From an uncultured Bacteroidia bacterium (GTDB taxonomy: Bacteria; Bacteroidota; Bacteroidia; Bacteroidales; F082), in assembly GCA_902801465.1 (NCBI GenBank), contig CADCIH010000001.1:268007-332006 (forward strand): DNA of 64,000 bases, written 5' to 3'. The position numbers and the translations under genes were made by a program. This document shows, piece by piece, positions 1-64,000 of this stretch. The notes beneath the pieces were generated by a model. The model was given only the letters and a program-made list of their open reading frames with translations, was not told the DNA's origin and did not search any database. Numbering within the stretch: the first letter of the stretch is position 1; each line of letters starts with the position of its first letter.

Positions 1-44
1 TCCCAGCGGTGTTTTATCGTTTCGAGTTTTTCGATGATGTCCAT
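1..44 (-). CDS. prfA: Peptide chain release factor 1, N-terminal fragment
   Basis: Only the first 14 codons are in the window; the gene runs off the left edge. The peptide MDIIEKLETIKHRW matches the amino-terminal helix of Bacteroidota RF1, which terminates translation at UAA and UAG. The start codon lies 3 nt after the purM stop on the same strand, so the two are probably co-transcribed. The call rests on a very short peptide plus the purM neighbour. No GGQ or PxT motif can be checked here. Confidence 0.6.
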   Translation of the reverse strand, partial: MDIIEKLETIKHRW

Positions 45-47
45 GGA

Positions 48-1211
48 TTAATACTCAAACGTTCCGAACTCACTCTTAATCGTCAGCTGTTTCTTGTCTG
101 AAGCCTCCACATGGCCAATGATTTGGCTGTCAATGTTGAATTCCTTGGCAATGGCAATCATCTCATTGGCGGCTTTTTCGTTGGTGTAGATTTCAAGACG
201 GGAACCCATATTGAAGACCTTGTACATCTCTTTCCAATCAGTGCCGGAGGCTTGTTGGATCATACGGAACAAGGGCGGAAGCTGAAGCATGTTGTCCTTC
301 ACGATGTGCAGTTTGTCAACGAAATGCAGCACCTTGGTTTGAGCGCCACCACTACAATGGATGATGCCGTGAATTTGTTTGCGGAACTCCTTCAATATCG
401 GGATCATCAGCGGGGCATAGGTGCGGGTGGGCGAGAGGATGAGTTTGCCCACGTCCACGCCAGGGACCTCGGTCGGGCCGGTGAGTTTGTGCGGACCGGA
501 ATAGACCAAGTCATTCGGGATGCTGTGGTCATAGCTCTCATCGTATTTCTCAGCCAGATAATGGTTCAGCATGTCATGGCGAGCCGAGGTGAGGCCGTTG
601 CTGCCCATACCGCCGTTGTAGCTGTCCTCGTAGGTGGCTTGTCCGTAGGAAGCGAAGGCCACGATGACATCACCAGGTTGCAGGTTGTTTTCAATCACTT
701 CGTCGCGGCGGATGCGTGTCGTCACGGTGCTGTCGACGATGACGGTGCGTACCAAGTCGCCCACGTCGGCGGTCTCGCCTCCGGTCAATACGATGCCGAT
801 GCCCAGCTTGCGCAGTTTTTCCAAGAAATGCTCTGTGCCATTGATCAAGGCGGAAATGACTTCACCAGGGATCAAGTTTTTGTTGCGTCCGATGGTGGAG
901 GAGAGCAGCATGTTGTCGGTGGCGCCCACGCAGATGAGGTCGTCGGTGTTCATCACCACGGCGTCTTGGGCTACGCCTTCCCACACGCTCATGTCGCCGG
1001 TCTCTTTCCAGTAGAGATAGGCTAGTGACGATTTGGTTCCTGCGCCGTCGGCGTGCATGATGTTGCAGTATTCCGGGTTTCCTCCGAGGATGTCGGGGAT
1101 AATCTTGCAGAATGCGTTTGGATAGAGCCCCTTGTCGAGGTTCTTGATGGCATTGTGGATGTCTTCTTTCTCGGCGGAGACTCCACGTTGGCTATAACGT
1201 TGGTGGTCCAT
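48..1211 (-). CDS. purM: Phosphoribosylformylglycinamidine cyclo-ligase (AIR synthase)
   Basis: PurM closes the imidazole ring of FGAM with ATP to give AIR in cytosolic purine synthesis. The 387-residue protein fits the long Bacteroidota form. It starts MDHQRYSQRGVSAEK and carries the family's glycine-rich HADGAGTKSSLAYLY segment (about residues 53-67), a DAVVMNTDDLICVGA stretch (about 83-97) typical of the AIRS N-domain, and LTGGETADVGD (about 142-152). The C-terminal AIRS_C half follows. Its start overlaps the stop of the upstream OmpA-like gene by one base (TAATG), implying coupled translation, and prfA follows after 3 nt. Confidence 0.93.
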   Translation of the reverse strand: MDHQRYSQRGVSAEKEDIHNAIKNLDKGLYPNAFCKIIPDILGGNPEYCNIMHADGAGTKSSLAYLYWKETGDMSVWEGVAQDAVVMNTDDLICVGATDNMLLSSTIGRNKNLIPGEVISALINGTEHFLEKLRKLGIGIVLTGGETADVGDLVRTVIVDSTVTTRIRRDEVIENNLQPGDVIVAFASYGQATYEDSYNGGMGSNGLTSARHDMLNHYLAEKYDESYDHSIPNDLVYSGPHKLTGPTEVPGVDVGKLILSPTRTYAPLMIPILKEFRKQIHGIIHCSGGAQTKVLHFVDKLHIVKDNMLQLPPLFRMIQQASGTDWKEMYKVFNMGSRLEIYTNEKAANEMIAIAKEFNIDSQIIGHVEASDKKQLTIKSEFGTFEY

Positions 1212-3664
1212 TATTTGAATTTCAATTGCTTCACTTTGGTGTCGAACTCGAAGGTGCCCATCTGGTTCAGGGTGCTCTTGCCGATGACCCAGTCCTCGAT
1301 CATCTTTTGAACGACCTTCACCCTTACGTCGGTGAGGGTCTTGTTGGCGATGCGTATCTCTCTGATGTGGACGATGGCTCCGTTGGCTACCGATCCAGTG
1401 CCGAGGATCTTCTCCACCTCGCCTTCGAAGTTGTCGCGGTTGATGCGTCCTTCCTTCAGGAGGCGCAGGGCGGTCGCCTCTGACATGCTGAACTCGGCGT
1501 TTTGGCTATAGGTGAAAGTCTCCTTATAGGCATCCACGAAAGCGGCGAAGGTGAAGTAGCCGCGTTTGTCGGTTTCGAACTCCACGGAGGTCTTCTCTTC
1601 GGGGTTGATGGTGATGTTGACGGTGCCGCCTTCGGCGATGACGTCGCGTGGCACATAGTCTTTCGACAGGATGCGGAACTCGGTGCGGCGGTTCATCTGG
1701 TGGGCGGCTTCACGCACGTCGTTGTTGGGCAGCTTGTTGATGAAGTCCTCGGTGAGTTGGGTGCCTGCCTTGAAGGTGTAGCCTCTTACGGTCATGTCTT
1801 TCTGGATGGTGCGGGGCACGCGTTCACCATAGCCCCTGGCGGTCAGGCGCAAGGGGTCGATGCCGCGGATGATGAGGTAGTCGACGACGCTCTGGGCGCG
1901 TTTCTGCGACAGGATGTCGTTGCTTTCCTCGGATGCACGGCTATCGGTATGTGAGGCGAGCTCGATGGTGATGGTCGGGTTGACTTGCAGGGTCTCGATA
2001 AGGCCTTGCAGCGAGTCTTCGAACTGGGGTTTGAGGTCCCATTTGCCCAGGTCGTAAAGGATGTCGGGCAGCATGATGGGTTCCTCGGGGATGGGTTGCA
2101 GGGTATATTCCTTCACGAAGTCCTTGCTGAACTCGAGGCCAACGGTGGTCTCGGTGGCGCTGAGGGTGAAGTAGTTGTCCTTGTCGATGGTGATTTCGTA
2201 GGTGGTGTTTTTGTTGACTTGCGACTCGCTGAAGTTGAAGTATCCCTTGTCGTTGGTGCGGGTGCTCATCACGGAGCCGTCGGAGCCCACGAAGCGCACC
2301 GTGGCGTTCGACACGAGTTGCATGGTGCTCTCGTCTTTCACGGTGCCTGAGAAGGTGAACTGGATGCTAGGCTCTTCGAAGTAGTAGATGTTGTCGGTGC
2401 CGCGTGTGTTGCCTCGGTTTGATGACATGAAGCCTTTCTCTTGGGTGGGGTGGAACACGATGGCGAAGTCGTCGCTGGTGGAGTTCATGGGGTATTTCAG
2501 GTTGACGGGTTCGCCCCAGTTGCCTGCGGTGTCGATGGTGCTCACGAAGATGTCGAGGCCGCCCATGCCGCCGTGGCCGTTGGAGGAGAAGTAGAGGCTG
2601 GTGTCGTTACGGAGGAAGGGGAACACTTCGTCGCCGGCGGTGTTGATGTTTTCGCCGAGGTTGAAGGGGCGTCCGAAGGCCTCGCTAGTGCTTTTACGGG
2701 TCGACACCCACAGGTCCTTGCCGCCGAAGCCTCCTTTGCGTTCAGCTGAGAAGTAAAGCACCAGCTCGTCCTCTGAGAGGGTGGGGTGGCCCACGATGTC
2801 CAAAGTGTCGATGGTGGCAATCTCAACGGGGTGGGCCTGTGAGAAGGCACCGCCCGACTTGGAGGCGACCATGATCTGGCAGCCATTCTTACGATGTTCG
2901 CCGGCTTGGCAGCGGGTGAAGTAGAGTTTGGTGTAGCTGGAGTTCATGAAGCCCACGCCGTCGCTGTCATCGGTGTTGATGTTCTCGCCTTCGTCGGCCA
3001 GCTCGGGGGTACTCCAGTCGCCCTTGCGGTCCTGTTTGGAGGTCCAGAAGTCGGTGAAGTCCTGGCCCGTGATGCCTTCCTTCTCGCCTCCGGTGGCGCC
3101 GGCACGCGAGGAGGTGAAGATGATTTCGTTGTAGTTGGTGTTGGTCCAGATGGCTCCGAAGTCGGAGTAACGGGAGTTGATCTTCTTCATCTCGGTGACT
3201 TCATAGCGAGAGGGGTTGTCCATCCACTCTTGGATGAGGTTGGTGGACTCCAGTCCCAGCCGGCCTCTCGGGTCGTCGGGAACGGCCTTGATGTAGTTCT
3301 CGTATTGCTGGATGGCATCGTTGAACTTCTCGTTGGTCTTGAAGGTCTCGGCGGCGTACAGGTAGGCCTCGGGATGGGTGTTGGGGAAGTCGGTGTTGAG
3401 CACCCTGCGGTAGTAGGGCTCGGCGCGTTTGCTGAGTCCGATGAGGCGGTAGCATTCAGCCATCTGGAAGCTGATGCGGGCGCGTTCGGCCTTGTTGCGT
3501 TTGCTCCGCTTGTAGGCCTTCTTGTAAAGGTCCACGGCTTCGGTGTATTGTTTCCGGCCAAAAGCCAGGTCGGCGTTCTTGGCGGGGTTTCTTCTTTGTG
3601 CATAGAGCTCAGCGTCGAGGCTGAGACAAAGAACTGAGAGTAGGATGATGATAATTTTCTTCAT
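1211..3664 (-). CDS. PorE-like OmpA-family outer-membrane/periplasmic protein with C-terminal degenerate retropepsin-like domain
   Basis: An 817-residue secreted protein. In order: signal peptide (1-23, cleavage after LYAQ), TPR repeats (about 28-150), a PD40/WD40-type propeller (about 165-430, several 'LYFSS'-type blades), a carboxypeptidase-regulatory-like domain (about 436-520) and an OmpA peptidoglycan-binding domain (about 533-667, core ELASHTDSRASEESNDILSQ). This order matches PorE, the peptidoglycan anchor of T9SS, but PorE proteins are usually about 670 residues. The extra segment (about 685-817) is patterned like a clan AA retropepsin, except that the DTGA catalytic loop reads YSQNA (718-722). 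A PorE role is inferred from architecture and the many T9SS cargos nearby. It is coupled to purM by a 1-base overlap. Confidence 0.75.
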   Translation of the reverse strand: MKKIIIILLSVLCLSLDAELYAQRRNPAKNADLAFGRKQYTEAVDLYKKAYKRSKRNKAERARISFQMAECYRLIGLSKRAEPYYRRVLNTDFPNTHPEAYLYAAETFKTNEKFNDAIQQYENYIKAVPDDPRGRLGLESTNLIQEWMDNPSRYEVTEMKKINSRYSDFGAIWTNTNYNEIIFTSSRAGATGGEKEGITGQDFTDFWTSKQDRKGDWSTPELADEGENINTDDSDGVGFMNSSYTKLYFTRCQAGEHRKNGCQIMVASKSGGAFSQAHPVEIATIDTLDIVGHPTLSEDELVLYFSAERKGGFGGKDLWVSTRKSTSEAFGRPFNLGENINTAGDEVFPFLRNDTSLYFSSNGHGGMGGLDIFVSTIDTAGNWGEPVNLKYPMNSTSDDFAIVFHPTQEKGFMSSNRGNTRGTDNIYYFEEPSIQFTFSGTVKDESTMQLVSNATVRFVGSDGSVMSTRTNDKGYFNFSESQVNKNTTYEITIDKDNYFTLSATETTVGLEFSKDFVKEYTLQPIPEEPIMLPDILYDLGKWDLKPQFEDSLQGLIETLQVNPTITIELASHTDSRASEESNDILSQKRAQSVVDYLIIRGIDPLRLTARGYGERVPRTIQKDMTVRGYTFKAGTQLTEDFINKLPNNDVREAAHQMNRRTEFRILSKDYVPRDVIAEGGTVNITINPEEKTSVEFETDKRGYFTFAAFVDAYKETFTYSQNAEFSMSEATALRLLKEGRINRDNFEGEVEKILGTGSVANGAIVHIREIRIANKTLTDVRVKVVQKMIEDWVIGKSTLNQMGTFEFDTKVKQLKFK

Positions 3665-3668
3665 GCTA

Positions 3669-3676
3669 CAAAAATA
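3669..3676 (-). promoter_or_regulatory. Bacteroidota-type -7 box (TATTTTTG) for the PorE-like gene
   Basis: On the minus strand the octamer TATTTTTG fits TAnnTTTG and is followed after only 4 nt (TAGC) by the ATG at 3664. Transcription would then begin at or beside the start codon. No clear TTTG -33 element is seen at the usual distance. Confidence 0.5.
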
Positions 3677-3721
3677 CTACAAATCGGCGAATAATAGATG
3701 GCGTAAGGCAGAAAAAATCTC

Positions 3722-6277
3722 TCATTCGGTTTTGACCACTTTTTGGGTCGATACCTGACGCTCACCAAGGGTCTGGATGAGATAGGTCCCGCTGGGCATG
3801 TCTCTCATGTGATCTTGGAGGCGATGGCCTTCGTTGGCACCGAGGGTCTTGACCAAAACGCCACGTAAGTCGTATATTCTGAACTCTTTAACGTCGTCAG
3901 TTGGATACTCGTTTTCATCAATACCGGTGCCTGTCCTGACGTTGATTTGAAGTTGGTAGGTCCCGGTCCGGCCTTCAAAGTAAGGCATCACGCAGAAATA
4001 CACCGTTCCGTTCGTCGTGGTGAAGTCCGACACGACGTCGTCGTAATACTCCGACCAGTTGCTGCCATCGGTAGAATAAGCAACCTTGGCGTCGACGGTG
4101 TAGTAGGTGCCGTCGTCGCTGCTGTAGGAGTCGTTGAGTCGTGTCCGTAGGGTATAGGTGTTTCCGGGGGTGAGTTGTACTTTGTAATAGTCTAAGTCGT
4201 TCTCGTTGTGTAAGTTGGCTCCGTTGGTGTTGATGTTGACGGTGCCGCTTGACAGGTTGAAGGGCAGTGCGTAGGCTGAGCTGACGCTGTTGTTGCTCTC
4301 GTATGGGTCGTGGGTGACCGAGGGGGCAACCACCTCGATGTTGACGGGGTTCGGGTATTGCGAGGCGCCTGCATAATACCAGTTGGAGGAGCCCGAGCGC
4401 TGGTAAGCTAGCTCGATGTAATAGGAGCCGGGTTCCACGGTGATCGTCCCTGTGAAATCGAGACCGTAGGTATAATGATAGCCTGATTGCAGACCGTTCG
4501 AGCAGTCGAAGATACCGATGTTTTGCGCCCATGAGCCGTCGGGGTTGGCCAGGTTCACCCGGAACCTGCCGTAGAAGTCAGAGTTGCTTGAGTTCCACAC
4601 ATCGACGTTCACCGTGGCGGTCTCATCGTAATAGAGGTATTCTCCTGAGGTGATGGTGAAGTTGGAATTGGTCTCGATGTCAGCTGTGTACTCGATGTCG
4701 AAGTATGCGTCGCTGTAGCTTCCGTTGTCGATGAGGTTCCACAGGTCACCGTCCATGCTGTAGAGTATAGCCATGGCATACGACCCTGGGGTGTAGGGTG
4801 GACCGCCGGCGCAGCTCATGTTGCCATAGATATAGTAGCCTGGGTCCAAAGGATCAGAGACCATGCTCCATTGGTCCATCACATCAACAAAGCGGTACTC
4901 ATCGTTCTCCAACCTGAACACGCCAGCACCCAAATAGCCTCCGAAGCTGCCTCCTCCGTTGTTGGCGATCTCGGTGTAAACCGACAAGTCGTCGTAGAAC
5001 CAATAATCCTCTTCCATCGTCAAGTCGCAGTTGTAGCTGAGCTCGAAGATGGTGGAGCTTCCGCCACCGCCGCCTCCACCTCCTCCGCCATTGCCGCTGT
5101 AGGCGGGCTCGATGCCGACGATGGCCTGCTGATTGTTGGAATAGTTGTGTGATGATGGATTTAGGTTATTTATATAGAAAAACCCATCGCAATAACCGTC
5201 CCATCCCCAGTTGAAGTGGAAATAGTCGCTGTTATTATATCCGTCGCACACGAAGGCGTGTCCTCCTGAGTCGCCGAAACCGCCGTACATCATGGGCCGA
5301 GAGGCGTTCAGCTCGTTCTTCAGCAGGCTCACCCATTGGGCGTCGGTGTAGTTCGACTTCACGGCGTTGTGGAGGGTGTTCTTGTAGTCGAAATAGGTCT
5401 TGAGGGCGAGTTCGGCGCAGGGGCGACCGTTGCTGTTGCTGATGATATATGCGGCGCTGCCATAGTCGGGGCTGCCGCTGATGCCGTAGTCCATGTCAAC
5501 AGCGACGCCACAGTGGTACATCAGGGTGGCCACGGCGTTGTTGTTGCTGTTGACACTGTTGGGCATGGCCGACCACTGGTAGTTGACCGAGCTGAAGTCG
5601 ACATACAAGGAGCCATATTCGGGATGGGTGTAGGGGGTGTAGGAGTGGGTGCCGCTGCCGTGTTCGGGGTACGACCAGTATTTCATCACCTGGGCCATGG
5701 CGGTGGCCACGCAGCCTGTCACCGTGCGTTCGTGGGCGGCGTTGTCGTAAGGGCAGAGGGCGTTGTAGTAGGGGCTCTGGCTCCATTGGGTGGCCACTAG
5801 GGGGTTGACAGCTTTCTCCGACTTGATAGGTGGGTTCTTGCCCTGGCGCAGACAGGCCCATTCGTTGAGGGTCTCTTCGGAGGCCGTGGCTTTCGATGCG
5901 ACGGCCGTCCTGATCTGTCGGGCATAGTCGTCGAGCAGGTCTTTGAAGCCAGGGGGCAGTTCGGCCCAGTCGATGTTGTTCTCGTACGAATAGCCCAGCA
6001 CAGGGGTCACGCAGTCGTCGGCGGCGATGATGACATAGCCTTTGCCTGCCTCGTTGTTGAAGAGGTAGAACTCGTTGTAGCCGCATTGTTGGGCGACGTT
6101 GACGAGTCGTGCTTCAGTGTCGGCGGCTTTATAGGCGATGCCGTTTCTGACACCTATGATATGGTTGGCTTTCCAGAAACTCTTCGCAAGGTCACGTGCA
6201 GTGTCTTCGTCGATAGGATGAGCGGTCGCTGCCAGGCCGAATGCCAGCAGCAGGGCGAGTGTAAGGAGTCGTTTCAT
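3722..6277 (-). CDS. Secreted C10 (streptopain-type) cysteine peptidase with T9SS sorting domain
   Basis: An 851-residue extracellular protease. A signal peptide (1-19) precedes a Spi-type inhibitory propeptide (about 20-130). The catalytic domain has the nucleophile in TGCVATAMAQVMKYW (Cys189) and the base in SGGHAFVCDGY (His340). A run of ten glycines (about 397-406) links it to beta-sandwich regions, including a pre-peptidase-C-like domain starting near DPYESNNS (about 655-780). The C-terminus (about 785-851) has the type A T9SS pattern, with IYDLRG and SGTYLIQ motifs and a basic end. It is therefore probably exported by Sec, moved to the surface by T9SS and cleaved there. It is single-cistron on the minus strand, with a TATCTTTG box upstream. 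The substrate is unknown. Confidence 0.88.
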   Translation of the reverse strand: MKRLLTLALLLAFGLAATAHPIDEDTARDLAKSFWKANHIIGVRNGIAYKAADTEARLVNVAQQCGYNEFYLFNNEAGKGYVIIAADDCVTPVLGYSYENNIDWAELPPGFKDLLDDYARQIRTAVASKATASEETLNEWACLRQGKNPPIKSEKAVNPLVATQWSQSPYYNALCPYDNAAHERTVTGCVATAMAQVMKYWSYPEHGSGTHSYTPYTHPEYGSLYVDFSSVNYQWSAMPNSVNSNNNAVATLMYHCGVAVDMDYGISGSPDYGSAAYIISNSNGRPCAELALKTYFDYKNTLHNAVKSNYTDAQWVSLLKNELNASRPMMYGGFGDSGGHAFVCDGYNNSDYFHFNWGWDGYCDGFFYINNLNPSSHNYSNNQQAIVGIEPAYSGNGGGGGGGGGGSSTIFELSYNCDLTMEEDYWFYDDLSVYTEIANNGGGSFGGYLGAGVFRLENDEYRFVDVMDQWSMVSDPLDPGYYIYGNMSCAGGPPYTPGSYAMAILYSMDGDLWNLIDNGSYSDAYFDIEYTADIETNSNFTITSGEYLYYDETATVNVDVWNSSNSDFYGRFRVNLANPDGSWAQNIGIFDCSNGLQSGYHYTYGLDFTGTITVEPGSYYIELAYQRSGSSNWYYAGASQYPNPVNIEVVAPSVTHDPYESNNSVSSAYALPFNLSSGTVNINTNGANLHNENDLDYYKVQLTPGNTYTLRTRLNDSYSSDDGTYYTVDAKVAYSTDGSNWSEYYDDVVSDFTTTNGTVYFCVMPYFEGRTGTYQLQINVRTGTGIDENEYPTDDVKEFRIYDLRGVLVKTLGANEGHRLQDHMRDMPSGTYLIQTLGERQVSTQKVVKTE

Positions 6278-6302
6278 GTCTTTACGATTTGATATCCAGT
6301 CG

Positions 6303-6310
6303 CAAAGATA
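6303..6310 (-). promoter_or_regulatory. -7 box (TATCTTTG) upstream of C10 peptidase gene
   Basis: TATCTTTG on the minus strand fits TAnnTTTG and lies 25 nt before the ATG at 6277. It sits between the secDF terminator and the gene, so the peptidase probably has its own promoter. A -33 element is not obvious. Confidence 0.45.
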
Positions 6311-6330
6311 ATCATTATTACTGAAAAATA

Positions 6331-6363
6331 AAAAAAAGAATCCCGCCGTTTCCGGCGGGATTC
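6331..6363 (-). terminator. Rho-independent terminator of secDF
   Basis: An 11-bp near-perfect GC-rich stem (6338-6348 with 6353-6363, loop of 4) is followed on the minus strand by a run of seven T. It lies 25 nt after the secDF stop codon. Confidence 0.85.
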
Positions 6364-6387
6364 CATTTGCAACAAGAAGCCTGTTTC

Positions 6388-9300
6388 TTATTTCTTCTTT
6401 CCGGTTTCTTCAGCCTCGGCGATGGCCTTCTCTTGCTTATGACCCTTGAGGAGGTTGTAAGCGATGGGTGAGGACAGGAACACTGAGGAGAATGTACCGG
6501 CCAGGATACCGACCAACAGGGCGAAGATGAATCCGCGGATGGTGTCGCCGCCGAAGAAGAAGATGGCGAGCAACACGACGAAGGTGGAACCTGAGGTGTT
6601 GAACGAACGGGTCAACGTGCTGTTGACAGCGTTGTTGATGTTCTCTTTCCAGGTGGCCTTCGGATGCAGGTTGGTATTCTCACGCACGCGGTCGAAGATA
6701 ACCACGGTGGCGTTGATGGAGTAACCGATGATGGTCAGCACGGCGGCGATGAAGGCCTGGTCAACTTCCATGGTGAAAGGCAGGATGTTGAAGAACAGGG
6801 AATACATGCCGAGCATGATGACGGTATCGTGGGTCAGAGCGGCGAGAGCCGACAGACCATACTGCCATCTGCGGAAACGGATGGCGATGTAGGCGAACAT
6901 CAAGACGAGTGACACGATGATGGCCCAGATGGACTTACGTGTGACGTCGCTGGCGATGGTGGCGCCCACCTTCTGGGTGCTCAACACGCCGATGGTCTCG
7001 TCCTCCGAGGAGAACTGGTCGGCAGTGATGTTCTGACTGAACAAACCCTTCAGACCTTGGTAGAGGATACCCTGAATCTCGCTGTCAACATCGGGGTTGT
7101 TGTCGTCAATCTTGTACTTGGTCGTGATCTTCACCTGACCGTTAGGACCATAGGTCTTCACCTCAGGAGTCTCCCAACCTTCAACATCAAGGCTTGAAAG
7201 TGCTTCACGGACTTGGTCAACCTTCACATCCTGGTCGAAACGAACGATGTAGTTACGGCCACCCTTGAAGTCGATACCGAGGTTCAGACCCTTGAAGGCG
7301 AGTGAACCGACACTGATGACGATCATGACGAGGGCGATGATGTAAGCGGTCTTGCGGAAGTTGATGAAGTCGAAGTGGGTGTCCTTCAGGAAGTTCTCAG
7401 TGAACTTGGTGGTGAAGGAGATTTCCTTTTCCTTATCGAGCATTCTCGTGAAGATGAGACGGCTGATGAAGATGGAGGTGAACAGTGAGGTGAGGATACC
7501 GATGCAGAGGGTGACGGCGAAGCTGTGGACAGGGCCGGTACCCAGGATGATCAGCACGATACCAGTGATCAAGGTGGTGACGTTACCGTCGATGATGGCG
7601 GAGTAGGCGTTCTTGTAACCAGCGTCGATAGCAGGACGCAGGCCCTTGCCGTTACGGAGCTCTTCCTTGATACGTTCAAAGATAATCACGTTCGAGTCGA
7701 CGGCCATACCCAAGGTCAACACGATACCAGCGATGCCAGGCAGGGTCAGCACGGAGCCGAGGCATGCCAGCACGCCGAACAAGAAGAACACGTTGACGAT
7801 CAGGGCGACGTCGGCGACCAGACCAGCCTTCTTATAGAAGAAGATCATGTAAACCAGCACGAGGATGAATGCGAACACCATGGACCACATACCCTTGCGG
7901 ACGGACTCTTGACCCAGTGAAGGACCAACGACCTGTTCCTCGAGGATACGGGCGGGTGCGGGCAGCTTACCGGCCTTCAAGATGTTGGCCAAGTCTTGTG
8001 CCTCTTCGATGCTCATGCCGCCGCCGGAGATGCTTGAACGACCGTTCGGGATCTCGTCGTTGACGACAGGATAGCTGTACACGTAGTTGTCGAGCACGAT
8101 GGCGATCTGCTTGCCGATGTTCTCACCGGTGAGGCGCTTCCAGGCCTTGGCACCCTCGGAGTTCATCTGCAGGGTGACTTCCACCTGGTTGCTCTGGCCG
8201 TAGTCCTGACGGGCGTCGGTGATGACTTCACCACCGAGGGCGCACTTGTTGTCGCGCGACATCTTCAGGGCAACGAGCTCGAGGTATTCGGCCTCATCGC
8301 CGAAGCTCTCAGGCTTCACAGTCCAAGCGAGTTTCATGGTGCGGGGGAAGATGTTCTCTTCAGCAGCGACGCGCAGCATGCGGTTGATGGCGGCGGTGTC
8401 TTTCACCTGGGCCATACCCACGCGTGCGGTGGCGGCAGGACCTTGCTGGGTGTAGGAGGGGCTTAGCAGGGCGTAGAGGGGATTCTCCTCGCGAGCCTTG
8501 GCGAGAGCCTCGTCTTCGCTGAGGTTGTCCATGCTGGCGCTGTCCTGTCCGATCTGGTCGAGAAGACTGCCGGTGGTGTCGGCCACGGCGACTTCCTCGC
8601 CTTCAACGGGTTGCTCTTCAACAACCTCGGCGGGAGTCTCTTCAACGGCCTCGGTCACCTCTTCCTCGACGACCTCGCCCTCGGCAAGAGCCTTCTGGTC
8701 CTTGTTCTTCTGGGCCAGCAGGGCGTTGGCTTGGTCGAAATACTGATAGATCTCGCTGAAGTTGTAGGTCTCCCAGAACTCGAGCTGAGCGGTTCCTTGG
8801 AGGAGCTTACGCACACGGGCCGGGTCCTTGATGCCAGGAAGCTCGACCAAGATGCGGCCGCTGCCTTCCAACTTCTGGATGTTGGGCTGTGCCACACCGA
8901 AACGGTCGATACGGGTCCTCAGGATCTGGTACGAACGGTCGATGGCGCCGTCGCTCTCTTCCTTCAAAACCTTCAGCACCTCGCTGTTGGTGGAGTTGAC
9001 GGTGATGCCTTTATCTTTGAACTCAAAAAGGAAAATCGAGGCTAACTTGGCGTTGGGGTCAACTTCCTCGAAGGCCTGGCCGAACAGGGTCACGAAGTCG
9101 CCTTCGCTATTCTCCTGACGCTCAGTGGCAAGCTTCATGGCCTGCTGGAAAGTGGGGTCGCCAGCATTGGCACCGGCCAAGGCATTGACGATGTCCTTCA
9201 CCGAGACCTCAAGGGTGACGTTCATGCCGCCCTTCAAGTCCAAACCTAAGTTGATTTCTCTCTCCTTGGCCTCGCGATAGGTGTACTTCTTCACCAAAAG

Positions 9301-9480
9301 GTTGTACACGTTCACGTTGCTCACAGAGTCTAAATAGTAGTTCTCCTTCGCCTCATCGCCCTGGGCAAACTTCGCAGCACGATTCTCCACCACCTTGGTG
9401 ACCACGGTGAAGGAAAGCTGGTACAGGAAGATCAGCCCGAAAATGATGGCTAAAGTCTTGATTGCTCCTTTGTTTTGCAT
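6388..9480 (-). CDS. secDF: Protein translocase subunit SecDF (fusion)
   Basis: A 1030-residue inner-membrane protein combining SecD and SecF, which uses the proton gradient to help pull preproteins through SecYEG. The SecD half begins with a membrane segment (about 7-27) and the signature NLGLDLKGGMNVTLEV (about 77-92). The SecF half begins near 715 with the matching NLGIDFKGGRNYIVRF. Between the first periplasmic region and the SecD membrane block is a low-complexity acidic insert (about 255-345). Both halves end in RND-type membrane segments. It is monocistronic, with its own promoter and terminator. The many Sec/T9SS cargos in this window depend on this export route. Confidence 0.95.
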   Translation of the reverse strand: MQNKGAIKTLAIIFGLIFLYQLSFTVVTKVVENRAAKFAQGDEAKENYYLDSVSNVNVYNLLVKKYTYREAKEREINLGLDLKGGMNVTLEVSVKDIVNALAGANAGDPTFQQAMKLATERQENSEGDFVTLFGQAFEEVDPNAKLASIFLFEFKDKGITVNSTNSEVLKVLKEESDGAIDRSYQILRTRIDRFGVAQPNIQKLEGSGRILVELPGIKDPARVRKLLQGTAQLEFWETYNFSEIYQYFDQANALLAQKNKDQKALAEGEVVEEEVTEAVEETPAEVVEEQPVEGEEVAVADTTGSLLDQIGQDSASMDNLSEDEALAKAREENPLYALLSPSYTQQGPAATARVGMAQVKDTAAINRMLRVAAEENIFPRTMKLAWTVKPESFGDEAEYLELVALKMSRDNKCALGGEVITDARQDYGQSNQVEVTLQMNSEGAKAWKRLTGENIGKQIAIVLDNYVYSYPVVNDEIPNGRSSISGGGMSIEEAQDLANILKAGKLPAPARILEEQVVGPSLGQESVRKGMWSMVFAFILVLVYMIFFYKKAGLVADVALIVNVFFLFGVLACLGSVLTLPGIAGIVLTLGMAVDSNVIIFERIKEELRNGKGLRPAIDAGYKNAYSAIIDGNVTTLITGIVLIILGTGPVHSFAVTLCIGILTSLFTSIFISRLIFTRMLDKEKEISFTTKFTENFLKDTHFDFINFRKTAYIIALVMIVISVGSLAFKGLNLGIDFKGGRNYIVRFDQDVKVDQVREALSSLDVEGWETPEVKTYGPNGQVKITTKYKIDDNNPDVDSEIQGILYQGLKGLFSQNITADQFSSEDETIGVLSTQKVGATIASDVTRKSIWAIIVSLVLMFAYIAIRFRRWQYGLSALAALTHDTVIMLGMYSLFFNILPFTMEVDQAFIAAVLTIIGYSINATVVIFDRVRENTNLHPKATWKENINNAVNSTLTRSFNTSGSTFVVLLAIFFFGGDTIRGFIFALLVGILAGTFSSVFLSSPIAYNLLKGHKQEKAIAEAEETGKKK

Positions 9481-9556
9481 TGTAGAAACGATTTAATTAT
9501 TTGACTTTCAATATTTTATATTTAATTTTTGCTTTTTTTGCCTAAAATTGAGCCTG

Positions 9557-9588
9557 CAAAATTAGAAACTTTTGTTCGATTTCGCAAA
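9557..9588 (-). promoter_or_regulatory. secDF: Promoter of secDF (TTTG / TAATTTTG)
   Basis: On the minus strand TTTG (9588-9585) is followed by a 20-nt spacer and TAATTTTG (9564-9557). This fits the Bacteroidota consensus TTTG-N17-23-TAnnTTTG. It leaves a leader of roughly 70 nt before the secDF ATG at 9480. Confidence 0.6.
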
Positions 9589-9594
9589 TTGTTT

Positions 9595-10905
9595 TTAATA
9601 TTTTAGCCATTTGAAGATTTCCTTGTAGGTGGGTTTCTTGCCGTACATCAAAATTCCAGTGCGGTAAACCTTGGCTGCCACCCATGTCATCCCCACGAAA
9701 GTGCCGGCGAGGAGGATGGCGGAGACCACCACCTGCCAGATGGGAACGCCGAAGGGGATGCGTACCATCATCACCACAGGGGAGGTGAAGGGAATCATCG
9801 ACATCCACACGGCCAGGCTGCTGTCGGGGTCGTTGACAATGTAGACTGCGGAGATGATGGCGATGATCAGGGGTACGGTGACAGGCAGCGTGAACTGCTG
9901 CGAGTCGGTGTTGTTGTCGACCAGCGAGCCGATGGCGGCGAACATGGTGGCATAAAGCAGGTAACCCAGCAGGAAGAACACGATGAAACTCAGGATGATG
10001 GTGCCGAAATCGATGGAATGCACCACGTTGAGTACGTCCTGCACGGCCTCATTGTCCATGATGTTGGTGTTGCTGATCTCCTGGCTCAACACGGTGCCTT
10101 GGCTAATGGCCTCGGGGTTGGTGATGCCCACCGCGGCTGAGAAGCCTACATAGATGACTCCCGTGAGTAGGATCCACATGACAAACTGAGTCAAAGCCAC
10201 CAGCGACACGCCGATGATCTTGCCCATCATCAGCTGGAAGGGCTTCACGCTGCTCACGATGACCTCGATGATGCGGCTGCTCTTCTCCTCGGAGACGCCT
10301 TGCATGACTTGACCGCCGAACAGCATGATGAACATATAGATGAGCACGGCGAGGATCAGCCCTAGGATGAACTGGATCTCGGTGAAGGTCTCCTTCTCGC
10401 CGCCTTCCTCGTCCATCCGGATGACTGAGAGATTAATGTTGGTCTTGAGGCTTTCCAGAATGTCGGGGTCCACGCCGGCGGCGAGTAGCTTCTGCACCTG
10501 GATTTCGTTTTTCATCACCTCTTTTATATGGCTCTCCACGGTGATCGGCACCTGTTTCATGCTGTATACCACGGCGCTCGACGGGATGTTGAGCTGGGTC
10601 TCGGGGATGAACAGGGCGATGTCGAAGAAGCCCTGCTGCACGAGTCTCTTGGTGGAGTCGATGTCGATGTCGTCGAGCCTGATGAAGGTCTGGTTTTCGG
10701 TGCTGACAAACTGGCGCTCAAACCAGTGGCTTTGGTCGACGACGGCGATGGTGCGTTTCTCGTTGTCGGCGTGCAATGCCAACAAGATGGGGATGATATA
10801 GACGGCGGCAATGAGCAGGGGACCCAGGAAGGTCATGATGATGAAGCTGCGTTTCTTCACCCGGGTGAAGTACTCGCGCCTGATGATGAGTCCAATCTTG
10901 TTCAT
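9595..10905 (-). CDS. ABC transporter permease, NatB/ABC-2 type
   Basis: A 436-residue integral membrane protein of the ABC-2 (NatB-like) family. One membrane segment lies near the N-terminus (about 20-43), followed by a roughly 150-residue extracytoplasmic region and five or more hydrophobic segments from about 178. QVMQGVSEEKSSRIIEVIVSS (about 219-238) is the typical coupling segment of this family. It overlaps the ATPase gene by 4 nt (ATGA), so the two form one transporter. NatAB-like systems export Na+ or drugs; the substrate cannot be read from sequence. It is the last gene of the grpE-dnaJ-ABC run. Confidence 0.85.
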   Translation of the reverse strand: MNKIGLIIRREYFTRVKKRSFIIMTFLGPLLIAAVYIIPILLALHADNEKRTIAVVDQSHWFERQFVSTENQTFIRLDDIDIDSTKRLVQQGFFDIALFIPETQLNIPSSAVVYSMKQVPITVESHIKEVMKNEIQVQKLLAAGVDPDILESLKTNINLSVIRMDEEGGEKETFTEIQFILGLILAVLIYMFIMLFGGQVMQGVSEEKSSRIIEVIVSSVKPFQLMMGKIIGVSLVALTQFVMWILLTGVIYVGFSAAVGITNPEAISQGTVLSQEISNTNIMDNEAVQDVLNVVHSIDFGTIILSFIVFFLLGYLLYATMFAAIGSLVDNNTDSQQFTLPVTVPLIIAIISAVYIVNDPDSSLAVWMSMIPFTSPVVMMVRIPFGVPIWQVVVSAILLAGTFVGMTWVAAKVYRTGILMYGKKPTYKEIFKWLKY

Positions 10906-11645
10906 GGCTTGGCGTTTTTGGATTGGACTTCCTGGATGAAGATGTCGTTCATCGACGGCAAGGGGGCTTCCGCTGAGAGGCGGTGTTGTGCCTTGATGTC
11001 GTCGACGCGTCCTTCCAGAATCTTCTTACCTTTATTAATAAGGGTGATACTGTCGCACATCTCCTCCACGGAATTCATGTTGTGGGTGGAGAGCAGGATG
11101 GTGGCTCCTTGTTCACGCAGCTCGAGGATCGACTCCTTGAGGAGGTTGGCGTTGATGGGGTCGAAGCCGGAGAAAGGCTCATCGAAGATGAGGATGTCGG
11201 GCTCATGGATCACGGTGGTGATGAACTGCACCTTCTGTTGCATGCCTTTGGAGAGCTCTTCCACCTTCTTGTCCCACCACTCGCCGATCTCGAACCTGTC
11301 GAACCAGGCCTTGAGGCGTCGTGTGGCCTCGGCTTTGCCGATGCCTTTGAGTTGGGCGAGGTAGATGGCTTGTTCGCCGACTTTCATCTTCTTGTAGAGG
11401 CCTCGTTCCTCGGGGAGGTAGCCAATGCGTTCCACGTGTTGGGGGTGGAGCGGTTCGCCGTCGATGAGCACCTTGCCTGTGTCGGGACCGGTGATTTGGT
11501 TGAGGATGCGGATGAGGGTGGTCTTGCCAGCGCCGTTGGGTCCCAGCAGTCCGTAGATGCTCTGTTCGGGGACAGAGAGCGTGATATTGTCGAGCGCCGT
11601 GTAATCCCCGTAGCGTTTGGTGACGTTGATGACTTCTATTTTCAT
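10902..11645 (-). CDS. ABC transporter ATP-binding protein, NatA type
   Basis: A 247-residue cytoplasmic ATPase that partners the permease encoded next. Visible motifs are Walker A GPNGAGKTTLIR (about 35-46), the signature ELSKGMQQKVQF (about 132-143), Walker B DILIFDEPFSG (about 151-161), and the switch histidine in LLSTHNM. The short C-terminal extension is usual for NatA-like ATPases. It starts 19 nt after the dnaJ stop and overlaps the permease start by 4 nt. Confidence 0.9.
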   Translation of the reverse strand: MKIEVINVTKRYGDYTALDNITLSVPEQSIYGLLGPNGAGKTTLIRILNQITGPDTGKVLIDGEPLHPQHVERIGYLPEERGLYKKMKVGEQAIYLAQLKGIGKAEATRRLKAWFDRFEIGEWWDKKVEELSKGMQQKVQFITTVIHEPDILIFDEPFSGFDPINANLLKESILELREQGATILLSTHNMNSVEEMCDSITLINKGKKILEGRVDDIKAQHRLSAEAPLPSMNDIFIQEVQSKNAKP

Positions 11646-11663
11646 GCAGGGAGTGTTTCAGGG

Positions 11664-12821
11664 TTAGCTGAAATAGTCTCTTAGTTTCTTGAAGAACGAG
11701 CGGTCGTCGTCGTTGGGTGCTGGCTTGAAGCTGTCGGAGTTGTTGAGGGCTTGCAGGGTCTTCTCTTCTTCTTTGGTGACTTTTTTCGGGATCCACACGT
11801 TGACGTAGACGAGGAGGTCGCCGTTGCCGTAGCCGTTCACTACGGGGAGGCCTTTCCCTCTGAGTCGCAGGATCTTGCCGCTCTGGGTGCCTGGGGTGAT
11901 CTTGACTCTCACCTTGCCGCTCACGGTGGGCACTTCGGCTTCGGTGCCGAGGATGGCCTGTGGCACGGAGATGAACAGGTTATAGATCAGGTTGCTTCCG
12001 TCGCGTTCGAGTTCGGGATGGGCTTCTTCTTCGATGAGCACGTAGAGGTCGCCGTTGACGCCGTTGTGCGGGCCAGCGCCGCCTTTGCCGCGCAGGGTGA
12101 GTTGCATGCCTTCGCCCACGCCGGCAGGGATGTCGATGTCGATGACTTCCTCGCCTTTCACGATGCCGTCGCCGTGGCAGTGGGTGCATTTGTTCTTGAT
12201 GATCCTTCCGGTGCCGCCGCAGTTGGGGCAGGTGGAGGCGGTCTGCATCTGTCCGAAGAGTGAGTTCACGGTGCGCAGCACTTGTCCGTGGCCTTTGCAG
12301 GTGGGACAGGTGTCGGTGCTGCCGTCGGCTGAACCGGAGCCGTGGCAGTGTTCGCAGGGGACGTATTTGTTGACTTTGATTTTTTTCTTTACGCCTTTCT
12401 CGATCTCTTGGAGGTTCAGTTTCACCTTGACCCTTATGTTGCCGCCGCGTTCGCGCACGGTGCCGCCTGAGCGGGATCCGCCGCCGAAGCCGCCGCCGAA
12501 GAAACTCCCCAATCCGAAGTCGGCGAACAGGTCGCCGAACTGGCTGAAGATGTCGTCCATCGACATGCCTTGGCCGCTGAAGCCGCCTGCGCCGCTCATG
12601 CCGGCGTGGCCGTAACGGTCGTAACGAGCCCTCTTGTCGGGGTTGCTCAGCACCTCGTAGGCCTCGGCAGCCTCCTTGAACTTCTCTTCGGCTTCCTTGT
12701 CGCCGGGGTTGCGGTCGGGGTGGTACTGCAAGGCCAGCTTCCGGTAGGCTTTCTTCAGCTCCTCCGGGGTGGCGTCCTTGTTTACGCCAAGTACTTCATA
12801 GTAATCTCTTTTCTCTGCCAT
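11664..12821 (-). CDS. dnaJ: Chaperone protein DnaJ
   Basis: A 385-residue Hsp40 co-chaperone that stimulates DnaK ATPase and delivers unfolded proteins. It has the J domain with the HPD motif ([16 protein letters not shown], about 32-48), a G/F-rich linker (about 75-125), four CxxCxGxG-type zinc repeats (first [13 protein letters not shown], about 156-230) and the C-terminal substrate-binding domain. Length is normal. It lies after grpE, separated by a heptad-repeat array; dnaK is not adjacent. Confidence 0.96.
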
Positions 12822-12828
12822 TATGCAA

Positions 12829-12856
12829 TTCTCCGTTTTCCGTTTTCCGTTTATCA
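12829..12856. repeat. 7-bp-period array (TTCTCCG/TTTTCCG) between dnaJ and grpE
   Basis: Three units, TTCTCCG, TTTTCCG and TTTTCCG, are followed by a partial unit TTTATCA that contains the grpE stop codon. The array fills almost the entire 32-nt gap between grpE and dnaJ. One C/T transition separates the first two units, as in other arrays of this window. Confidence 0.85.
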
Positions 12857-13432
12857 GTTCCCAACAACGACCCTGGCGAATCTGATGACGGTGCCGTTGA
12901 GTTTGTATCCTTTTTGAATCACGTCGATGACTTTGCCTTTCTTCGACTCGTCGGGGGCGGGCACCATGGTCAGGGCTTCGTGTTCGTCGGTGTTGAACTC
13001 GCAGTCGATGGCCACGATTTCTTCGAGGCCTTTCTTCTGGAGTGTGGATTTCAGTTTGTTATAGATGAGCGTCACGCCTTGGATGTCGGTCTCGTTGCCG
13101 TTTTTCTCCATGTTTTGGAGGGCGCGTTCGAAGTCGTCGAGCACGGGCAGGAGGTCTTTCATCACCGCTGCTGAGGCGGTGGCTGAGAGCTCGAGTTTCT
13201 CTTTGGCGGTACGTTTGCGGTAGTTGTCGAATTCCGAATACAGGCGGAGGTAGGTCTCATTGAGTTCGGCATACTTCGTTTGTGCCTCTTCCAGTGCTTT
13301 GGCATGTGCGCGTCTGCCTTTATGGCGCCTGCTGTTGGGCTCAGCTGTCGGTTCTTGGTTTTGTTCGGCTGTTTGCTGAGGTTGTTCTAATGGTTCATTT
13401 TCCTGATTTTCAGTCTCTTTCTTTTCTTCCAT
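12854..13432 (-). CDS. grpE: Nucleotide exchange factor GrpE
   Basis: A 192-residue cytosolic exchange factor for DnaK. A charged, low-complexity N-terminus rich in Glu, Gln and Asn (1-40) is followed by a long coiled coil (about 45-95, containing [18 protein letters not shown]) and the beta domain ending in [21 protein letters not shown], the conserved GrpE tail. Its stop codon lies in a heptad array just before dnaJ. Confidence 0.95.
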
Positions 13433-13449
13433 GATAAATAATTAATTTA

Positions 13450-13467
13450 ATGATGCCATGACATCAT
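13450..13467 (-). terminator. Weak hairpin downstream of murA
   Basis: ATGATG and CATCAT form a 6-bp stem with a 6-nt loop in the 71-nt gap between murA and grpE. On the minus strand AT-rich sequence follows, without a proper T-run. It may terminate murA weakly or do nothing. No good TAnnTTTG box for grpE was found in this gap. Confidence 0.3.
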
Positions 13468-13503
13468 CAAAGTGTTTGCCAAGAGGTTGATATTGACAAA
13501 ATG

Positions 13504-14805
13504 TCAGATGCGTTCGATGTGTGCGCCGAGTCCGTTGAGGCGCAGGTCGATGTATTGGTAGCCGCGGTCGATTTGGTCGATGTTGTCGATGATGCTGACG
13601 CCTTGGGCTGACATGGCTGCGATGAGCAGGGCGACGCCGGCGCGGATGTCGGGAGAGCTCATGCGGATGCCTCTGAGGGCGTGATGGTGGTCGAGGCCGA
13701 TGACGTTGGCGCGGTGGGGGTCGCAGAGGATGATTTGTGCGCCCATGTCGATGAGTTTGTCGACGAAGAACAGGCGGCTCTCGAACATCTTTTGGTGGAT
13801 GAGTACGGTGCCTTTGGCTTGGGTGGCCACGACGAGGATGATGCTTATCAGGTCGGGGGTGAAGCCGGGCCAGGGGGCGTCGGCGATGGTGAGGATGCTG
13901 CCGTCCATGAAGGTCTCCACCTCGTAGTGGTCTTGTGCGGGGATGTAGATGTCGTCGCCCTTGTATTCCATCTTGACGCCGATACGGCGGAACATCTCGG
14001 GGATGATGCCGAGTTGTTCGATGCCGGCGTTTTTGATGGTGAGTTCCGATCCTGTCATGGCGGCCATGCCGATGAAGGAGCCCACTTCGATCATGTCGGC
14101 CAGCAGGCGGTGGGTGGTGCCTTTCAGTTCGCTTACGCCGGTGATTTTCAGCAGGTTTGACCCGATGCCTTCGATTTTGGCGCCCATGCTGACGAGCATC
14201 TTGCAGAGTTGCACCAGGTAGGGCTCGCAGGCGGCGTTGAAGATGGTGGTCTCGCCTTCGGCCATGGTGGCGGCCATAACGATGTTGGCGGTGCCGGTGA
14301 CGGAGGCTTCATCGAGGAGCATGTAGCAGCCGTGGAGTCCGTTGGGGGCGGAGGCTTTTTGCACGATGCCGTCGTTGTTGAAGGTGGCGCCGAGTTTCAT
14401 GAGGCCGATGACGTGGGTGTCGAGGCGTCGGCGTCCGATCTTGTCGCCTCCGGGTTTGGGCATGTAGGCGGTGCCGAAGCGGGCGAGGAGGGGGCCAATC
14501 ATCATCACGCTGCCGCGCAGGCGAGAGGCTTTCTGGGAGAACTCCTCGGTCTGGAAATAGTCGAAGTCGATGTCGCTGGCTTGCAGGCTGACGCGGTCGG
14601 GGGTGTTGCGGTGGACTTTGACGCCCATGCCTTTGAGCAGGTCGATGAGGTTGTTGATGTCGAGGATGTTGGGCAGGTTCTCGATGATGACTTCCTCTTT
14701 GGTGAGGAGGCTGGCGCAGATGATCTGCATGGCCTCGTTCTTGGCGCCCTGCGGCACAATCTCGCCTTTGAGTTTGTGGCCGCCTTCAATGCGGAATGAT
14801 CCCAT
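13504..14805 (-). CDS. murA: UDP-N-acetylglucosamine 1-carboxyvinyltransferase
   Basis: A 433-residue enzyme of the first committed step of peptidoglycan synthesis: enolpyruvyl transfer from PEP to UDP-GlcNAc. It starts MGSFRIEGGHKLKGEIVPQGAKNEA, with the conserved Lys-Asn pair at 22-23. The active-site loop reads PKPGGDKIGRRRLDTH (about 116-131), so the position normally held by the fosfomycin-reactive cysteine is aspartate. Asp at this site is known to keep activity and give fosfomycin insensitivity. It follows the DUF4290 gene with a 3-nt gap, so they are one transcription unit. Confidence 0.95.
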   Translation of the reverse strand: MGSFRIEGGHKLKGEIVPQGAKNEAMQIICASLLTKEEVIIENLPNILDINNLIDLLKGMGVKVHRNTPDRVSLQASDIDFDYFQTEEFSQKASRLRGSVMMIGPLLARFGTAYMPKPGGDKIGRRRLDTHVIGLMKLGATFNNDGIVQKASAPNGLHGCYMLLDEASVTGTANIVMAATMAEGETTIFNAACEPYLVQLCKMLVSMGAKIEGIGSNLLKITGVSELKGTTHRLLADMIEVGSFIGMAAMTGSELTIKNAGIEQLGIIPEMFRRIGVKMEYKGDDIYIPAQDHYEVETFMDGSILTIADAPWPGFTPDLISIILVVATQAKGTVLIHQKMFESRLFFVDKLIDMGAQIILCDPHRANVIGLDHHHALRGIRMSSPDIRAGVALLIAAMSAQGVSIIDNIDQIDRGYQYIDLRLNGLGAHIERI

Positions 14806-14808
14806 GGC

Positions 14809-15492
14809 TTATTGTTGCTGTTGTTTGCGCTTCTTGTAGGCGGGGTTGTTGGGGTTGTTCATGTCGGCCTTGAGGTTCGACTGTTTCTTTTTCTTCTTTT
14901 TCTTGCCTTGGCCTTGTTGTCCGGGTTTCATGGAGGGTTCCACGCCGTTGAGTTTGGTCTCTTCGTCGAGAACCAGGCGACCATGTGACATGTTTTTGAG
15001 GTCGGCGATGATTTGTTGGTCACTGACCACGTTGCCGCCCCATTCGGTGTAGTTGCGTTTCATCTGGTTGGCGATGGAGAGGGCGAGGGCTTGGCGGGCT
15101 TCTTCGTCGTCGACGGCTGAGGCCATCTCGACCATCTTGGCCATGTAGTGGCCGTAGTGTCCGTATTCGATATGGTTGTTTTGGTAGCCCACGTGCCTAG
15201 GTCTCTCGGCTCGTGCCTGGGGTTCGGGCATGGGGTAGGGGCTGTCCACGTCGAGTTGGTAGTCGGAGATGATGTAGAGGTGGTCCCAGAGTTTGTGGAG
15301 GTAGTCGTCAGACTGTTTCACTTGGGGGTTCATCTGTGCCATGACGCTGATGATGAACTGTGCGGCTTCGGTGCGTTTCTGTCGGTCTTCGATTTCCATG
15401 AGGTGACGGATCATCTCCTGCATGTTGCGGCCGTATTCCGAGATGATGATTTGGCCGCGTTCGGTATTGTATAGCAATCCTTGTTTGTCCAT
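14809..15492 (-). CDS. DUF4290 family protein
   Basis: A 227-residue cytoplasmic protein of a Bacteroidota-restricted family that usually precedes murA, as here (3 nt apart). I start it at MDKQGLLYNTERGQIIISEYG, where family similarity begins; reading further upstream adds an unlikely hydrophobic stretch with no start codon close to the gene. The core (about 1-180) is helical. The C-terminus (about 185-227) is a basic, low-complexity tail with a run of seven lysines and a final QQQQ, probably disordered or nucleic-acid-binding. Function unknown; the murA link hints at a cell-envelope role. Confidence 0.8.
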   Translation of the reverse strand: MDKQGLLYNTERGQIIISEYGRNMQEMIRHLMEIEDRQKRTEAAQFIISVMAQMNPQVKQSDDYLHKLWDHLYIISDYQLDVDSPYPMPEPQARAERPRHVGYQNNHIEYGHYGHYMAKMVEMASAVDDEEARQALALSIANQMKRNYTEWGGNVVSDQQIIADLKNMSHGRLVLDEETKLNGVEPSMKPGQQGQGKKKKKKKQSNLKADMNNPNNPAYKKRKQQQQ

Positions 15493-15568
15493 AATGATGC
15501 GATTTGAGTGCAAAATTACATTTTTTATAGGAAATAGATATAGTTGTTCGTTATTTATTATTATTTTG

Positions 15569-15576
15569 TATTTTTG
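15569..15576 (+). promoter_or_regulatory. -7 box (TATTTTTG) for the surface-protein gene at 15617
   Basis: TATTTTTG matches TAnnTTTG. A TTG about 22 nt upstream (15544-15546) may be the -33 element. The predicted leader is about 35 nt and A-rich before the ATG. Confidence 0.5.
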
Positions 15577-15616
15577 CAGCTTCAAAAAACTGATTCTATT
15601 TATTCTTAAAAAGACA

Positions 15617-18595
15617 ATGAAAAAGACTAATTTTTTTAAGCAGGTTGCCCTCATCTTACTCGCTGTGATGATGACCAGCGCTACGGCGTGGGCACAAGAA
15701 CAACAAATCCTTCGTATCTACACGACAGATGATTGGAACACATTTGCCGCTAATGTGAGCAGCGGCACTAACAACTACAACGGATGGATTGTGACACTCG
15801 AAAACAACATCACCGTGACGACGACCGTGGGTGATGTCTCTAACACAAATAATCATTTTCGGGGCACCTTTAACGGTCAGGGCAACACCCTGACCTTCAA
15901 TAGTAGTGAGTATCTGGCCCCGTTTGGTTACACCTATAACGCCACCATCGAAAACCTTAAAGTAGAAGGCAATATCTACACCTCCGACATGTATCCTGGT
16001 GGAATTGTTGGCCAACAATGGGGAACTCTCACCTTGCGCAACTGCCGCTGTAGCGTTAACATCCACTGCAGCAGAGCTGGCGAATGTGGTGCTGGGGGCC
16101 TTGTCGGCTATGTTTCGGGTTCGGTCAACACTGTGATTGAAGGTTGTCTGTTTAACGGCAGCTTGTTATCTGTGAATGATGGCGAAAATCTCTCAACCTC
16201 ATGCGGTGGCTTTATAGGTTATTCTATAAGCGGAACATTTAACATCAGCAACTCGTTGCTCGCCCCAACCAACGTCACTATTGGTTATGGCAGTGGCGAT
16301 CGACCCAGTTACATTTTTGCCCGCTCTTTCAACACCCAAGGTAATAGCAGCATCACAAACAGCTACTGGATTTATCCCACGGAGTTTGGTACTTACCAGG
16401 GATTGCGAGCCCACACCATCACGGCTGGCGAGCATATCTCCGTGGAGTTTGCTGGAACTGAAACCGTCTATTCTTCCACGGGCATTCGTAGCTACAGTAA
16501 TGGCGGCATCAGATATGGTGGTGTGCTTTATGCAGGCAATAACTCAGACGCCAACTACGATGTGGTGAGCCTCACTCTGAATAACACCCCTGAAGAAGGT
16601 TACGTCTTCGACCATTACACTGCCAGCGCAGGCACTTTGACTGGCAGCGATAATCCTTACTCCCTCACTATGCCTGCTGAAGATGTGGTGATTAACGGCG
16701 TGTTCATAGCACCTATCAATTACATGAACGCTGACGGCTCCATAGGTTACAAGGCAGCCAACGAATATACCGTCCTTACTGGCGGCGCTGCTACTTCACT
16801 TGAAGCAGGTTGGTATGTGGTGAACAGCGACATCGACTACACGGGCAAAGTTACCCTTAACGGTGATGTGACCATCATCCTTTGCAATGGTTGCACGATG
16901 AATGTTGGCACAGAAGAAAGCCCGATTAGCGGCCAAGGCCTTGACGCTCAAAATCTCACCATCTACGGGCAAACACTTGATGAAAATACAGCTGGAAAAC
17001 TCAGTGTATATTGCAATGATCGATGGGCTTCCGCTTGCAATGCAACAAATTACGTACAGAATAGCGGAAATGTGGTGGTTGTCAATACTAATAACGAGGC
17101 AGGTGGAACTCAAGAAGGTATCGGGGCTAACATCACTATCAACGGTGGCAAGTTATACGCCAGTGCTGATGTTAGGTCTCTTATATCTTCAAACATCAAT
17201 ATTAATGGCGGCAAGGTTACTACTATTGGATCCATATATGCTCTTAATAATAGTACAGTCACTATCAGTTGGACAAATGCAGACGATTATGTCAGTGCCA
17301 CTTATTATAATGGGAATGTTACCCTTGCCAAGAATTTTATATACCAAAACAGTGTTTATGCTCCAGGTATTGTGTACGACCCATCTTCAACATTGGGAGG
17401 TAAGACCCTCCGTCCCTATGGAGTCAACACCCTTTCGGTGAAAGGCTGGGGCAATAGTGCCGAGAGCGACCACTGGGTGTTTATTGCATCGCCTGTGGCA
17501 ACAGACGGCGGAGTGGCTTTCAGCTATGTCGATAACCTCATCAACACCACCACTGCGAATTACGACCTCTATCGCCTCAACAACACCAGTTGGGAGAACT
17601 CGAAGAACACCTCTGGACACTCCGATTTCACCACATTGGTCAACGGACGCGGTTACCTCTACGCCAACAAAGACGATGTCACATTGACCTTCAGCGGAAC
17701 GCTCAACGATGCAACTGAGCAGAGTGTGCAAGTCTACGAAGGATACAATCTGGTGGGTAACCCGTTCCCAACGATGGCATATCTCAACCAATCTTATTAC
17801 GCAATGAATGCTGACGGATCAAACATCGTGGCAACTCCGATGAATATTTCCAATCCGATTATGCCTTGCACGAGTGTTATTGTTGAAGCCAATCCCGGAA
17901 CGGTTACGTTTAGTACCAAACAACCGCAGCAGCAAAGTTCAGGCTCCAACAACGGTTTCTTGCAAGTTGTTCTTGCTGAACAAGTGGCTACCCGTGGCGG
18001 TGAAACTACTACTATGATTGACAATGCAATTGTCAGCTTCAACGAAGGCGATGAACTGGGCAAGTTTTATTTCGGCGAACAAGATGCCAAGATCTATATC
18101 CCGCAAGATGGTAAGGAATATGCCATCGTCCATGGTGGAAACCAAGGCGTGATGCCGCTGAACTTCGAAGCCAATGAGAACGGCGAATACACCTTGACCG
18201 TCTCGGAAACTTTCAACTCTCAACTTTCCACTCTCCACTTAATCGACAATCTCACCGGTGCCGACGTCGACCTCCTGTCCACCCCGAGCTACCAGTTCAC
18301 TGCTAGAAAGACCGACTTCGCCTCGAGGTTCAAACTCGTGTTCCGTACGAACGGCGTCGACAACACCAGTGATAGTGACAACGCTTTCGCCTACTACAGC
18401 GACGGACAGATCTACCTCGTCGGTGATGAGGACACCCTCAACGCCACCATGCAGGTGATCGACATCACCGGTCGTATCGTCGTCCGCAGCGTCGGTGCAA
18501 ACGTCATCTCCACCAACGGTTTGGTTCCTGGCGTTTACACAATCCAAATGGTCCAAAACAATCAGGTTAGAAATCAAAAGATAATAATCAAATAA
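15617..18595 (+). CDS. Large T9SS-sorted surface protein
   Basis: A 992-residue secreted protein. I start at MKKTNFFKQVALILLAVMM, which gives a proper signal peptide cleaved after ATAWA; the -7 box just upstream supports this. The N-terminal half has GLUG-like glycine-rich repeats (about 110-220) and an InlB/bacterial-repeat-like segment (about 313-361) with 'GYVFDHYTASAG' features. From about 608 comes a module shared with the 1424-residue protein at 59670 (motifs GRGYLYANKDDVTLTF, GYNLVGNPFP, LHLIDNLTGADVDLL). The C-terminus has the type A sorting pattern VIDITGRIV...VPGVYTIQMV with a basic end. Probably a cell-surface adhesin; ligand unknown. A 7-bp-period array lies inside it. Confidence 0.8.
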   Translation: MKKTNFFKQVALILLAVMMTSATAWAQEQQILRIYTTDDWNTFAANVSSGTNNYNGWIVTLENNITVTTTVGDVSNTNNHFRGTFNGQGNTLTFNSSEYLAPFGYTYNATIENLKVEGNIYTSDMYPGGIVGQQWGTLTLRNCRCSVNIHCSRAGECGAGGLVGYVSGSVNTVIEGCLFNGSLLSVNDGENLSTSCGGFIGYSISGTFNISNSLLAPTNVTIGYGSGDRPSYIFARSFNTQGNSSITNSYWIYPTEFGTYQGLRAHTITAGEHISVEFAGTETVYSSTGIRSYSNGGIRYGGVLYAGNNSDANYDVVSLTLNNTPEEGYVFDHYTASAGTLTGSDNPYSLTMPAEDVVINGVFIAPINYMNADGSIGYKAANEYTVLTGGAATSLEAGWYVVNSDIDYTGKVTLNGDVTIILCNGCTMNVGTEESPISGQGLDAQNLTIYGQTLDENTAGKLSVYCNDRWASACNATNYVQNSGNVVVVNTNNEAGGTQEGIGANITINGGKLYASADVRSLISSNININGGKVTTIGSIYALNNSTVTISWTNADDYVSATYYNGNVTLAKNFIYQNSVYAPGIVYDPSSTLGGKTLRPYGVNTLSVKGWGNSAESDHWVFIASPVATDGGVAFSYVDNLINTTTANYDLYRLNNTSWENSKNTSGHSDFTTLVNGRGYLYANKDDVTLTFSGTLNDATEQSVQVYEGYNLVGNPFPTMAYLNQSYYAMNADGSNIVATPMNISNPIMPCTSVIVEANPGTVTFSTKQPQQQSSGSNNGFLQVVLAEQVATRGGETTTMIDNAIVSFNEGDELGKFYFGEQDAKIYIPQDGKEYAIVHGGNQGVMPLNFEANENGEYTLTVSETFNSQLSTLHLIDNLTGADVDLLSTPSYQFTARKTDFASRFKLVFRTNGVDNTSDSDNAFAYYSDGQIYLVGDEDTLNATMQVIDITGRIVVRSVGANVISTNGLVPGVYTIQMVQNNQVRNQKIIIK
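18210..18237. repeat. Intragenic 7-bp-period array (CTTTCAA/CTCTCAA/CTTTCCA/CTCTCCA)
   Basis: Four perfect-register heptads sit in the C-terminal module of the surface-protein gene and encode SETFNSQLSTLH. The paralogous module at 59670 has an unrelated sequence and one residue fewer at the same place, so the heptads replaced or were inserted in a variable loop. Units alternate by a C/T transition at position 3. Confidence 0.8.
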
Positions 18596-18606
18596 TAAAA
18601 GACACT

Positions 18607-18867
18607 ATGAAAAAAACATTGTTAACCATCGCAATCCTGTTAGGTCTCTCATTGGGTGCTTCCGCACAAGGCGGACTCTTTGGATACGGTAACGTCTCTG
18701 AAGAAAATAACTATAGTGCCGGCAACCGTGACCAACAGACGGGTCTTTTGCTGCCCACCCAGCATGGTTCAGATACCGACCAGCCCAGTGTTCCCGTCGG
18801 TAGCGGCATCGTGCTGCTGATTGGATTTGGCGCTGCATACGCATTGAAAAATAGGAAAGAAAAATAA
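18607..18867 (+). CDS. Small exported protein with C-terminal Pro-Gly-Ser-Gly / membrane / basic tail
   Basis: An 86-residue protein. A signal peptide (1-20, ending GASAQ) precedes a short polar stretch. A C-terminal tripartite end (about 62-86) follows: PVGSG motif, hydrophobic helix IVLLIGFGAAYAL, basic tail KNRKEK. This design resembles PEP-CTERM or Bacteroidota VPIDGGL-type sorting signals handled by exosortase-like enzymes, but it could be a simple membrane anchor. It lies 11 nt after the large T9SS protein gene and before a strong terminator, so the two are co-transcribed. No sortase-like gene is in the window. Confidence 0.7.
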   Translation: MKKTLLTIAILLGLSLGASAQGGLFGYGNVSEENNYSAGNRDQQTGLLLPTQHGSDTDQPSVPVGSGIVLLIGFGAAYALKNRKEK

Positions 18868-18898
18868 GCCTAGCCAATAGCCAAGCTTTAACGATAAT

Positions 18899-18950
18899 CC
18901 GCCCTCTCGTTGCGTGGTCTGCCACGGACGGGAGAGCGGATGCTTTTTTT
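18899..18950 (+). terminator. Rho-independent terminator of the 15617-18867 operon
   Basis: A long branched-free stem (18899-18910 with 18928-18939, one mismatch and one G-U pair) is topped by a perfect 5-bp inner stem (18913-18917 with 18922-18926). Seven T follow (18944-18950). It ends at the stop codon of the convergent helicase gene. Confidence 0.85.
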
Positions 18951-21255
18951 AATGAAGTATCGCCAATCGGGCGAACTTCAGCATAAGTTGCTTGGTGCCG
19001 GCGGTGTCGAACTTGACAGTGGCTTTCTTGTTGGCTCCGGCGCCATCAACGGAAATCACCGTTCCATCGCCGAATTTCTGATGTCTTACACGCATACCCT
19101 CTTGGATAAGGTCGGGGTTAGAGGCCTCGAAATCGGACGGAGTACTTGGCTGACTTGACGTCGGCGGCGTGTAGGAGCTGCGCTGGGGACGTGTCGGCTC
19201 AGGCTTGCGGAAGCCCATACCGCGACCGCTCCAGCCGCGACGCTCCTCGTCGAACGAAGAGGTGCCATGGAACGAGGCCTTGCGGGGACGGTCGATGAGC
19301 TTGTCGTCGATCTCCTCGATGAAACGTGAGGGCTCGCTCAATGTCAGGTTGCCGTAACGGTAACGTGTCTCGGCATAACTCAAGGTGAGCTTGGTCATGG
19401 CGCGGGTGACGGCCACGTAGAACAGGCGGCGTTCCTCCTCCAGCTCCTCGCGGGTGCTGAGGCTCATGATGCCAGGGAAGAGGTTCTCTTCCATGCCAGC
19501 CACATACACGTAGGGGAACTCCAAGCCCTTGGCGGAGTGGATGGTCATCAGGCTCACGCAGTCCTCTTCGGTGTCGTCCTTCTTCATCTCGTTGTCGGTG
19601 AGCAACGCCACGTCTTCCATGAAACGCACCAGGTCGACCTGCGCGGCCTCGCCAGTGGTCTCGTCGACCTGCTGGTCGCTGAACTCCATGATGGCGTTGA
19701 GCAGTTCCTCGATGTTCTCCACGCGGCTGACACTCTCGGGGGTGTCTTCCTCCTTCAGGAGCTTGATGATGCCGATGCTGTTGGTGATGTGTTTGGCGAG
19801 CTCGAAGGCGTTCATCTTGCCTTGTTGGCTCTGGAAGCTCTTGATCAGGACCACGAAGTCACGCACCTTGTTCACCGTTCCCATGTTGAAGTCGGTGGGG
19901 AACTGGTCGTTGGCGATGCACTGCCAGATGGAGGTCTTGTGTTCGTTGGCGAAGACCATCATGCGTTCGATGCTCTTCTCGCCGATGCCTCGGGCGGGGT
20001 AGTTGATGATGCGCAGCAGCGACTGTTCGTCTTCGGGGTTGATGACCACGCGGAAGTAAGCCAGAAGGTCTTTGATCTCCTTGCGGTCGTAGAACGAGAG
20101 GCCTCCGTAGATCTTATAGGGGATGTTCTGTTTGCGTAGGGCGGCTTCCATGGAGCGGCTCTGGGCGTTGGTGCGGTAGAGGATGGCAAAGTCCTTGTTG
20201 TTGAGTTGCCGCGACATCTTGTAGTGGAAGATGGAGTTGGCCACTTGGGTGCCTTCTTCCGAGTCGGTGGCGGCGTGAAGCAGGGTGATGAGCTCGCCTT
20301 GTTCGTTGTCGCTCCACACGCGTTTCTTGATCTGGTCCTTGTTATGTGCTATGATGCAGTTCGATGCCTCGACGATGGTCTTGGTGGACCGGTAGTTCTG
20401 TTCCAGGCGGATGAGCTTATAGTCGGGGTAGTCGTTTTTGAAGTTCAGGATGTTCTGTATGTTGGCCCCACGGAAGCCGTAGATCGACTGGGCGTCGTCG
20501 CCCACCACGCAGATGTTCTCGAAGAGGGCGGCCAGACGGCGGATGATGAGGTATTGTGCGAAGTTGGTGTCCTGGTACTCGTCCACAAGAATGTACTTGA
20601 AGTGGTTTTGGTACTTGTAGAGGATGTCGGGGTTGTCGCGGAGCAGCACGTTGGTGAAGAAGAGGATGTCGTCGAAGTCCATCGCATTGGCGCGTTGCAG
20701 GCGGTTGTTATACACCTGGAAAATCTGGGCGATGAGGGGCTTGTTGGCCTTACGGTCGGTCTCCTGGATGACGGCGTCGTTGGCGTAGTCCTCGGGCGAG
20801 TAGAGGCTCGACTTGGCGGCGGAGATGCGTGCTTGGATGTGTTTGGCGGGATACACCTTGGTATCGAGCTGCATCTCCTTGAGTATCTGGTTGATGAGCG
20901 ACTTGGAGTCGTCGGTGTCGTAGATGGTGAAGGCGGAGGTGAATCCGATGTGCTCGGCCTCGATGCGTAGGATGCGGGCGAAGATGGAGTGGAAGGTGCC
21001 CATCCACACGTTGCGTGCATCGTCGGCGTTGACGAGTTTGACGATACGGTCTTTCATCTCACGGGCGGCCTTGTTGGTGAAGGTCAGCGCCATGATCGTG
21101 AAAGGGTCGATGCCTTCGGAGATCATATATGCGATGCGGTAGGTGAGGGCGCGGGTCTTGCCCGAGCCGGCACCGGCGATGACCATCACGGGGCCATTGA
21201 TGGTGGTGACGGCCTCGCGCTGGGGCTCATTAAGTTGGTCGAGTATATTGGACAT
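18949..21255 (-). CDS. pcrA: ATP-dependent 3'-5' DNA helicase, UvrD/PcrA family
   Basis: A 768-residue superfamily 1A helicase for DNA repair and replication. It shows the Q motif LNEPQREAV (7-15), Walker A VIAGAGSGKTRAL (about 25-37), motif II VDEYQDTN (about 225-232), motif III GDDAQSIYGFRGA, and motif VI VAVTRAMTKLTLSYA. The C-terminus has a flexible, Pro/Ser-rich linker (about 660-715) and the PcrA-type Tudor-like end (MRVRHQKFGDGTVISVDG). Length is normal. Convergent with the small exported-protein gene across a terminator. Confidence 0.95.
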   Translation of the reverse strand: MSNILDQLNEPQREAVTTINGPVMVIAGAGSGKTRALTYRIAYMISEGIDPFTIMALTFTNKAAREMKDRIVKLVNADDARNVWMGTFHSIFARILRIEAEHIGFTSAFTIYDTDDSKSLINQILKEMQLDTKVYPAKHIQARISAAKSSLYSPEDYANDAVIQETDRKANKPLIAQIFQVYNNRLQRANAMDFDDILFFTNVLLRDNPDILYKYQNHFKYILVDEYQDTNFAQYLIIRRLAALFENICVVGDDAQSIYGFRGANIQNILNFKNDYPDYKLIRLEQNYRSTKTIVEASNCIIAHNKDQIKKRVWSDNEQGELITLLHAATDSEEGTQVANSIFHYKMSRQLNNKDFAILYRTNAQSRSMEAALRKQNIPYKIYGGLSFYDRKEIKDLLAYFRVVINPEDEQSLLRIINYPARGIGEKSIERMMVFANEHKTSIWQCIANDQFPTDFNMGTVNKVRDFVVLIKSFQSQQGKMNAFELAKHITNSIGIIKLLKEEDTPESVSRVENIEELLNAIMEFSDQQVDETTGEAAQVDLVRFMEDVALLTDNEMKKDDTEEDCVSLMTIHSAKGLEFPYVYVAGMEENLFPGIMSLSTREELEEERRLFYVAVTRAMTKLTLSYAETRYRYGNLTLSEPSRFIEEIDDKLIDRPRKASFHGTSSFDEERRGWSGRGMGFRKPEPTRPQRSSYTPPTSSQPSTPSDFEASNPDLIQEGMRVRHQKFGDGTVISVDGAGANKKATVKFDTAGTKQLMLKFARLAILH

Positions 21256-21278
21256 TATGGGGAAATCAAATTAAGTTG

Positions 21279-21306
21279 CAAAGATACGCAGATTTTGTTA
21301 TTTTTG
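21279..21306. promoter_or_regulatory. Back-to-back -7 boxes for pcrA (minus) and the T9SS gene at 21334 (plus)
   Basis: TATCTTTG on the minus strand (21286-21279) lies 23 nt before the pcrA ATG. TATTTTTG on the plus strand (21299-21306) lies 27 nt before the ATG at 21334, with a TTG at 21276-21278 as possible -33. The two promoters overlap, so polymerase binding at one should exclude the other. Confidence 0.55.
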
Positions 21307-21333
21307 CGTCATGTTTTTTAAAAGAAACTTATC

Positions 21334-22983
21334 ATGAAGAAACTTTTTACCCTGTTGGGTGCTATTGTGCTGACATGTAACCTGATGGCCGTTAATGTGT
21401 GGGACGGCAGTTCCGAGCCTTGGACCAACGGCAGCGGCACCCAAACCGATCCTTATCTCATTGAGACAGCCTCCAATTTGGCGTATCTCGCCGAGAAAGT
21501 TAACGAAGGCTACCAAGCCCAGGGTATGGCGGTTTTCAGATACACTTACTTCATGATGACCGATGATTTCGATTTGAACAACATCAACTGGACACCGATT
21601 GGGAATGTCAACATGAACATGGAAGGCTATTATTTCGCTGGTATTTTCGACGGTTGGTATCACAATATCGATCATTTGAGGATTCAATCGAATGCCGATG
21701 TCTGCGGCCTGTTCGGAGGATTAGGCGGTGAAATCGAGGGGAATATGGTCAGCAATGGAATGATTTTGCATTTGTCGGTCACTAACGCTAACATTACCTC
21801 TACTGGCACAGGCGCTGCGGGCATTGTTGGTGCCATGGCTGGCGATGCGATGGTAATCCAGTGCAGCTTCTCTGGAACCATCAGTGTCAGCAACAATGGC
21901 GACTTCTGTGGTGCTGGTGGCATTGTGGCAGCTGCGGCTGAAGAATCCCGAATCTTGGAATGTTCACATCATGGCAGCATCACCGCCACCAATGGCAACT
22001 TCATGGGTATAGCGGGAGCTGGAGGCATCGTGGGAATCGCCATGGGTGCCACGTCTATTGGCGAATGCTACAATGCGGGTAACATCACTGGCAATGCCAT
22101 GATGGTAAGCGTGGCGGCAGGTATCGTGGGTGCCACTTTGGAAGAAAACGAAGTGGCGATGTGGAATTGTTATAATGTTGGGACAGTCAATGCTCTTACC
22201 AAAGGCGGTGTTTTCGGCATGATCAGCCCAATCAACCCGACAAAAGACGAAACAACCCTTTTTATTCTTGATTGCTACTACCTAAATACTTGTGGGGGCA
22301 CTAACAATTATGGTATCAGTAAAACATCTGCTGAAATGCAGACCGAGGAATTTAAGGCTTTAATGAACTCCACAACAAGCAATGTTTTCATGATGGATAA
22401 CGGAACCAACAACGGCTATCCCATCCTTGCGCTTACAGGTATGATGCTCTGGGATGCTGCTGAGATCACCGACCACTCGGCGAAGCTGTCGGCAAATCTT
22501 CATGAGGGCAACAACGATTTTGTGAGAGCCGTGTTTGTTTATCAAAAATTCGATGTTAACGGAACCTACGATCCCATCGAGGTTGAAGTGGAGGTCGGAG
22601 ACTATGTTGAAGTCACCTTGGATGACCTTGAGCCAAATACTTCATACATGTTTCGGATCTATTCTGAATGCGTCGATGGCCATATTGTGGAAGGTGGCGT
22701 GTTGGGCGGACAACCTTACCGTGGCTTCACGACGGAGGAATTTGACGCCGTGATTTCTCAAGAGGTTCCTGGGATTCTAGTCTATCCCAATCCCGCTACC
22801 GATGTCGTTCACATCCAGGGCGTTGACGCCGTCGAGGTTCAGGTCTTCAACGCTTTGGGACAGTTGGTGAGGACGGTTAAGGGAACGAATGAGGTCGGTG
22901 TCAGCGATTTGCCAAGTGGAACGTACCTTTTCCATATTGTTGGCAATATTGATGCTGTTATAAAAACAGATATTGTGCGATAA
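21334..22983 (+). CDS. T9SS-sorted surface protein with GLUG-like repeats
   Basis: A 549-residue secreted protein. A signal peptide (1-19) leads to a beta-helix-like region with repeated glycine-rich blocks (about 100-310; units such as GAGGIVAAAAEESRILECSHHGSI and GIAGAGGIVGIAMGATSIGECYN, of GLUG type). A fibronectin-III-like domain (about 370-468) comes next, then a type A T9SS sorting domain (about 475-549) with VYPNPATDVVHI, VFNALGQLVRTV and LPSGTYLFHIVG. Likely a surface adhesin; ligand unknown. Its 3' end overlaps the convergent toxin gene by 26 nt. Confidence 0.85.
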   Translation: MKKLFTLLGAIVLTCNLMAVNVWDGSSEPWTNGSGTQTDPYLIETASNLAYLAEKVNEGYQAQGMAVFRYTYFMMTDDFDLNNINWTPIGNVNMNMEGYYFAGIFDGWYHNIDHLRIQSNADVCGLFGGLGGEIEGNMVSNGMILHLSVTNANITSTGTGAAGIVGAMAGDAMVIQCSFSGTISVSNNGDFCGAGGIVAAAAEESRILECSHHGSITATNGNFMGIAGAGGIVGIAMGATSIGECYNAGNITGNAMMVSVAAGIVGATLEENEVAMWNCYNVGTVNALTKGGVFGMISPINPTKDETTLFILDCYYLNTCGGTNNYGISKTSAEMQTEEFKALMNSTTSNVFMMDNGTNNGYPILALTGMMLWDAAEITDHSAKLSANLHEGNNDFVRAVFVYQKFDVNGTYDPIEVEVEVGDYVEVTLDDLEPNTSYMFRIYSECVDGHIVEGGVLGGQPYRGFTTEEFDAVISQEVPGILVYPNPATDVVHIQGVDAVEVQVFNALGQLVRTVKGTNEVGVSDLPSGTYLFHIVGNIDAVIKTDIVR

Positions 22984-23305
22984 CATGATTATTGCTTATA
23001 TACCTAATTAAATATATTTCGGTGTCGTTTTCCTCATCGTAGTGGACGGTAAAGAACACGTACCAAATTGTTTCTCTATTTTTTCGAAAACTTGAATAAT
23101 AAAGGTTCTCTCCATATCTAAGAAACGATTCTGGAGCTGGTTTTTTGACTTTAAAAGGTAAATCCTTTTCAATCCTGGAAACAAGTTCTGTTACGTATTC
23201 AATTGCGTTATCCTCAAAACTAAAATATTCCTTTTCGTAGAGGATTCGGATTAAATCAGATAAATAAAGTCGTACTTCAGGTAAAGCTTTTACGATAAAT
23301 GACAT
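22958..23305 (-). CDS. ParE/RelE-superfamily toxin
   Basis: A 115-residue protein with the fold pattern of type II toxins: two N-terminal helices (KALPEVRLYLSDLIRILYEK), then strands including a GENLYYSSFRKNRETIWYVFFTVH core with conserved Arg and aromatic residues, ending LIRYISNNHVIAQY. Members act on mRNA in the ribosome (RelE) or on gyrase (ParE); the target cannot be decided here. Its start overlaps a 45-codon ORF upstream by 16 nt, as expected for a toxin-antitoxin pair. It is more AT-rich than its neighbours, consistent with transfer. Confidence 0.75.
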   Translation of the reverse strand: MSFIVKALPEVRLYLSDLIRILYEKEYFSFEDNAIEYVTELVSRIEKDLPFKVKKPAPESFLRYGENLYYSSFRKNRETIWYVFFTVHYDEENDTEIYLIRYISNNHVIAQYLFL

Positions 23306-23427
23306 TCGGGTTCGTTTTGGTACATTAGGTGAATGTCCTCCTTTACTAAGGATAGGAGTTCGTCCATGGAGATTGCTCTGTCCAAATCGTACTCGACCTT
23401 TTTTTCTATTTCTAATATGTTGTTCAC
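23290..23427 (-). CDS. Small putative antitoxin (GTG start)
   Basis: A 45-residue ORF read from GTG, peptide (M)NNILEIEKKVEYDLDRAI with a C-terminal DELLSLVKEDIHLMYQNEPE part. An in-frame TAA lies 12 nt upstream, so GTG is the only reasonable start. It is acidic and helical, ends inside the toxin start (16-nt overlap) and sits 22 nt after a TATTTTTG promoter. This position and size fit an antitoxin without a DNA-binding domain. No family is recognised; the call is from context. Confidence 0.6.
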   Translation of the reverse strand: MNNILEIEKKVEYDLDRAISMDELLSLVKEDIHLMYQNEPECHLS

Positions 23428-23448
23428 GTTGGCTGCTTTTTATGGCTG

Positions 23449-23456
23449 CAAAAATA
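23449..23456 (-). promoter_or_regulatory. -7 box (TATTTTTG) for the toxin-antitoxin operon
   Basis: TATTTTTG on the minus strand lies 21 nt before the GTG start of the small upstream ORF, leaving a leader of about 15 nt. The 40 bp upstream of it is almost all A/T. Confidence 0.55.
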
Positions 23457-23496
23457 CGAAATATTTTTAAAAAATCAATAGAAATAATTAATTTTT

Positions 23497-24114
23497 TTAT
23501 TTAATCTCGGCTAATCCTGAGACACTGTAGGTCTTGTCGTTATCCAAACAAACACACTGATACCTTGTCCGTCGTTTAGGGCCTTTCTTGAACCTCATGC
23601 CGTTTTCCAGTTGGAACACAGCCCCTTCGGGAAGGTCATCCACGGTGAGGGCTTTCTCACCGGAGGGGTTGGCATCGTAACGCTTCATCACCTTGGCCAG
23701 GTTGGCGTCAGCAGTGGAACTGGCCTTGATGTGCTGGAGATGCTTTTTCAAAGCGCTAATGACGTCCTCAGGAAAAATTTCAGGCCTCAGGTAGGGGAGA
23801 AGTAGCTGGGCGAAAGTTTGTTTCCACTCCTCACCATGTGGTTCCAAGCATCGTTTAGGATAATCCATATAAACGTTGTAATGTGCTAACTCATGAACGA
23901 AGGTGACTAGCATCTGATATGGATTGAGATTGCCATTCAAAGTGATGCAGCAAATGCCCTTGTAACCCAAAGGAGCTCTGAAATCACCGAGTTTGGAGCT
24001 TCTGGGCTTTTTGAACTTCAGTTGGAAACGCGAGTTCTCATACGCTTCAACCACCATTGGCACGGCCGCCTCCGGAAAATAACGTTGCAATATCTGAAGC
24101 TCTTTTTCAGTCAT
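23497..24114 (-). CDS. SprT-like zinc metallopeptidase domain protein
   Basis: A 205-residue cytoplasmic protein. The zinc-binding HExxH motif is VTFVHELAHYNVYMD (about 69-83), with a further conserved His in EPHGEEWK (about 92-99), the SprT/Spartan pattern. The C-terminal part (about 155-205) resembles the RNA/zinc-ribbon-like tail of this family, without clear cysteine pairs. Spartan relatives degrade DNA-crosslinked proteins; bacterial SprT roles are poorly known. Monocistronic, divergent from the CobW gene. Confidence 0.8.
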   Translation of the reverse strand: MTEKELQILQRYFPEAAVPMVVEAYENSRFQLKFKKPRSSKLGDFRAPLGYKGICCITLNGNLNPYQMLVTFVHELAHYNVYMDYPKRCLEPHGEEWKQTFAQLLLPYLRPEIFPEDVISALKKHLQHIKASSTADANLAKVMKRYDANPSGEKALTVDDLPEGAVFQLENGMRFKKGPKRRTRYQCVCLDNDKTYSVSGLAEIK

Positions 24115-24133
24115 ACTGCAAAAATAATAACAA

Positions 24134-24168
24134 CTTTCCGTTTTCCGTTCTCCGTTCTCCGTTTTTTC
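24134..24168. repeat. 7-bp-period array between sprT-like and cobW-like genes
   Basis: Units are CTTTCCG, TTTTCCG, TTCTCCG, TTCTCCG and TTTTTTC, in exact register. The array lies in the 88-nt divergent intergenic region and directly abuts the TACTTTTG box of the CobW gene, covering its -33 zone. Confidence 0.85.
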
Positions 24169-24169
24169 T

Positions 24170-24177
24170 TACTTTTG
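24170..24177 (+). promoter_or_regulatory. -7 box (TACTTTTG) for the CobW-type gene
   Basis: The octamer fits TAnnTTTG and lies 25 nt before the ATG. The -33 region falls inside the heptad array and contains no TTTG. Confidence 0.5.
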
Positions 24178-24202
24178 CACTCCAATTTTAAAAACGAAAA
24201 CT

Positions 24203-25411
24203 ATGGCAGTCCCTCAAATACCTACCCTGCTGCTCACGGGATACCTTGGCAGCGGCAAGACCACCTTGGTCAACAAGATTCTCAACAACCGCAAAGGCAT
24301 CAAGTTCGCCGTCATCGTCAACGACCTTGGCGAAGTGAATATCGACGCCGACCTGATTGAAAAAGGCGGCGTTGTCGGACAAGGCGACGACAGCCTGATG
24401 GCCCTCCAAAATGGATGCATCTGCTGCACCCTGAAGATGGACCTGGTGAAACAGCTGAAAGAGCTTACCGCCATGCGCAAGTTTGATTACATCGTCATTG
24501 AGGCCAGTGGCATCTGTGAGCCTGAGCCGATTGCCCAGACACTTTGCACCTATCCCCGCATGGGTTACGAGTACTATAAGGATGGACTGGCCCGTCTCGA
24601 CTGTATCGTCACGGTGGTCGACGCCCTGCGCCTTCAGGACGAGTTCGCCTGCGGTGATAACCTCGTGGGCAAACCCCTCAAGGAAGACGACCTCGAGAGC
24701 CTCGTCATCCAGCAGATCGAGTTCTGCAACATCATCCTGCTCAACAAGGCCTCGGAAGTCCCCGAACAGGAACGCGGTCGTATCAAGCAGATCATCCGTG
24801 CCCTTCAGCCCAAGGCTGAGATCATCGAGTGCGATTACTGCGACATCGACTTCAACAAGATTCTGAATACCCATTTGTTCGACTTCGACGAGGTGGCTAC
24901 TTCCGCTACCTGGATTCAGAAGGTGGAAGGTCACGATGAGGATCACGACGAAGACGATGATGATCATGATGACCACGATGAAGACCATGAAGAAGGCCAT
25001 CATCACCATCACGATCATGACCACGAAGAAGGAGAAGCTGAAGAATATGGCATCGGCACCTTTGTGTATTTCCGTCGTGAGCCGTTCAATCTGGCCCGTT
25101 TCGATGAGTTTGTGGCCCGTAAAATGCCCCGTAACGTGATTCGTGCCAAGGGCATTTGCTGGTTCAAGGGAGAAGAGGATGTGTGTTATATCTTTGAACA
25201 GGCTGGAAAACAAGTGCAGTTGCGCAATGCGGGTGCTTGGTTCGCTACCATGCCCAAAGCAGAGCTACGCGATATGATGGAACAGGACGAGGGTCTGCGC
25301 CGCGACTGGGATGAGAAGTACGGCGACCGCATGCAGAAACTGGTTTTCATCGGTCAGCACATGGACCAGAAGGCCTTGACCGAGGCTCTGGATGAGTGCT
25401 TGACGGATTGA
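24203..25411 (+). CDS. CobW/G3E-family GTP-binding metallochaperone
   Basis: A 402-residue cytosolic GTPase. It has Walker A LTGYLGSGKTTLVNKIL (about 11-27), the G3E metal motif GCICCTLK (CxCC, about 72-79), the ExSG element VIEASGICEPEPI (about 95-107), and the G4-like NKASE. A metal-binding low-complexity stretch rich in His, Asp and Glu (about 247-283) precedes the CobW_C domain (about 289-400). Such proteins insert or buffer Zn2+ or other metals; the His-rich loop points to zinc. No Zur box is recognised. Monocistronic. Confidence 0.9.
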   Translation: MAVPQIPTLLLTGYLGSGKTTLVNKILNNRKGIKFAVIVNDLGEVNIDADLIEKGGVVGQGDDSLMALQNGCICCTLKMDLVKQLKELTAMRKFDYIVIEASGICEPEPIAQTLCTYPRMGYEYYKDGLARLDCIVTVVDALRLQDEFACGDNLVGKPLKEDDLESLVIQQIEFCNIILLNKASEVPEQERGRIKQIIRALQPKAEIIECDYCDIDFNKILNTHLFDFDEVATSATWIQKVEGHDEDHDEDDDDHDDHDEDHEEGHHHHHDHDHEEGEAEEYGIGTFVYFRREPFNLARFDEFVARKMPRNVIRAKGICWFKGEEDVCYIFEQAGKQVQLRNAGAWFATMPKAELRDMMEQDEGLRRDWDEKYGDRMQKLVFIGQHMDQKALTEALDECLTD

Positions 25412-25417
25412 TGTGCC

Positions 25418-26428
25418 TTAGTGTCTTATGATCTTCCGAGTGGTGATGCCCTTGTCCGTGGTGGTCCGCTCGATATAGACCCCAGCTTTCAAGTTGTTGG
25501 GGTCAACCTTTTTGCCTGTGAGATCGAACCATTCCGCCTGCAACACCTCATTCGGGTTTTCCTGCTCAGTTAGTCCTGTGGGCTCCACCACGGTCACCCA
25601 GAGGGTGGTCATGGAGGTGGCGCAGTCGCAGTCGAGCACCAGCATGATGTCGAGCCACACCGAGGCGCCGGCTTGGATGTCGGGTTTCAGGGTGGCTACC
25701 GCTGTGACTTTTTTGCTCTCGTTAGGCTCGAGATGAAACATCGTGCATTGGTTTCCTTCGACATAGAAATGGAAGTCGGTGAAATACTCGTGTGAGGGTT
25801 GGATGATGACGTCGAAGGGCTCGTAGCCCAGGTTTTGTACCGAGAAGGTGTAATTCGTCTGCCCGCCAGGATAGAGTATCGTGTCAGCGTTGTAAGGTGT
25901 TGAGGCGATGGCATACTTCACCACCATGTCGATATACACATCGTCGATGGTGAGATAGTGCGCGCCTTCGTGGGCGATGGCGTGAATCCCAAAATACTCG
26001 TAATCGGTGGAGAGATTCTCGATGTATTCCGAAAGCTGCTCGTATTCGCCGCTGTTGACGGTCTTGGTGAAAAGCAGTTGTGTCATCTGTTCGGTCGAGG
26101 GACCGCTGCCGGCCCAAACCTCCACGTCGTACTCGCCGTCGGAGATGGCCCAGTAATAGTAGCGGTATTTCAGGTCATGGCCCATGTAGAGCTCCATGAA
26201 CATCCAGGCGTCGTCAGCGTCGGTGAAAGCATACCAGTTGCCAGTGTGGGGGATGCGGTTGTGGTCCTTGGGTTGATAGCCGCAAAGCCATGAGTTGTCG
26301 TCGCAGTTCCACCCGATAGGCGGAGTGAGGTCGTGGTTGGCGTATTCAAAGCCTTCGATCAAGACGCTGTCGGCAAAAGCCATTGTCATGGACAGGATGA
26401 GTGAAAGGGTGAGGAGAATCTTTTTCAT
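25418..26428 (-). CDS. T9SS-sorted protein with choice-of-anchor J (cleaved-adhesin) domain
   Basis: A 336-residue secreted protein. After a signal peptide (1-19), residues about 20-170 show the cleaved-adhesin/MAM-like pattern (LIEGFEYANHDLTPPIGW, NWYAFTDADDAWMFME, YLTIDDVYIDM). A beta-sandwich (about 180-280) follows, then a short type A sorting region containing WFDLTGKKVDPNNLKAGVYI and a basic end TRKIIRH. Likely exported through T9SS and bound to the surface; ligand unknown. Convergent with the CobW gene, 6 nt apart. Confidence 0.8.
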   Translation of the reverse strand: MKKILLTLSLILSMTMAFADSVLIEGFEYANHDLTPPIGWNCDDNSWLCGYQPKDHNRIPHTGNWYAFTDADDAWMFMELYMGHDLKYRYYYWAISDGEYDVEVWAGSGPSTEQMTQLLFTKTVNSGEYEQLSEYIENLSTDYEYFGIHAIAHEGAHYLTIDDVYIDMVVKYAIASTPYNADTILYPGGQTNYTFSVQNLGYEPFDVIIQPSHEYFTDFHFYVEGNQCTMFHLEPNESKKVTAVATLKPDIQAGASVWLDIMLVLDCDCATSMTTLWVTVVEPTGLTEQENPNEVLQAEWFDLTGKKVDPNNLKAGVYIERTTTDKGITTRKIIRH

Positions 26429-26447
26429 GTTTAGATGTTTTACGGGA

Positions 26448-26484
26448 CAAAAATAAACAAAACGAAGAATATTTTCTATTTTTG
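26448..26484. promoter_or_regulatory. Divergent -7 boxes for the adhesin (minus) and AI-2E transporter (plus)
   Basis: TATTTTTG on the minus strand (26455-26448) lies 19 nt before the ATG at 26428. TATTTTTG on the plus strand (26477-26484) lies 19 nt before the ATG at 26504. The near-identical geometry supports both. Confidence 0.55.
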
Positions 26485-26503
26485 CTTGTTAAAATTGAAA
26501 AAG

Positions 26504-27670
26504 ATGGAAAAGGAACGAAACATTGACAAGTTGGCCGGATACCTTATAAAGATAGGGGGCTTTGCCATCATTGCTGCTCTGTGCTGGTATTTCAAGAACG
26601 TGCTGATATACATCGTCATAGCCTTTGTGGTCTCGCTGATCGGACGTCCCGTCATGAGGTTGCTCAAGAAGTTGCACATCAAGAAGTTCCATCTGCCTGA
26701 TTGGTTCTCGGCCATCCTGACCATCCTCTTGATCCTCGGGATTCTGATCCTCATTGTCACCCAGCTGGTGCCTTTGGTGACGAACATCGTACGCGACGCC
26801 TCCATCTTGAACAGCAAGGCATATCTCGATTCGAATCCTCTGGATGGCGTGAATGACTGGCTTATCAGGGTATTTCCTAGTTTGGGGGCTGATTTCAGTT
26901 TGGTTGATGTTGTCATGGAGAAATTGGCTGAGCTGGTGAGTTTCAACAGCGTGACGGGGTTTGTGGGCTCGGTGGCTTCTGTGGTCTCCAGTGCTTTCGT
27001 GGGACTCTTCGCCGTGGTGTTCATCTCGTTTTTCTTCCTGAAGGATGCTGAGCTGTTTGAACGGATCATCTGCTCTTTGGTTCCCGACAAGATAGAGTAC
27101 ACCATGAATACCACTTTGAGCGACATCAAGCAGCTGCTCTCGCGCTATTTCGGAGGACTTCTTTTGGAGATGTTCGGGGTGGCGTTGATCGATTTCTTGG
27201 GGCTGTGGCTCATTGCGCGACTGGATTTCAGCTACGCCATAGGCATCGCCTTTATTGCCGGTATCTTGAATGTGATTCCTTACGTTGGACCTTTGATTGG
27301 TGAGGCCATCGGTGTGATCCTCGGCGTGATACTCAAGGTCGGCATCGGGGCTGGACTGGCTGTGAATGTCTGGGTCTTTGCCTTGATCATCCTTGCCATC
27401 ATGCTGACGGCTCAATTAATAGATAATTTCATCTACCAGCCGGTGATTTATTCCACCAGCATCAAGGCGCATCCTTTGGAGATTTTCATTGTGTTGCTCA
27501 TGGCGGGACATATTGGAGGAACCGTAGGTATGTTGGTCGCCATCCCGGCTTATACCGTGGTGCGTGTCATCGCCATCCGGTTCTTCTACCGCTTCAAGCC
27601 CATCCAGCGACTGAGTCCAGACCTGAGCGAGGAGGACAAGATCCTGATTAATGATAAAATTAAGAATTAA
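26504..27670 (+). CDS. AI-2E family transporter (PerM/YhhQ-type membrane protein)
   Basis: A 388-residue inner-membrane protein with about eight hydrophobic segments and the family's central soluble region (about 105-190). I start at MEKERNIDKLAGYLI because the -7 box lies 19 nt before it; longer versions would begin upstream of the transcript start. The conserved C-terminal half includes GILNVIPYVGPLIGEAIG and NFIYQPVIYSTSIKAHPLEIF. Some members export AI-2, others move Na+ or have unknown substrates. The stop codon and last codons (KIKN) are made by a heptad-repeat array. Confidence 0.9.
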   Translation: MEKERNIDKLAGYLIKIGGFAIIAALCWYFKNVLIYIVIAFVVSLIGRPVMRLLKKLHIKKFHLPDWFSAILTILLILGILILIVTQLVPLVTNIVRDASILNSKAYLDSNPLDGVNDWLIRVFPSLGADFSLVDVVMEKLAELVSFNSVTGFVGSVASVVSSAFVGLFAVVFISFFFLKDAELFERIICSLVPDKIEYTMNTTLSDIKQLLSRYFGGLLLEMFGVALIDFLGLWLIARLDFSYAIGIAFIAGILNVIPYVGPLIGEAIGVILGVILKVGIGAGLAVNVWVFALIILAIMLTAQLIDNFIYQPVIYSTSIKAHPLEIFIVLLMAGHIGGTVGMLVAIPAYTVVRVIAIRFFYRFKPIQRLSPDLSEEDKILINDKIKN

Positions 27671-27700
27671 GAATTAGGAATTAAGAATTAAGAGATAAAT
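27659..27700. repeat. 7-bp-period array (ATTAAGA) shared by two convergent gene ends
   Basis: Units ATTAAGA, ATTAAGA, ATTAGGA, ATTAAGA, ATTAAGA and GATAAAT. The array carries the TAA stop of the AI-2E transporter on the plus strand and the TAA stop of the thioesterase on the minus strand. With a 7-bp period, TAA appears in every frame of both strands within three units. Confidence 0.9.
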
Positions 27701-28446
27701 AAGATCTTGCAGCGGCAGACTTCGGTGTTTTCTTGGGTGTTCTGGTCGGTTTTCACTAGTCGGATGCAGAAGGTCTGCTCGCCGGTTTGTTCCCTGTAAA
27801 AATGCAGTTTGTCGCCTTGATGGGTCTCTGCCACGTAGGCGATGTCGAACCGTTTGATCTGATGTTCGCGGTACCAGGAGATATCCCACAGGTCGATGAC
27901 GTGTTCGATGTATTTTATGGAATTAACATGTCCATTAATGTCGATATCATGATAATAGGTGTCGATGGTCCTGACGAGTTCGGTGTTGGGGTTCATCTTC
28001 ACGCGGTCGCCTTTTTCGATGGGGCAGGGTTTGTCCTTCACAATCCATTGGTCGATGGCTCCGTTGTCGATGGCATAGATGTCGGTAGGTTGTCGTGTCT
28101 CCGTGTCGATCATGGCCCACACGGAGCGGCCGTAGCCATACACATTTCCGTCGAGGTCGCTGACTTGGAAGTTACGTTGGGTAAAGAATTTCATGGCGTC
28201 TTCCACCCATGTCTCGACGGTAAAGTGCTCGTATTGAGCTGGCATAGAGGTCATCTCGATGGCGAGTCTGGACAGCACCCACGAGCGGTGGATGTTCATC
28301 AGGTACTTCATGCCGAAGCCCCTGTCGGTGGAGTGGAAGTCGGCCGCGTTGAGCATTTGGTTTCCCAGATGTCCCAGGCATAAGTGCCCCGAGAAGTCGC
28401 AGTGGAATGGCTCCGCAATAAACTCATATTTCCCAACTCTATCCAT
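27688..28446 (-). CDS. Acyl-ACP thioesterase
   Basis: A 252-residue cytosolic double hot-dog enzyme that releases fatty acids from acyl carrier protein. The N-terminal hot-dog has the family pattern LNAADFHSTDRGFGMKYL and WVLSRLAIEM. The C-terminal half has the catalytic-type segment HDIDINGHVNSIKYIEHVID (about 165-184; Asn and His as in FatA/FatB). Length is normal for bacterial members. Its start codon directly follows a TATCTTT array, so its 5' leader is repeat sequence, and its stop lies in an ATTAAGA array. It lies downstream of hydE on the same strand, probably co-transcribed. Confidence 0.85.
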   Translation of the reverse strand: MDRVGKYEFIAEPFHCDFSGHLCLGHLGNQMLNAADFHSTDRGFGMKYLMNIHRSWVLSRLAIEMTSMPAQYEHFTVETWVEDAMKFFTQRNFQVSDLDGNVYGYGRSVWAMIDTETRQPTDIYAIDNGAIDQWIVKDKPCPIEKGDRVKMNPNTELVRTIDTYYHDIDINGHVNSIKYIEHVIDLWDISWYREHQIKRFDIAYVAETHQGDKLHFYREQTGEQTFCIRLVKTDQNTQENTEVCRCKILFIS

Positions 28447-28502
28447 TATCTTTTATCTTTTAACTTTTATCTTTTATCTTTTATCTCTTATCTCTTATCT
28501 TC
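28447..28502. repeat. 7-bp-period array (TATCTTT/TATCTCT), eight units
   Basis: Eight registered units: TATCTTT twice, TAACTTT, TATCTTT twice, TATCTCT twice, TATCTTC. It begins at the base next to the thioesterase start codon and extends through the hydE stop codon into its coding end, so the hydE C-terminus KIRDKR is encoded by repeat units. Confidence 0.9.
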
Positions 28503-29569
28503 TTCCCGAACGCCACCGAGTCCCCCCAAGCATTATATAGTACTTTATGCCCAATGGCCGCCAGCCTGATGTCTAGACAGCTATGGCATTCGTCGGGTTT
28601 GTCTTTCACGCAGGCCTTGTCGGGATAAATCAGGTAGTTCTCGCGGAACTCGTTCGGGGTGAGGTTGGGCATGATGACATTGGCCCCGGCGAGGATGGCT
28701 TTCTCACGGCCTTGCGGGTCGACGGTCTGGTTGGCGGTGGCGGCGACCATGTTGATTTCGGGCATCATCAGTCGCAGGATAGCGATCATCTTGAGGGTCA
28801 TCTCCATGCGTTTCTCGGCGGACGGTATCTGGTCGCGGTATTGCCAAAGCGGTGTGTCGGGGTGGGGGATGAAAGGACCCATGCCCACCATGGCCACGTC
28901 TTTTTGTTTGAAGAACAGCAGGTCGTCGGCGAGGTCGTCAAGCGTCTGGAAGGGGAGTCCCACCATCACGCCCGTGCCGGTTTGATAGCCGACTTTCAAA
29001 AGGCTGTCGATGCAGTCCAAGCGTTGCTTGAAGTCGTGTTTTGCATCATGCGGGTGGATTTTGTAATAAAGTTCCTCATTTGAGGCTTCGATGCGGAGCA
29101 GATAGCGGTGCGCGCCCGCTTCAAACCAACGGCGGTAGGTGTCTTCGGTCTGTTCACCCAGCGAGAGGGTGATGCCCAAACTTCCGTTGTCGATTTTCTT
29201 GATTTCCTGAACCAGATAGGTGATCTTATCCACAAAAGCCTTGTCGCTTCGTTCGCCACTTTGCAATGCCACTGAGCCGTAGCCCAGCTCATGCGCTAAC
29301 TTGGCACATTCAATGACTTCCTCGTCGCTGAGCGTATAGCGTTCCACTTTCAGGTTCTTGCAGCGCACGCCGCAGTAGAGGCAGTATTTCGTGCAGATGT
29401 TGCTGTATTCAATGAGTCCGCGCAGGTGGACGTAGTTGTCCAGATGTTCCAGCTTCACCTGCAAGGCACGGTCGAAGAGTTGTTTCTTGTCTTCGCCTTC
29501 GGTGGCCAGCAGGAGTTTGATGTCCTCATGGGTGAGGTCGGTATTATGTAAGACGTCGGTGACGGCCAT
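28481..29569 (-). CDS. hydE: [FeFe]-hydrogenase maturation radical SAM protein HydE
   Basis: A 362-residue radical SAM enzyme that helps build the H-cluster of [FeFe]-hydrogenases. The SAM-cluster motif is CTKYCLYC (CX3CX2C, about 58-65). A second cluster motif near the C-terminus, CVKDKPDECHSC, has the CX7CX2C spacing seen in some HydE. I start at MAVTDVLHNTDLTHEDI because the minus-strand -7 box lies between it and the next upstream ATG (29605). hydF, hydG and a hydrogenase are not in the window, so partners must lie elsewhere. It implies an H2-forming or H2-using anaerobe. Confidence 0.88.
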   Translation of the reverse strand: MAVTDVLHNTDLTHEDIKLLLATEGEDKKQLFDRALQVKLEHLDNYVHLRGLIEYSNICTKYCLYCGVRCKNLKVERYTLSDEEVIECAKLAHELGYGSVALQSGERSDKAFVDKITYLVQEIKKIDNGSLGITLSLGEQTEDTYRRWFEAGAHRYLLRIEASNEELYYKIHPHDAKHDFKQRLDCIDSLLKVGYQTGTGVMVGLPFQTLDDLADDLLFFKQKDVAMVGMGPFIPHPDTPLWQYRDQIPSAEKRMEMTLKMIAILRLMMPEINMVAATANQTVDPQGREKAILAGANVIMPNLTPNEFRENYLIYPDKACVKDKPDECHSCLDIRLAAIGHKVLYNAWGDSVAFGKKIRDKR

Positions 29570-29586
29570 TCTTCTGAATTTTGCGG

Positions 29587-29622
29587 CAAAGTTAATGATT
29601 TCCAAAAAAAATCGTACCTTTG
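29587..29622. promoter_or_regulatory. Divergent -7 boxes for hydE (minus) and etfB (plus)
   Basis: TAACTTTG on the minus strand (29594-29587) is 17 nt before the chosen hydE ATG. TACCTTTG on the plus strand (29615-29622) is 32 nt before the etfB ATG. Both fit TAnnTTTG; -33 elements are unclear. Confidence 0.5.
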
Positions 29623-29654
29623 CCGCCGAATTTGAAAACGAGATTTTTTATTTT

Positions 29655-30557
29655 ATGACAAAAGCATTGAAAATCGTGGTGCTTGCCAAGCAAGTGCCCG
29701 ATACGAGAAATGTGGGTAAGGACGCCATGACGCCCGAGGGCACCGTGAACCGCGCCGCCCTGCCCGCCATCTTCAATCCCGAAGATTTGAATGCCCTTGA
29801 ACAGGCACTGCGCCTCAAGGAACAAAACCCCGGCAGCACCGTCGGCGTGCTCACCATGGGCCCGCCCCGCGCCGGCGAGATCATCCGCCAAGGCCTCTTC
29901 CGTGGCGCCGACACAGGATGGCTGCTTACCGACAGACTCTTTGCTGGAGCTGATACCTTAGCTACTTCATACGCACTGGCCACCGCCATCAAGAAGATTG
30001 GTGACGTGGACATCGTCATCGGCGGCCGTCAGGCCATCGACGGTGATACCGCCCAGGTGGGCCCCCAAGTGGCACAGAAACTGGGACTCAACCAAGTGAC
30101 CTACGCTGAGGAAATACTTAAGATTGAGGAACGGAAAACGGAAAACGGAGAACGGAAAACTATAGCTACCGTCAGAAGACATATTGATGGGGGTGTGGAG
30201 ACTGTGGAAGTGCCGCTGCCTTGCGTGATTACCGTCAATGGCAGTGCGGCTCCTTGCCGTCCCTGCAATGCCAAGCTGGTGATGAAATACAAGTATGCCT
30301 CTTGCCCGCTGGAGCGTCAGCCCGAGGATCCTCGCGCCGACCTCTATTCCGCACGTCCCTATTTGACGTTGAACCAGTGGAGCGTAGCCGACGTGGATGG
30401 CGACCCCGACCAGTGTGGCCTCTCAGGCAGTCCCACTAAGGTGAAAACCGTGCAGAACATCGTCTTCCAGGCCAAGGAGAGCAAGACCCTCACTGCCAGC
30501 GATGCCGATGTGGAAGGATTAATCAAAGAATTGTTGGACGAAAAGATTATCGGATAA
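29655..30557 (+). CDS. etfB: Electron transfer flavoprotein beta subunit
   Basis: A 300-residue FixA/EtfB protein that carries electrons from acyl-CoA dehydrogenase. It starts MTKALKIVVLAKQVPDTRNVG, 32 nt after a -7 box. Family motifs are NPEDLNALEQALRLKE (about 41-56), VDIVIGGRQAIDGDTAQVGPQVA (about 118-140) and the C-terminal recognition region. Residues 159-169 (ERKTENGERKT) are coded by a 7-bp-period array inserted between KIE and ATVRRHIDGG, a site that is a short loop in relatives. It overlaps etfA by one base (TAATG). Confidence 0.93.
   Translation: MTKALKIVVLAKQVPDTRNVGKDAMTPEGTVNRAALPAIFNPEDLNALEQALRLKEQNPGSTVGVLTMGPPRAGEIIRQGLFRGADTGWLLTDRLFAGADTLATSYALATAIKKIGDVDIVIGGRQAIDGDTAQVGPQVAQKLGLNQVTYAEEILKIEERKTENGERKTIATVRRHIDGGVETVEVPLPCVITVNGSAAPCRPCNAKLVMKYKYASCPLERQPEDPRADLYSARPYLTLNQWSVADVDGDPDQCGLSGSPTKVKTVQNIVFQAKESKTLTASDADVEGLIKELLDEKIIG
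30132..30159. repeat. Intragenic 7-bp-period array in etfB
   Basis: Units CGGAAAA, CGGAAAA, CGGAGAA and CGGAAAA in exact register, preceded by a partial TGAGGAA. The reading frame stays open and gives a 7-residue periodic peptide (ENG/ERKT). The reverse-complement units equal those in the cobW, dnaJ and C69 arrays. Confidence 0.9.
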
Positions 30558-31579
30558 TGAACAACGTATTTGTATATATAGAGATCGAAGGCACCCAAGT
30601 GGCCGAAGTCTCACAGGAGTTGCTCACCAAAGGGCGTAAACTGGCCGACCAGCTGGGCGTGGAACTGCATGCCGTCGTGGCTGGCACGGGCATCAAGGGT
30701 AAGGTGGAAGAACAAATCCTGCCTTACGGCGTGGATAAGCTGTTCGCTTTCGACGGCGAGGGCTTATTCCCCTACACCTCTGCACCCCACACCGATATCC
30801 TCGTCAACCTCTTCAAGGAGGAACAACCGCAGATCTGCCTGATGGGCGCCACCGTCATCGGTCGCGACCTCGGCCCTCGCGTCAGCTCCTCATTAACTAG
30901 CGGCCTCACCGCCGACTGCACCCAACTCGAAATCGGTGATTTCGACGACATCAAGACCAAGAAGCATTACGACAACCTGCTGTATCAAATCCGTCCCGCT
31001 TTCGGCGGCAACATCGTGGCGACTATCGTCAACCCCGAACATCGTCCGCAGATGGCTACCGTCCGCTCGGGCGTGATGCAGAAGGCCATTTATGAGGGTA
31101 AGGCAAAGAATGAAGTAGTTTACCCAGAAGTATCGAAATACGTTTCTCCGATGGCTTATGTGGTGAAGGTCCTCGACCACCATGTGGAGGCTGCCAAGCA
31201 TAACCTGAAAGGCTCGCCCATCGTGGTGGCCGGAGGTTACGGCATGGGCTCGAAGGAAGGCTTCGACATGCTGTTTGAACTTGCCAAGGTGCTCCACGGC
31301 GAAGTCGGTGCCTCACGTGCCGCCGTCGATGCAGGTTTCTGCGACAGCGACCGCCAAATCGGTCAGACGGGCGTCACCGTTCACCCGAAGGTGTATATCG
31401 CCTGCGGTATCAGTGGTCAGATCCAACACATTGCGGGTATGCAGGACTCCAAGATCATCATCTCGGTGAACAGCGATCCCGATGCTCCCATCAATAAGAT
31501 TGCCGACTATGTCATCGTTGGCACCGTGGAAGAAGTCGTTCCCAAACTCATCAAGTATTACAAACAAAACTCGAAATAA
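30557..31579 (+). CDS. etfA: Electron transfer flavoprotein alpha subunit
   Basis: A 340-residue FixB/EtfA protein; with EtfB it binds FAD. The C-terminal FAD domain is clear: VVAGGYGMGSKEGFDML, GASRAAVDAGFC (about 248-259), QIGQTGVTVHPKVYIACGISG (about 264-284) and SVNSDPDAPINKIADYVIVG (about 300-319). It overlaps etfB by 1 nt and precedes the dehydrogenase gene by 2 nt, so all three are made from one mRNA and form one electron-transfer unit. Confidence 0.95.
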   Translation: MNNVFVYIEIEGTQVAEVSQELLTKGRKLADQLGVELHAVVAGTGIKGKVEEQILPYGVDKLFAFDGEGLFPYTSAPHTDILVNLFKEEQPQICLMGATVIGRDLGPRVSSSLTSGLTADCTQLEIGDFDDIKTKKHYDNLLYQIRPAFGGNIVATIVNPEHRPQMATVRSGVMQKAIYEGKAKNEVVYPEVSKYVSPMAYVVKVLDHHVEAAKHNLKGSPIVVAGGYGMGSKEGFDMLFELAKVLHGEVGASRAAVDAGFCDSDRQIGQTGVTVHPKVYIACGISGQIQHIAGMQDSKIIISVNSDPDAPINKIADYVIVGTVEEVVPKLIKYYKQNSK

Positions 31580-31581
31580 TC

Positions 31582-33291
31582 ATGGCTAACTATTATAACG
31601 ATAACCCGAACCTTGATTTTTATCTCGACCACCCGCTGATGAAGCGCATCGTCGAGCTGAAGGAACGCAACTTTGCGGATAAAGACTCCTACGAAGACGC
31701 TCCCGTCGACTACGAAGACGCGTTGGAAAACTACCGCCGCGTGTTGGACATCACGGGCGACATCACCGGAAATATCATTGAGCCCAACTCCGAGAGCGTG
31801 GATCTCGAGGGTCCGCATCTCGAGAATGGCCGTATGATCTACGCTTCCAAGACGGTTGAGAACATCGATGCCTGCACCAAAGGTGGCCTCTGGGGTGTTT
31901 CCATGCCTCGCCGTTACGGTGGTCTCAACCTGCCCATCACCGTGTTCTCCATGCTGAGCGAGATGGTGGCCAGTGCCGATGCCGGTTTCCAGAACATCTG
32001 GTCGTTGCAGTCGTGCATTGACACCTTATATGAATTCGGCAACGAGGAGCAGCGCATGAAGTACATCCCGCGCGTTTGCGCTGGCGAGACCATGTCGATG
32101 GACCTCACCGAGCCTGATGCCGGTTCCGACCTGCAGAGCGTCATGCTGAAAGCCACCTATAGTGAAGAGGAAGGCTGCTGGCTGTTGAACGGTGTGAAGC
32201 GTTTCATCACCAACGGTGACTCTCACATCCATCTGGTGTTGGCCCGTTCTGAGGAAGGTACCAGGGACGGTCGCGGCCTGTCGATGTTCATCTACGACAA
32301 GCGCAATGGTGGCGTCACGGTGCGTCACATCGAGCATAAGCTGGGCATCCACGGCTCACCGACCTGCGAGTTGGTCTTCAAGAACGCCAAGGCAGAGCTC
32401 TGTGGTGACACCCGCATGGGCTTGATCAAATACGTCATGGCACTGATGAACAGCGCCCGTCTCGGCATCGCAGCACAGTCGGTGGGTCTCGGACAAGAGG
32501 CTTACAACGAGGCTTTGAAATATGCCGGCGAGCGTCAGCAGTTCCACAAGAAGATCATTGAGTTCCCCGCTGTTTACGACATGCTTTCACGCATGAAGGC
32601 CAAGATCGATGCTGGTCGTTCCTTGCTTTACATGACGGCCCGTTATGTGGACATCTACAAGTGTTTGGAGGATATCCAACGTGAGCGTCCGCTGACACCT
32701 GAAGAGCGCGCCGAGCTGAAGAAATACTCCCGTTTGGCCGATGCCTTCACCCCTGTGGCCAAGGGCATGAACTCCGAGTATGCCAACCAGAACGCCTACG
32801 ACTGCATCAGCATCCACGGCGGTTCGGGCTTCATCATGGAGTACAAGTGCCAGCGTCTCTACCGCGACGCCCGTATCTTCTCGATTTACGAAGGTACCAC
32901 GCAGCTGCAGGTGGTGGCCGCCATCCGTTACATCACCAACGGTACTTATCTCGGTATCATCAAGGAGATGCTTGAGAATGAAGTCTCAGAGGAGTTGAAG
33001 CCTTTGCATAACACGGTGCGCACCCTCGTGGAACTCTACGAGCAGAGCATCAACTACGTGAAGGGCGCCAACAACCAGGAGGTCACCGACTTCTTGGCCC
33101 GTCGTCTCTACGACATGACCGGTGATATCATCATGTCATTGCTGATCTTGGACGATGCCACCCATGCCCCGCACCTCTTCACCCAGTCGGCCAACGTGTA
33201 CGTCCACGCCGCTGAGGAAGACGTCATCGGCAAGAGCGTCTATGTGAAGAATTTCATCGAGGAAGACCTGGTGAACTTCAGGGCTAAATAA
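31582..33291 (+). CDS. Acyl-CoA dehydrogenase
   Basis: A 569-residue flavoenzyme. The N- and middle domains have family motifs (CAGETMSMDLTEPDAGSDLQ, about 166-185; GLSMFIYDKRNGGVTVRHIEHKLGIHGSPT). The C-terminal helical domain has the catalytic glutamate in YRDARIFSIYEGTTQLQ (about 425-441). It is about 180 residues longer than short-chain dehydrogenases because of an extra C-terminal helical extension, as in other Bacteroidota members. Linked to etfBA, it probably oxidises or reduces a short-chain or branched acyl-CoA; whether this complex bifurcates electrons cannot be told from sequence. Confidence 0.92.
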   Translation: MANYYNDNPNLDFYLDHPLMKRIVELKERNFADKDSYEDAPVDYEDALENYRRVLDITGDITGNIIEPNSESVDLEGPHLENGRMIYASKTVENIDACTKGGLWGVSMPRRYGGLNLPITVFSMLSEMVASADAGFQNIWSLQSCIDTLYEFGNEEQRMKYIPRVCAGETMSMDLTEPDAGSDLQSVMLKATYSEEEGCWLLNGVKRFITNGDSHIHLVLARSEEGTRDGRGLSMFIYDKRNGGVTVRHIEHKLGIHGSPTCELVFKNAKAELCGDTRMGLIKYVMALMNSARLGIAAQSVGLGQEAYNEALKYAGERQQFHKKIIEFPAVYDMLSRMKAKIDAGRSLLYMTARYVDIYKCLEDIQRERPLTPEERAELKKYSRLADAFTPVAKGMNSEYANQNAYDCISIHGGSGFIMEYKCQRLYRDARIFSIYEGTTQLQVVAAIRYITNGTYLGIIKEMLENEVSEELKPLHNTVRTLVELYEQSINYVKGANNQEVTDFLARRLYDMTGDIIMSLLILDDATHAPHLFTQSANVYVHAAEEDVIGKSVYVKNFIEEDLVNFRAK

Positions 33292-33319
33292 GGACAGTCT
33301 TCTGAAAGAGCTGTCTTAT
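33288..33319. terminator. Hairpin between convergent acyl-CoA dehydrogenase and C69 dipeptidase genes
   Basis: A 9-bp stem with one bulged G (33288-33297 with 33311-33319) spans the stop codons of both genes, with a 13-nt loop. T-runs are short on both strands, so it may be a weak bidirectional terminator. Confidence 0.4.
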
Positions 33320-35049
33320 CTTTCCCGGCGATTGATAACTTCTTTAAGGAGGTATCGGTCGCCGGTTGCTTTATGGACGGCGTCGATGAACTGCTGGTCG
33401 TAGCCAGGTGTTTCGTGGCCCCAGCGGGTGAAATTGCCGTTCTCGTCGACACGGCGGACGATCTGGTCGTTGTAGCGCACGATGAGGTGTTTGGCCAGTT
33501 GGTCCCAGCGTTGCATCATCTTTTCGGCGTATGCGATGCTCTTGCGGTTCAAGAAGCTCTGTCTGTCGGCAGGTGTCATATCCTTGATAGCTTCCACCAC
33601 CTTGTCTTGGTCGGTGAAATAGTAGTCTTCCAGTTCTTTTTGAGCCTTTCGGAGGTCGCCGATCATCATGGAGTAGCGGGGATAGACCATGTTGGCCACC
33701 CAGTTGTTCATCCAGAAGGCCGATTTGTCGCTGAACTCGGCGCGGGGGTTGTTTTCGGGCCGGAAGCAGTCGGGCACCTGTGTGATGCAGCAGTAGAGCG
33801 GCACGTAGGCCACCATGTTGGCGTCGTCGCAGTTGAACCAGGTGACGCCGCCCACGTCGTTAGGCAGCCATGAGCGCATCTGGCAGGTCATGGTGAACCC
33901 GCTCTGTTGTGTGGCGATGGGCCGTTCGCGGAAATAGGCGAGGCTGTCGCTGTCCTTGAAATGCATCGGCAGGGGGCGAATAGGCATGCCCCAGGGGCCA
34001 GCGGTCATGTCGGAGGTCATGTCCAGAGGGGTGCCTTCGAAATGGTCGCGCATGTCCTGCTGGAGGTCGCGCAGCGAGAGCGGCTTGTCGGGTTTGATCC
34101 ACAGCGGAAGATGGTCGCACAGCTCGAAGTCGCCGTTGATGTAAGGCAGGTATCTGTCCATCTCCTCATGGCTGTAATGATGTCTGAAGAAACTCCACAC
34201 GCGGGCGTCGGCGTAGCGCACGTTCTCGAAGTCGATGGGGCAGTAGGCCTCGCGGAACGAGAAGTCTTCGTCCTTGCCGTTAAAGAATCCTTTCTCACGA
34301 GCAAATGAAATGACATCGTAAGCATACACGCAATCCACCCTTGGATCATTAATCTTCTTCAAATTCTTACTACTAATACTCTTCCCATCTAAAGAAAACA
34401 GTTTTCCGTTTTCCGTTCTCCGTTTTCCGTTCTCCACAGGAAACTCCCTGATCCTACTAAGGTTGGCATGGGCGCAGATGCAGTCGTCGGGGACTCGCAG
34501 TGCCACCCAGACGGCGCCTTGGCGGTCCGGGCCTTTGCCGATGATCTCCATGATCCAGGCCTCTTCGGGGTCGCAGATGGTGATGGTCTCGCCGCTGCTG
34601 TTATAGCCGTATTCTTCCACCAGCTCCGCCATGCATTTGATGGCTTCGCGGGCTGTCGAAGACCGTTGAAGGGCCAGTCGCATCAGGCTGAAATAGTCGA
34701 GTAGCCCGTCGGGGTTCACCAGCTCCAGGCGTCCGTCGAAGGTGGTCTCCACGATGGTCACCTGTTTCTCGTTCATCAGGCCTACTACGTTATAGGTGTA
34801 TTCCACCTGTTTCACATACCGTCCCTCATGGGAAGGACCCCAGCCGTGGATGGCGATCAGTTCGCCCGGCTCATGGCGTCCTGAGGGGCTGTACGACAAC
34901 GATCCGGAGAAGCCGAAGCCGTCACAGTTATAGGTGCACATCACGCTTCCGTCGGTGGAAGCTTTCTTGCCAACGATCAAGTTGGTGCAGGCCGATGCGG
35001 ATTCCCAACCCAGCATGGCGAGCAAAATGGTGATAAGTATTTTCTTCAT
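33316..35049 (-). CDS. C69-family (U34) dipeptidase, secreted
   Basis: A 577-residue Ntn-hydrolase. The signal peptide ends ESASA, which exposes Cys21 of CTNLIVGKKASTDGSV as the new N-terminal nucleophile, the hallmark of this family. Other family elements are GYNSSGETITICDPEEAWIMEI (about 148-169) and the C-terminal EDYYFTDQDKV and SFLNRKSIAYAEKMM segments. It cleaves dipeptides in the periplasm or outside. Residues about 206-218 (ENGKRRTENGKLF) are coded by a heptad array and stand in a region that is usually shorter. Its -7 box is 7 nt from the ATG. Confidence 0.88.
   Translation of the reverse strand: MKKILITILLAMLGWESASACTNLIVGKKASTDGSVMCTYNCDGFGFSGSLSYSPSGRHEPGELIAIHGWGPSHEGRYVKQVEYTYNVVGLMNEKQVTIVETTFDGRLELVNPDGLLDYFSLMRLALQRSSTAREAIKCMAELVEEYGYNSSGETITICDPEEAWIMEIIGKGPDRQGAVWVALRVPDDCICAHANLSRIREFPVENGKRRTENGKLFSLDGKSISSKNLKKINDPRVDCVYAYDVISFAREKGFFNGKDEDFSFREAYCPIDFENVRYADARVWSFFRHHYSHEEMDRYLPYINGDFELCDHLPLWIKPDKPLSLRDLQQDMRDHFEGTPLDMTSDMTAGPWGMPIRPLPMHFKDSDSLAYFRERPIATQQSGFTMTCQMRSWLPNDVGGVTWFNCDDANMVAYVPLYCCITQVPDCFRPENNPRAEFSDKSAFWMNNWVANMVYPRYSMMIGDLRKAQKELEDYYFTDQDKVVEAIKDMTPADRQSFLNRKSIAYAEKMMQRWDQLAKHLIVRYNDQIVRRVDENGNFTRWGHETPGYDQQFIDAVHKATGDRYLLKEVINRRER
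34402..34436. repeat. Intragenic 7-bp-period array in the C69 dipeptidase gene
   Basis: Units TTTTCCG, TTTTCCG, TTCTCCG, TTTTCCG and TTCTCCA on the plus strand. On the coding (minus) strand they read CGGAAAA/CGGAGAA and give a 7-residue periodic peptide (ENGKRRT ENGKLF) without any stop codon. Confidence 0.9.
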
Positions 35050-35056
35050 AGTGACG

Positions 35057-35064
35057 CAAAATTA
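35057..35064 (-). promoter_or_regulatory. -7 box (TAATTTTG) of the C69 dipeptidase gene
   Basis: TAATTTTG on the minus strand is 7 nt before the ATG at 35049, so the mRNA leader would be only a few nucleotides or absent. Confidence 0.5.
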
Positions 35065-35065
35065 G

Positions 35066-37384
<2,319 letters not shown>

Positions 37385-37403
37385 TTAAATTATTTTATAC
37401 TAC

Positions 37404-38252
37404 ATGAAAAACTTTAGATTAATTTTGGTTCTTGCAACCATCGTCATGACTGCTGTCTCATGCGGTCCAAAGAAAACCCAGAAAATCAAAGAAAAAATCC
37501 CTTACAAGATGTTGGTGGTCTATTACTCTCAAACTTCCAACACCAAGGCTGTCGCCACTGAGATTGCCACCCGGCTCAATGCCGATTTGGAGGAGATCGT
37601 CCCTCTGGAGCCTTACGAAAACGACTTCCAGGCCACTGTCGAACGTGGCAAGAAAGAGTTGGAAGAGGGTGTCCGTCCCAAGATACAGCCTCTTAAGGTC
37701 AATGTGGCCGATTACGACATTATCTTTGTGGGTTATCCCATCTGGTTCGGCACCTATGCGATGCCTATGTGGACCTTCTTGGATCAGGTGAGCTTGAGTG
37801 GAAAGAAAGTCGTTCCCTTCTGCACCTTCGGCAGTGGAGGTCTCGAGTCGAGTGTGAGGGACTTGGCCAAGGCACAGCCTGAGGCCAACATCCTCAGCGG
37901 ATATGGTGTTCGCGCCGCTCGCATGGATGCCATGCCCCAGGAGATCGACCAGTTCCTGAAGGCTGGCGGTTTCATCGATGGCCAATACACACAGTTGGGC
38001 GACTTCACCGAGCAGCAAGCTGTGAGTGAAGAGGAGACAGCCATCTTCGAGGCCGCTGTCGGCGATTACCCGATGATCCATGCCAAGGCTGAGACTGCTG
38101 GTATGCGTGCCATCCCTGGCGGCAAGGAATATCTGTTCATCGCCTCTGACCTTCCTCGCGAGGATCGTCCCGACATGCCTTTGGGAAGGATGAAAGTGTA
38201 TGTCACGGTGCTTAATGGCAAAGCCCCGGTGTTCACAAGAGTGGTCAGATGA
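37404..38252 (+). CDS. Lipoprotein flavodoxin
   Basis: A 282-residue protein. The signal peptide ends in a lipobox, MTAVSC (Cys20), so it is lipid-anchored outside the cytoplasm, unusual for a flavodoxin. Residues about 35-190 form the flavodoxin fold, with the FMN phosphate loop YYSQTSNTKAVA (about 40-51), the aromatic loop GYPIWFGTYAMPMW and CTFGSGGLESS. A separate C-terminal segment (about 222-282) is unassigned. It is 19 nt after GH97 and overlaps the SDR gene by 4 nt. It may feed electrons to periplasmic enzymes; partner unknown. Confidence 0.8.
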   Translation: MKNFRLILVLATIVMTAVSCGPKKTQKIKEKIPYKMLVVYYSQTSNTKAVATEIATRLNADLEEIVPLEPYENDFQATVERGKKELEEGVRPKIQPLKVNVADYDIIFVGYPIWFGTYAMPMWTFLDQVSLSGKKVVPFCTFGSGGLESSVRDLAKAQPEANILSGYGVRAARMDAMPQEIDQFLKAGGFIDGQYTQLGDFTEQQAVSEEETAIFEAAVGDYPMIHAKAETAGMRAIPGGKEYLFIASDLPREDRPDMPLGRMKVYVTVLNGKAPVFTRVVR

Positions 38253-39100
38253 ATATGGGTGAATCCAAGGTAATACTTATTACGGGAGCCAGCAGCGGCA
38301 TCGGTTTTGATACCGCACAAGCTCTTGCGAAACAAGGTCATCGTGTGTATGCCGCCGCCCGTAGGCTGGAGCTGATGGAGCCCTTGAAGGCTTTGGGCGT
38401 TCAGGTCCTCAGGCTCGACGTCACCGATGAATCGTCGATGCAGCAATGCGTCGATGCCGTCATCCAGGCGGAAGGCCGTATCGACGTGCTTGTCAACAAC
38501 GCCGGCTACGGCTATTTCGGTACCATCGAGACGGTGAGCATGGAAGAGGCACGTCGTCAACTCGAGGTGAACGTGTTCGGACTGGCTCGTCTGACCCAGA
38601 TGGTGCTGCCTCAGATGCGCAAGCAGGGGAGTGGACGAATCATTAATACTTCGTCGATTGCCGGTAAGATGGTGATCTATATGGGTGGTTGGTACAACGT
38701 GACCAAATATGCCGTGGAGGCCTTCAGCGACGCGCTTCGCATGGAGGTGAAGCCTTTCGGCATCGACGTGGTGAAGATTGAGCCGGGAGCCATCAAGACC
38801 GATTGGGGCGTCATCGCGGCACGCCACCTCAAGGAATCGTCCGCTGGGACCGCCTACGAGGAAGCTGGCCAGCGGTGGGCAGATAGCATGAACTGGTTCT
38901 ACTCCAGTAACTTGCTCTCCAAGCCCTCCGTCATCACCAAGGCCATCTGCCGTGCCGTCAACAGCCGTCATCCCAAGGCAAGCTATTGCCGAGGACGGTT
39001 CTCCATCTCGGGAAGGATAGTCCATGCCATCCTGCCCGCCCGCTGGTGGGATGCCATCATGAGAAAAATGGGGGATGTGCGTATTCAAAAAAAAGTGTAA
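38249..39100 (+). CDS. Short-chain dehydrogenase/reductase
   Basis: A 283-residue cytosolic NAD(P)-dependent oxidoreductase. The Rossmann glycine motif is TGASSGIG (about 12-19), followed by LVNNAGYGYFG (about 81-91), the catalytic Ser in NTSSIAGK and the Tyr-Lys pair in WYNVTKYAVEAF (about 148-159). Two arginines after the first strand (AAARRLE) favour NADPH. Length and C-terminus are like classical SDRs acting on hydroxysteroids or other alcohols; the substrate is unknown. It overlaps the flavodoxin gene by 4 nt (ATGA). Confidence 0.88.
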   Translation: MNMGESKVILITGASSGIGFDTAQALAKQGHRVYAAARRLELMEPLKALGVQVLRLDVTDESSMQQCVDAVIQAEGRIDVLVNNAGYGYFGTIETVSMEEARRQLEVNVFGLARLTQMVLPQMRKQGSGRIINTSSIAGKMVIYMGGWYNVTKYAVEAFSDALRMEVKPFGIDVVKIEPGAIKTDWGVIAARHLKESSAGTAYEEAGQRWADSMNWFYSSNLLSKPSVITKAICRAVNSRHPKASYCRGRFSISGRIVHAILPARWWDAIMRKMGDVRIQKKV

Positions 39101-39105
39101 TTTTG
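39098..39105 (+). promoter_or_regulatory. -7 box (TAATTTTG) of the barrel-protein gene
   Basis: TAATTTTG overlaps the SDR stop codon and precedes the ATG at 39161 by 55 nt, in an A-rich leader. Confidence 0.5.
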
Positions 39106-39160
39106 CAGTCTGATAACAATAAAGGATAAAAACAAGCGACTAACTTAAATTTTATAAAAA

Positions 39161-39757
39161 ATGAAGAAAGTTTTTGCAATGGTGGCTCTTGTAGCCGCTC
39201 TGTTCATCGCCGGAAATGTGCAGGCCCAGTCAACTGTTTATGCTACTTACGCTCCTGAATCCTTCGTCACAGGTAACAGCAGCAACAATTATCAAGGTTT
39301 TGCCCTTGGCTTCGTCCAGAATGTTGGAGTTGCTAAAGGCATCGGCGTAGCCGCTGGCGGTCAGTTCCGTATGAACATGAAAAGCGAAACATCCACTTTG
39401 TTGAACGTCAAGGAAAACCAGATCTTGGTTGACGTGCCGATTCTGTTCAACTACAACATCGCCGTGAACCGCGACCTCAGCATCATCCCCTTCGTCGGTC
39501 CGATGCCAAGCCTGGCCATCTCTGGTAGCACCAAAACCACTGAGAACGTTTTGGGCAATACCGTTACCGTTAACTGGTATGGCGACAACAGCAACCTGAA
39601 CCGTTTCAACCTCTATGCCGTGTTCGGCGCCGATGTGAAGTTCACCAACTTCAACCTGTTCGGTGGCTACCGTCTCGGCCTGCTCGACACCAACAAGAGC
39701 AACAACGTCACCACCAAGACCAACGGCCTCTTCGTCGGTCTCGGTTTCACACTGTAA
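39161..39757 (+). CDS. Small outer-membrane beta-barrel protein
   Basis: A 198-residue protein with signal peptide MKKVFAMVALVAALFIAGNVQA and eight or so amphipathic strands of alternating hydrophobic residues (for example GFALGFVQNVGVAKGIGVAAG and FNLFGGYRLGLLDTN). It ends in phenylalanine-containing GLFVGLGFTL, a usual barrel C-terminus recognised by BamA. It resembles OmpX/PorT-like eight-stranded barrels. Specific function unknown. A stable hairpin follows. Confidence 0.75.
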   Translation: MKKVFAMVALVAALFIAGNVQAQSTVYATYAPESFVTGNSSNNYQGFALGFVQNVGVAKGIGVAAGGQFRMNMKSETSTLLNVKENQILVDVPILFNYNIAVNRDLSIIPFVGPMPSLAISGSTKTTENVLGNTVTVNWYGDNSNLNRFNLYAVFGADVKFTNFNLFGGYRLGLLDTNKSNNVTTKTNGLFVGLGFTL

Positions 39758-39779
39758 TTTTTTGAAAACTTGAATGAAT

Positions 39780-39807
39780 AAGGAGCCAGCCCACGGGTTG
39801 GCTCCTT
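39780..39807 (+). terminator. Stable hairpin between barrel-protein and LolA-like genes
   Basis: A 12-bp stem (39780-39791 with 39796-39807, one G-U pair, 4-nt loop) lies 22 nt after the barrel-protein stop. The downstream sequence TGATTAATTA has no real T-run, so it may end or only reduce transcription into the next gene, or protect the 3' end of the barrel mRNA. Confidence 0.55.
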
Positions 39808-39815
39808 GATTAATT

Positions 39816-40340
39816 ATGAAACGTATTATATTGATTATTAGTGCTTTGATTATTTCAAGCACTATTTTTTCTCAACAGAAATATGATATTGACTTCACCC
39901 AGACAAAAGTGGTGAAGATTTCGGGGAAGACTACCGAGAAGGCAGGCCATCTGGTGTTTGACGGCGTCGATCACCTGTCGATGGTATACACCAATCCCGA
40001 GGGGGAGTATTTCAATATTGAAGGTGAGATGGTGAAGGTGAACCTCGACGGGAAGAAAGCCGAGATGAATGCCGAGAAGGTGAAGATGGTGAAGCTACAG
40101 CGCGCCACTTTGCTGAACTGCCTTTCGGGTAACTGGGAGCAGGCGGCTGTCGACAACAACGCTGAGGCCGTGGTCGAGGAGGAAGATGGTTTTAGGACCA
40201 TCACACTGACCACCCAGGGTAGGGTTCCCAAAGGAGGCTATGCCTCTGTGGTATTAAAATACAGCACCGACGGGACTCTCGTCAAGATGGTGCTTGAAGA
40301 GGCCGTCGGTGCCGTCAATACCTACGAATTGAGTATCTAA
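39816..40340 (+). CDS. LolA-like outer-membrane lipoprotein carrier family protein
   Basis: A 174-residue periplasmic protein with a signal peptide (1-19, IFSQ). The body shows LolA-like strands: KAGHLVFDGVDHLSMVYTNPEGEYFNIEGEMV and LLNCLSGNWEQA. LolA carries lipoproteins from the inner to the outer membrane. The call is from family resemblance; the protein is somewhat short and may be a Bacteroidota-specific paralogue rather than the main LolA. It is convergent with the duplicated lipoprotein gene, 4 nt away. Confidence 0.65.
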   Translation: MKRIILIISALIISSTIFSQQKYDIDFTQTKVVKISGKTTEKAGHLVFDGVDHLSMVYTNPEGEYFNIEGEMVKVNLDGKKAEMNAEKVKMVKLQRATLLNCLSGNWEQAAVDNNAEAVVEEEDGFRTITLTTQGRVPKGGYASVVLKYSTDGTLVKMVLEEAVGAVNTYELSI

Positions 40341-40344
40341 CTCT

Positions 40345-41787
40345 TTATTCTTCTGGGAAGTAGGCGTTGTAAACCGTCTCAAGTCCTTCGTGGAACAGCT
40401 CCATGGTGCCGTCGGCATTGCGGCGAGCCCACCAGTAGAGGAACATGTTGCCTGTGTTGCCGTAGACATAGGATCCGTCTTCGAGGTCCAACTGCGACAG
40501 GAGTTCGTTCCAGTCATATCCTTGTGAGCTCATGCAGTCTTCCAGCACCGACTCTTTGTCGGGGCAGAGTTCCTTGTTGTTGAGTGCATTGTAGAGTTCC
40601 CTGAGGATGAACATTTGGCGTTTCAGGTTCTTCTCGACGAGGGGACGGGTGCGGTCGACGAACTTCTTGTCGGCGACGATCTTGGTGGCGAGGTTGTTGA
40701 GATAAGCGATGGCTTCCGGGTTGTAGTGTCCGAAGTCCCAAGGATCGTTGAAGTTCCAGCGGTTGTAGTAATGGGGTCCCGACACATACAGGTCGCAAGG
40801 CAGCATGCGGTTGAGGGTCCTGAGCGAAATGAGTGAGAAGAGGTGTCCCGCGGTGACGCGCAAGCCACAATCGGGCCAGTAGTCGAACTCGTCTTCGAGG
40901 ACGAGCGTGCTCTCGTCGAGTTTTCCGGTGGCGGTCTTGATCATCTCGATGGCGTCTTTTTCCTTGATGCGTTCATTGTCGGCGATGGGCTCGTCCTCTT
41001 CAAGTTCGCAGTTGTACATGGTCTCTTCGAAATAGAAATCGCCGTCGCCTTCAAACCAATACTCGGTCGGGTTGAACTCATAATCGGGGTAGTAGGCCTT
41101 GTAGACGGTGCTGAGCCCTTGATAGAACTGGTCGATGGTGCCGTCGGTATAGCGTCTGGCCCAGAAATAAAGCATCTCGAAACCGAAGTTTGAATACACA
41201 GAGCTGCCGTCTTCGAGATCCATGCTGTTGATGATGTAGAAGGCCTCGTCGCTATAGCCGTAGTTCTCCATGATGTCGTTGAAGACATAGTCGCGTCCTT
41301 CTTCAGAGTAGATGTCTTCGCTGTACAGCACATCGTGGAGGGCCAACATGGTCCACATCTGGGTGTTGAGGTACTTGTCGACGAGCGGGGCGCTCAGTTT
41401 CACGAACTTCTCGTCGGAGACCACCTTGGCGGCCAGGTCGGCGAGATACTGGATGGCCTCGGGGTTGTAGTGGCCGAAGTCCTCGCTGTAGAGGTCCCAT
41501 TCGCCGTTTTTATGCGGTCCTGAGAGGTAGAGAGGGCAGGGGAGCATCTTCTCGAGGTCGCTCAGCGAGATGAGAGAGGCGAGATGGTCGCCGGTGGCAC
41601 GGATGCCACCATTGGGCCAGTAGTCGTACTCATACTCCAGAGTCTGGGTCGTGTTGTCGAGGTTCATGGCCGCGTCTTGGAAACGCTTGACGTTCTTGCC
41701 GTCCTTGTTACAGGAGCTGAAGGCAAAAACCACGGCGATGGCCGCGATGGCCAAAGCCGATTTGCAAAAGATAGAATTTCTTGACAT
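40345..41787 (-). CDS. Lipoprotein with two homologous halves, unknown function
   Basis: A 480-residue lipoprotein; the lipobox is FAFSSC (Cys26). It consists of two copies of a roughly 200-residue domain. Matching landmarks are LEYEYDYWPNGGIRATGDHL and LEDEFDYWPDCGLRVTAGHL, then MLPCPLYLSGPH and MLPCDLYVSGPH, then DFGHYNPEAIQYLADLAAK and DFGHYNPEAIAYLNNLATK, and LEDGSSVYSNFG...FWARR and LEDGSYVYGNTG...WWARR. I recognise no family. The His, Tyr and Trp residues kept in both halves suggest a ligand-binding or catalytic site. Monocistronic. Confidence 0.75.
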   Translation of the reverse strand: MSRNSIFCKSALAIAAIAVVFAFSSCNKDGKNVKRFQDAAMNLDNTTQTLEYEYDYWPNGGIRATGDHLASLISLSDLEKMLPCPLYLSGPHKNGEWDLYSEDFGHYNPEAIQYLADLAAKVVSDEKFVKLSAPLVDKYLNTQMWTMLALHDVLYSEDIYSEEGRDYVFNDIMENYGYSDEAFYIINSMDLEDGSSVYSNFGFEMLYFWARRYTDGTIDQFYQGLSTVYKAYYPDYEFNPTEYWFEGDGDFYFEETMYNCELEEDEPIADNERIKEKDAIEMIKTATGKLDESTLVLEDEFDYWPDCGLRVTAGHLFSLISLRTLNRMLPCDLYVSGPHYYNRWNFNDPWDFGHYNPEAIAYLNNLATKIVADKKFVDRTRPLVEKNLKRQMFILRELYNALNNKELCPDKESVLEDCMSSQGYDWNELLSQLDLEDGSYVYGNTGNMFLYWWARRNADGTMELFHEGLETVYNAYFPEE

Positions 41788-41861
41788 GATTTGTTGATTT
41801 AGGATGGCCCAAAAGTACGTTTTTTTTTCCGTTAAAAAAGCCGATTATGTTATAAAAATGG

Positions 41862-41869
41862 TATTTTTG
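41862..41869 (+). promoter_or_regulatory. -7 box (TATTTTTG) of the second C10 peptidase gene
   Basis: TATTTTTG fits TAnnTTTG and lies 17 nt before the first usable ATG (41887). A poly-T tract lies upstream (41820-41828). Confidence 0.5.
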
Positions 41870-41886
41870 CACCTAATTTTTTGACA

Positions 41887-44226
41887 ATGAAATTAATGAG
41901 AAATACCATGAAAAAAGTTTTGGCTTTATTTATGCTTGTCGCGATGGCGACGGGCAGCGTCTGGGCTGGCAACGTCAACCAACAGCGGGCACAGCGCATC
42001 GGACAACAGTTCCTTGGCACCACCGTCCTCGGACAAAGAGGCGAGATCCAGCTCCAGCTGGTGAGCACTGTCGCCAACCGTGGCGAGGTGGACTATTATG
42101 TGTATAACGTCAGAGGCGGCAACGGCTTTGTGATCGTGGCTGGCGACGACCGTGTGAAGCCCATCCTGGCTTACGCCACCACCGGCGCGTTCGATCCGGA
42201 GAATGTCGCCGAAGGCTTTGAGTATGTCCTCAACGGCTACCGTAGCGAGATCCAATATATCCGCGAGCACAACCTGAGCGCCACTCCCGACATCGTGTCT
42301 GAATGGGATGCCGTGATGCAACGCGGTGAGATCATGCCCGGCCGCCAGGCCCGTAGCGTGGTCGGACCTCTCTGTCAGACCCTTTGGAACCAAAACTTCC
42401 CTTGGAATAGCCAGTGCCCTGAAGATGCTGAAGGCAGTGGCGGTTACGTGTATGCCGGCTGTGTTGCCACGGCCATGGGCCAGGTGATGAAGTTCTGGGA
42501 CTACCCCGAGCGTGGCACAGGCTCCTATTCCTATACCCCCGAAGGCTATGCGACGCAGACGGCCAACTTCGGTGAGACCGACTATCACTTCGAGCTGATG
42601 CCTCTGGTACTCGACTCGACCAGCACCGAGGAGGATTATTTCTATATCGCCCAGTTCCTGCATCATCTCGGCATCTCTGTCGACATGCAGTACAGCGGCC
42701 ACGGCAGCGGCGCCTATTCTCAGGATGTGCCGACGGCTTTGAGCAATTACTTCGGCTACTCTACCCAGGAATTCGAGACACTGGGCTTCTGGGGCTTTAA
42801 CTTCTATACCAATGAACAATGGGCCCAGATGCTGAAGGACGGCGGCCTCGACGAGGGACTGCCGCTGTATTATAGCGGTGCCGACGACAGCGGTGCTGGC
42901 GGTCATGCCTATGTGTGCGACGGCTACGACGAGAACGACTACTTCCACTTCAACTGGGGCTGGAGCGGTCGCGACAACGCCTGGTGCCCGATAGGCGCCC
43001 TTAACACCACCAAGTACGCCTTCAACGACCAGAACAGCTACATCGGCCATATCGTCCCTCAGAACTCCGATTATTTCCTGAGAGCCGACAGCGTGGCCGA
43101 CTTCACCGTGATCGAGAATAGGGACTATGATGGCGTGTCGCTCAGTTGGACCAACCCCTCGGTCAACCTGAACGGCGCTGCGCTTTCTTCCATCGAGTCA
43201 ATCAGCATCCGCCGCAACAACCAGGAACTGGTCACCCTGACCAATGCCCAGGTGGGCGCCACCATGAGCTACGACGACAATGGCCTGGAGCCTGGCCTCT
43301 ATGAGTATTCCATCTTCGTGACCAACAGCTACGGCATCAGCCGTACCGCCTATCGTACCGTGTTGGTCGGTGAGAAATGCCCTGTCACTTTCGCGCTTCT
43401 CGACCAAGGTGGCGATGGCTGGAAAGGTGCCGCTATCAGCGTGACTGCTGAAAACGGCCAACGTATCGCTGTCATCAGCATGGAAGAAGGTTCCATGGAT
43501 ACGATTGTGGTGCCGCTGCTGACGGGCAACCTGAACTTCATCTGGAACCACGGCTGGTATCACACCAGTGAGGAATACGACACTGACGATGAATGCTCGT
43601 TCTTCGTCTTTGATGGTGATAACAACATGCTTTACAGCTCTGATGAACTTGAGGATGGTATCTTTATGACCTACAATAACAATTGTGACTATGGTACCGT
43701 GACCTGCTATCCTGTTGAAAACCTTCAAGCAGAATACCAATGGCACAATGGTGAGGAGTTTGGAGCCTATCTTACCTGGGACAAGCCCACCATCACCCCG
43801 TATCTGCATCATTTCGAGGTTTACCGTGGCATAGGCGAGAATAATGAATTGATTGCCGAGGTTGAATTTGATGGAAGCGGCAGTTACTCCTATTTCGACA
43901 ATGCCTATGGCATGGTGCCGGATGACACCTATTATTCTGTCAGAAGCTATTACACGAATGGTTATTATCAATGTCAATCCGATTTCAGGGAGGTGATGGT
44001 GACCATCACCGACCTGGCAGAGCAGATGGATGGCAATGTGAAACTCTATCCCAATCCCACCAGTGGTGTCGTCGTCCTGGAAGGCACCGGACATGTGATA
44101 GTGATGAATACCCTTGGCCAGACGGTCAAAGAGATCGACCTCGATGGCAAGACCACAATGGAACTCCCGAAGGGGTTGTTCTTCGTGCGTGTTAACGATG
44201 TGACCAGAAAGGTAGTGGTGGAATAA
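41887..44226 (+). CDS. Secreted C10 cysteine peptidase with T9SS sorting domain
   Basis: A 779-residue extracellular protease. Starts at 41887, 41896 or 41908 are possible; all keep the signal peptide (MKKVLALFMLVAMATGSVWA). A Spi-like propeptide (about 28-140) precedes the catalytic domain, with Cys192 in AGCVATAMGQVMKFWDYPE and the His in GAGGHAYVCDGYDENDYFHFN (about 340). The middle part contains fibronectin-like domains, and the C-terminus a type A sorting domain (KLYPNPTSGVVVLEG, MNTLGQTVKEI, LPKGLFFVRV). It is a paralogue of the C10 protein at 3722 but lacks its poly-Gly linker and PPC-like domain. Convergent with a subtilase gene 3 nt away. Confidence 0.88.
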   Translation: MKLMRNTMKKVLALFMLVAMATGSVWAGNVNQQRAQRIGQQFLGTTVLGQRGEIQLQLVSTVANRGEVDYYVYNVRGGNGFVIVAGDDRVKPILAYATTGAFDPENVAEGFEYVLNGYRSEIQYIREHNLSATPDIVSEWDAVMQRGEIMPGRQARSVVGPLCQTLWNQNFPWNSQCPEDAEGSGGYVYAGCVATAMGQVMKFWDYPERGTGSYSYTPEGYATQTANFGETDYHFELMPLVLDSTSTEEDYFYIAQFLHHLGISVDMQYSGHGSGAYSQDVPTALSNYFGYSTQEFETLGFWGFNFYTNEQWAQMLKDGGLDEGLPLYYSGADDSGAGGHAYVCDGYDENDYFHFNWGWSGRDNAWCPIGALNTTKYAFNDQNSYIGHIVPQNSDYFLRADSVADFTVIENRDYDGVSLSWTNPSVNLNGAALSSIESISIRRNNQELVTLTNAQVGATMSYDDNGLEPGLYEYSIFVTNSYGISRTAYRTVLVGEKCPVTFALLDQGGDGWKGAAISVTAENGQRIAVISMEEGSMDTIVVPLLTGNLNFIWNHGWYHTSEEYDTDDECSFFVFDGDNNMLYSSDELEDGIFMTYNNNCDYGTVTCYPVENLQAEYQWHNGEEFGAYLTWDKPTITPYLHHFEVYRGIGENNELIAEVEFDGSGSYSYFDNAYGMVPDDTYYSVRSYYTNGYYQCQSDFREVMVTITDLAEQMDGNVKLYPNPTSGVVVLEGTGHVIVMNTLGQTVKEIDLDGKTTMELPKGLFFVRVNDVTRKVVVE

Positions 44227-44229
44227 CGC

Positions 44230-45915
44230 CTACTGCTTGACGATCATCCTGACGAAGACCTTGTCGTCGGTGGTGATCTTCACCAAGGAAGTCCCGTTGG
44301 GCAAATCATTGAGTTGCCTGACGGGGCTTTCTGTTTGAATGCGCTTGACCAACCTGCCGTCCATGGTAAATACCTCTATTAATTTCATGCCTTCGCATTG
44401 GATGGTGAAATCGCCTGTGCTTGGATTGGGGAATACCATGGCCTGGGGTGACTCGGTAGCCGTCACGGCTTCGTAGGCTTCTACTGCGTTGACGGCGGCC
44501 AGTGCGTTGATGCGACCGGAGCCGAAGTCGTTGCTTTTGTGTTCACTGAGTGGCACTGCGGTGCGTTCCAGGATCTCGTCGATCTCCGCGGGCGTAAGTT
44601 CGGGGTTCTTGGAGAGCATCAGCGCGATGGTGCCTGCCACGCAGGGAGTGGCCATCGAGGTGCCGCTCTTCAGGCAATAGCCGTTGTTGGTGGCATAATC
44701 CAACGATTTGATGTTTACCCCTGGGGCGCAGACGTCGGGACGGATGAGGCCGATGTGTGTGGAACTGTTCGAAGTGTAGGGATAATCGTTATAGGGAGCC
44801 ACGCTGGACCAGGTGGCGGGTCCTTCCGAGGAGAATCCGCCCAGTACGTCATTGTTGTCGACGGCGCCCACGCAGACGACGCAGCTCGTTCCACCTGGGT
44901 TGACCAGCTGGTCTTCGTGGAGATGGGGAGGGGGGCAGTCGCCTGGTGACCAGATGTTGTAAGGTACTGGGGCCAGCATCTGGATCGGGCGCGAGTTACC
45001 GGCGCACACTGCTGCCACCACACCTGCGGCCAGGGTGTTGTCGCAGGCTTGGCGCGTCATGAGCTTCATTTCATCGTTAGGGAGCGGCTGTCCGAGCGAC
45101 ATGTTCAGCACATCGGCTCCGTGTTCCAACGCAAATTGCATCGCTTCGATCCATAAGGTGGGCTCGGTGAGGTTGTCTTCGCCATGGAACACCTTCAGCA
45201 CCATTATCTTAGCATCTGGAGCTACGCCTGTTTGCGTGCCAGAAGCGCCGTTGCCGACGATGGTACCTGCCACATGGGTGCCGTGGCCGTGGGTGTCGGA
45301 GGGGTCGTCGTCGTGCGAGTAGAAATCGTAGCCGTGGTTGGGGTATTCCGGGCCACCATCCCAGAAACGGCCTTGCAGGTCGGCATGGGTGAGACTCACG
45401 CCGGTGTCGATGATGCCGACGAGCACGCCTTCGCCCGTATAGCCGAGGTCCCACACCAGTTCAGCGTTCACCTGAAGCAGGTTTTGTGCTATCTCGCGAC
45501 TGTCGCCACGCTCAGCGGGAAGGGCAGGGGAGTCATCCAGCAAGGGCAGGGGTTCGCATGGAAAAACAGCCATGATGTCGTTGCGCGTCTCGAGTTCGTG
45601 GATGACTGCAAGGTCGGCAAGGCAGCTGACGGAATTCACGATCCACAGTGGGCGGATCTCCGACACCAAGCCGTTTTGCTCCAACTCTCGGAGCGTCGCC
45701 ATCAGGTCATGCTGTGTCTGTTCAGCTTGGCGTTTCAAGGTAGCAATGACATGTTCCCTGCGTTCCCGTTTGCTGGGAAGCCAGCTGGCTTCACGACACA
45801 AAGCCGCTGCATCCGATTGGTCTTTCAATACAATGTTGATCTTGGTCTTTCCCTCTTGGGCAAATCCCAAACCGCTTAATACCAATAACACGAATAATAA
45901 TACTCTTTTCCCCAT
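44230..45915 (-). CDS. Secreted subtilisin-like S8 peptidase with T9SS sorting domain
   Basis: A 561-residue protease. Signal peptide 1-19; an N-terminal propeptide of about 130 residues. The catalytic triad is Asp170 (VGIIDTGVSLTHADL), His211 (THGHGTHVAGTIVG) and Ser420 (SGTSMATPCVAG), with the oxyanion Asn near ADVLNMSLG/AVCAGNSRP. A type A sorting domain (about 487-561; VFPNPSTGDFTIQ, VFTMDGRLVKRI) ends the protein. Likely exported to the surface and active on proteins or peptides. Its promoter region is near a heptad array (45932-45973). Confidence 0.9.
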   Translation of the reverse strand: MGKRVLLFVLLVLSGLGFAQEGKTKINIVLKDQSDAAALCREASWLPSKRERREHVIATLKRQAEQTQHDLMATLRELEQNGLVSEIRPLWIVNSVSCLADLAVIHELETRNDIMAVFPCEPLPLLDDSPALPAERGDSREIAQNLLQVNAELVWDLGYTGEGVLVGIIDTGVSLTHADLQGRFWDGGPEYPNHGYDFYSHDDDPSDTHGHGTHVAGTIVGNGASGTQTGVAPDAKIMVLKVFHGEDNLTEPTLWIEAMQFALEHGADVLNMSLGQPLPNDEMKLMTRQACDNTLAAGVVAAVCAGNSRPIQMLAPVPYNIWSPGDCPPPHLHEDQLVNPGGTSCVVCVGAVDNNDVLGGFSSEGPATWSSVAPYNDYPYTSNSSTHIGLIRPDVCAPGVNIKSLDYATNNGYCLKSGTSMATPCVAGTIALMLSKNPELTPAEIDEILERTAVPLSEHKSNDFGSGRINALAAVNAVEAYEAVTATESPQAMVFPNPSTGDFTIQCEGMKLIEVFTMDGRLVKRIQTESPVRQLNDLPNGTSLVKITTDDKVFVRMIVKQ

Positions 45916-45931
45916 AATACTATCTCTCTAA

Positions 45932-45973
45932 ATTCTTAATTCTTAATTCCTAATTCCTAATTCCTAATTCCCA
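45932..45973. repeat. 7-bp-period array (ATTCTTA/ATTCCTA), six units
   Basis: Units ATTCTTA twice, ATTCCTA three times, ATTCCCA once, in exact register, with a C/T transition between neighbours. It spans the gap between the subtilase start and the radical SAM gene, and holds the TAG stop and last codons (GIRN) of the latter. Confidence 0.9.
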
Positions 45974-46799
45974 TCCGCTTCCTCACCTCGTCGTAACGAA
46001 GCCTGGGCCAAGGTGTGACGAGGAGGTATCGTGGCGGCACCGTGCTGGCGTAACGCTCAATGACGATGTCGGGTCGTAGCCGCTTGATGAACTCGGTAAT
46101 AAACTCGATATATTCCTCTAAACCAAATAAATGGAAGGCATCAGGGTGCTGAAGGTACGCTTCAGCCATCTTGGTGCCTTTGAAGATTTGCAGCTGGTGG
46201 AACTTGACGGAGGTCAGCGGCAGTTCCGAGATGATGTCGGCGGCGTTGAGCATCATCTCTTTGGTCTCGCCGGGCAGTCCGAAGATGAGGTGTGCTCCGC
46301 AGGGGATGCCGTGTTCGGCGGTCATGCGGATGGCCCGTTGCGATGTAGCGAAGTCGTGGCCGCGGTTGATCCGTCTCAGGGTCTCGTCGTAGACGCTCTC
46401 CACGCCATATTCCAGTTTCACGGAATGGGTCTCCTGTACCTCGTTGAGGTAATGGAGGAGGGGCTCGTCGACGCAGTCGGGTCTTGTGCCGATGACGAGA
46501 CCTTTTATTTTGGGATGATCCAAGGCCTGTTGATAGATTTGCTTGAGTTCTTCAAGAGGCTTGTAGGTGTTGGAATACGACTGGAAATAGGCCAGGTATT
46601 CGGTAACTTGCTTGGCCCGGCGTTGGTGAAAGACGATGCCTTCTTCGATCTGTTGTCGGATGGGTTTCTCTGGCGTGCAGTAGGGAGGGGTGAAGGCCTC
46701 GTTGCTACAAAAGGTGCATCCGCCGGTGCCTAGGGTGCCGTCGCGGTTGGGGCAGGTGAAGCCGGCGTCGATGCTGATTCTTTGTGAGCGGGTTTTCAT
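45957..46799 (-). CDS. Radical SAM protein, YhcC/TIGR01212 type
   Basis: A 280-residue protein with the cluster cysteines in TCPNRDGTLGTGGCTFC (about 15-31) and the family elements YFQSYSNTYKPLEELKQIY, KLEYGVESVYDETLRRINRGHDF and HLIFGLPGETKEMM. I start at MKTRSQRISIDAGF because a minus-strand -7 box lies only 7 nt upstream. Typical relatives have about 20 more residues before the KISLDAGFTCPNRDG region, so the N-terminus looks shortened. Function of the family is unknown. The stop codon and last residues come from a heptad array. Confidence 0.82.
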   Translation of the reverse strand: MKTRSQRISIDAGFTCPNRDGTLGTGGCTFCSNEAFTPPYCTPEKPIRQQIEEGIVFHQRRAKQVTEYLAYFQSYSNTYKPLEELKQIYQQALDHPKIKGLVIGTRPDCVDEPLLHYLNEVQETHSVKLEYGVESVYDETLRRINRGHDFATSQRAIRMTAEHGIPCGAHLIFGLPGETKEMMLNAADIISELPLTSVKFHQLQIFKGTKMAEAYLQHPDAFHLFGLEEYIEFITEFIKRLRPDIVIERYASTVPPRYLLVTPWPRLRYDEVRKRMGIRN

Positions 46800-46806
46800 G
46801 ATGGGG

Positions 46807-46814
46807 CAAAGATA
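46807..46814 (-). promoter_or_regulatory. -7 box (TATCTTTG) of the radical SAM gene
   Basis: TATCTTTG on the minus strand is 7 nt before the chosen ATG at 46799. The mRNA would be leaderless or nearly so. Confidence 0.5.
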
Positions 46815-46823
46815 GGAATTTTT

Positions 46824-46865
46824 GGGATTACTCGCTGCGGGATTACTCGCTTCGCGAGTGATCCC
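46824..46865. repeat. Direct repeat plus hairpin upstream of the long palindrome
   Basis: GGGATTACTCGCT occurs at 46824-46836 and again from 46839. The second copy (46839-46850) pairs with 46854-46865 as a 12-bp stem with a G-U pair and a 3-nt loop. It lies between the radical SAM promoter and the longer palindrome and has no gene. Confidence 0.75.
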
Positions 46866-46890
46866 TGGCCGCTCGCCGCGGGGGCCCTTA

Positions 46891-47027
46891 CGTTGTTGTG
46901 AAGCCGTCTGGGCGGAGCCCAGCCTTGGTTTTATTGTGGGGTTCGGCGGACTAAAGAGCTCCGCTCTTAAGGCCGCCGAACCCCACAATAAAACCGGCCC
47001 GCTGCGCGGACCGGCTTCACAACAACG
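46891..47027. repeat. Long branched palindrome next to tRNA-Ser genes
   Basis: A 137-nt segment folds almost wholly on itself. The outer stem is 16 bp (46891-46906 with 47012-47027) and the inner stem 23 bp (46927-46949 with 46973-46995), both perfect. Between the stems each strand makes its own side hairpin (46908-46913 with 46917-46922; 46999-47002 with 47006-47009). The tip is a 6-bp hairpin (46954-46959 with 46963-46968). The right edge touches the 3' end of tRNA-Ser(CGA). No coding potential is credible. It could be a mobile repeat (REP/MITE type), a structured RNA or a strong terminator. Confidence 0.85.
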
Positions 47028-47113
47028 CGGAAAGAAAGGGATTCGAACCCTTGGAACGCAAAGCGTTCAACGGTTTTCGAGACCGCCCCGATCGACCACT
47101 CCGGCATCTTTCC
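47028..47113 (-). tRNA. tRNA-Ser (anticodon CGA)
   Basis: The 86-nt minus-strand cloverleaf has a 7-bp acceptor stem (GGAAAGA with TCTTTCC), anticodon stem GCGGT/ACCGT with loop CTCGAAA (anticodon CGA), a long variable arm (GAACGC/GCGTTC) as in class II serine tRNAs, and T arm AAGGG/CCCTT with TTCGAAT. Discriminator G; no encoded CCA. The 3' end abuts the palindrome. Confidence 0.93.
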
Positions 47114-47118
47114 TTGGT

Positions 47119-47146
47119 CAAAAAATAAAGCGACCTGAGCCGCTTT
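47119..47146 (-). terminator. Hairpin with T-run between the two tRNA-Ser genes
   Basis: On the minus strand AAAGCG/CGCTTT form a 6-bp stem with an 8-nt loop, followed by ATTTTTT. It lies between tRNA-Ser(TGA) and tRNA-Ser(CGA), suggesting separate transcripts or partial readthrough. Confidence 0.55.
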
Positions 47147-47152
47147 AAGCTG

Positions 47153-47237
47153 CGGAGACAGAGGGATTCGAACCCCCGAAGCCTTTCGGCTTAACGGTTT
47201 TCAAGACCGCCGCTATCGACCACTCAGCCATATCTCC
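47153..47237 (-). tRNA. tRNA-Ser (anticodon TGA)
   Basis: The 85-nt minus-strand cloverleaf has acceptor GGAGATA with TGTCTCC, anticodon stem GCGGT/ACCGT with loop CTTGAAA (anticodon TGA), variable arm AGCC/GGCT and T arm with TTCGAAT. Discriminator G; CCA not encoded. A -7 box lies 4 nt upstream of the mature 5' end, which also calibrates the -7-to-start distance used elsewhere here. Confidence 0.94.
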
Positions 47238-47241
47238 GCTG

Positions 47242-47269
47242 CAAAAGTAAAAATTTTTTACTACCTTTG
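47242..47269. promoter_or_regulatory. Divergent -7 boxes for tRNA-Ser(TGA) (minus) and the GWxTD gene (plus)
   Basis: TACTTTTG on the minus strand (47249-47242) immediately precedes the tRNA. TACCTTTG on the plus strand (47262-47269) lies 19 nt before the ATG at 47289. Both match TAnnTTTG. Confidence 0.6.
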
Positions 47270-47288
47270 CAGCATCAATACCATAACC

Positions 47289-48770
47289 ATGAAAAGATTC
47301 ATCCTCTCTTTGCTCTGCGTCGCCTCCATGGCCGCATGCATGGCCCAAAGCAAATCGGTGCAGTCCTATCTGTCCATGACCACCTATAACGTCCCCGGCG
47401 GCACCCCGTTCATCGAGAACGCCCAGGCCTTCGACTGCGCCACCGTGGTCTATAACCAGTTCGAACCAGGCAAATTCAAAGCCACCGTCGAGATCCAAAC
47501 CATATTTAAACAAGGTGAGGAGATACGTAACTTCTCCAAAGTGGCCCTCGACAGCCCCGTGGTCAGCGATACAACCAACATCAAAGGCGCCTTCGTCGAC
47601 CAACAACGCTTCTCGCTCGAGAACGGAGAGTACGAGATGGAGATCACCGTCAAAGATCTCAACAACCCCACACAGAAACCTTTCAAGGCCTCCCAGACTG
47701 TCACCATCGACTTCCCAGCCGACGCCCCCGCCGTGTCCGACGTCCTTCTGGTCGACTCCTATAAAAAGGTATCGGCGCCCTCGAAACTCACCAAGAGCGG
47801 CTACGACATCGTGCCTCGCATCTATTCGTTCTACCTAAGCAACACCAACAGCCTGACTTTCTACGCCGAGCTGTATAACAGCGACAAATACTACCCCGAC
47901 GGTGGACAGTACCTCGTGAACTACTTCATCCAGTCGTACGAGTCGTCCATGAAGATGAAAGAATTCAACTTCGTGAAACGCATGGACGTCGGCAAGGCCA
48001 ACATCCTGCTCAACACCATCGACATCAAGAACCTGCCTACAGGTAACTACTACCTCGTCGTGGAGATGCATGACCGTACCAACGCCCTGCTCTCCTCCAA
48101 CAGCGTGTTCTTCCAACGCTACAACCCCGGCTGCGAAATCAACCTCGACGACCTGGCCTCAACCCATATCGCCAATACCTTCGCCGAGAACATCAACAAC
48201 CTCGACACCCTCCGCGAATACATCCGCTGCCTCGTGCCACGCTGCTCCGAAGCCGAACGCGACTACATCGACAACCTGGTGAAGACCGACGACAAACTCA
48301 CCATGCAACAGTTCCTCTATAACTTCTGGAACACCCGCGCGCCACTCAACCCCAAAGACGCTTGGGATGAATACTACGCCCAGGTGAAACGCGTCAATGC
48401 CAGCTACTCGACACGCACCAAGAAAGGCTATATGACCGACCGCGGTTATATGTACCTCAAATACGGCACCCCCGACAAGATCAACGAGGAGCCCTTCGAG
48501 CCAGGCGCCTACCCCTACGAGATATGGCATTATTATGAGGTGGCAGGCCAACGCAACAAACACCTCGTGTTCATGTCGCAAGACATGGTCACCAACGATT
48601 ACGTGCTGATCCACTCCGACCTCATCGGTGAAGTCAACAACCCCCGCTGGCAGACCATGATCTACTCGCGTTTCTACGGACAAGGCTACTCCGGCGACGT
48701 CATCGACCAGACCGAGACCCCAGGCGCTTGGGGTACCCACGCCGGTGACCTCTACAACAACCCGAGATAA
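47289..48770 (+). CDS. GWxTD domain-containing protein
   Basis: A 493-residue secreted protein: signal peptide (1-19, ACMAQ), beta-sandwich regions (about 25-280), and the GWxTD-type C-terminal domain (about 335-493). The last contains LYNFWNTRAPLNPKDAWDEYYAQV, TKKGYMTDRGYMYLKYGTPDKI and YPYEIWHYYEVAGQRNKHLVF. The domain is common in Bacteroidota; its function is not known. It is 3 nt before the acyltransferase gene, forming a run with acyltransferase and GT2, so an envelope role is likely. Confidence 0.85.
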   Translation: MKRFILSLLCVASMAACMAQSKSVQSYLSMTTYNVPGGTPFIENAQAFDCATVVYNQFEPGKFKATVEIQTIFKQGEEIRNFSKVALDSPVVSDTTNIKGAFVDQQRFSLENGEYEMEITVKDLNNPTQKPFKASQTVTIDFPADAPAVSDVLLVDSYKKVSAPSKLTKSGYDIVPRIYSFYLSNTNSLTFYAELYNSDKYYPDGGQYLVNYFIQSYESSMKMKEFNFVKRMDVGKANILLNTIDIKNLPTGNYYLVVEMHDRTNALLSSNSVFFQRYNPGCEINLDDLASTHIANTFAENINNLDTLREYIRCLVPRCSEAERDYIDNLVKTDDKLTMQQFLYNFWNTRAPLNPKDAWDEYYAQVKRVNASYSTRTKKGYMTDRGYMYLKYGTPDKINEEPFEPGAYPYEIWHYYEVAGQRNKHLVFMSQDMVTNDYVLIHSDLIGEVNNPRWQTMIYSRFYGQGYSGDVIDQTETPGAWGTHAGDLYNNPR

Positions 48771-48773
48771 GGC

Positions 48774-49586
48774 ATGACCTACCTGGGATCCGATATCTGC
48801 TGCTTCATCGTGTACCACCTCGTCCGCTATCGTCGCAAGGTGGTGCGCGACAACCTCGTGCAGTCGTTTCCCGAGAAACCGGTCCGCGAAATCAAACGGA
48901 TCGAGAAACAGTTCTACCATAACTTCTGCGATCTCATCGCCGAGACCCTTAAGATACGACGGATGAAGACCGCCGATTTCCTCCGACACGTCACCGTCAC
49001 CAACCCCGAGTTGCTCGAAGAACTGGCACAAAAGGGGAGGAGCGTGTTCCTCGCCATGCATCACTCCAGCAACTGGGAGTGGCTCTGGCAGATACAGCAT
49101 ACCGTCTCCACCCACCGTCACTTCGCCATCTACAAGAGACTCGAGAACCAATATTTCGACCGAAAGGTGTTCCAACTCAGGACCGGCTTTGCCAACGGAC
49201 AGGAGGTGATGATCGAAGACCGCGCGCTGAAAGACACCATGGGACGACTTGCCGGCACGCCCAACGCCATACTCATCCTCGGCGACCAGTCGCCTCGAGG
49301 CGCGGAGACCGACTATTGGACCGACTTCCTGCACCGCGACACCTGCTGGTTCACCGGCATGGAACGCCTGGCCAAGAAGTTCGATTATGCAGTGGTCTAT
49401 ACCGAGATGACACGAAAGGCAAGAGGACAGTACGAAGTCACCTTCAAACTCATCTGCGAAGACCCTAAGACAAGCCCCGACGGCTACATCCTCGAACAAT
49501 ATGTGAGGCATGTGGAGCGTTTCATCCAGAACAACCCCGACAACTGGCTGTGGTCGCACCGCCGGTGGAAACACTCAAGACCATGA
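48774..49586 (+). CDS. LpxL/HtrB-like lysophospholipid/lipid A acyltransferase, short N-terminus
   Basis: A 270-residue inner-membrane-associated acyltransferase. The catalytic HX4(D/E) motif is MHHSSNWEW (about 91-99), and GDQSPRGAE plus WFTGMERLAKKFDYAVVYTEM are the family's later motifs. It would add a secondary acyl chain to lipid A. It begins MTYLGSDICCFIVYHLV, whereas relatives carry some 20-30 further N-terminal residues of the membrane anchor; no frame supplies them upstream, because the GWxTD stop is 3 nt away. It overlaps the GT2 gene by 4 nt (ATGA). Confidence 0.82.
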   Translation: MTYLGSDICCFIVYHLVRYRRKVVRDNLVQSFPEKPVREIKRIEKQFYHNFCDLIAETLKIRRMKTADFLRHVTVTNPELLEELAQKGRSVFLAMHHSSNWEWLWQIQHTVSTHRHFAIYKRLENQYFDRKVFQLRTGFANGQEVMIEDRALKDTMGRLAGTPNAILILGDQSPRGAETDYWTDFLHRDTCWFTGMERLAKKFDYAVVYTEMTRKARGQYEVTFKLICEDPKTSPDGYILEQYVRHVERFIQNNPDNWLWSHRRWKHSRP

Positions 49587-50611
49587 AACGTGTGGCAGTC
49601 GTCATATTGAACTACAACGGCAAGAAATTCCTCGAGGAGTTCCTTCCCAACGTCATCGAGAACACCGATGCCGCCCTGGCGGATATCGTGGTGGCCGACA
49701 ACGCCTCCACCGATGGCTCGAAGGAGTTCATGCAGGAACGTTTCCCGGACATCAGACTTATCGACAACGGCGTCAACGGAGGCTTCGCCACAGGCTACAA
49801 CATGGCCTTGAGGCAAATCGAAGCCGAGTATTTCGTGCTGCTGAACTCCGACATCGAAGTCGCACCCCATTGGATCGAGCCAGTGGTCGAACTCATGGAC
49901 GCCGACCCCACCATCGCGGCCTGCCAACCCAAGATACTCTCCTATCACGAGAAAAACAAGTTCGAATATGCCGGCGCCTCGGGCGGCTTCATCGACCGCT
50001 ATGGATACCCCTTCTGCCGTGGACGCGTGTTCCAGAACCTAGAGGAGGACAATGGACAATATGACGATATTTGTGAGGTGTTTTGGGCTACTGGCGCCTG
50101 CATGTTCGTCCGTGCGGACCTATACCTGAAGCATGGCGGGCTCGACGACAGCTTCTTCGCCCACATGGAGGAGATCGACTTCTGCTGGAGGATGAAGAAC
50201 TTGGGATATAAGATCTATTGCTGTCCCCAGTCGAAAGTCTATCATATCGGCGGCGGCACCCTGCCCAAGAGTTCGGCACGCAAGACCTATCTCAACTTCC
50301 GCAACAACCTGTCGTTGCTCTATAAGAACCTGCCCGGGAACCGCGTGTTCTGGGTCATGATGTACCGTGTGCTGCTCGACTGGGTGGCGGCGGTCAAGTT
50401 CCTCTGCGAGGGCAGCCTGGCCGACTTCTGGGCGGTCACCAGGGCACACCTGGCCTTCTATCGCCGCATCCCGTCGATACGCAAGAAACGCAAGGCCCTC
50501 CAACATCGCGAGGTGGGCCAGATGTACCAGCAGAACATCGTATTTGAGAGCTTCCTGAAAGGAAAAAAGAAGTATTCCGAGCTAGATCCCGAGAAGTTCA
50601 CCCACGCCTAA
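49583..50611 (+). CDS. Glycosyltransferase family 2
   Basis: A 342-residue GT-A enzyme. It starts MKRVAVVILNYNGKKFLEEF (nucleotide-binding strand), with NASTDGSKEF (about 46-55), the acid pair in FVLLNSDIEVAPHW (about 89-102), and FWATGACMFVRADLYLKHGGLDDSFFAHMEEIDFCWR typical of rhamnosyl/WcaA-like transferases. The C-terminal part has one or two hydrophobic helices. It is coupled to the acyltransferase gene (4-nt overlap), fitting LPS or surface glycan assembly. The 3' end overlaps convergent aroQ by 30 nt. Confidence 0.9.
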   Translation: MKRVAVVILNYNGKKFLEEFLPNVIENTDAALADIVVADNASTDGSKEFMQERFPDIRLIDNGVNGGFATGYNMALRQIEAEYFVLLNSDIEVAPHWIEPVVELMDADPTIAACQPKILSYHEKNKFEYAGASGGFIDRYGYPFCRGRVFQNLEEDNGQYDDICEVFWATGACMFVRADLYLKHGGLDDSFFAHMEEIDFCWRMKNLGYKIYCCPQSKVYHIGGGTLPKSSARKTYLNFRNNLSLLYKNLPGNRVFWVMMYRVLLDWVAAVKFLCEGSLADFWAVTRAHLAFYRRIPSIRKKRKALQHREVGQMYQQNIVFESFLKGKKKYSELDPEKFTHA

Positions 50612-51004
50612 GGCATAGCCCTCCAGGCCTTTTCCCGAGATACAACTGACGCAGGCTTCGGCGGTATAGGAATGCCTCCGGTATGGCTCGCGTTGGCTGA
50701 TGTCGGAGATGTGCACCTCGACCACGGGGATGCCGATGGCCCTGATGCAGTCAGCCAAGGCGATGGAGGTGTGGGCGTAGGCCCCGGGGTTCATCACCAC
50801 GCCGTCGTACACGCCATCGGCCTCCTGGAGCTTGTCGATCAGGCAGCCTTCGTGGTTGGATTGGTAGTAGTCGAACGACACCTCGGGGAACCTGTGCAAC
50901 AATTCGGCATAGTAGTCGTCGAAGCTCAGATGGCCGTAGATCTCAGGCTCACGGCGGCCTAACAGGTTGAGATTGGGACCGTTGATAATCAAAATCTTTT
51001 TCAT
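50582..51004 (-). CDS. aroQ: 3-dehydroquinate dehydratase, type II
   Basis: A 140-residue cytosolic enzyme of the shikimate pathway. It starts MKKILIINGPNLNLLGRREPEIYG, the signature of type II enzymes with catalytic Tyr23 in REPEIYG. FDYYQSNHEGCLIDKLQEA, MNPGAYAHTSIALADCI and VEVHISDISQREPYRRHS (catalytic His in the last but one) follow. Length is normal. The -7 box is 4 nt from the ATG (leaderless type). Its 3' end overlaps the GT2 gene by 30 nt. Confidence 0.96.
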   Translation of the reverse strand: MKKILIINGPNLNLLGRREPEIYGHLSFDDYYAELLHRFPEVSFDYYQSNHEGCLIDKLQEADGVYDGVVMNPGAYAHTSIALADCIRAIGIPVVEVHISDISQREPYRRHSYTAEACVSCISGKGLEGYALGVGELLGI

Positions 51005-51008
51005 TTTG

Positions 51009-51038
51009 CAAAAGTAGCAAATCTTTTTCTTATATTTG
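51009..51038. promoter_or_regulatory. Divergent promoters of aroQ (minus) and aldo/keto reductase (plus)
   Basis: TACTTTTG on the minus strand (51016-51009) lies 4 nt before the aroQ ATG. TATATTTG on the plus strand (51031-51038), with TTTG at 51005-51008 and a 22-nt spacer, fits the full consensus. It lies 14 nt before the reductase ATG. Confidence 0.6.
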
Positions 51039-51052
51039 TGGCAAATTGCGAA

Positions 51053-52072
51053 ATGATGAATACAGTCACTATTGGAAGCACCGGCCTCAAGGTGAACAAA
51101 AACGGCTTCGGCGCCCTGCCCATCCAGCGCGTCAGCATGAAGGAAGCCGTGTATCTGCTCAGGAAAGCCTATGACAATGGCATCAACTTCTATGACACCG
51201 CGCGGTTTTATACCGACAGTGAGGAGAAGATCGGCGAAGCCCTTTCGGGATGCCGGAGCAAGATCGTCATTGCCTCCAAGACCGCTGCCACTACGGTGGA
51301 GGAGTTTTGGAAGGACCTCCATACCACGCTCACCAACCTCAAGACCGATTACCTCGACCTCTACCAGTTCCATAACCCGGCCTATTGTCCCAAGCCCGAC
51401 GACAAAGCGGGGTTGTACGATGCCATGAAGGTGGCCCAGCGGCAAGGCAAGGTGCGGTTTATCGGCATCAGCAACCACCGTCAAGGGGTGGCTCTCGAAG
51501 CCATCGAGTCGGGGCTTTACAGCACCCTGCAGTACCCGTTCTCGTACCTCTCCGCCAAAGAGGATGAGGCCATCGTGGAGGCTGCCCGTCAAAGGGGCAT
51601 GGGATTCATCTGCATGAAGGCCTTGGCGGGCGGGCTGATCAACGACTCCGCTTTGGCCTACGCCTACCTCAACCAATATGAGCATGTGCTTCCCATCTGG
51701 GGCATCCAGCGCGAGAAGGAACTCGATGAGTTCATCTCGTACCAGACCAAGGAACCCGAGATGACACCCGAGCGTTGGCAGAAGGTGGAGGAGGAGCGCA
51801 AGAACCTGGCGGGCGACTTCTGCCGTGGATGTGGCTACTGCATGCCTTGCTCCGTGGGTATCCAAATCAACGACTGCAACCGCATGAGCCTCTTCCTGCG
51901 TCGCGCCCCATTGAGCGTCTACCTCACCGAGGAATGGGCCGAGAAGATGAAACTCATCGAAGACTGCATCGACTGCGGACTCTGCAAGCAGAGATGCCCC
52001 TACGGCCTCGACGTGCCCAACCTCCTGAAAAGAAATTACGAAGATTTCCAAGAATTTTGGAAGAATAAATAA
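51053..52072 (+). CDS. Aldo/keto reductase with C-terminal ferredoxin-like 4Fe-4S clusters
   Basis: A 339-residue protein. The AKR barrel starts NTVTIGSTGLKVNKNGFGALP and has the catalytic Asp and Tyr in INFYDTARFYTDSEEKIGEAL (about 45-65) and RFIGISNHR. The C-terminal part has two cysteine clusters, CRGCGYCMPC (about 262-271) and CIDCGLCKQRCPYG (about 305-318), so it binds two Fe-S centres, as in the family of oxidoreductases common in anaerobes. Substrate unknown. Start codon is either of two adjacent ATGs (51053, 51056). Confidence 0.92.
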   Translation: MMNTVTIGSTGLKVNKNGFGALPIQRVSMKEAVYLLRKAYDNGINFYDTARFYTDSEEKIGEALSGCRSKIVIASKTAATTVEEFWKDLHTTLTNLKTDYLDLYQFHNPAYCPKPDDKAGLYDAMKVAQRQGKVRFIGISNHRQGVALEAIESGLYSTLQYPFSYLSAKEDEAIVEAARQRGMGFICMKALAGGLINDSALAYAYLNQYEHVLPIWGIQREKELDEFISYQTKEPEMTPERWQKVEEERKNLAGDFCRGCGYCMPCSVGIQINDCNRMSLFLRRAPLSVYLTEEWAEKMKLIEDCIDCGLCKQRCPYGLDVPNLLKRNYEDFQEFWKNK

Positions 52073-52089
52073 AAGTTTTATTACTTTTG
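52056..52089 (+). promoter_or_regulatory. Promoter of the cobalamin operon (TTTG / TACTTTTG)
   Basis: TTTG (52056-52059), 22-nt spacer and TACTTTTG (52082-52089) match the Bacteroidota consensus. It lies just before the riboswitch and partly within the end of the reductase gene. Confidence 0.65.
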
Positions 52090-52094
52090 CAGTC

Positions 52095-52256
52095 GATATG
52101 TGGTGTCCGAAAGGACTCAATAGGGAATCGGGTGTGAATCCCGGACAGTTCCCGCTGCTGTGTCGGTTGGACGCTTGCCACTACGCCACTGTCGGACTCT
52201 CCGTCTGACGGGAAGGCGGCAAGTAGAGACCTTAGTCAGAAGACCTGCCCCATGTC
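52095..52256 (+). ncRNA. Cobalamin riboswitch
   Basis: The 5' leader has the conserved core of B12 riboswitches: the segment GGGAATCGGGTGTGAATCCC (from about 52120), followed by the CAGTTCCCGCTGCTGT region (about 52140-52160), and the B12 box with AGTCAGAAGACCTGCC (about 52234-52249). The ends can form the P1 helix (GATATG with CATGTC). It lies 52 nt before the first ORF of the operon, so coenzyme-form cobalamin probably lowers expression of the genes behind it. Confidence 0.93.
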
Positions 52257-52308
52257 AATCGTAGAATCAAAGCTTTCGGGAAAAAGAGCTTACTAACCTT
52301 ATTAATAT

Positions 52309-53511
52309 ATGTTTATGCGTATCAAGAATTTTACTTTTTTGGTCCTTATGGGACTTTTTGGTCTTTTCACGACCAAGCTCTATGCTCAAACAGATGCCAC
52401 CATCGCTCCTGAAGACATCAAATACTGGATCGGTGAAGGCGAAAACCAAGTCCGTTTCATCGTCAACTGGGCCGAGCCCGACACCGCTCTGGCTTGGGGC
52501 GTCCGCTTCAGCGAGGAGAGCGTCACCATCAAAGACGTCATGGACAAGATTGCCGATGTCGACTACCGCTTCAGCTACGATGCCTCTGGCAGCTGGCTCA
52601 ACGACCTCTTCTTCAATGACGGAGTCCTTAACCTGAGCCTCGTGGAGGCCATGTGGGCTTCCTATGTGGTCAACGGCGAGTCGTCGTGGGACACCTTCGA
52701 CGTGAAGACCCTCGTCGATGGCGACTACATCAAATGGGGCGACACCCACTGCGGCACCCTCGTCGATCCCGTGAACTACATCTATGTGTGGGAGAAGGAA
52801 GTCGCCGCCGTGTATCCTCTCGCCGACGAAGCCATGATCGACCCCTCAGAGATCCTCTACTGGGTCGGCCAAGGCCAAAACCAAATGGTGTTCGCCGTGA
52901 ACTTCGCCGATCCTCAGGATGTGTGCTTCGCCTGGGGCTACCGCTTCGCTGAAGGAGCCGACATCACCGTCAAAGACGTGATGGACGACATCGCCGCCTC
53001 CGACGGCCGTTTCGAGTACAACGCCTCTGAACAGGGCTGGCTCACCGACATCACCTTCGTCGATGGCGATGTGACCTATGTCCTCGAGGGATTTAACGCC
53101 ATGTACAACGTCAACGGCGTGGCTTCGTGGTTCACCTTCAACGAACAGTCTGTCGTCAACAACGACTTCGTGAAATGGGGCGACTACAACGTCGGTACCG
53201 AGATCGCCGCTTGGACCTATGTCTGGGAGACTCCCGTGACCCCCGTGTCGGTCTATAACACCTCGGTGAGCGAAAACAACGCCAGCCTGGCACTCTACCC
53301 GAACCCTGCCACCTCTTACACCATGCTCGAAGGCGAGATGAACGGTTCCACCGTGACCGTCACCGACCTCCAGGGCCGTGTGATCCGCAGCTTCGTCGTC
53401 GATGACAACGAGGCCGTCCGCATCGAGACAGAAGGCCTCCAAGCCGGTCTTTACTTCGTGACCGTGAGCGACGGCGCCAGCCATCAGACGGTGAAACTCT
53501 CCGTAAAATGA
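52309..53511 (+). CDS. B12-regulated T9SS-sorted protein with two tandem domains
   Basis: A 400-residue secreted protein, first gene after the B12 riboswitch (start ATG at 52309 or 52315). Signal peptide to about 26 (KLYAQ). Two copies of a roughly 131-residue domain follow (about 31-162 and 177-307). Shared landmarks are IKYWIGEGENQVRFIVNWAE and ILYWVGQGQNQMVFAVNFAD, AWGVRF and AWGYRF, VTIKDVMDKIADVDYRFSY and ITVKDVMDDIAASDGRFEY, and VNG...GDYIKWGD and VNG...NDFVKWGD. A type A T9SS sorting domain (about 325-400) ends it. The VNG-to-GDxxKW half recalls transcobalamin-type beta domains (DUF4430), so corrinoid binding is inferred, not shown. It overlaps the next gene by 4 nt. Confidence 0.75.
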   Translation: MFMRIKNFTFLVLMGLFGLFTTKLYAQTDATIAPEDIKYWIGEGENQVRFIVNWAEPDTALAWGVRFSEESVTIKDVMDKIADVDYRFSYDASGSWLNDLFFNDGVLNLSLVEAMWASYVVNGESSWDTFDVKTLVDGDYIKWGDTHCGTLVDPVNYIYVWEKEVAAVYPLADEAMIDPSEILYWVGQGQNQMVFAVNFADPQDVCFAWGYRFAEGADITVKDVMDDIAASDGRFEYNASEQGWLTDITFVDGDVTYVLEGFNAMYNVNGVASWFTFNEQSVVNNDFVKWGDYNVGTEIAAWTYVWETPVTPVSVYNTSVSENNASLALYPNPATSYTMLEGEMNGSTVTVTDLQGRVIRSFVVDDNEAVRIETEGLQAGLYFVTVSDGASHQTVKLSVK

Positions 53512-54482
53512 GAAAAATCCTATCCATATTTTTAGTGACTCTTCCGCTTTTGTCGGTGGCGCAGTTTGCGCCACCGGCGGGGCAGGAGGGAACCACCGCC
53601 ATGCATGCCGACTCGTCGGCCTTCGTGGCCTGGGCTACAGGCTGCGTGGTGGAACGCGGACCGATGCGCATCGACAAGCCTGAACAAGGTCTCGCCTCTT
53701 ATGGCGTCGACGCCGACGGCATCGGATTCCCCGACGGACAAGGACTGGTGAGTCTCGGCGACGGCGGCAACGCCGTGGTCACCTTCGCCTCACCCATCTG
53801 TAACGGCCCGGGTCCCGACTTCGCGGTGTTCGAGAACCCCCTAGAGAATGCCCAACAGCCAGGATATTACTTCCTTGAGATGGGATTTGTGGAGGTGAGC
53901 TCCGACGGTGTCAATTACGTGCGCTTCCCTGCCATCTCCAGGATACCCTTCGACACCCAAGTGGGAAGCTTCGGCTGCGTGCTGCCCGAGATGGTGCATA
54001 ACCTCGCCGGCAAATACGCTCCGATGTACGGCACTCCCTTCGACCTCGACGAGCTCGAGGACGACCCGGCACTCGACAAGGACAACATCACCCACGTGCG
54101 CATCGTCGACGTAGTGGGTAACATCAACCCCGAGTACGCCACCTACGACAGCCAAGGCCATGTCGTCAACGACCCCTGGCCCACACCGTTCGCCTCAAGC
54201 GGCTTCGACCTCGACGCCGTCGGCGTGATCCACGACAGGGCACACGCCAGCGTCGACAACCACGAAGCCACTTCCATCACACTGTATCCCAACCCCGTCC
54301 AAAACACCCTCATGGTGAAAGCCCACGAAGTGAGCTCCATCACCGTCTATTCCTTGACCGGACAATGTGTCGCGGAATCTCCCAGCAACCAAGTCGATGT
54401 CGCCTCGCTCCAACCCGGCGTGTATTTCGCCCGTGTCGTGGCCGATGGAACCGTCATCGTCAATAAATTCGTGAAAAAATGA
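53508..54482 (+). CDS. T9SS-sorted surface protein of the cobalamin operon
   Basis: A 324-residue secreted protein (signal peptide 1-19). Its single domain (about 20-245) has VSLGDGGNAVVTFASPICNGPGPDFAVFENP and FLEMGFVEVSSDGVNYVRFPA, a beta-sandwich pattern that is often the partner of the tandem-domain family encoded just before it. The C-terminus (about 255-324) is a type A sorting domain (LYPNPVQNTLMV, VYSLTGQCVAES, LQPGVYFARVV). Start and end overlap its neighbours by 4 nt each (ATGA), so the three genes are translationally coupled. Its role in corrinoid capture is inferred from the riboswitch. Confidence 0.8.
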   Translation: MRKILSIFLVTLPLLSVAQFAPPAGQEGTTAMHADSSAFVAWATGCVVERGPMRIDKPEQGLASYGVDADGIGFPDGQGLVSLGDGGNAVVTFASPICNGPGPDFAVFENPLENAQQPGYYFLEMGFVEVSSDGVNYVRFPAISRIPFDTQVGSFGCVLPEMVHNLAGKYAPMYGTPFDLDELEDDPALDKDNITHVRIVDVVGNINPEYATYDSQGHVVNDPWPTPFASSGFDLDAVGVIHDRAHASVDNHEATSITLYPNPVQNTLMVKAHEVSSITVYSLTGQCVAESPSNQVDVASLQPGVYFARVVADGTVIVNKFVKK

Positions 54483-55561
54483 AAAGAATAACCATATTAC
54501 TGTGTAGTTTATTGCTTGTCTTTGCCGCATGTGGACCGAAAGACCCCATCCCGCAAGGCGAAGTGACCATCGGCAAGGGCGTCTTCGTCATCAACGAAGG
54601 CACCTTCACCTACGCCAACTCGTCGTTGACGTTTTACGACCCGGTGATGGACACCGTGGCCAACAACCTGTTCTACCGTGTCAACGGCTCCCCCGTTGGC
54701 GATGTAGGCCAGAGTCTCTGCCTCCTCGTCGGCAAGCTCTACATCGTGGTCAACAACAGCAACTACATCTATAAGGTCGACGCCAGCACCATCGTGTGCG
54801 ACACCAACCAGCCTTACATGGTCACCGGTTTCATCTCACCCCGTTACATGCTTCCCCTGGCTCCCAACAAGGCCTACGTCAGCGACTTGGCAAGCACCAA
54901 GCTGTGGATCGTCAATCCCCAGGACATGACGTTGGCCGGCAGTGTGGAGATGGGCAAGTCGACCGAGACCATGGCGCAGGTAGGGAATGAGGTCTATGTG
55001 ACCAACTGGTCGCGTTACTACATCGCCGGGATGGAGAACAACACCGTTCAGGTGGTCGATGCCAACAACGACGTGAAGGTGGCCGATATCGAGGTCGGCA
55101 TGGAACCCAACGGCATCGTCGTCGACAAGGACGGCATGGTGTGGGTGCTGTGTGAGGGCGACTCGTACGACTTCGAGAACGAGGTGCCCAGCACCTTGTG
55201 GAAGATCAATCCTACCACCAAGGAGGCAGCCATGGTGGTAAGCTTCGAGCTCAAGGCCTTGAACTTGGCCATCGACCCCACAGGCAGTTATCTGTATTGC
55301 ATCTATGGCGGCGATTGGACCAACGGTGGCGATGTGCGTCGTATCGACATCACCCATCCGACCGAGTTCGACGACTTTGTCATCCCCTCTGAGGGCAGGA
55401 TGTTCTATAAGATTGCCGTGAATCCCAACAACGGCGACCTCTATCTCTCCGACGCCAAGAACTATACAACAAACGGCACCGTGTATCGTTACACCTCCGA
55501 CGGGGTGCTGATGAGCTCGTTTGATGCTGGAATCTGCCCGGGAAATATGACCTTTAATTAA
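54479..55561 (+). CDS. YncE/DUF5074-type beta-propeller lipoprotein, BtuG-like
   Basis: A 360-residue lipoprotein with lipobox LVFAAC (Cys18). The body shows about seven propeller blades (for example KLYIVVNNSNYIYKVDAST, KAYVSDLASTKLWIVNP, EVYVTNWSRYYIAG, GIVVDKDGMVWVLCEG). BtuG of Bacteroides is a surface lipoprotein of this fold that binds B12 and works with BtuB; the riboswitch here supports a similar role. No btuB is in the window. Its TAA stop is within an ATTAAGA heptad array. Confidence 0.72.
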   Translation: MKRITILLCSLLLVFAACGPKDPIPQGEVTIGKGVFVINEGTFTYANSSLTFYDPVMDTVANNLFYRVNGSPVGDVGQSLCLLVGKLYIVVNNSNYIYKVDASTIVCDTNQPYMVTGFISPRYMLPLAPNKAYVSDLASTKLWIVNPQDMTLAGSVEMGKSTETMAQVGNEVYVTNWSRYYIAGMENNTVQVVDANNDVKVADIEVGMEPNGIVVDKDGMVWVLCEGDSYDFENEVPSTLWKINPTTKEAAMVVSFELKALNLAIDPTGSYLYCIYGGDWTNGGDVRRIDITHPTEFDDFVIPSEGRMFYKIAVNPNNGDLYLSDAKNYTTNGTVYRYTSDGVLMSSFDAGICPGNMTFN

Positions 55562-55598
55562 GAATTAAGAATTAAGAATTAAGAATTCTGAATTATGA
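55557..55598. repeat. 7-bp-period array (ATTAAGA) ending in a start codon
   Basis: Units ATTAAGA four times, then ATTCTGA and ATTATGA. The first unit holds the stop of the propeller gene and the last holds the ATG of the Cys-rich mini-gene. The same layout recurs at 63944-63978. Confidence 0.9.
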
Positions 55599-55753
55599 AA
55601 AAGGTTTGTCCCAAGTGCGGCAAGGAGTTCGAGTGTGTCCACTCGGTTGACTGCTGGTGTGTCAAGGTGAATCTCACCGATGAGACCCGGCGCAAGTTGA
55701 AAGTTTACAACGATTGTCTATGCAAGGAATGTCTCGAAGCGTTGTCGCGATAA
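55595..55753 (+). CDS. Cysteine-rich CWC-family mini-protein
   Basis: A 52-residue protein starting MKKVCPKCGKEFECVH with eight cysteines: CPxC (5, 8), C14, CWC (20, 22), CxCxxC (41, 43, 46). The pattern matches the small Cys-rich CWC family, probably a zinc-binding knuckle. There is no signal peptide. It lies inside the B12 operon between the propeller lipoprotein and the BtuF-like gene and overlaps the latter by 34 nt in another frame. Its ATG is the end of a heptad array. Function unknown. Confidence 0.8.
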   Translation: MKKVCPKCGKEFECVHSVDCWCVKVNLTDETRRKLKVYNDCLCKECLEALSR

Positions 55754-56808
55754 GTCTCCTGACGCTGTTCTTGGTGTCGTGTGGGACGAAGCCTGTGCCT
55801 GTCCCAGAGGTTGAGCCGAAAGGCGAGAACCTGATGCGTTATGCCCATAACGTGGCCGTGTATGAGGCCGACTCGGGCTATCGGATGGAGGTGCTCAACC
55901 CTTGGGACACGGCGGTGCTTCTGGGCAGCTTCTTCATTCCTGAGCAAGGCTTCGGCTCGGTCATCTGTTTCTCGTCCACCCAGTGGTCGGTGTTCATGGA
56001 GCTGGGTGAGATAGGTCGTGTGAAGGGTCTCTTGGAAGGCCGTTATGTTCACGACCAGCGGATGAAGGATCTCCTTGCCGAGGGCACGGTGCGGGACGTT
56101 GGCACTGAGACCGCCAAGAACATCGAGTTGATGATCTCGATGCATCCCGACGTCATTTTGTTTTCCCCTTATTTTGATGGCAACCAGGACAACCTGAAGG
56201 TGACGGGAGCCATGCTCTTTCCTTTTGCCGACTATCTGGAGACCACCCCCTTGGGTCGTGCCGAGTGGATCCGTATCGTGGGCATGATGACCGGCAGGCG
56301 CGAGGCTGCCGACGCTTGGTTTGCCGACATCGAGGCGCGTTACGATGCCTTGAAGGACCTCTGTGCCGAGGTGGAGAGCCGTCCCACGGTGTTCTCCGAC
56401 CTGGCTTTCAACGGGCAGTGGTATGTGGCTGGCGGGCAGAGTTACATGGCCCAGCTGTTCAAGGACGCCGGTGCCGACTATATCTGGAAGGACGACCCTT
56501 CCACGGCGAGTTTCCCGTTGGACTCTGAGACCATCCTCGCCAAGGCCCAGCATGCCGATTTCTGGCGTGTCACCAACTCGTCGTCGCTCCCGATGACCTA
56601 TGAGTCGCTGAAGCGTGAGAACGCCGTGTATGCGTTGTTTGACGCATACAAGAACCATCACATCCTGGTGTGCGACATCCAGGAGACCGGGTATTTCGAG
56701 AAGTCACAGATCGAGCCCGACGTGCTCTTGGCTGATTTCATTTCCATCTTCCATCCCGAGATGATGGAGGAAGGGTATCAGCAGAAGTATTATCATTTGC
56801 TGGAGTAA
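55720..56808 (+). CDS. BtuF-like ABC transporter substrate-binding lipoprotein
   Basis: A 362-residue (359 from the second ATG, 55729) lipoprotein; lipobox LFLVSC after SRSVVAISLLT. The body is a class III periplasmic binding fold: RVLSSTQWSVF-like N-lobe, a long linking helix and GAMLFPFADYLETTPLGRAEWIRIVGMMTGRREAADAWF, typical of BtuF/FhuD proteins. In the cobalamin operon it would hand corrinoid to BtuCD in the inner membrane. btuC and btuD are not next to it: the operon ends here. Confidence 0.83.
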   Translation: MQGMSRSVVAISLLTLFLVSCGTKPVPVPEVEPKGENLMRYAHNVAVYEADSGYRMEVLNPWDTAVLLGSFFIPEQGFGSVICFSSTQWSVFMELGEIGRVKGLLEGRYVHDQRMKDLLAEGTVRDVGTETAKNIELMISMHPDVILFSPYFDGNQDNLKVTGAMLFPFADYLETTPLGRAEWIRIVGMMTGRREAADAWFADIEARYDALKDLCAEVESRPTVFSDLAFNGQWYVAGGQSYMAQLFKDAGADYIWKDDPSTASFPLDSETILAKAQHADFWRVTNSSSLPMTYESLKRENAVYALFDAYKNHHILVCDIQETGYFEKSQIEPDVLLADFISIFHPEMMEEGYQQKYYHLLE

Positions 56809-56814
56809 TACTAT

Positions 56815-57513
56815 TCATTTTATGTTTCTAAAGCTGGAATGTTTATCAAAGCCAGCTGATTCCAGTTTTTGGATATCATTTCGATGGTCTTCGTTGGTTT
56901 TGTCTTTCAGAGAGGAGAGATAATCATAGACAGCATTCCATACATCGGTGGGTGGAAGGAGTTTTGGTATATAGGTTTGTGATAAATTGGGATTGTCAAT
57001 TCTTTCTATTCCATTCCCGCTTTTTTCTTTCCATATGACATCTTCATTTCTCCAAGTGTATTGTAATTGGCAAGGAATGATGCAAATAGGTGATTCGGAG
57101 TATCGATGCTTTAAATAGTGTTTGCTCTCAATTAACCTGTATTCTACATGTAACTCATCCTGTTTTTTGGGTTCGGTCCACCTTTCTATTTCAAAGAAGT
57201 ATTGATTCCATCCTACTTCTAAGATATAGTGATAAACGTCTCCTTCTAAATGTGTTCTTGTGAAAGAAATTTTCTTGTCTTTATAAGCCTCTTTTCTTTT
57301 TGGAATGCTTTCCAGGTCCCATTTGTGTTTGGCTTTTAGAGGTTTGTCGTCAGGTAGTTTAATCATACCGAAACAGTATTCCAAGCCTTTTTGGTACATA
57401 CTATCAGGTTTCAATAAAAAGGAATCCCTTCGGTCAAAGACGATCAATTCGTCGATTCCATAAACACCAGACAGGTAGTCGTAGTAGTCTTTCTTGTTGT
57501 CGAGAATCTTCAT
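56815..57513 (-). CDS. Hypothetical protein, AT-rich
   Basis: A 232-residue cytoplasmic protein starting MKILDNKKDYYDYLSGVYGIDELIVFDRR. It is rich in Lys, Asp, Tyr and Trp, with a central strand-rich part (HYILEVGWNQYFFEIERWTEP) and a C-terminal helix. No known domain is recognised. Its base composition is clearly more AT-rich than the housekeeping genes, like the next two genes, which suggests acquisition. Convergent with the BtuF-like gene (6 nt apart); no clear promoter box. Confidence 0.7.
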   Translation of the reverse strand: MKILDNKKDYYDYLSGVYGIDELIVFDRRDSFLLKPDSMYQKGLEYCFGMIKLPDDKPLKAKHKWDLESIPKRKEAYKDKKISFTRTHLEGDVYHYILEVGWNQYFFEIERWTEPKKQDELHVEYRLIESKHYLKHRYSESPICIIPCQLQYTWRNEDVIWKEKSGNGIERIDNPNLSQTYIPKLLPPTDVWNAVYDYLSSLKDKTNEDHRNDIQKLESAGFDKHSSFRNIK

Positions 57514-57704
57514 TTTTAATAGTTATTGGTGAAACATTTCTGATATGGCTGTCAGGTAAGTAGCAGAAATGATGGAATGTTTCATCATTTTAGAAAAAAA
57601 AGCGTGGTGTTGATTGCGAAAACTAAAAAAGTGTCAGATAATTATATAAATTAATAATAATATATGAGATAATATCATTATTTTTGCAACAAAATACTAA
57701 TGTG
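57514..57704. other. AT-rich intergenic region with one promoter box
   Basis: About 190 nt, strongly A/T. The only signal seen is TATTTTTG (57679-57686), 18 nt before the ATG at 57705. No hairpin or short ORF is convincing. Confidence 0.6.
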
Positions 57705-58238
57705 ATGGAAAATAATGATGTTATATATCCACAGCCGATAGGTGTGGGTTATTTTGGCAATGTTTATGACCAATTCAGAGGAAAGGTCAAGGAAGCCTTT
57801 GATTTTCTTATTACGCACCAAACAGGTGATTTGATTGGCGTGTTTCACGACGATGAAATAGGTGATATTGATTTGGTTTGGGGAAGTCGAGACGAAAACG
57901 CTGGCCTTGACCATATTATCTACAAACATGTTGGAGTGGGGAAGGATTTTTCGACTATTGATGAAGCTCGTCAGGTAATAGAAGATGCTATTTGTAATGG
58001 CGTTAAAATCAAGAATAACCAAGACAAGGCAATCTTTGAACACGAAGGGTTTCGTGTCGTTGTTAGAAAAAACCTCCGTGACAAAGCTACTGGTACTTTG
58101 GTGGATGCTAAAAAGAAATGGGTAGTTACATCTTACGATAATAACGTACCCAAATCTGATAAGCAATCCGCTTCCACCCTAGCTACCCCTGAAAGCGATG
58201 AAGGAGGCAGGGCTGTCGCCTCCGATGCTGTTTCTTGA
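57705..58238 (+). CDS. Orphan barnase/EndoU/colicin-E5/RelE-like (PBECR-type) endoRNase fragment
   Basis: A 177-residue protein starting MENNDVIYPQPIGVGYFGNVY. The core YDQFRGKVKEAFDFLITHQTGD...IGDIDLVWGSRDENAGLDHIIYKH matches the nuclease-like module found at the C-termini of large phage and conjugative-element proteins (putative barnase/colicin E5 family). The C-terminal tail SASTLATPESDEGGRAVASDAVS is low-complexity. It stands alone, without the large upstream domains or an immunity gene, so it may be a relic of a mobile element. RNase activity is inferred from the family. Confidence 0.65.
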   Translation: MENNDVIYPQPIGVGYFGNVYDQFRGKVKEAFDFLITHQTGDLIGVFHDDEIGDIDLVWGSRDENAGLDHIIYKHVGVGKDFSTIDEARQVIEDAICNGVKIKNNQDKAIFEHEGFRVVVRKNLRDKATGTLVDAKKKWVVTSYDNNVPKSDKQSASTLATPESDEGGRAVASDAVS

Positions 58239-58289
58239 GTGCAAAATTACGACTTTTTCTTTATTACACAAGTATTTATCAGAAAAAAA

Positions 58290-59429
58290 TCAATTTGCGG
58301 TAATTAAGAGTAAATCCCTTTGCCGCTCATACTCATTTTTTCGGTCTTCCAACGCCTGTTCGAGTTGGGATGTCTCTTTATAAAAGGTGTTGATGGCGTT
58401 GACGATGCGTCGTTGTTCGGCGATGGGAGGGAGGATGATGGGGTAGCTTTTGATTTTGGTGGCGTTGAGGTTGCCTCTGGGGCCTTCGCCCAGTGCTTTG
58501 AGGGAGGGGTGTTCGTGTTGGAGCCAATGGAAGACGTATTCCGGCAGGGCCTTCCTGGGGTCGATTTGGAGGTTACAGCAGGCCTGGTTGGTGCAGAGCG
58601 GTATGCGGTTGATGGCTGCTTTGCCGGCGGTGCAGCCGTACATGGCCACGATGACGCATCCTGGGGGGATGAGTTCCGCTTGTGAGTGATCCACGGCCGT
58701 TTGGGAGATCTTCATCTCGGTGTCGTCGATATAGTTCCAGTCCACCTCTTGGGTCCGCAGCCAGGGGATGTTGCCTTGGTAGTATTCCGCGACGCTCGTT
58801 TTTGGGGTGCCGCCACCGTAGATGTTGAGGCAGATCTCGCCGAGGGTGGTTGTGATGGTCTCGGGTTCGTCTTCGATGTCGAACAGCTCGTCGCGGAAAG
58901 TTATCAACAGTTTTTGTTGTTGTTCGATTTGTTGTTTGATCTCATTGATTTTGTCGTGGTATCCGTTGAGGATCTCGGCGATACGTTGTTGTTCCTTATA
59001 TTCCGGGAGGAACACTTCGATTTCGTTTATCTTCTTGGCTGTGAGGTTTTTGGTTCGGTTGCCGGAGGTTGCAGATTCGATTTGTTTGAAGACTGGTTGG
59101 AGGTAATGGAAGAGGTAGTCGGTGGAGGAGCTGTTTTGTTTTCCTCGGATGCGCATCACTCTAAGGTCGAGGAGAGCGTCATGGTCGTTCCATCGGTTGA
59201 CGTTGAAGTTGCCGCTCATGCTCACGACGATGTCGCCTTTTTTCACCAGGTATTTCATTGGGGGAGAGGGGATGGGACCTGTGAAGTGGGAGTTGGCTTT
59301 CCCTGTTGTCACGTCGCCCACCCTTACCAGGGGCGTACCTTGCATCGCTTCGTGCGTTATCAACGACGTGTCGAAGTGCCTTCCGTAGAGCACTGATGCT
59401 GCTTCCGTGAGTTTTTTCCACCTGCGCAT
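58290..59429 (-). CDS. hsdS: Type I restriction-modification specificity subunit (HsdS), orphan
   Basis: A 379-residue DNA-recognition subunit. Two target-recognition domains are each followed by a conserved helix: TRD1 (about 1-135) then EIEVFLPEYKEQQRIAEILNGYHDKINEIKQQIEQQ (about 135-170), TRD2 (about 185-325) then YPIILPPIAEQRRIVNAINTFYKE (about 329-352). TRD2 has the usual LGEICLNIYGGGTPKT start. The first TRD is a little short. hsdM and hsdR are not in the window, so it is an orphan, a silent spare specificity gene, or part of a locus that was broken up. AT-rich neighbours support transfer. Confidence 0.85.
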   Translation of the reverse strand: MRRWKKLTEAASVLYGRHFDTSLITHEAMQGTPLVRVGDVTTGKANSHFTGPIPSPPMKYLVKKGDIVVSMSGNFNVNRWNDHDALLDLRVMRIRGKQNSSSTDYLFHYLQPVFKQIESATSGNRTKNLTAKKINEIEVFLPEYKEQQRIAEILNGYHDKINEIKQQIEQQQKLLITFRDELFDIEDEPETITTTLGEICLNIYGGGTPKTSVAEYYQGNIPWLRTQEVDWNYIDDTEMKISQTAVDHSQAELIPPGCVIVAMYGCTAGKAAINRIPLCTNQACCNLQIDPRKALPEYVFHWLQHEHPSLKALGEGPRGNLNATKIKSYPIILPPIAEQRRIVNAINTFYKETSQLEQALEDRKNEYERQRDLLLITAN

Positions 59430-59463
59430 ATCTTTGCTTTTCTCTCCTGCTGTTTGAGTGTGG

Positions 59464-59471
59464 CAAAGATA
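59464..59471 (-). promoter_or_regulatory. -7 box (TATCTTTG) of hsdS
   Basis: TATCTTTG on the minus strand is 34 nt before the ATG at 59429 and fits TAnnTTTG. Confidence 0.45.
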
Positions 59472-59516
59472 GTTATTTTTCTCACTAAATTACCTAAATA
59501 TGAAAATGTCGAAACG

Positions 59517-59533
59517 ATATATATATATATATA
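59517..59533. repeat. (AT)8 dinucleotide tract
   Basis: Seventeen alternating A/T bases lie between hsdS and the 1424-residue surface-protein gene, about 65 nt before the latter's -7 box. Such tracts can change length by slippage; no effect can be shown. Confidence 0.85.
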
Positions 59534-59597
59534 TAATTCAATTAGTATTGTTGAAAACATGTTGATAACTTTCTGTTATATTATAGGTGCTTTTGCC

Positions 59598-59605
59598 TAA
59601 ATTTG
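59598..59605 (+). promoter_or_regulatory. -7 box (TAAATTTG) of the 1424-residue surface-protein gene
   Basis: TAAATTTG fits TAnnTTTG and lies 64 nt before the ATG in an A-rich leader. The -33 element is unclear. Confidence 0.5.
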
Positions 59606-59669
59606 CGCCCGTGGAAAATAAATAGCAAATCAATATCTAAATCTAATAACAAATCAAATTCAAAACAAC

Positions 59670-62600
59670 ATGAAAAGATCATTACGAATGAAAATCGTAC
59701 TCTTGCTATTCGTCCTTTTAGCAGGGAGCGGAAGAGCGTGGGCCACAGCCTACAAATCCTTCACGGGAGGTGAAGAACAAGCCTCTACCACAATTAGTAC
59801 TTCAAATGTTTCATCTGGCTCGGTTGGAGTTATTTCGTGGACGGGAACAGGTTGTACCTATTCTAGTAGTCGTGTAAACATTGCGGCAAATGGAAGTATT
59901 ACATTCACAGCAGGGAGTGGATATAATATCACAAAGATCGTTATGTATACAAGTACTTCTAGTACTTATTATGGGACTTGGAGTATGAATGTATCTGGAA
60001 ATATATCTGATCCAGGTGCAACGATGACATTTGATGGCTTTAGTGAAACTTCTGTAACCGTAACAACTTCTTCAGCTTATAGATGTACCAGTGCTGGTTA
60101 CATGCAGATTCATTATGAGAGCACAGGAGGCGGTGGCTCAACCGTTAACCCTCCAACTTTCAATCCTGTAAGCGGAACAAAGGTGGTTAGTGGAACTGTT
60201 GTGCATTTAAACGCAGCAGATGGTGCTACCATTCGTTATATTTCTGGAACAGGAACCTTTGATGCTCCAACAACTACTACAGGAACGGTATACAACGATG
60301 CTGAGGGTGTTATTGTAGATGCAGATCATAATACTATCAAAGCCATTGCCATTGTAAATAGCGAAGTCAGCGATCCGGCAACAGCCACTTATACCGTGCT
60401 TAACCCGCTCACTACGATGGACCAGATTATGACTGCCGCAACAACAGCAGGTAACACGGCAACTGATGCTGCAATCAATTTTGGGGATTGGATTGTTTCT
60501 GGTGTAACTGTCGCTGATCAAACTAGTAACGTAAAAAGGGCTTTTGTCACCGATGGCACTAAAGGTTTCGTTATTTATAATAGCGGCGGTGGTTTGACAT
60601 TTGAAAAAGGCCAAGTGCTGAGTGGCACAAAGATCTGCCAGGTGCGACTTCTTAACGGTGCACCATGTGTTATGGGCCTTAATGCTTCCGACTTTACTAT
60701 TACTCAAACCGGTCAATCGCCTATTGTAACAAACACGACAATCAGTGCACTCACTGAAGTAAATACGGGTTCTGTTGTTGATCTTGGCGTCTTAACTTGG
60801 AAAGGGTCTTATTTTGAGGATAATAACGAAAACAAACTTACTTATTACAATACGATGTATACCCAATCATTCACTACGAATCAGGCGTACAATGTAAAAG
60901 GTGTGTTTGTTTATTACAGTGGCAATACAAATCCCAAAGAAATTGCTCCTCGCGATGAAAATGACATTACTGCAACTAGTACTTTTACTGTAACATACAA
61001 CGGCAACGGTGCCGATGGCGGAACAACTCCTGTCGACAATAATCAATATGCAAGCGGTGAAACTGTCACCGTGCTTGACAATACCTTTACGAAAATAGGA
61101 CATGAGTTTTACTATTGGAGCGATATGCAAGATGGAAATGCCCAAGGAGCAAATCTCTATGATCCGACTGACAACGCGGCCAATACTTTTAGTATTACGG
61201 AGAACACTATTCTTTATGCCCAATGGGGGGTAAAAAGTTACAGCTATACATTGAACGTTACTGGCGATGATACACAAGCCGAAGCAGCCTTGAATGTAGG
61301 TGGTCAGGAGGTTCAAAGTGGTGCCATTGAGTATGGTGCAGAGGTTACCGTTGTTGTTGCTACAAACCCAGGCTACCTATACAGCATTGCCGTGAAGGAT
61401 GCCAACAACCAAGATGTAACTGTCGTAAATGATAAGTTTACTATGCCTGCCAGTGCAGTGACAGTTACTGTTACTACAGTATTGATTCAAAACTACACTG
61501 TTTCATTTAACCCCGGTACAGGCACATGTGAGACCGCTTCAATCAATGAAAGCGTGGGCACTGTTATTCAGCTTCCAACCGCGGTGCCATCAGCAACCTG
61601 TGTAGCAGAACACTGGGTATTTGCTGGCTGGGCCACTGAAAACGTAAGTGAAACCACCACGGCTCCAGCGTTACTCACAGGTGATTATACTATTACGAGC
61701 AACATTACCCTTTATGCTGTATATGCTGTAAGCTCTGATGTAGTGTTTAATTTTGAAGCAATCGCAAGTGCCAACGATTGGTCTGACGGTACAGCCTATA
61801 CAGAAGTTGTTGTCAGTCCCGTGACCATAACAGCTAATGGTGGAGGAAATAACGGAAAGTACTATGTTAGCGATAAAACATGGCGCATGTATAATGGAGG
61901 AAGTGTATCTATCGAATGTGCAAACGGGAATGTGATAAGTGTTGCTTCCGATCCTTCAATTGACTTCGTTGTTGCCAATGGTGTCGCCTCTTTTGCTTTC
62001 ACAGCGACCACAAAGTTTAAATCGATTACTGTCGCTATTTTAGACGGTTCAGCTACTACCTACAACAGCAATCCGAATTGCATGGGTACTGTTGAAAATC
62101 CTGAATTCTCACCAGTTGGAGGAACATATGATGCAACACAAAGCGTGACCATTACTTGTGCAACTGTCGGAGCAACCATTCAATATAAAACCAATGAAAA
62201 TGGTGATTGGACAAATTATACTGATGCTATTTCAGTTAGCACAACAACCACCATTTGGGCCAAGGCTATAAAAGAGGGTATGTATGATAGTGAAGTGGTT
62301 TCGGCTACTTATACCATCGTTGAGCCATTTTCTCCTTTTACTTGCACAAAGGCTACAAACATTGTAAGCGGCAAGCATTATATCATCACCAATGGCGATG
62401 AGCTAGCCATGGGATACCAAAAGGATAACAACCGTGATGCTGTTGCCATCACCCTTGAGGGCAATGTTGCCACAGTTGGCAGTCAGGATGTTTATGAGTT
62501 CGTCATCATCGGGCCCGATGTGGATGGTTTATACACCATTTACGATGTTGCAAATTCGAAGTATTTGTATGCTGCTAGCAGCAGTGCTAATCAACTGAAG

Positions 62601-63944
62601 ATCCAAGACAACATTGATGACAATTCTCGTTGGAACATCACCTTTGATGCAACCGATGGATTTGCTAATATTATAGCAACAAAAAGCTCCAACCGCAATA
62701 AGATGCAGTATAACGGTACGAGTAATAATAGCCTTTTCTCATGCTATAAAAGTGATAATACAAGTTACTCCAATGTTTACCTCTATGCAAAGGATAACGA
62801 GGCCACCATTTCCATCAAAAGAAACGATATTGTCAGTTACGGGACAAGCGAGAGAGGTGGCTATTATCTGATTGCTTCTCCTGTAGGCCAGGTGACTCCT
62901 GCTGCAGGAAACGGATTCTTGACCAACAACTACGACCTCTACGCCTTTGATCAATCCGCCTCCAATGCCGAGGTTTGGCGCAACTATGAGGCAACCAACT
63001 TCAACCTCGTTTCAGGTCGTGGCTATCTCTACGCCAATAGCGGCAACACCACCGAACTCACCTTCGAAGGTATGCCTTATGTTGGCAACGGACAGGTGAT
63101 CCTTTCATACGATGGAGATTCGGATTGGGCCGGCTGGAACCTCATCGGCAACCCCTATGCCACCAACGCAACGATTCCTGGTAACCAATCATATTACACC
63201 TTGAATACAAATCGTGACGAACTCATCGCTGGTGAATCAACCACCATTGGCGCCATGGAAGGCATCTTTGTGAAGGCTACTGCTGCCGGTGAATCCGTTA
63301 CCTTTACTCCTACGAGTGGCAACAAGGGTGATACCGACCTAAACTCCAGAGTGGTGCTCAACCTGAACGGCAAACACGGCGTCATCGACCGCGCCATCGT
63401 CCGCTTCAGCGAAGGCGGCGTTCTGCCTAAGTTCATGATGAACCCCGAGAACACCCGCATCTATATCCGTCAAGACAATGAGGATTTCGCCGTGCTGAAC
63501 AGCAACGGTCAAGGCGAAATGCCCGTCAACTTCAAGGCTGCTGAGAACGGCACCTACACCATCAGCGTGGAGGCCGAGAACCTCGACGTGCAGTACCTGC
63601 ACCTGATCGATAACATGACCGGTGCCAACATCGACCTGCTCGCCACCCCGAGCTACACCTTCGAAGCCCGTAAGAGCGACATCGCCAGCCGCTTCCGCCT
63701 CGTGTTCGACGCCAACACCGGCAACAACGAGACCAACGACAACTTCGCCTTCATCAACAACGGCGAACTCATCGTCAACGGCAACGGCACCGTCCAAGTA
63801 ATCGACATCTTGGGACGCCAAATGTTCAGCCATGAGGTCAATTCCGCATTCCGCATTCAGAATTCCTCATTCGCCCCCGGCGTGTATGTGCTGAGACTGG
63901 TCAACGGCAACGATGTCAAGACACAGAAGATCGTTATTAAATAA
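59670..63944 (+). CDS. Giant T9SS-sorted multidomain surface protein
   Basis: A 1424-residue secreted protein; signal peptide 1-26 ending GRAWA. Recognised parts: two Listeria-Bacteroides repeat domains (about 440-520 with TVTYNGNGADGGTTP, and about 608-690 with FNPGTGTCE), a chitobiase-type C-terminal-like domain (about 812-882, FSPVGGTYDATQSVTIT), a ricin/beta-trefoil-like region (about 890-1045, VSGKHYIITNGDELAMG) and, from about 1055, the module shared with the protein at 15617. A type A sorting domain ends it (VIDILGRQMF...APGVYVLRLV, basic end). Probably an adhesin or glycan-binding protein. The sequence up to about 62.8 kb is more AT-rich than the last 1.1 kb, suggesting a mosaic. A heptad array lies near its 3' end. 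Confidence 0.85.
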   Translation: MKRSLRMKIVLLLFVLLAGSGRAWATAYKSFTGGEEQASTTISTSNVSSGSVGVISWTGTGCTYSSSRVNIAANGSITFTAGSGYNITKIVMYTSTSSTYYGTWSMNVSGNISDPGATMTFDGFSETSVTVTTSSAYRCTSAGYMQIHYESTGGGGSTVNPPTFNPVSGTKVVSGTVVHLNAADGATIRYISGTGTFDAPTTTTGTVYNDAEGVIVDADHNTIKAIAIVNSEVSDPATATYTVLNPLTTMDQIMTAATTAGNTATDAAINFGDWIVSGVTVADQTSNVKRAFVTDGTKGFVIYNSGGGLTFEKGQVLSGTKICQVRLLNGAPCVMGLNASDFTITQTGQSPIVTNTTISALTEVNTGSVVDLGVLTWKGSYFEDNNENKLTYYNTMYTQSFTTNQAYNVKGVFVYYSGNTNPKEIAPRDENDITATSTFTVTYNGNGADGGTTPVDNNQYASGETVTVLDNTFTKIGHEFYYWSDMQDGNAQGANLYDPTDNAANTFSITENTILYAQWGVKSYSYTLNVTGDDTQAEAALNVGGQEVQSGAIEYGAEVTVVVATNPGYLYSIAVKDANNQDVTVVNDKFTMPASAVTVTVTTVLIQNYTVSFNPGTGTCETASINESVGTVIQLPTAVPSATCVAEHWVFAGWATENVSETTTAPALLTGDYTITSNITLYAVYAVSSDVVFNFEAIASANDWSDGTAYTEVVVSPVTITANGGGNNGKYYVSDKTWRMYNGGSVSIECANGNVISVASDPSIDFVVANGVASFAFTATTKFKSITVAILDGSATTYNSNPNCMGTVENPEFSPVGGTYDATQSVTITCATVGATIQYKTNENGDWTNYTDAISVSTTTTIWAKAIKEGMYDSEVVSATYTIVEPFSPFTCTKATNIVSGKHYIITNGDELAMGYQKDNNRDAVAITLEGNVATVGSQDVYEFVIIGPDVDGLYTIYDVANSKYLYAASSSANQLKIQDNIDDNSRWNITFDATDGFANIIATKSSNRNKMQYNGTSNNSLFSCYKSDNTSYSNVYLYAKDNEATISIKRNDIVSYGTSERGGYYLIASPVGQVTPAAGNGFLTNNYDLYAFDQSASNAEVWRNYEATNFNLVSGRGYLYANSGNTTELTFEGMPYVGNGQVILSYDGDSDWAGWNLIGNPYATNATIPGNQSYYTLNTNRDELIAGESTTIGAMEGIFVKATAAGESVTFTPTSGNKGDTDLNSRVVLNLNGKHGVIDRAIVRFSEGGVLPKFMMNPENTRIYIRQDNEDFAVLNSNGQGEMPVNFKAAENGTYTISVEAENLDVQYLHLIDNMTGANIDLLATPSYTFEARKSDIASRFRLVFDANTGNNETNDNFAFINNGELIVNGNGTVQVIDILGRQMFSHEVNSAFRIQNSSFAPGVYVLRLVNGNDVKTQKIVIK
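63841..63875. repeat. Intragenic 7-bp-period array (ATTCCGC/ATTCAGA/ATTCCTC/ATTCGCC)
   Basis: Five registered units with the constant part ATTC encode NSAFRIQNSSFA in the sorting domain, just before PGVYVLRLV. The paralogous protein at 15617 has unrelated sequence two residues shorter at this point. Confidence 0.8.
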
Positions 63945-63978
63945 TTTAGAATTAATAATTAAGAATTTATAGATATGA
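63944..63978. repeat. 7-bp-period array ending in a start codon
   Basis: Units ATTTAGA, ATTAATA, ATTAAGA, ATTTATA and GATATGA. The first base belongs to the stop codon of the giant protein gene, and the last unit holds the ATG of the next gene, as at 55557-55598. Confidence 0.85.
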
Positions 63979-64000
63979 AAAAGACAATCATCACTTTAGC
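63975..64000 (+). CDS. Start of a probable exported protein, cut by window edge
   Basis: Eight codons and part of a ninth are visible: MKKTIITL, a typical start of a signal peptide. Nothing more can be said. It follows the giant surface-protein gene by 30 nt and may share its mRNA. Confidence 0.5.

Follow-up and report, generated by a model that had tools for sequence, protein, structure and literature searches.

Heptanucleotide repeat arrays concentrated at gene ends in a Bacteroidales genome of the rumen genus F082

Introduction

The locus studied here raises the question why tandem arrays built from very different seven-base units should recur with one and the same period. The window, i.e. 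the whole stretch of 64,000 nucleotides from an uncultured Bacteroidia bacterium (contig CADCIH010000001.1, positions 268,007 to 332,006, forward strand), was described preliminarily as carrying twelve such sites, which were ascribed to a common generating process rather than to copies of one element. Cyanobacterial STRR heptamers are dispersed 7-bp tandem repeats, and by this description the F082 arrays resemble them. The follow-up concerned the reality of the period, the placement of the arrays, their fate in related species and the process that may generate them.

Results

The scanned DNA comprised 864 kb of the source genome, namely the window and 40 stretches of 20 kb (approx. 35% of 2.46 Mb). 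It contained 164 period-7 arrays, about one per 5.3 kb, while every other period between 2 and 20 except the harmonic 14 gave 0-9 arrays each. Four units were found in 66 of the 164 arrays and five in 46, four to five being the typical size. Using stricter scoring (threshold 12), 8 period-7 runs were detected in the window against a mean of 0.05 in 20 dinucleotide shuffles; among the other periods tested (4-15), 12 and 15 gave one run each, the harmonic 14 gave two and the remainder none. Thus the claim that the density is far above chance could be confirmed. All the twelve sites named before hold period-7 sequence (Table 1): ten are above the array threshold and two are weak, namely site 35857, where 2.4 copies stand next to a partner in inverted orientation, and the degenerate site 63944.

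Table 1. Position and gene context of the twelve period-7 sites in the window
Feature	Position	Strand	Context
CCGTTTT-class array	12829..12854	-	fills 32-bp gap; purine strand is sense and begins 1 bp past stop codon of gene 12854-13432(-)
CAACTTT/CCACTCT array	18208..18240	-	within coding sequence 15422-18595(+); pyrimidine strand in sense
CCGTTTT/CCGTTCT array	24134..24166	-	between divergent genes, approx. 39 bp upstream of CobW-like gene 24203-25411(+)
AATTAAG/AATTAGG array	27658..27693	+	fills 17-bp gap of convergent genes (AI-2E transporter 26435-27670(+), acyl-ACP thioesterase 27688-28446(-)), overlapping both stop codons
TATCTTT/TATCTCT array	28446..28501	-	overlaps stop codon of radical SAM gene 28481-29605(-) and reaches thioesterase ATG; purine strand in sense
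AAAACGG array	30130..30160	+	within EtfB gene 29646-30557(+)
CCGTTTT/CCGTTCT array	34401..34435	-	within peptidase C69 gene 33316-35049(-); purine strand in sense
short inverted pair, purine then pyrimidine (AACGGAAAACGG / GTTCTCCGTTCTCCGTT)	35857..35890	.	within GH97 gene 35108-37384(+)
TAATTCT/TAATTCC array	45927..45971	-	overlaps stop codon of gene 45957-46988(-); purine strand in sense
AATTAAG array	55556..55599	+	overlaps stop codon of DUF5074 gene 54479-55561(+); purine strand in sense
GCATTCC array	63841..63872	-	3' part of coding sequence 59670-63944(+); pyrimidine strand in sense
degenerate AATTAAG-like array	63940..63975	+	begins at stop codon of 59670-63944(+)

Compared with periods 5-9, period 7 was enriched in the source genome and likewise in each of the nine other sets. 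The relative G009 came nearest to parity (25 period-7 arrays, 18 of period 8), and the lead was narrow in 80 named EtfB loci, mostly from Prevotellaceae (19 for period 7, 10 for period 8, 7 for period 10). Most stretches from outside F082 came from genomes that had AATTAAG hits, some of them from the hit regions themselves, so the array density of these stretches is biased upward. Assembly error, considered earlier as a possible source, is very unlikely because arrays recur at orthologous sites of separately assembled genomes. Two contigs of genome G020 (C19 and C33) were rejected as two strains; their 99.99% identity over 13.3 kb means that this duplication is probably assembly redundancy. 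Heptanucleotide arrays are a dispersed class in many Bacteroidota, dense in the source species and in some other species of F082.

Genes were called by a simple codon-usage caller and left uncurated; the starts are approximate, and a stop is fixed exactly by the choice of reading frame. Ninety-seven of the 164 arrays overlapped a stop codon or were situated within 40 bp of one; random placement gave a mean of 8.5 and a maximum of 16 in 200 trials. The purine-rich strand was the sense strand in 76 of the 86 unambiguous arrays at stops (76:10, p=1e-13). Inside genes, which harbour 41 of the 164 arrays, the purine-sense to pyrimidine-sense ratio was 24:17 (p=0.35; stop versus coding, Fisher p=3e-4). 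The commonest offset from the stop was -2 (19 of 87 purine-sense rows), the final two bases of the stop codon being in register with the array. The supply of stop codons is insufficient as the cause of the strand bias, since units free of stops on both strands had the same bias (30:4). A general purine richness 3' of stops was also rejected: where a stop had no array, purines made up only 51-52% of its flank, which ties the bias to the arrays themselves. At gene starts the rule is weak (10 pyrimidine-sense, 7 purine-sense arrays), and where a codirectional gap measured 100 bp or more, 19/26 arrays were closer to the stop and 7/26 to the start. The strand bias was observed in other species (69:18), among them other Bacteroidota (34:7); two small samples did not display it (G109, 1:2; mixed F082 stretches, 4:3).

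Close inverted pairs of arrays, approx. 60-100 bp long, heptad-built and variable in loop and unit, had a fixed order in the source genome: in 26 of 26 the purine arm preceded the pyrimidine arm. In the nine other sets 13 pairs had this order and 5 the reverse one, including genome G312 with three reverse-order pairs and none of the usual order. The arms of one pair were more alike than those of different pairs, the mirror score being 20.35 against 15.98 +/- 1.02 for swapped partners (0/300 as high). Among the intergenic pairs 12/17 were located between convergent genes, and of the 13 convergent gaps holding at least two arrays, 9 had arrays that overlapped both stop codons or came within 9 bp of them. 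The predicted RNA folding energy of all 26 pairs ranged from -25 to -59 kcal/mol. Strong pairs also occurred inside coding genes (9/26), in-frame palindromic pairs being present in the conserved peptidase U32 and MBOAT genes.

The unit classes named before were right and can be written as CCGTTTT/CCGTTCT, TAATTCT/TAATTCC, TATCTTT/TATCTCT, CAACTTT and GCATTCC. The statement that neighbouring units often differ by one transition held only in part: 222 of 556 adjacent pairs differed at one base, but 247 were identical, and overall 219 transitions stood against 188 transversions. In the source genome a small number of dispersed unit families, with standing variants in common, account for most arrays. 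In the CCGTTTT class both CCGTTTT and CCGTTCT were carried by 32/75 arrays, and only 7 of the 21 possible one-step variants occurred. Some copying from locus to locus, or homogenisation among loci, must thus take part, and the phrase "rather than copies of one element" was too strong. A common process was itself supported: irrespective of the unit, period 7 was the commonest in the source genome and in the nine other sets, and units were exchanged at orthologous sites whose place, strand and period did not alter. The preliminary description lacked the rule of position and strand at stop codons, the purine-pyrimidine hairpins, the insertions in frame within coding sequences and the parallel with Xanthomonas and Nostoc.

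In F082 sister species arrays at orthologous sites often kept place, strand and period, and sometimes length, with a changed unit. At one ortholog pair (C4a:44741 and L233:16905) the unit changed in register with the start unchanged. In genome G008 an orthologous array had changed to GAGCTGA, a unit uncommon in the sample of that genome; such uncommon incoming units argue for local and not between-locus change. Among 1297 ortholog pairs, 18 were co-occupied by arrays at their stops where 4.8 were expected, the 18 representing only about eight distinct places. A heptad array of the same or of a different unit was present at site 24134 in 5/5 relatives compared, and an array was kept at site 28446 in 4/6. 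Set against 19 of the 20 relatives compared, the EtfB array adds 27 bp in frame. Pattern searches in 99 genomes of the genus showed that unit repertoires differ between species, the counts being overlapping three-unit matches and not arrays. The reversed-pattern control was fair in some of these searches (0 or near 0) and not independent in others, where the reversed pattern is the same array shifted; in G009, and in G468 as GTGGAAA, it was itself a real unit. Array-rich and array-poor species coexist within F082.

Discussion

A similar layout has been described in other phyla. In Rehm 2015 (PMC4692102), G-quadruplexes are proposed for the GGGAATC repeats of Xanthomonas and the GGGGA(T/C)T repeats of Nostoc. 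There the G-rich strand is in sense at stop codons and antisense close upstream of start codons; the repeats have approximately four units and form convergent pairs, and 7-11% of them are coding in Xanthomonas and about a third in Nostoc. The F082 arrays agree in their dispersed 7-bp units with a mode of about four, in the sense orientation of the purine strand at or overlapping the stop codon, and in their convergent inverted pairs. Near starts 10 arrays have the orientation expected from that layout and 7 the opposite one. The arrays differ in the coding share (41/164), the host phylum (Bacteroidota), the several unit families per genome, the orthologous unit replacement and the species repertoires. 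The agreement in unit length, unit number, place, strand and inverted pairs would speak for quadruplex elements here as well; however, GGG occurs on the purine strand of just 2/164 arrays, so almost no array of the source genome could form a quadruplex. Quadruplexes cannot be the general reason and were rejected for the units of the source genome, leaving this reading with practically no credence.

Our preferred reading, to which we give a probability slightly below one half (approximately 0.47), is that the arrays are dispersed, concertedly evolving heptad repeats retained at gene ends, with contributions of slippage, between-locus movement and selection, some pairs being putative terminators. 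Arrays would enlarge and homogenise locally via 7-bp slippage or unequal exchange, and sequence would also pass between loci by gene conversion, template switching or other copying, giving each species its own repertoire. Selection would purge most insertions, except directly at stop codons and between convergent genes. At a stop codon purine-rich sequence carried by the outgoing mRNA may be tolerated or useful; between convergent genes the purine-loop-pyrimidine pair would form a long hairpin with a U/C-rich distal arm, probably a bidirectional terminator. The presence of strong pairs inside coding genes, where a terminator should not be, weakens the terminator reading, and a purine array on its own is unable to form the hairpin.

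The arrays might instead be passive microsatellites, each grown by seven-base polymerase slippage from its own local seed, with selection only clearing coding regions; the slippage explanation is attributed to Mrazek 2007 in PMC4692102 and PMC4679880. The lead of period 7 in every set examined is in line with it, and so is the in-register change of orthologous units from an unaltered start, which local homogenisation would produce. Local seeds, however, predict unrelated units at each site, whereas a handful dominate the genome and differ by species, and the strand bias at stop codons is not predicted, which makes this explanation rather unlikely. Species-specific repertoires, the two main discrete periods (7, joined by 8 in some genomes) and a mostly sense purine strand beginning at the stop codon would be expected if a template-carrying reverse transcriptase or transferase appended heptads in purine-sense orientation to the ends of genes or mRNAs in a telomerase-like manner, the template of the species specifying the unit. 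Such an enzyme is improbable, since the gene search, which covered Y1 transposases, gave no candidate gene, several units occur per genome and both orientations are found mid-gene. In its widest form the idea becomes a long shot: a dedicated template-driven activity in Bacteroidota would write 7-bp (in some species 8-bp) purine-sense repeats at gene ends from the stop codon, orthologous arrays being rewritten in place from a fast-changing, species-specific template, and the heptamers of Xanthomonas and Nostoc would be the same kind of product and not quadruplex elements.

REP palindromes are linked to RAYT transposases, and mobilisation of REP-like elements by a RAYT/Y1 transposase was weighed because the gene-end hairpins resemble REPs and a separate hairpin repeat ending in GGTAG adjoins several arrays. 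According to PMC3733652 REPs are short palindromes that lie outside genes or at gene ends; they are tagged, whereas loops and units of the F082 pairs vary and the arrays have no detected link to Y1 transposases. A PF01797 copy is present in 70/99 genomes, and copy number showed no sign of a link with array density in the 99 genomes, density being taken mostly from one stretch or from unit patterns; the array-rich G000 has one copy and G472, with no array in its 20-kb stretch, has eight. A Y1/RAYT transposase as generator is thus unsupported as far as sampled, and this reading is very unlikely. That the arrays are sites for a binding protein fits their retention at 24135 and 28446; it is nevertheless hardly probable, the units being too diverse between and within species for one protein, the preferred place being the stop codon and not the start, and the 11 proteins scanned, encoded by host or neighbouring genes, being mostly ordinary enzymes and transporters.

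The preferred reading of concertedly evolving heptads also has to be set beside other known repeats. Paludibacter belongs to the Bacteroidales. It is one of the five Bacteroidetes, carrying two sets, in which TAACTGA direct repeats are reported besides Beggiatoaceae and some Cyanobacteria (MacGregor 2015, PMC4679880), and in the literature searched these five Bacteroidetes were the only ones described with such repeats in this group. There TAACTGA is one fixed unit located mostly just upstream of start codons, while the arrays of the source genome favour the stop in codirectional gaps; TAACTGA was absent among the units of 94 arrays and the main units of 164 arrays. Rickettsia palindromic elements, according to PMC10969869, are inserted in frame in conserved metabolic genes, like the F082 palindromes in conserved genes, but form named families of approx. 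150 bp encoding a conserved peptide, whereas the F082 pairs are shorter heptad arrays. Phase-variable contingency repeats vary in unit number among the cells of a strain and thereby switch a surface gene; the F082 comparison had one assembly for each species, and most of the 11 scanned proteins look like housekeeping enzymes and transporters.

A layout similar to that of the F082 arrays is known from Xanthomonas and Nostoc; the near absence of quadruplex-capable arrays, the orthologous unit replacement and the species repertoires set the F082 arrays apart. The published heptamer layout had been discussed in terms of G-quadruplexes. Finding nearly the same layout in another phylum with units incapable of forming them suggests a different cause, namely gene-end strand polarity and a step of seven bases. 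Since array-rich and array-poor species occur side by side in F082 and units change at known orthologous sites, the origin, spread and retention of the heptads are directly testable in this genus.

Period-7 arrays and their units

The preliminary description listed twelve sites with tandem 7-bp units in the window, which is part of contig 1 of a 2.46-Mb genome. Period-7 sequence was indeed found at all twelve, ten exceeding the array threshold, and under stricter scoring (threshold 12) the window contained eight period-7 runs vs. a mean of 0.05 in shuffled sequence. In the window and 40 further stretches of its genome (864 kb) there were 164 period-7 arrays; the runner-up, period 12, was represented by nine, harmonics 14 and 21 being set aside. 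Four units was the most frequent size (66/164), followed by five (46/164).

The unit census covered 357 units from 94 arrays in 464 kb, all brought into one phase and written as the pyrimidine strand. This is a small unit set, composed of CCGTTTT (82), CCGTTCT (40), TAATTCT (27), TATCTTT (27), AAATTCT (25), TAATTCC (22), TATCTCT (18), TAACTTT (16), GCATTCC (16), CCACTTT (11) and 40 rarer units. CCGTTTT has 21 possible one-base variants, of which only seven were found, with CCGTTCT alone accounting for 62/92, and CCGTTTT and CCGTTCT occurred together in 32 of the 75 arrays of this class. Since the variants are few and both forms are often held together, they are common to the loci and did not newly arise at each. 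A hairpin repeat, GCACCCCATCGGGGTGCCACATCGGTAG, adjoins several heptad arrays (Table) and also occurs in tandem on contig 4 near 44.3 kb.

Table. Coordinates of repeat features (L, fetched stretches; G, genomes; C, contigs)
Feature	Location	Genome
Two heptad palindromes in one peptidase U32 gene	L025 12732-12826, 12995-13056	window's genome
Hairpin repeat GCACCCCATCGGGGTGCCACATCGGTAG adjoining several heptad arrays	L027 4269-4620; L028 12468-12560; L015 2720-2790	window's genome
Unusually long GGARAAC-class array, ~22 units, two variants regularly mixed	C71 12283-12439	G010
8-bp-unit arrays CTTGTAGT, AAGTGATG, GGTGACTT	L248 5296-5330, 6966-7040; L249 9214-9280; L102 65-127	G009

Position, strand and pairing

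A stop codon was overlapped, or lay at most 40 bp away, in the case of 97 of the 164 arrays, vs. a mean of 8.5 and a maximum of 16 in 200 trials of random placement. Eleven of the 97 were located at two stops; in the 86 at a single stop the sense (mRNA) strand was purine in 76 and pyrimidine in 10, and for intragenic arrays this ratio was 24:17. The bias at stops was kept by units lacking a stop on either strand (30:4). The stop-associated purine arrays most commonly started two bases inside the stop codon (19/87 rows), thus its last two bases fit the register of the array. Where gaps measured 60 bp or more, the purine content after stops was 51-52% where arrays were lacking and 70-71% where they were present. 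In codirectional gaps of at least 100 bp the stop was the nearer gene end for 14/17 purine-sense and 5/9 pyrimidine-sense arrays, and the arrays near start codons only were pyrimidine-sense in ten cases and purine-sense in seven.

Among array pairs less than 60 bp apart in the 864 kb, 26 were purine-then-pyrimidine, none was pyrimidine-then-purine and one was pyrimidine-pyrimidine. The 26 inverted pairs were situated in convergent gaps (12), codirectional gaps (5) and coding sequence (9); their predicted RNA folding energies ranged from -25 to -59 kcal/mol. Convergent gaps of 15 bp or longer numbered 69; 13 of them contained two or more arrays, and in nine of the 13 the arrays overlapped or approached both stop codons to within 9 bp. 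The unit order was mirrored more closely between partner arms than between arms of different pairs (score 20.35 vs. 15.98 +/- 1.02).

Forty-one arrays were classed as coding: all were free of in-frame internal stops, two extended to the stop of their own host gene, and the stop-bearing units AATTAAG, AATTTAG and AAAAGAT were not found among them. Through these arrays ordinary enzymes (EtfB, peptidase C69, GH97, peptidase U32 and an MBOAT protein) acquire extra peptides, e.g. KTENGKR or SPFSVFR. The U32 palindromes contribute TENGK.../FSV..SPFSV peptides; both purine-pyrimidine pairs are shared with the orthologue in G008, one being equally long in both species. At 24933-25031 of the window irregular short repeats encode a His/Asp/Glu-rich linker of the CobW-like protein, which is possibly metal-binding.

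Orthologous sites and unit repertoires

EtfB was matched in 91 of 99 genomes of the genus F082 and the region was taken from 20 of them. In this gene the array at 30130 forms an in-frame insertion of 27 bp; its only counterpart, of equal length with GGAAAGT replacing GGAAAAC, was in G010, and the other 19 relatives had no array at that position. At a second place in EtfB an insertion was common to six of the 20, that of G485 being 24 bp longer; the other five were equal in length and consisted of GGAATGC (G010, G473), GAGAGGT (G020) or decayed sequence (G444, G487). At 24135, upstream of the CobW-like gene, each of the five relatives compared had a same-strand array; one shared the window's unit and the others had three further units between them. 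At 28446 an array was present in four of six relatives, one having none and one unrelated sequence; the orthologous place in G487 (L077) has GTCATTGCGAGGAGGAACGACGAAGCAATCC in place of the heptad array, presumably akin to a widespread dispersed repeat. Arrays were found at 27658 in 2/4 relatives, plus G010 by protein match, and at 34401 and 35857 in 2/5 each.

When G008 was compared with the window's own genome (G000), 26 of its 48 arrays were locatable from their two flanks and were sorted by eye: 14 had an array at the matching place (one orthology being doubtful) and 12 did not. The co-placed arrays include AGGAGTT vs. AGGAATT, AAAACGG vs. GATAAAA, and GAGCTGA vs. GATAAAA, the last in register with an identical start.

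The genus genomes differ in unit repertoire by species. Overlapping exact three-unit matches were counted on both strands in the 99 genomes, including the window's own. GGARAAC was found in nine (G008 159, G000 127, G020 44), AATTARG in 20 (G000 62, G438 47), AGGAGTK in 25 (G487 62, G008 37, G000 0), ARAGGTG in 13 (G010 200, G000 and G008 0) and RAGATAA in 19 (G487 71, G000 67, G010 0). Over 13.3 kb, contigs 33 (L061/L093) and 19 (L101) of G020 share 99.99% identity; this assembly is therefore probably redundant there.

Other genomes and periods

Period 7 was the commonest in all nine other stretch sets (four F082, five other Bacteroidota), with many other units, its lead being narrow in G009 (25 arrays vs. 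18 of period 8). The purine:pyrimidine sense ratio at stops was 69:18 in the nine sets summed: 18:3 in G008, 5:1 in G004, 8:4 in G009 and 4:3 in other F082; 10:1 in G081, 3:0 in G312, 9:0 in G161, 1:2 in G109 and 11:4 in a mixed set. Besides same-strand pairs, their close pairs were purine-pyrimidine in 13 cases and pyrimidine-purine in five (three in G312). AATTAAG arrays were detected in 42 of 395 Bacteroidota genomes, the backwards-pattern control being invalid for this unit. The lead of period 7 was less clear in 514 kb from 80 named EtfB loci, most of them of Prevotellaceae (19 arrays, vs. ten with an 8-bp and seven with a 10-bp period). Some stretches, e.g. L064 and L078, held 8-bp arrays alone, and scattered ones occurred in G003, G507, G008, Prevotellaceae and other stretches.

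Discussion

The GGGAATC and GGGGA(T/C)T heptamers described in Rehm 2015 (PMC4692102) have a layout much like that of our arrays, agreeing with them in the length and number of units, in place and strand, and in pairing. The quadruplex feature given there is, however, not a property of the present arrays; GGG occurred on the purine strand in only 2/164. That study also reports that in Xanthomonas transcript starts and stops are more frequent at quadruplex-capable repeats than at control repeats, which is compatible with a role at transcript ends and does not prove it. TAACTGA arrays are described in MacGregor 2015 (PMC4679880). Within the literature searched, the unit range, replacement at orthologous sites, species repertoires and in-frame heptad palindromes are new.

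Period, place, strand, paired order (in the window's genome), mirrored arms, unit replacement and species repertoires are observed directly. As to the most likely mechanism, we infer that the arrays may be homogenised by local seven-base slippage or unequal exchange, and that units would spread through some copying between loci. Selection would retain arrays chiefly at stop codons with purines in the sense strand, and between convergent genes the paired arrays, purine in the 5' arm and U/C-rich in the 3' arm, may terminate transcription in both directions.
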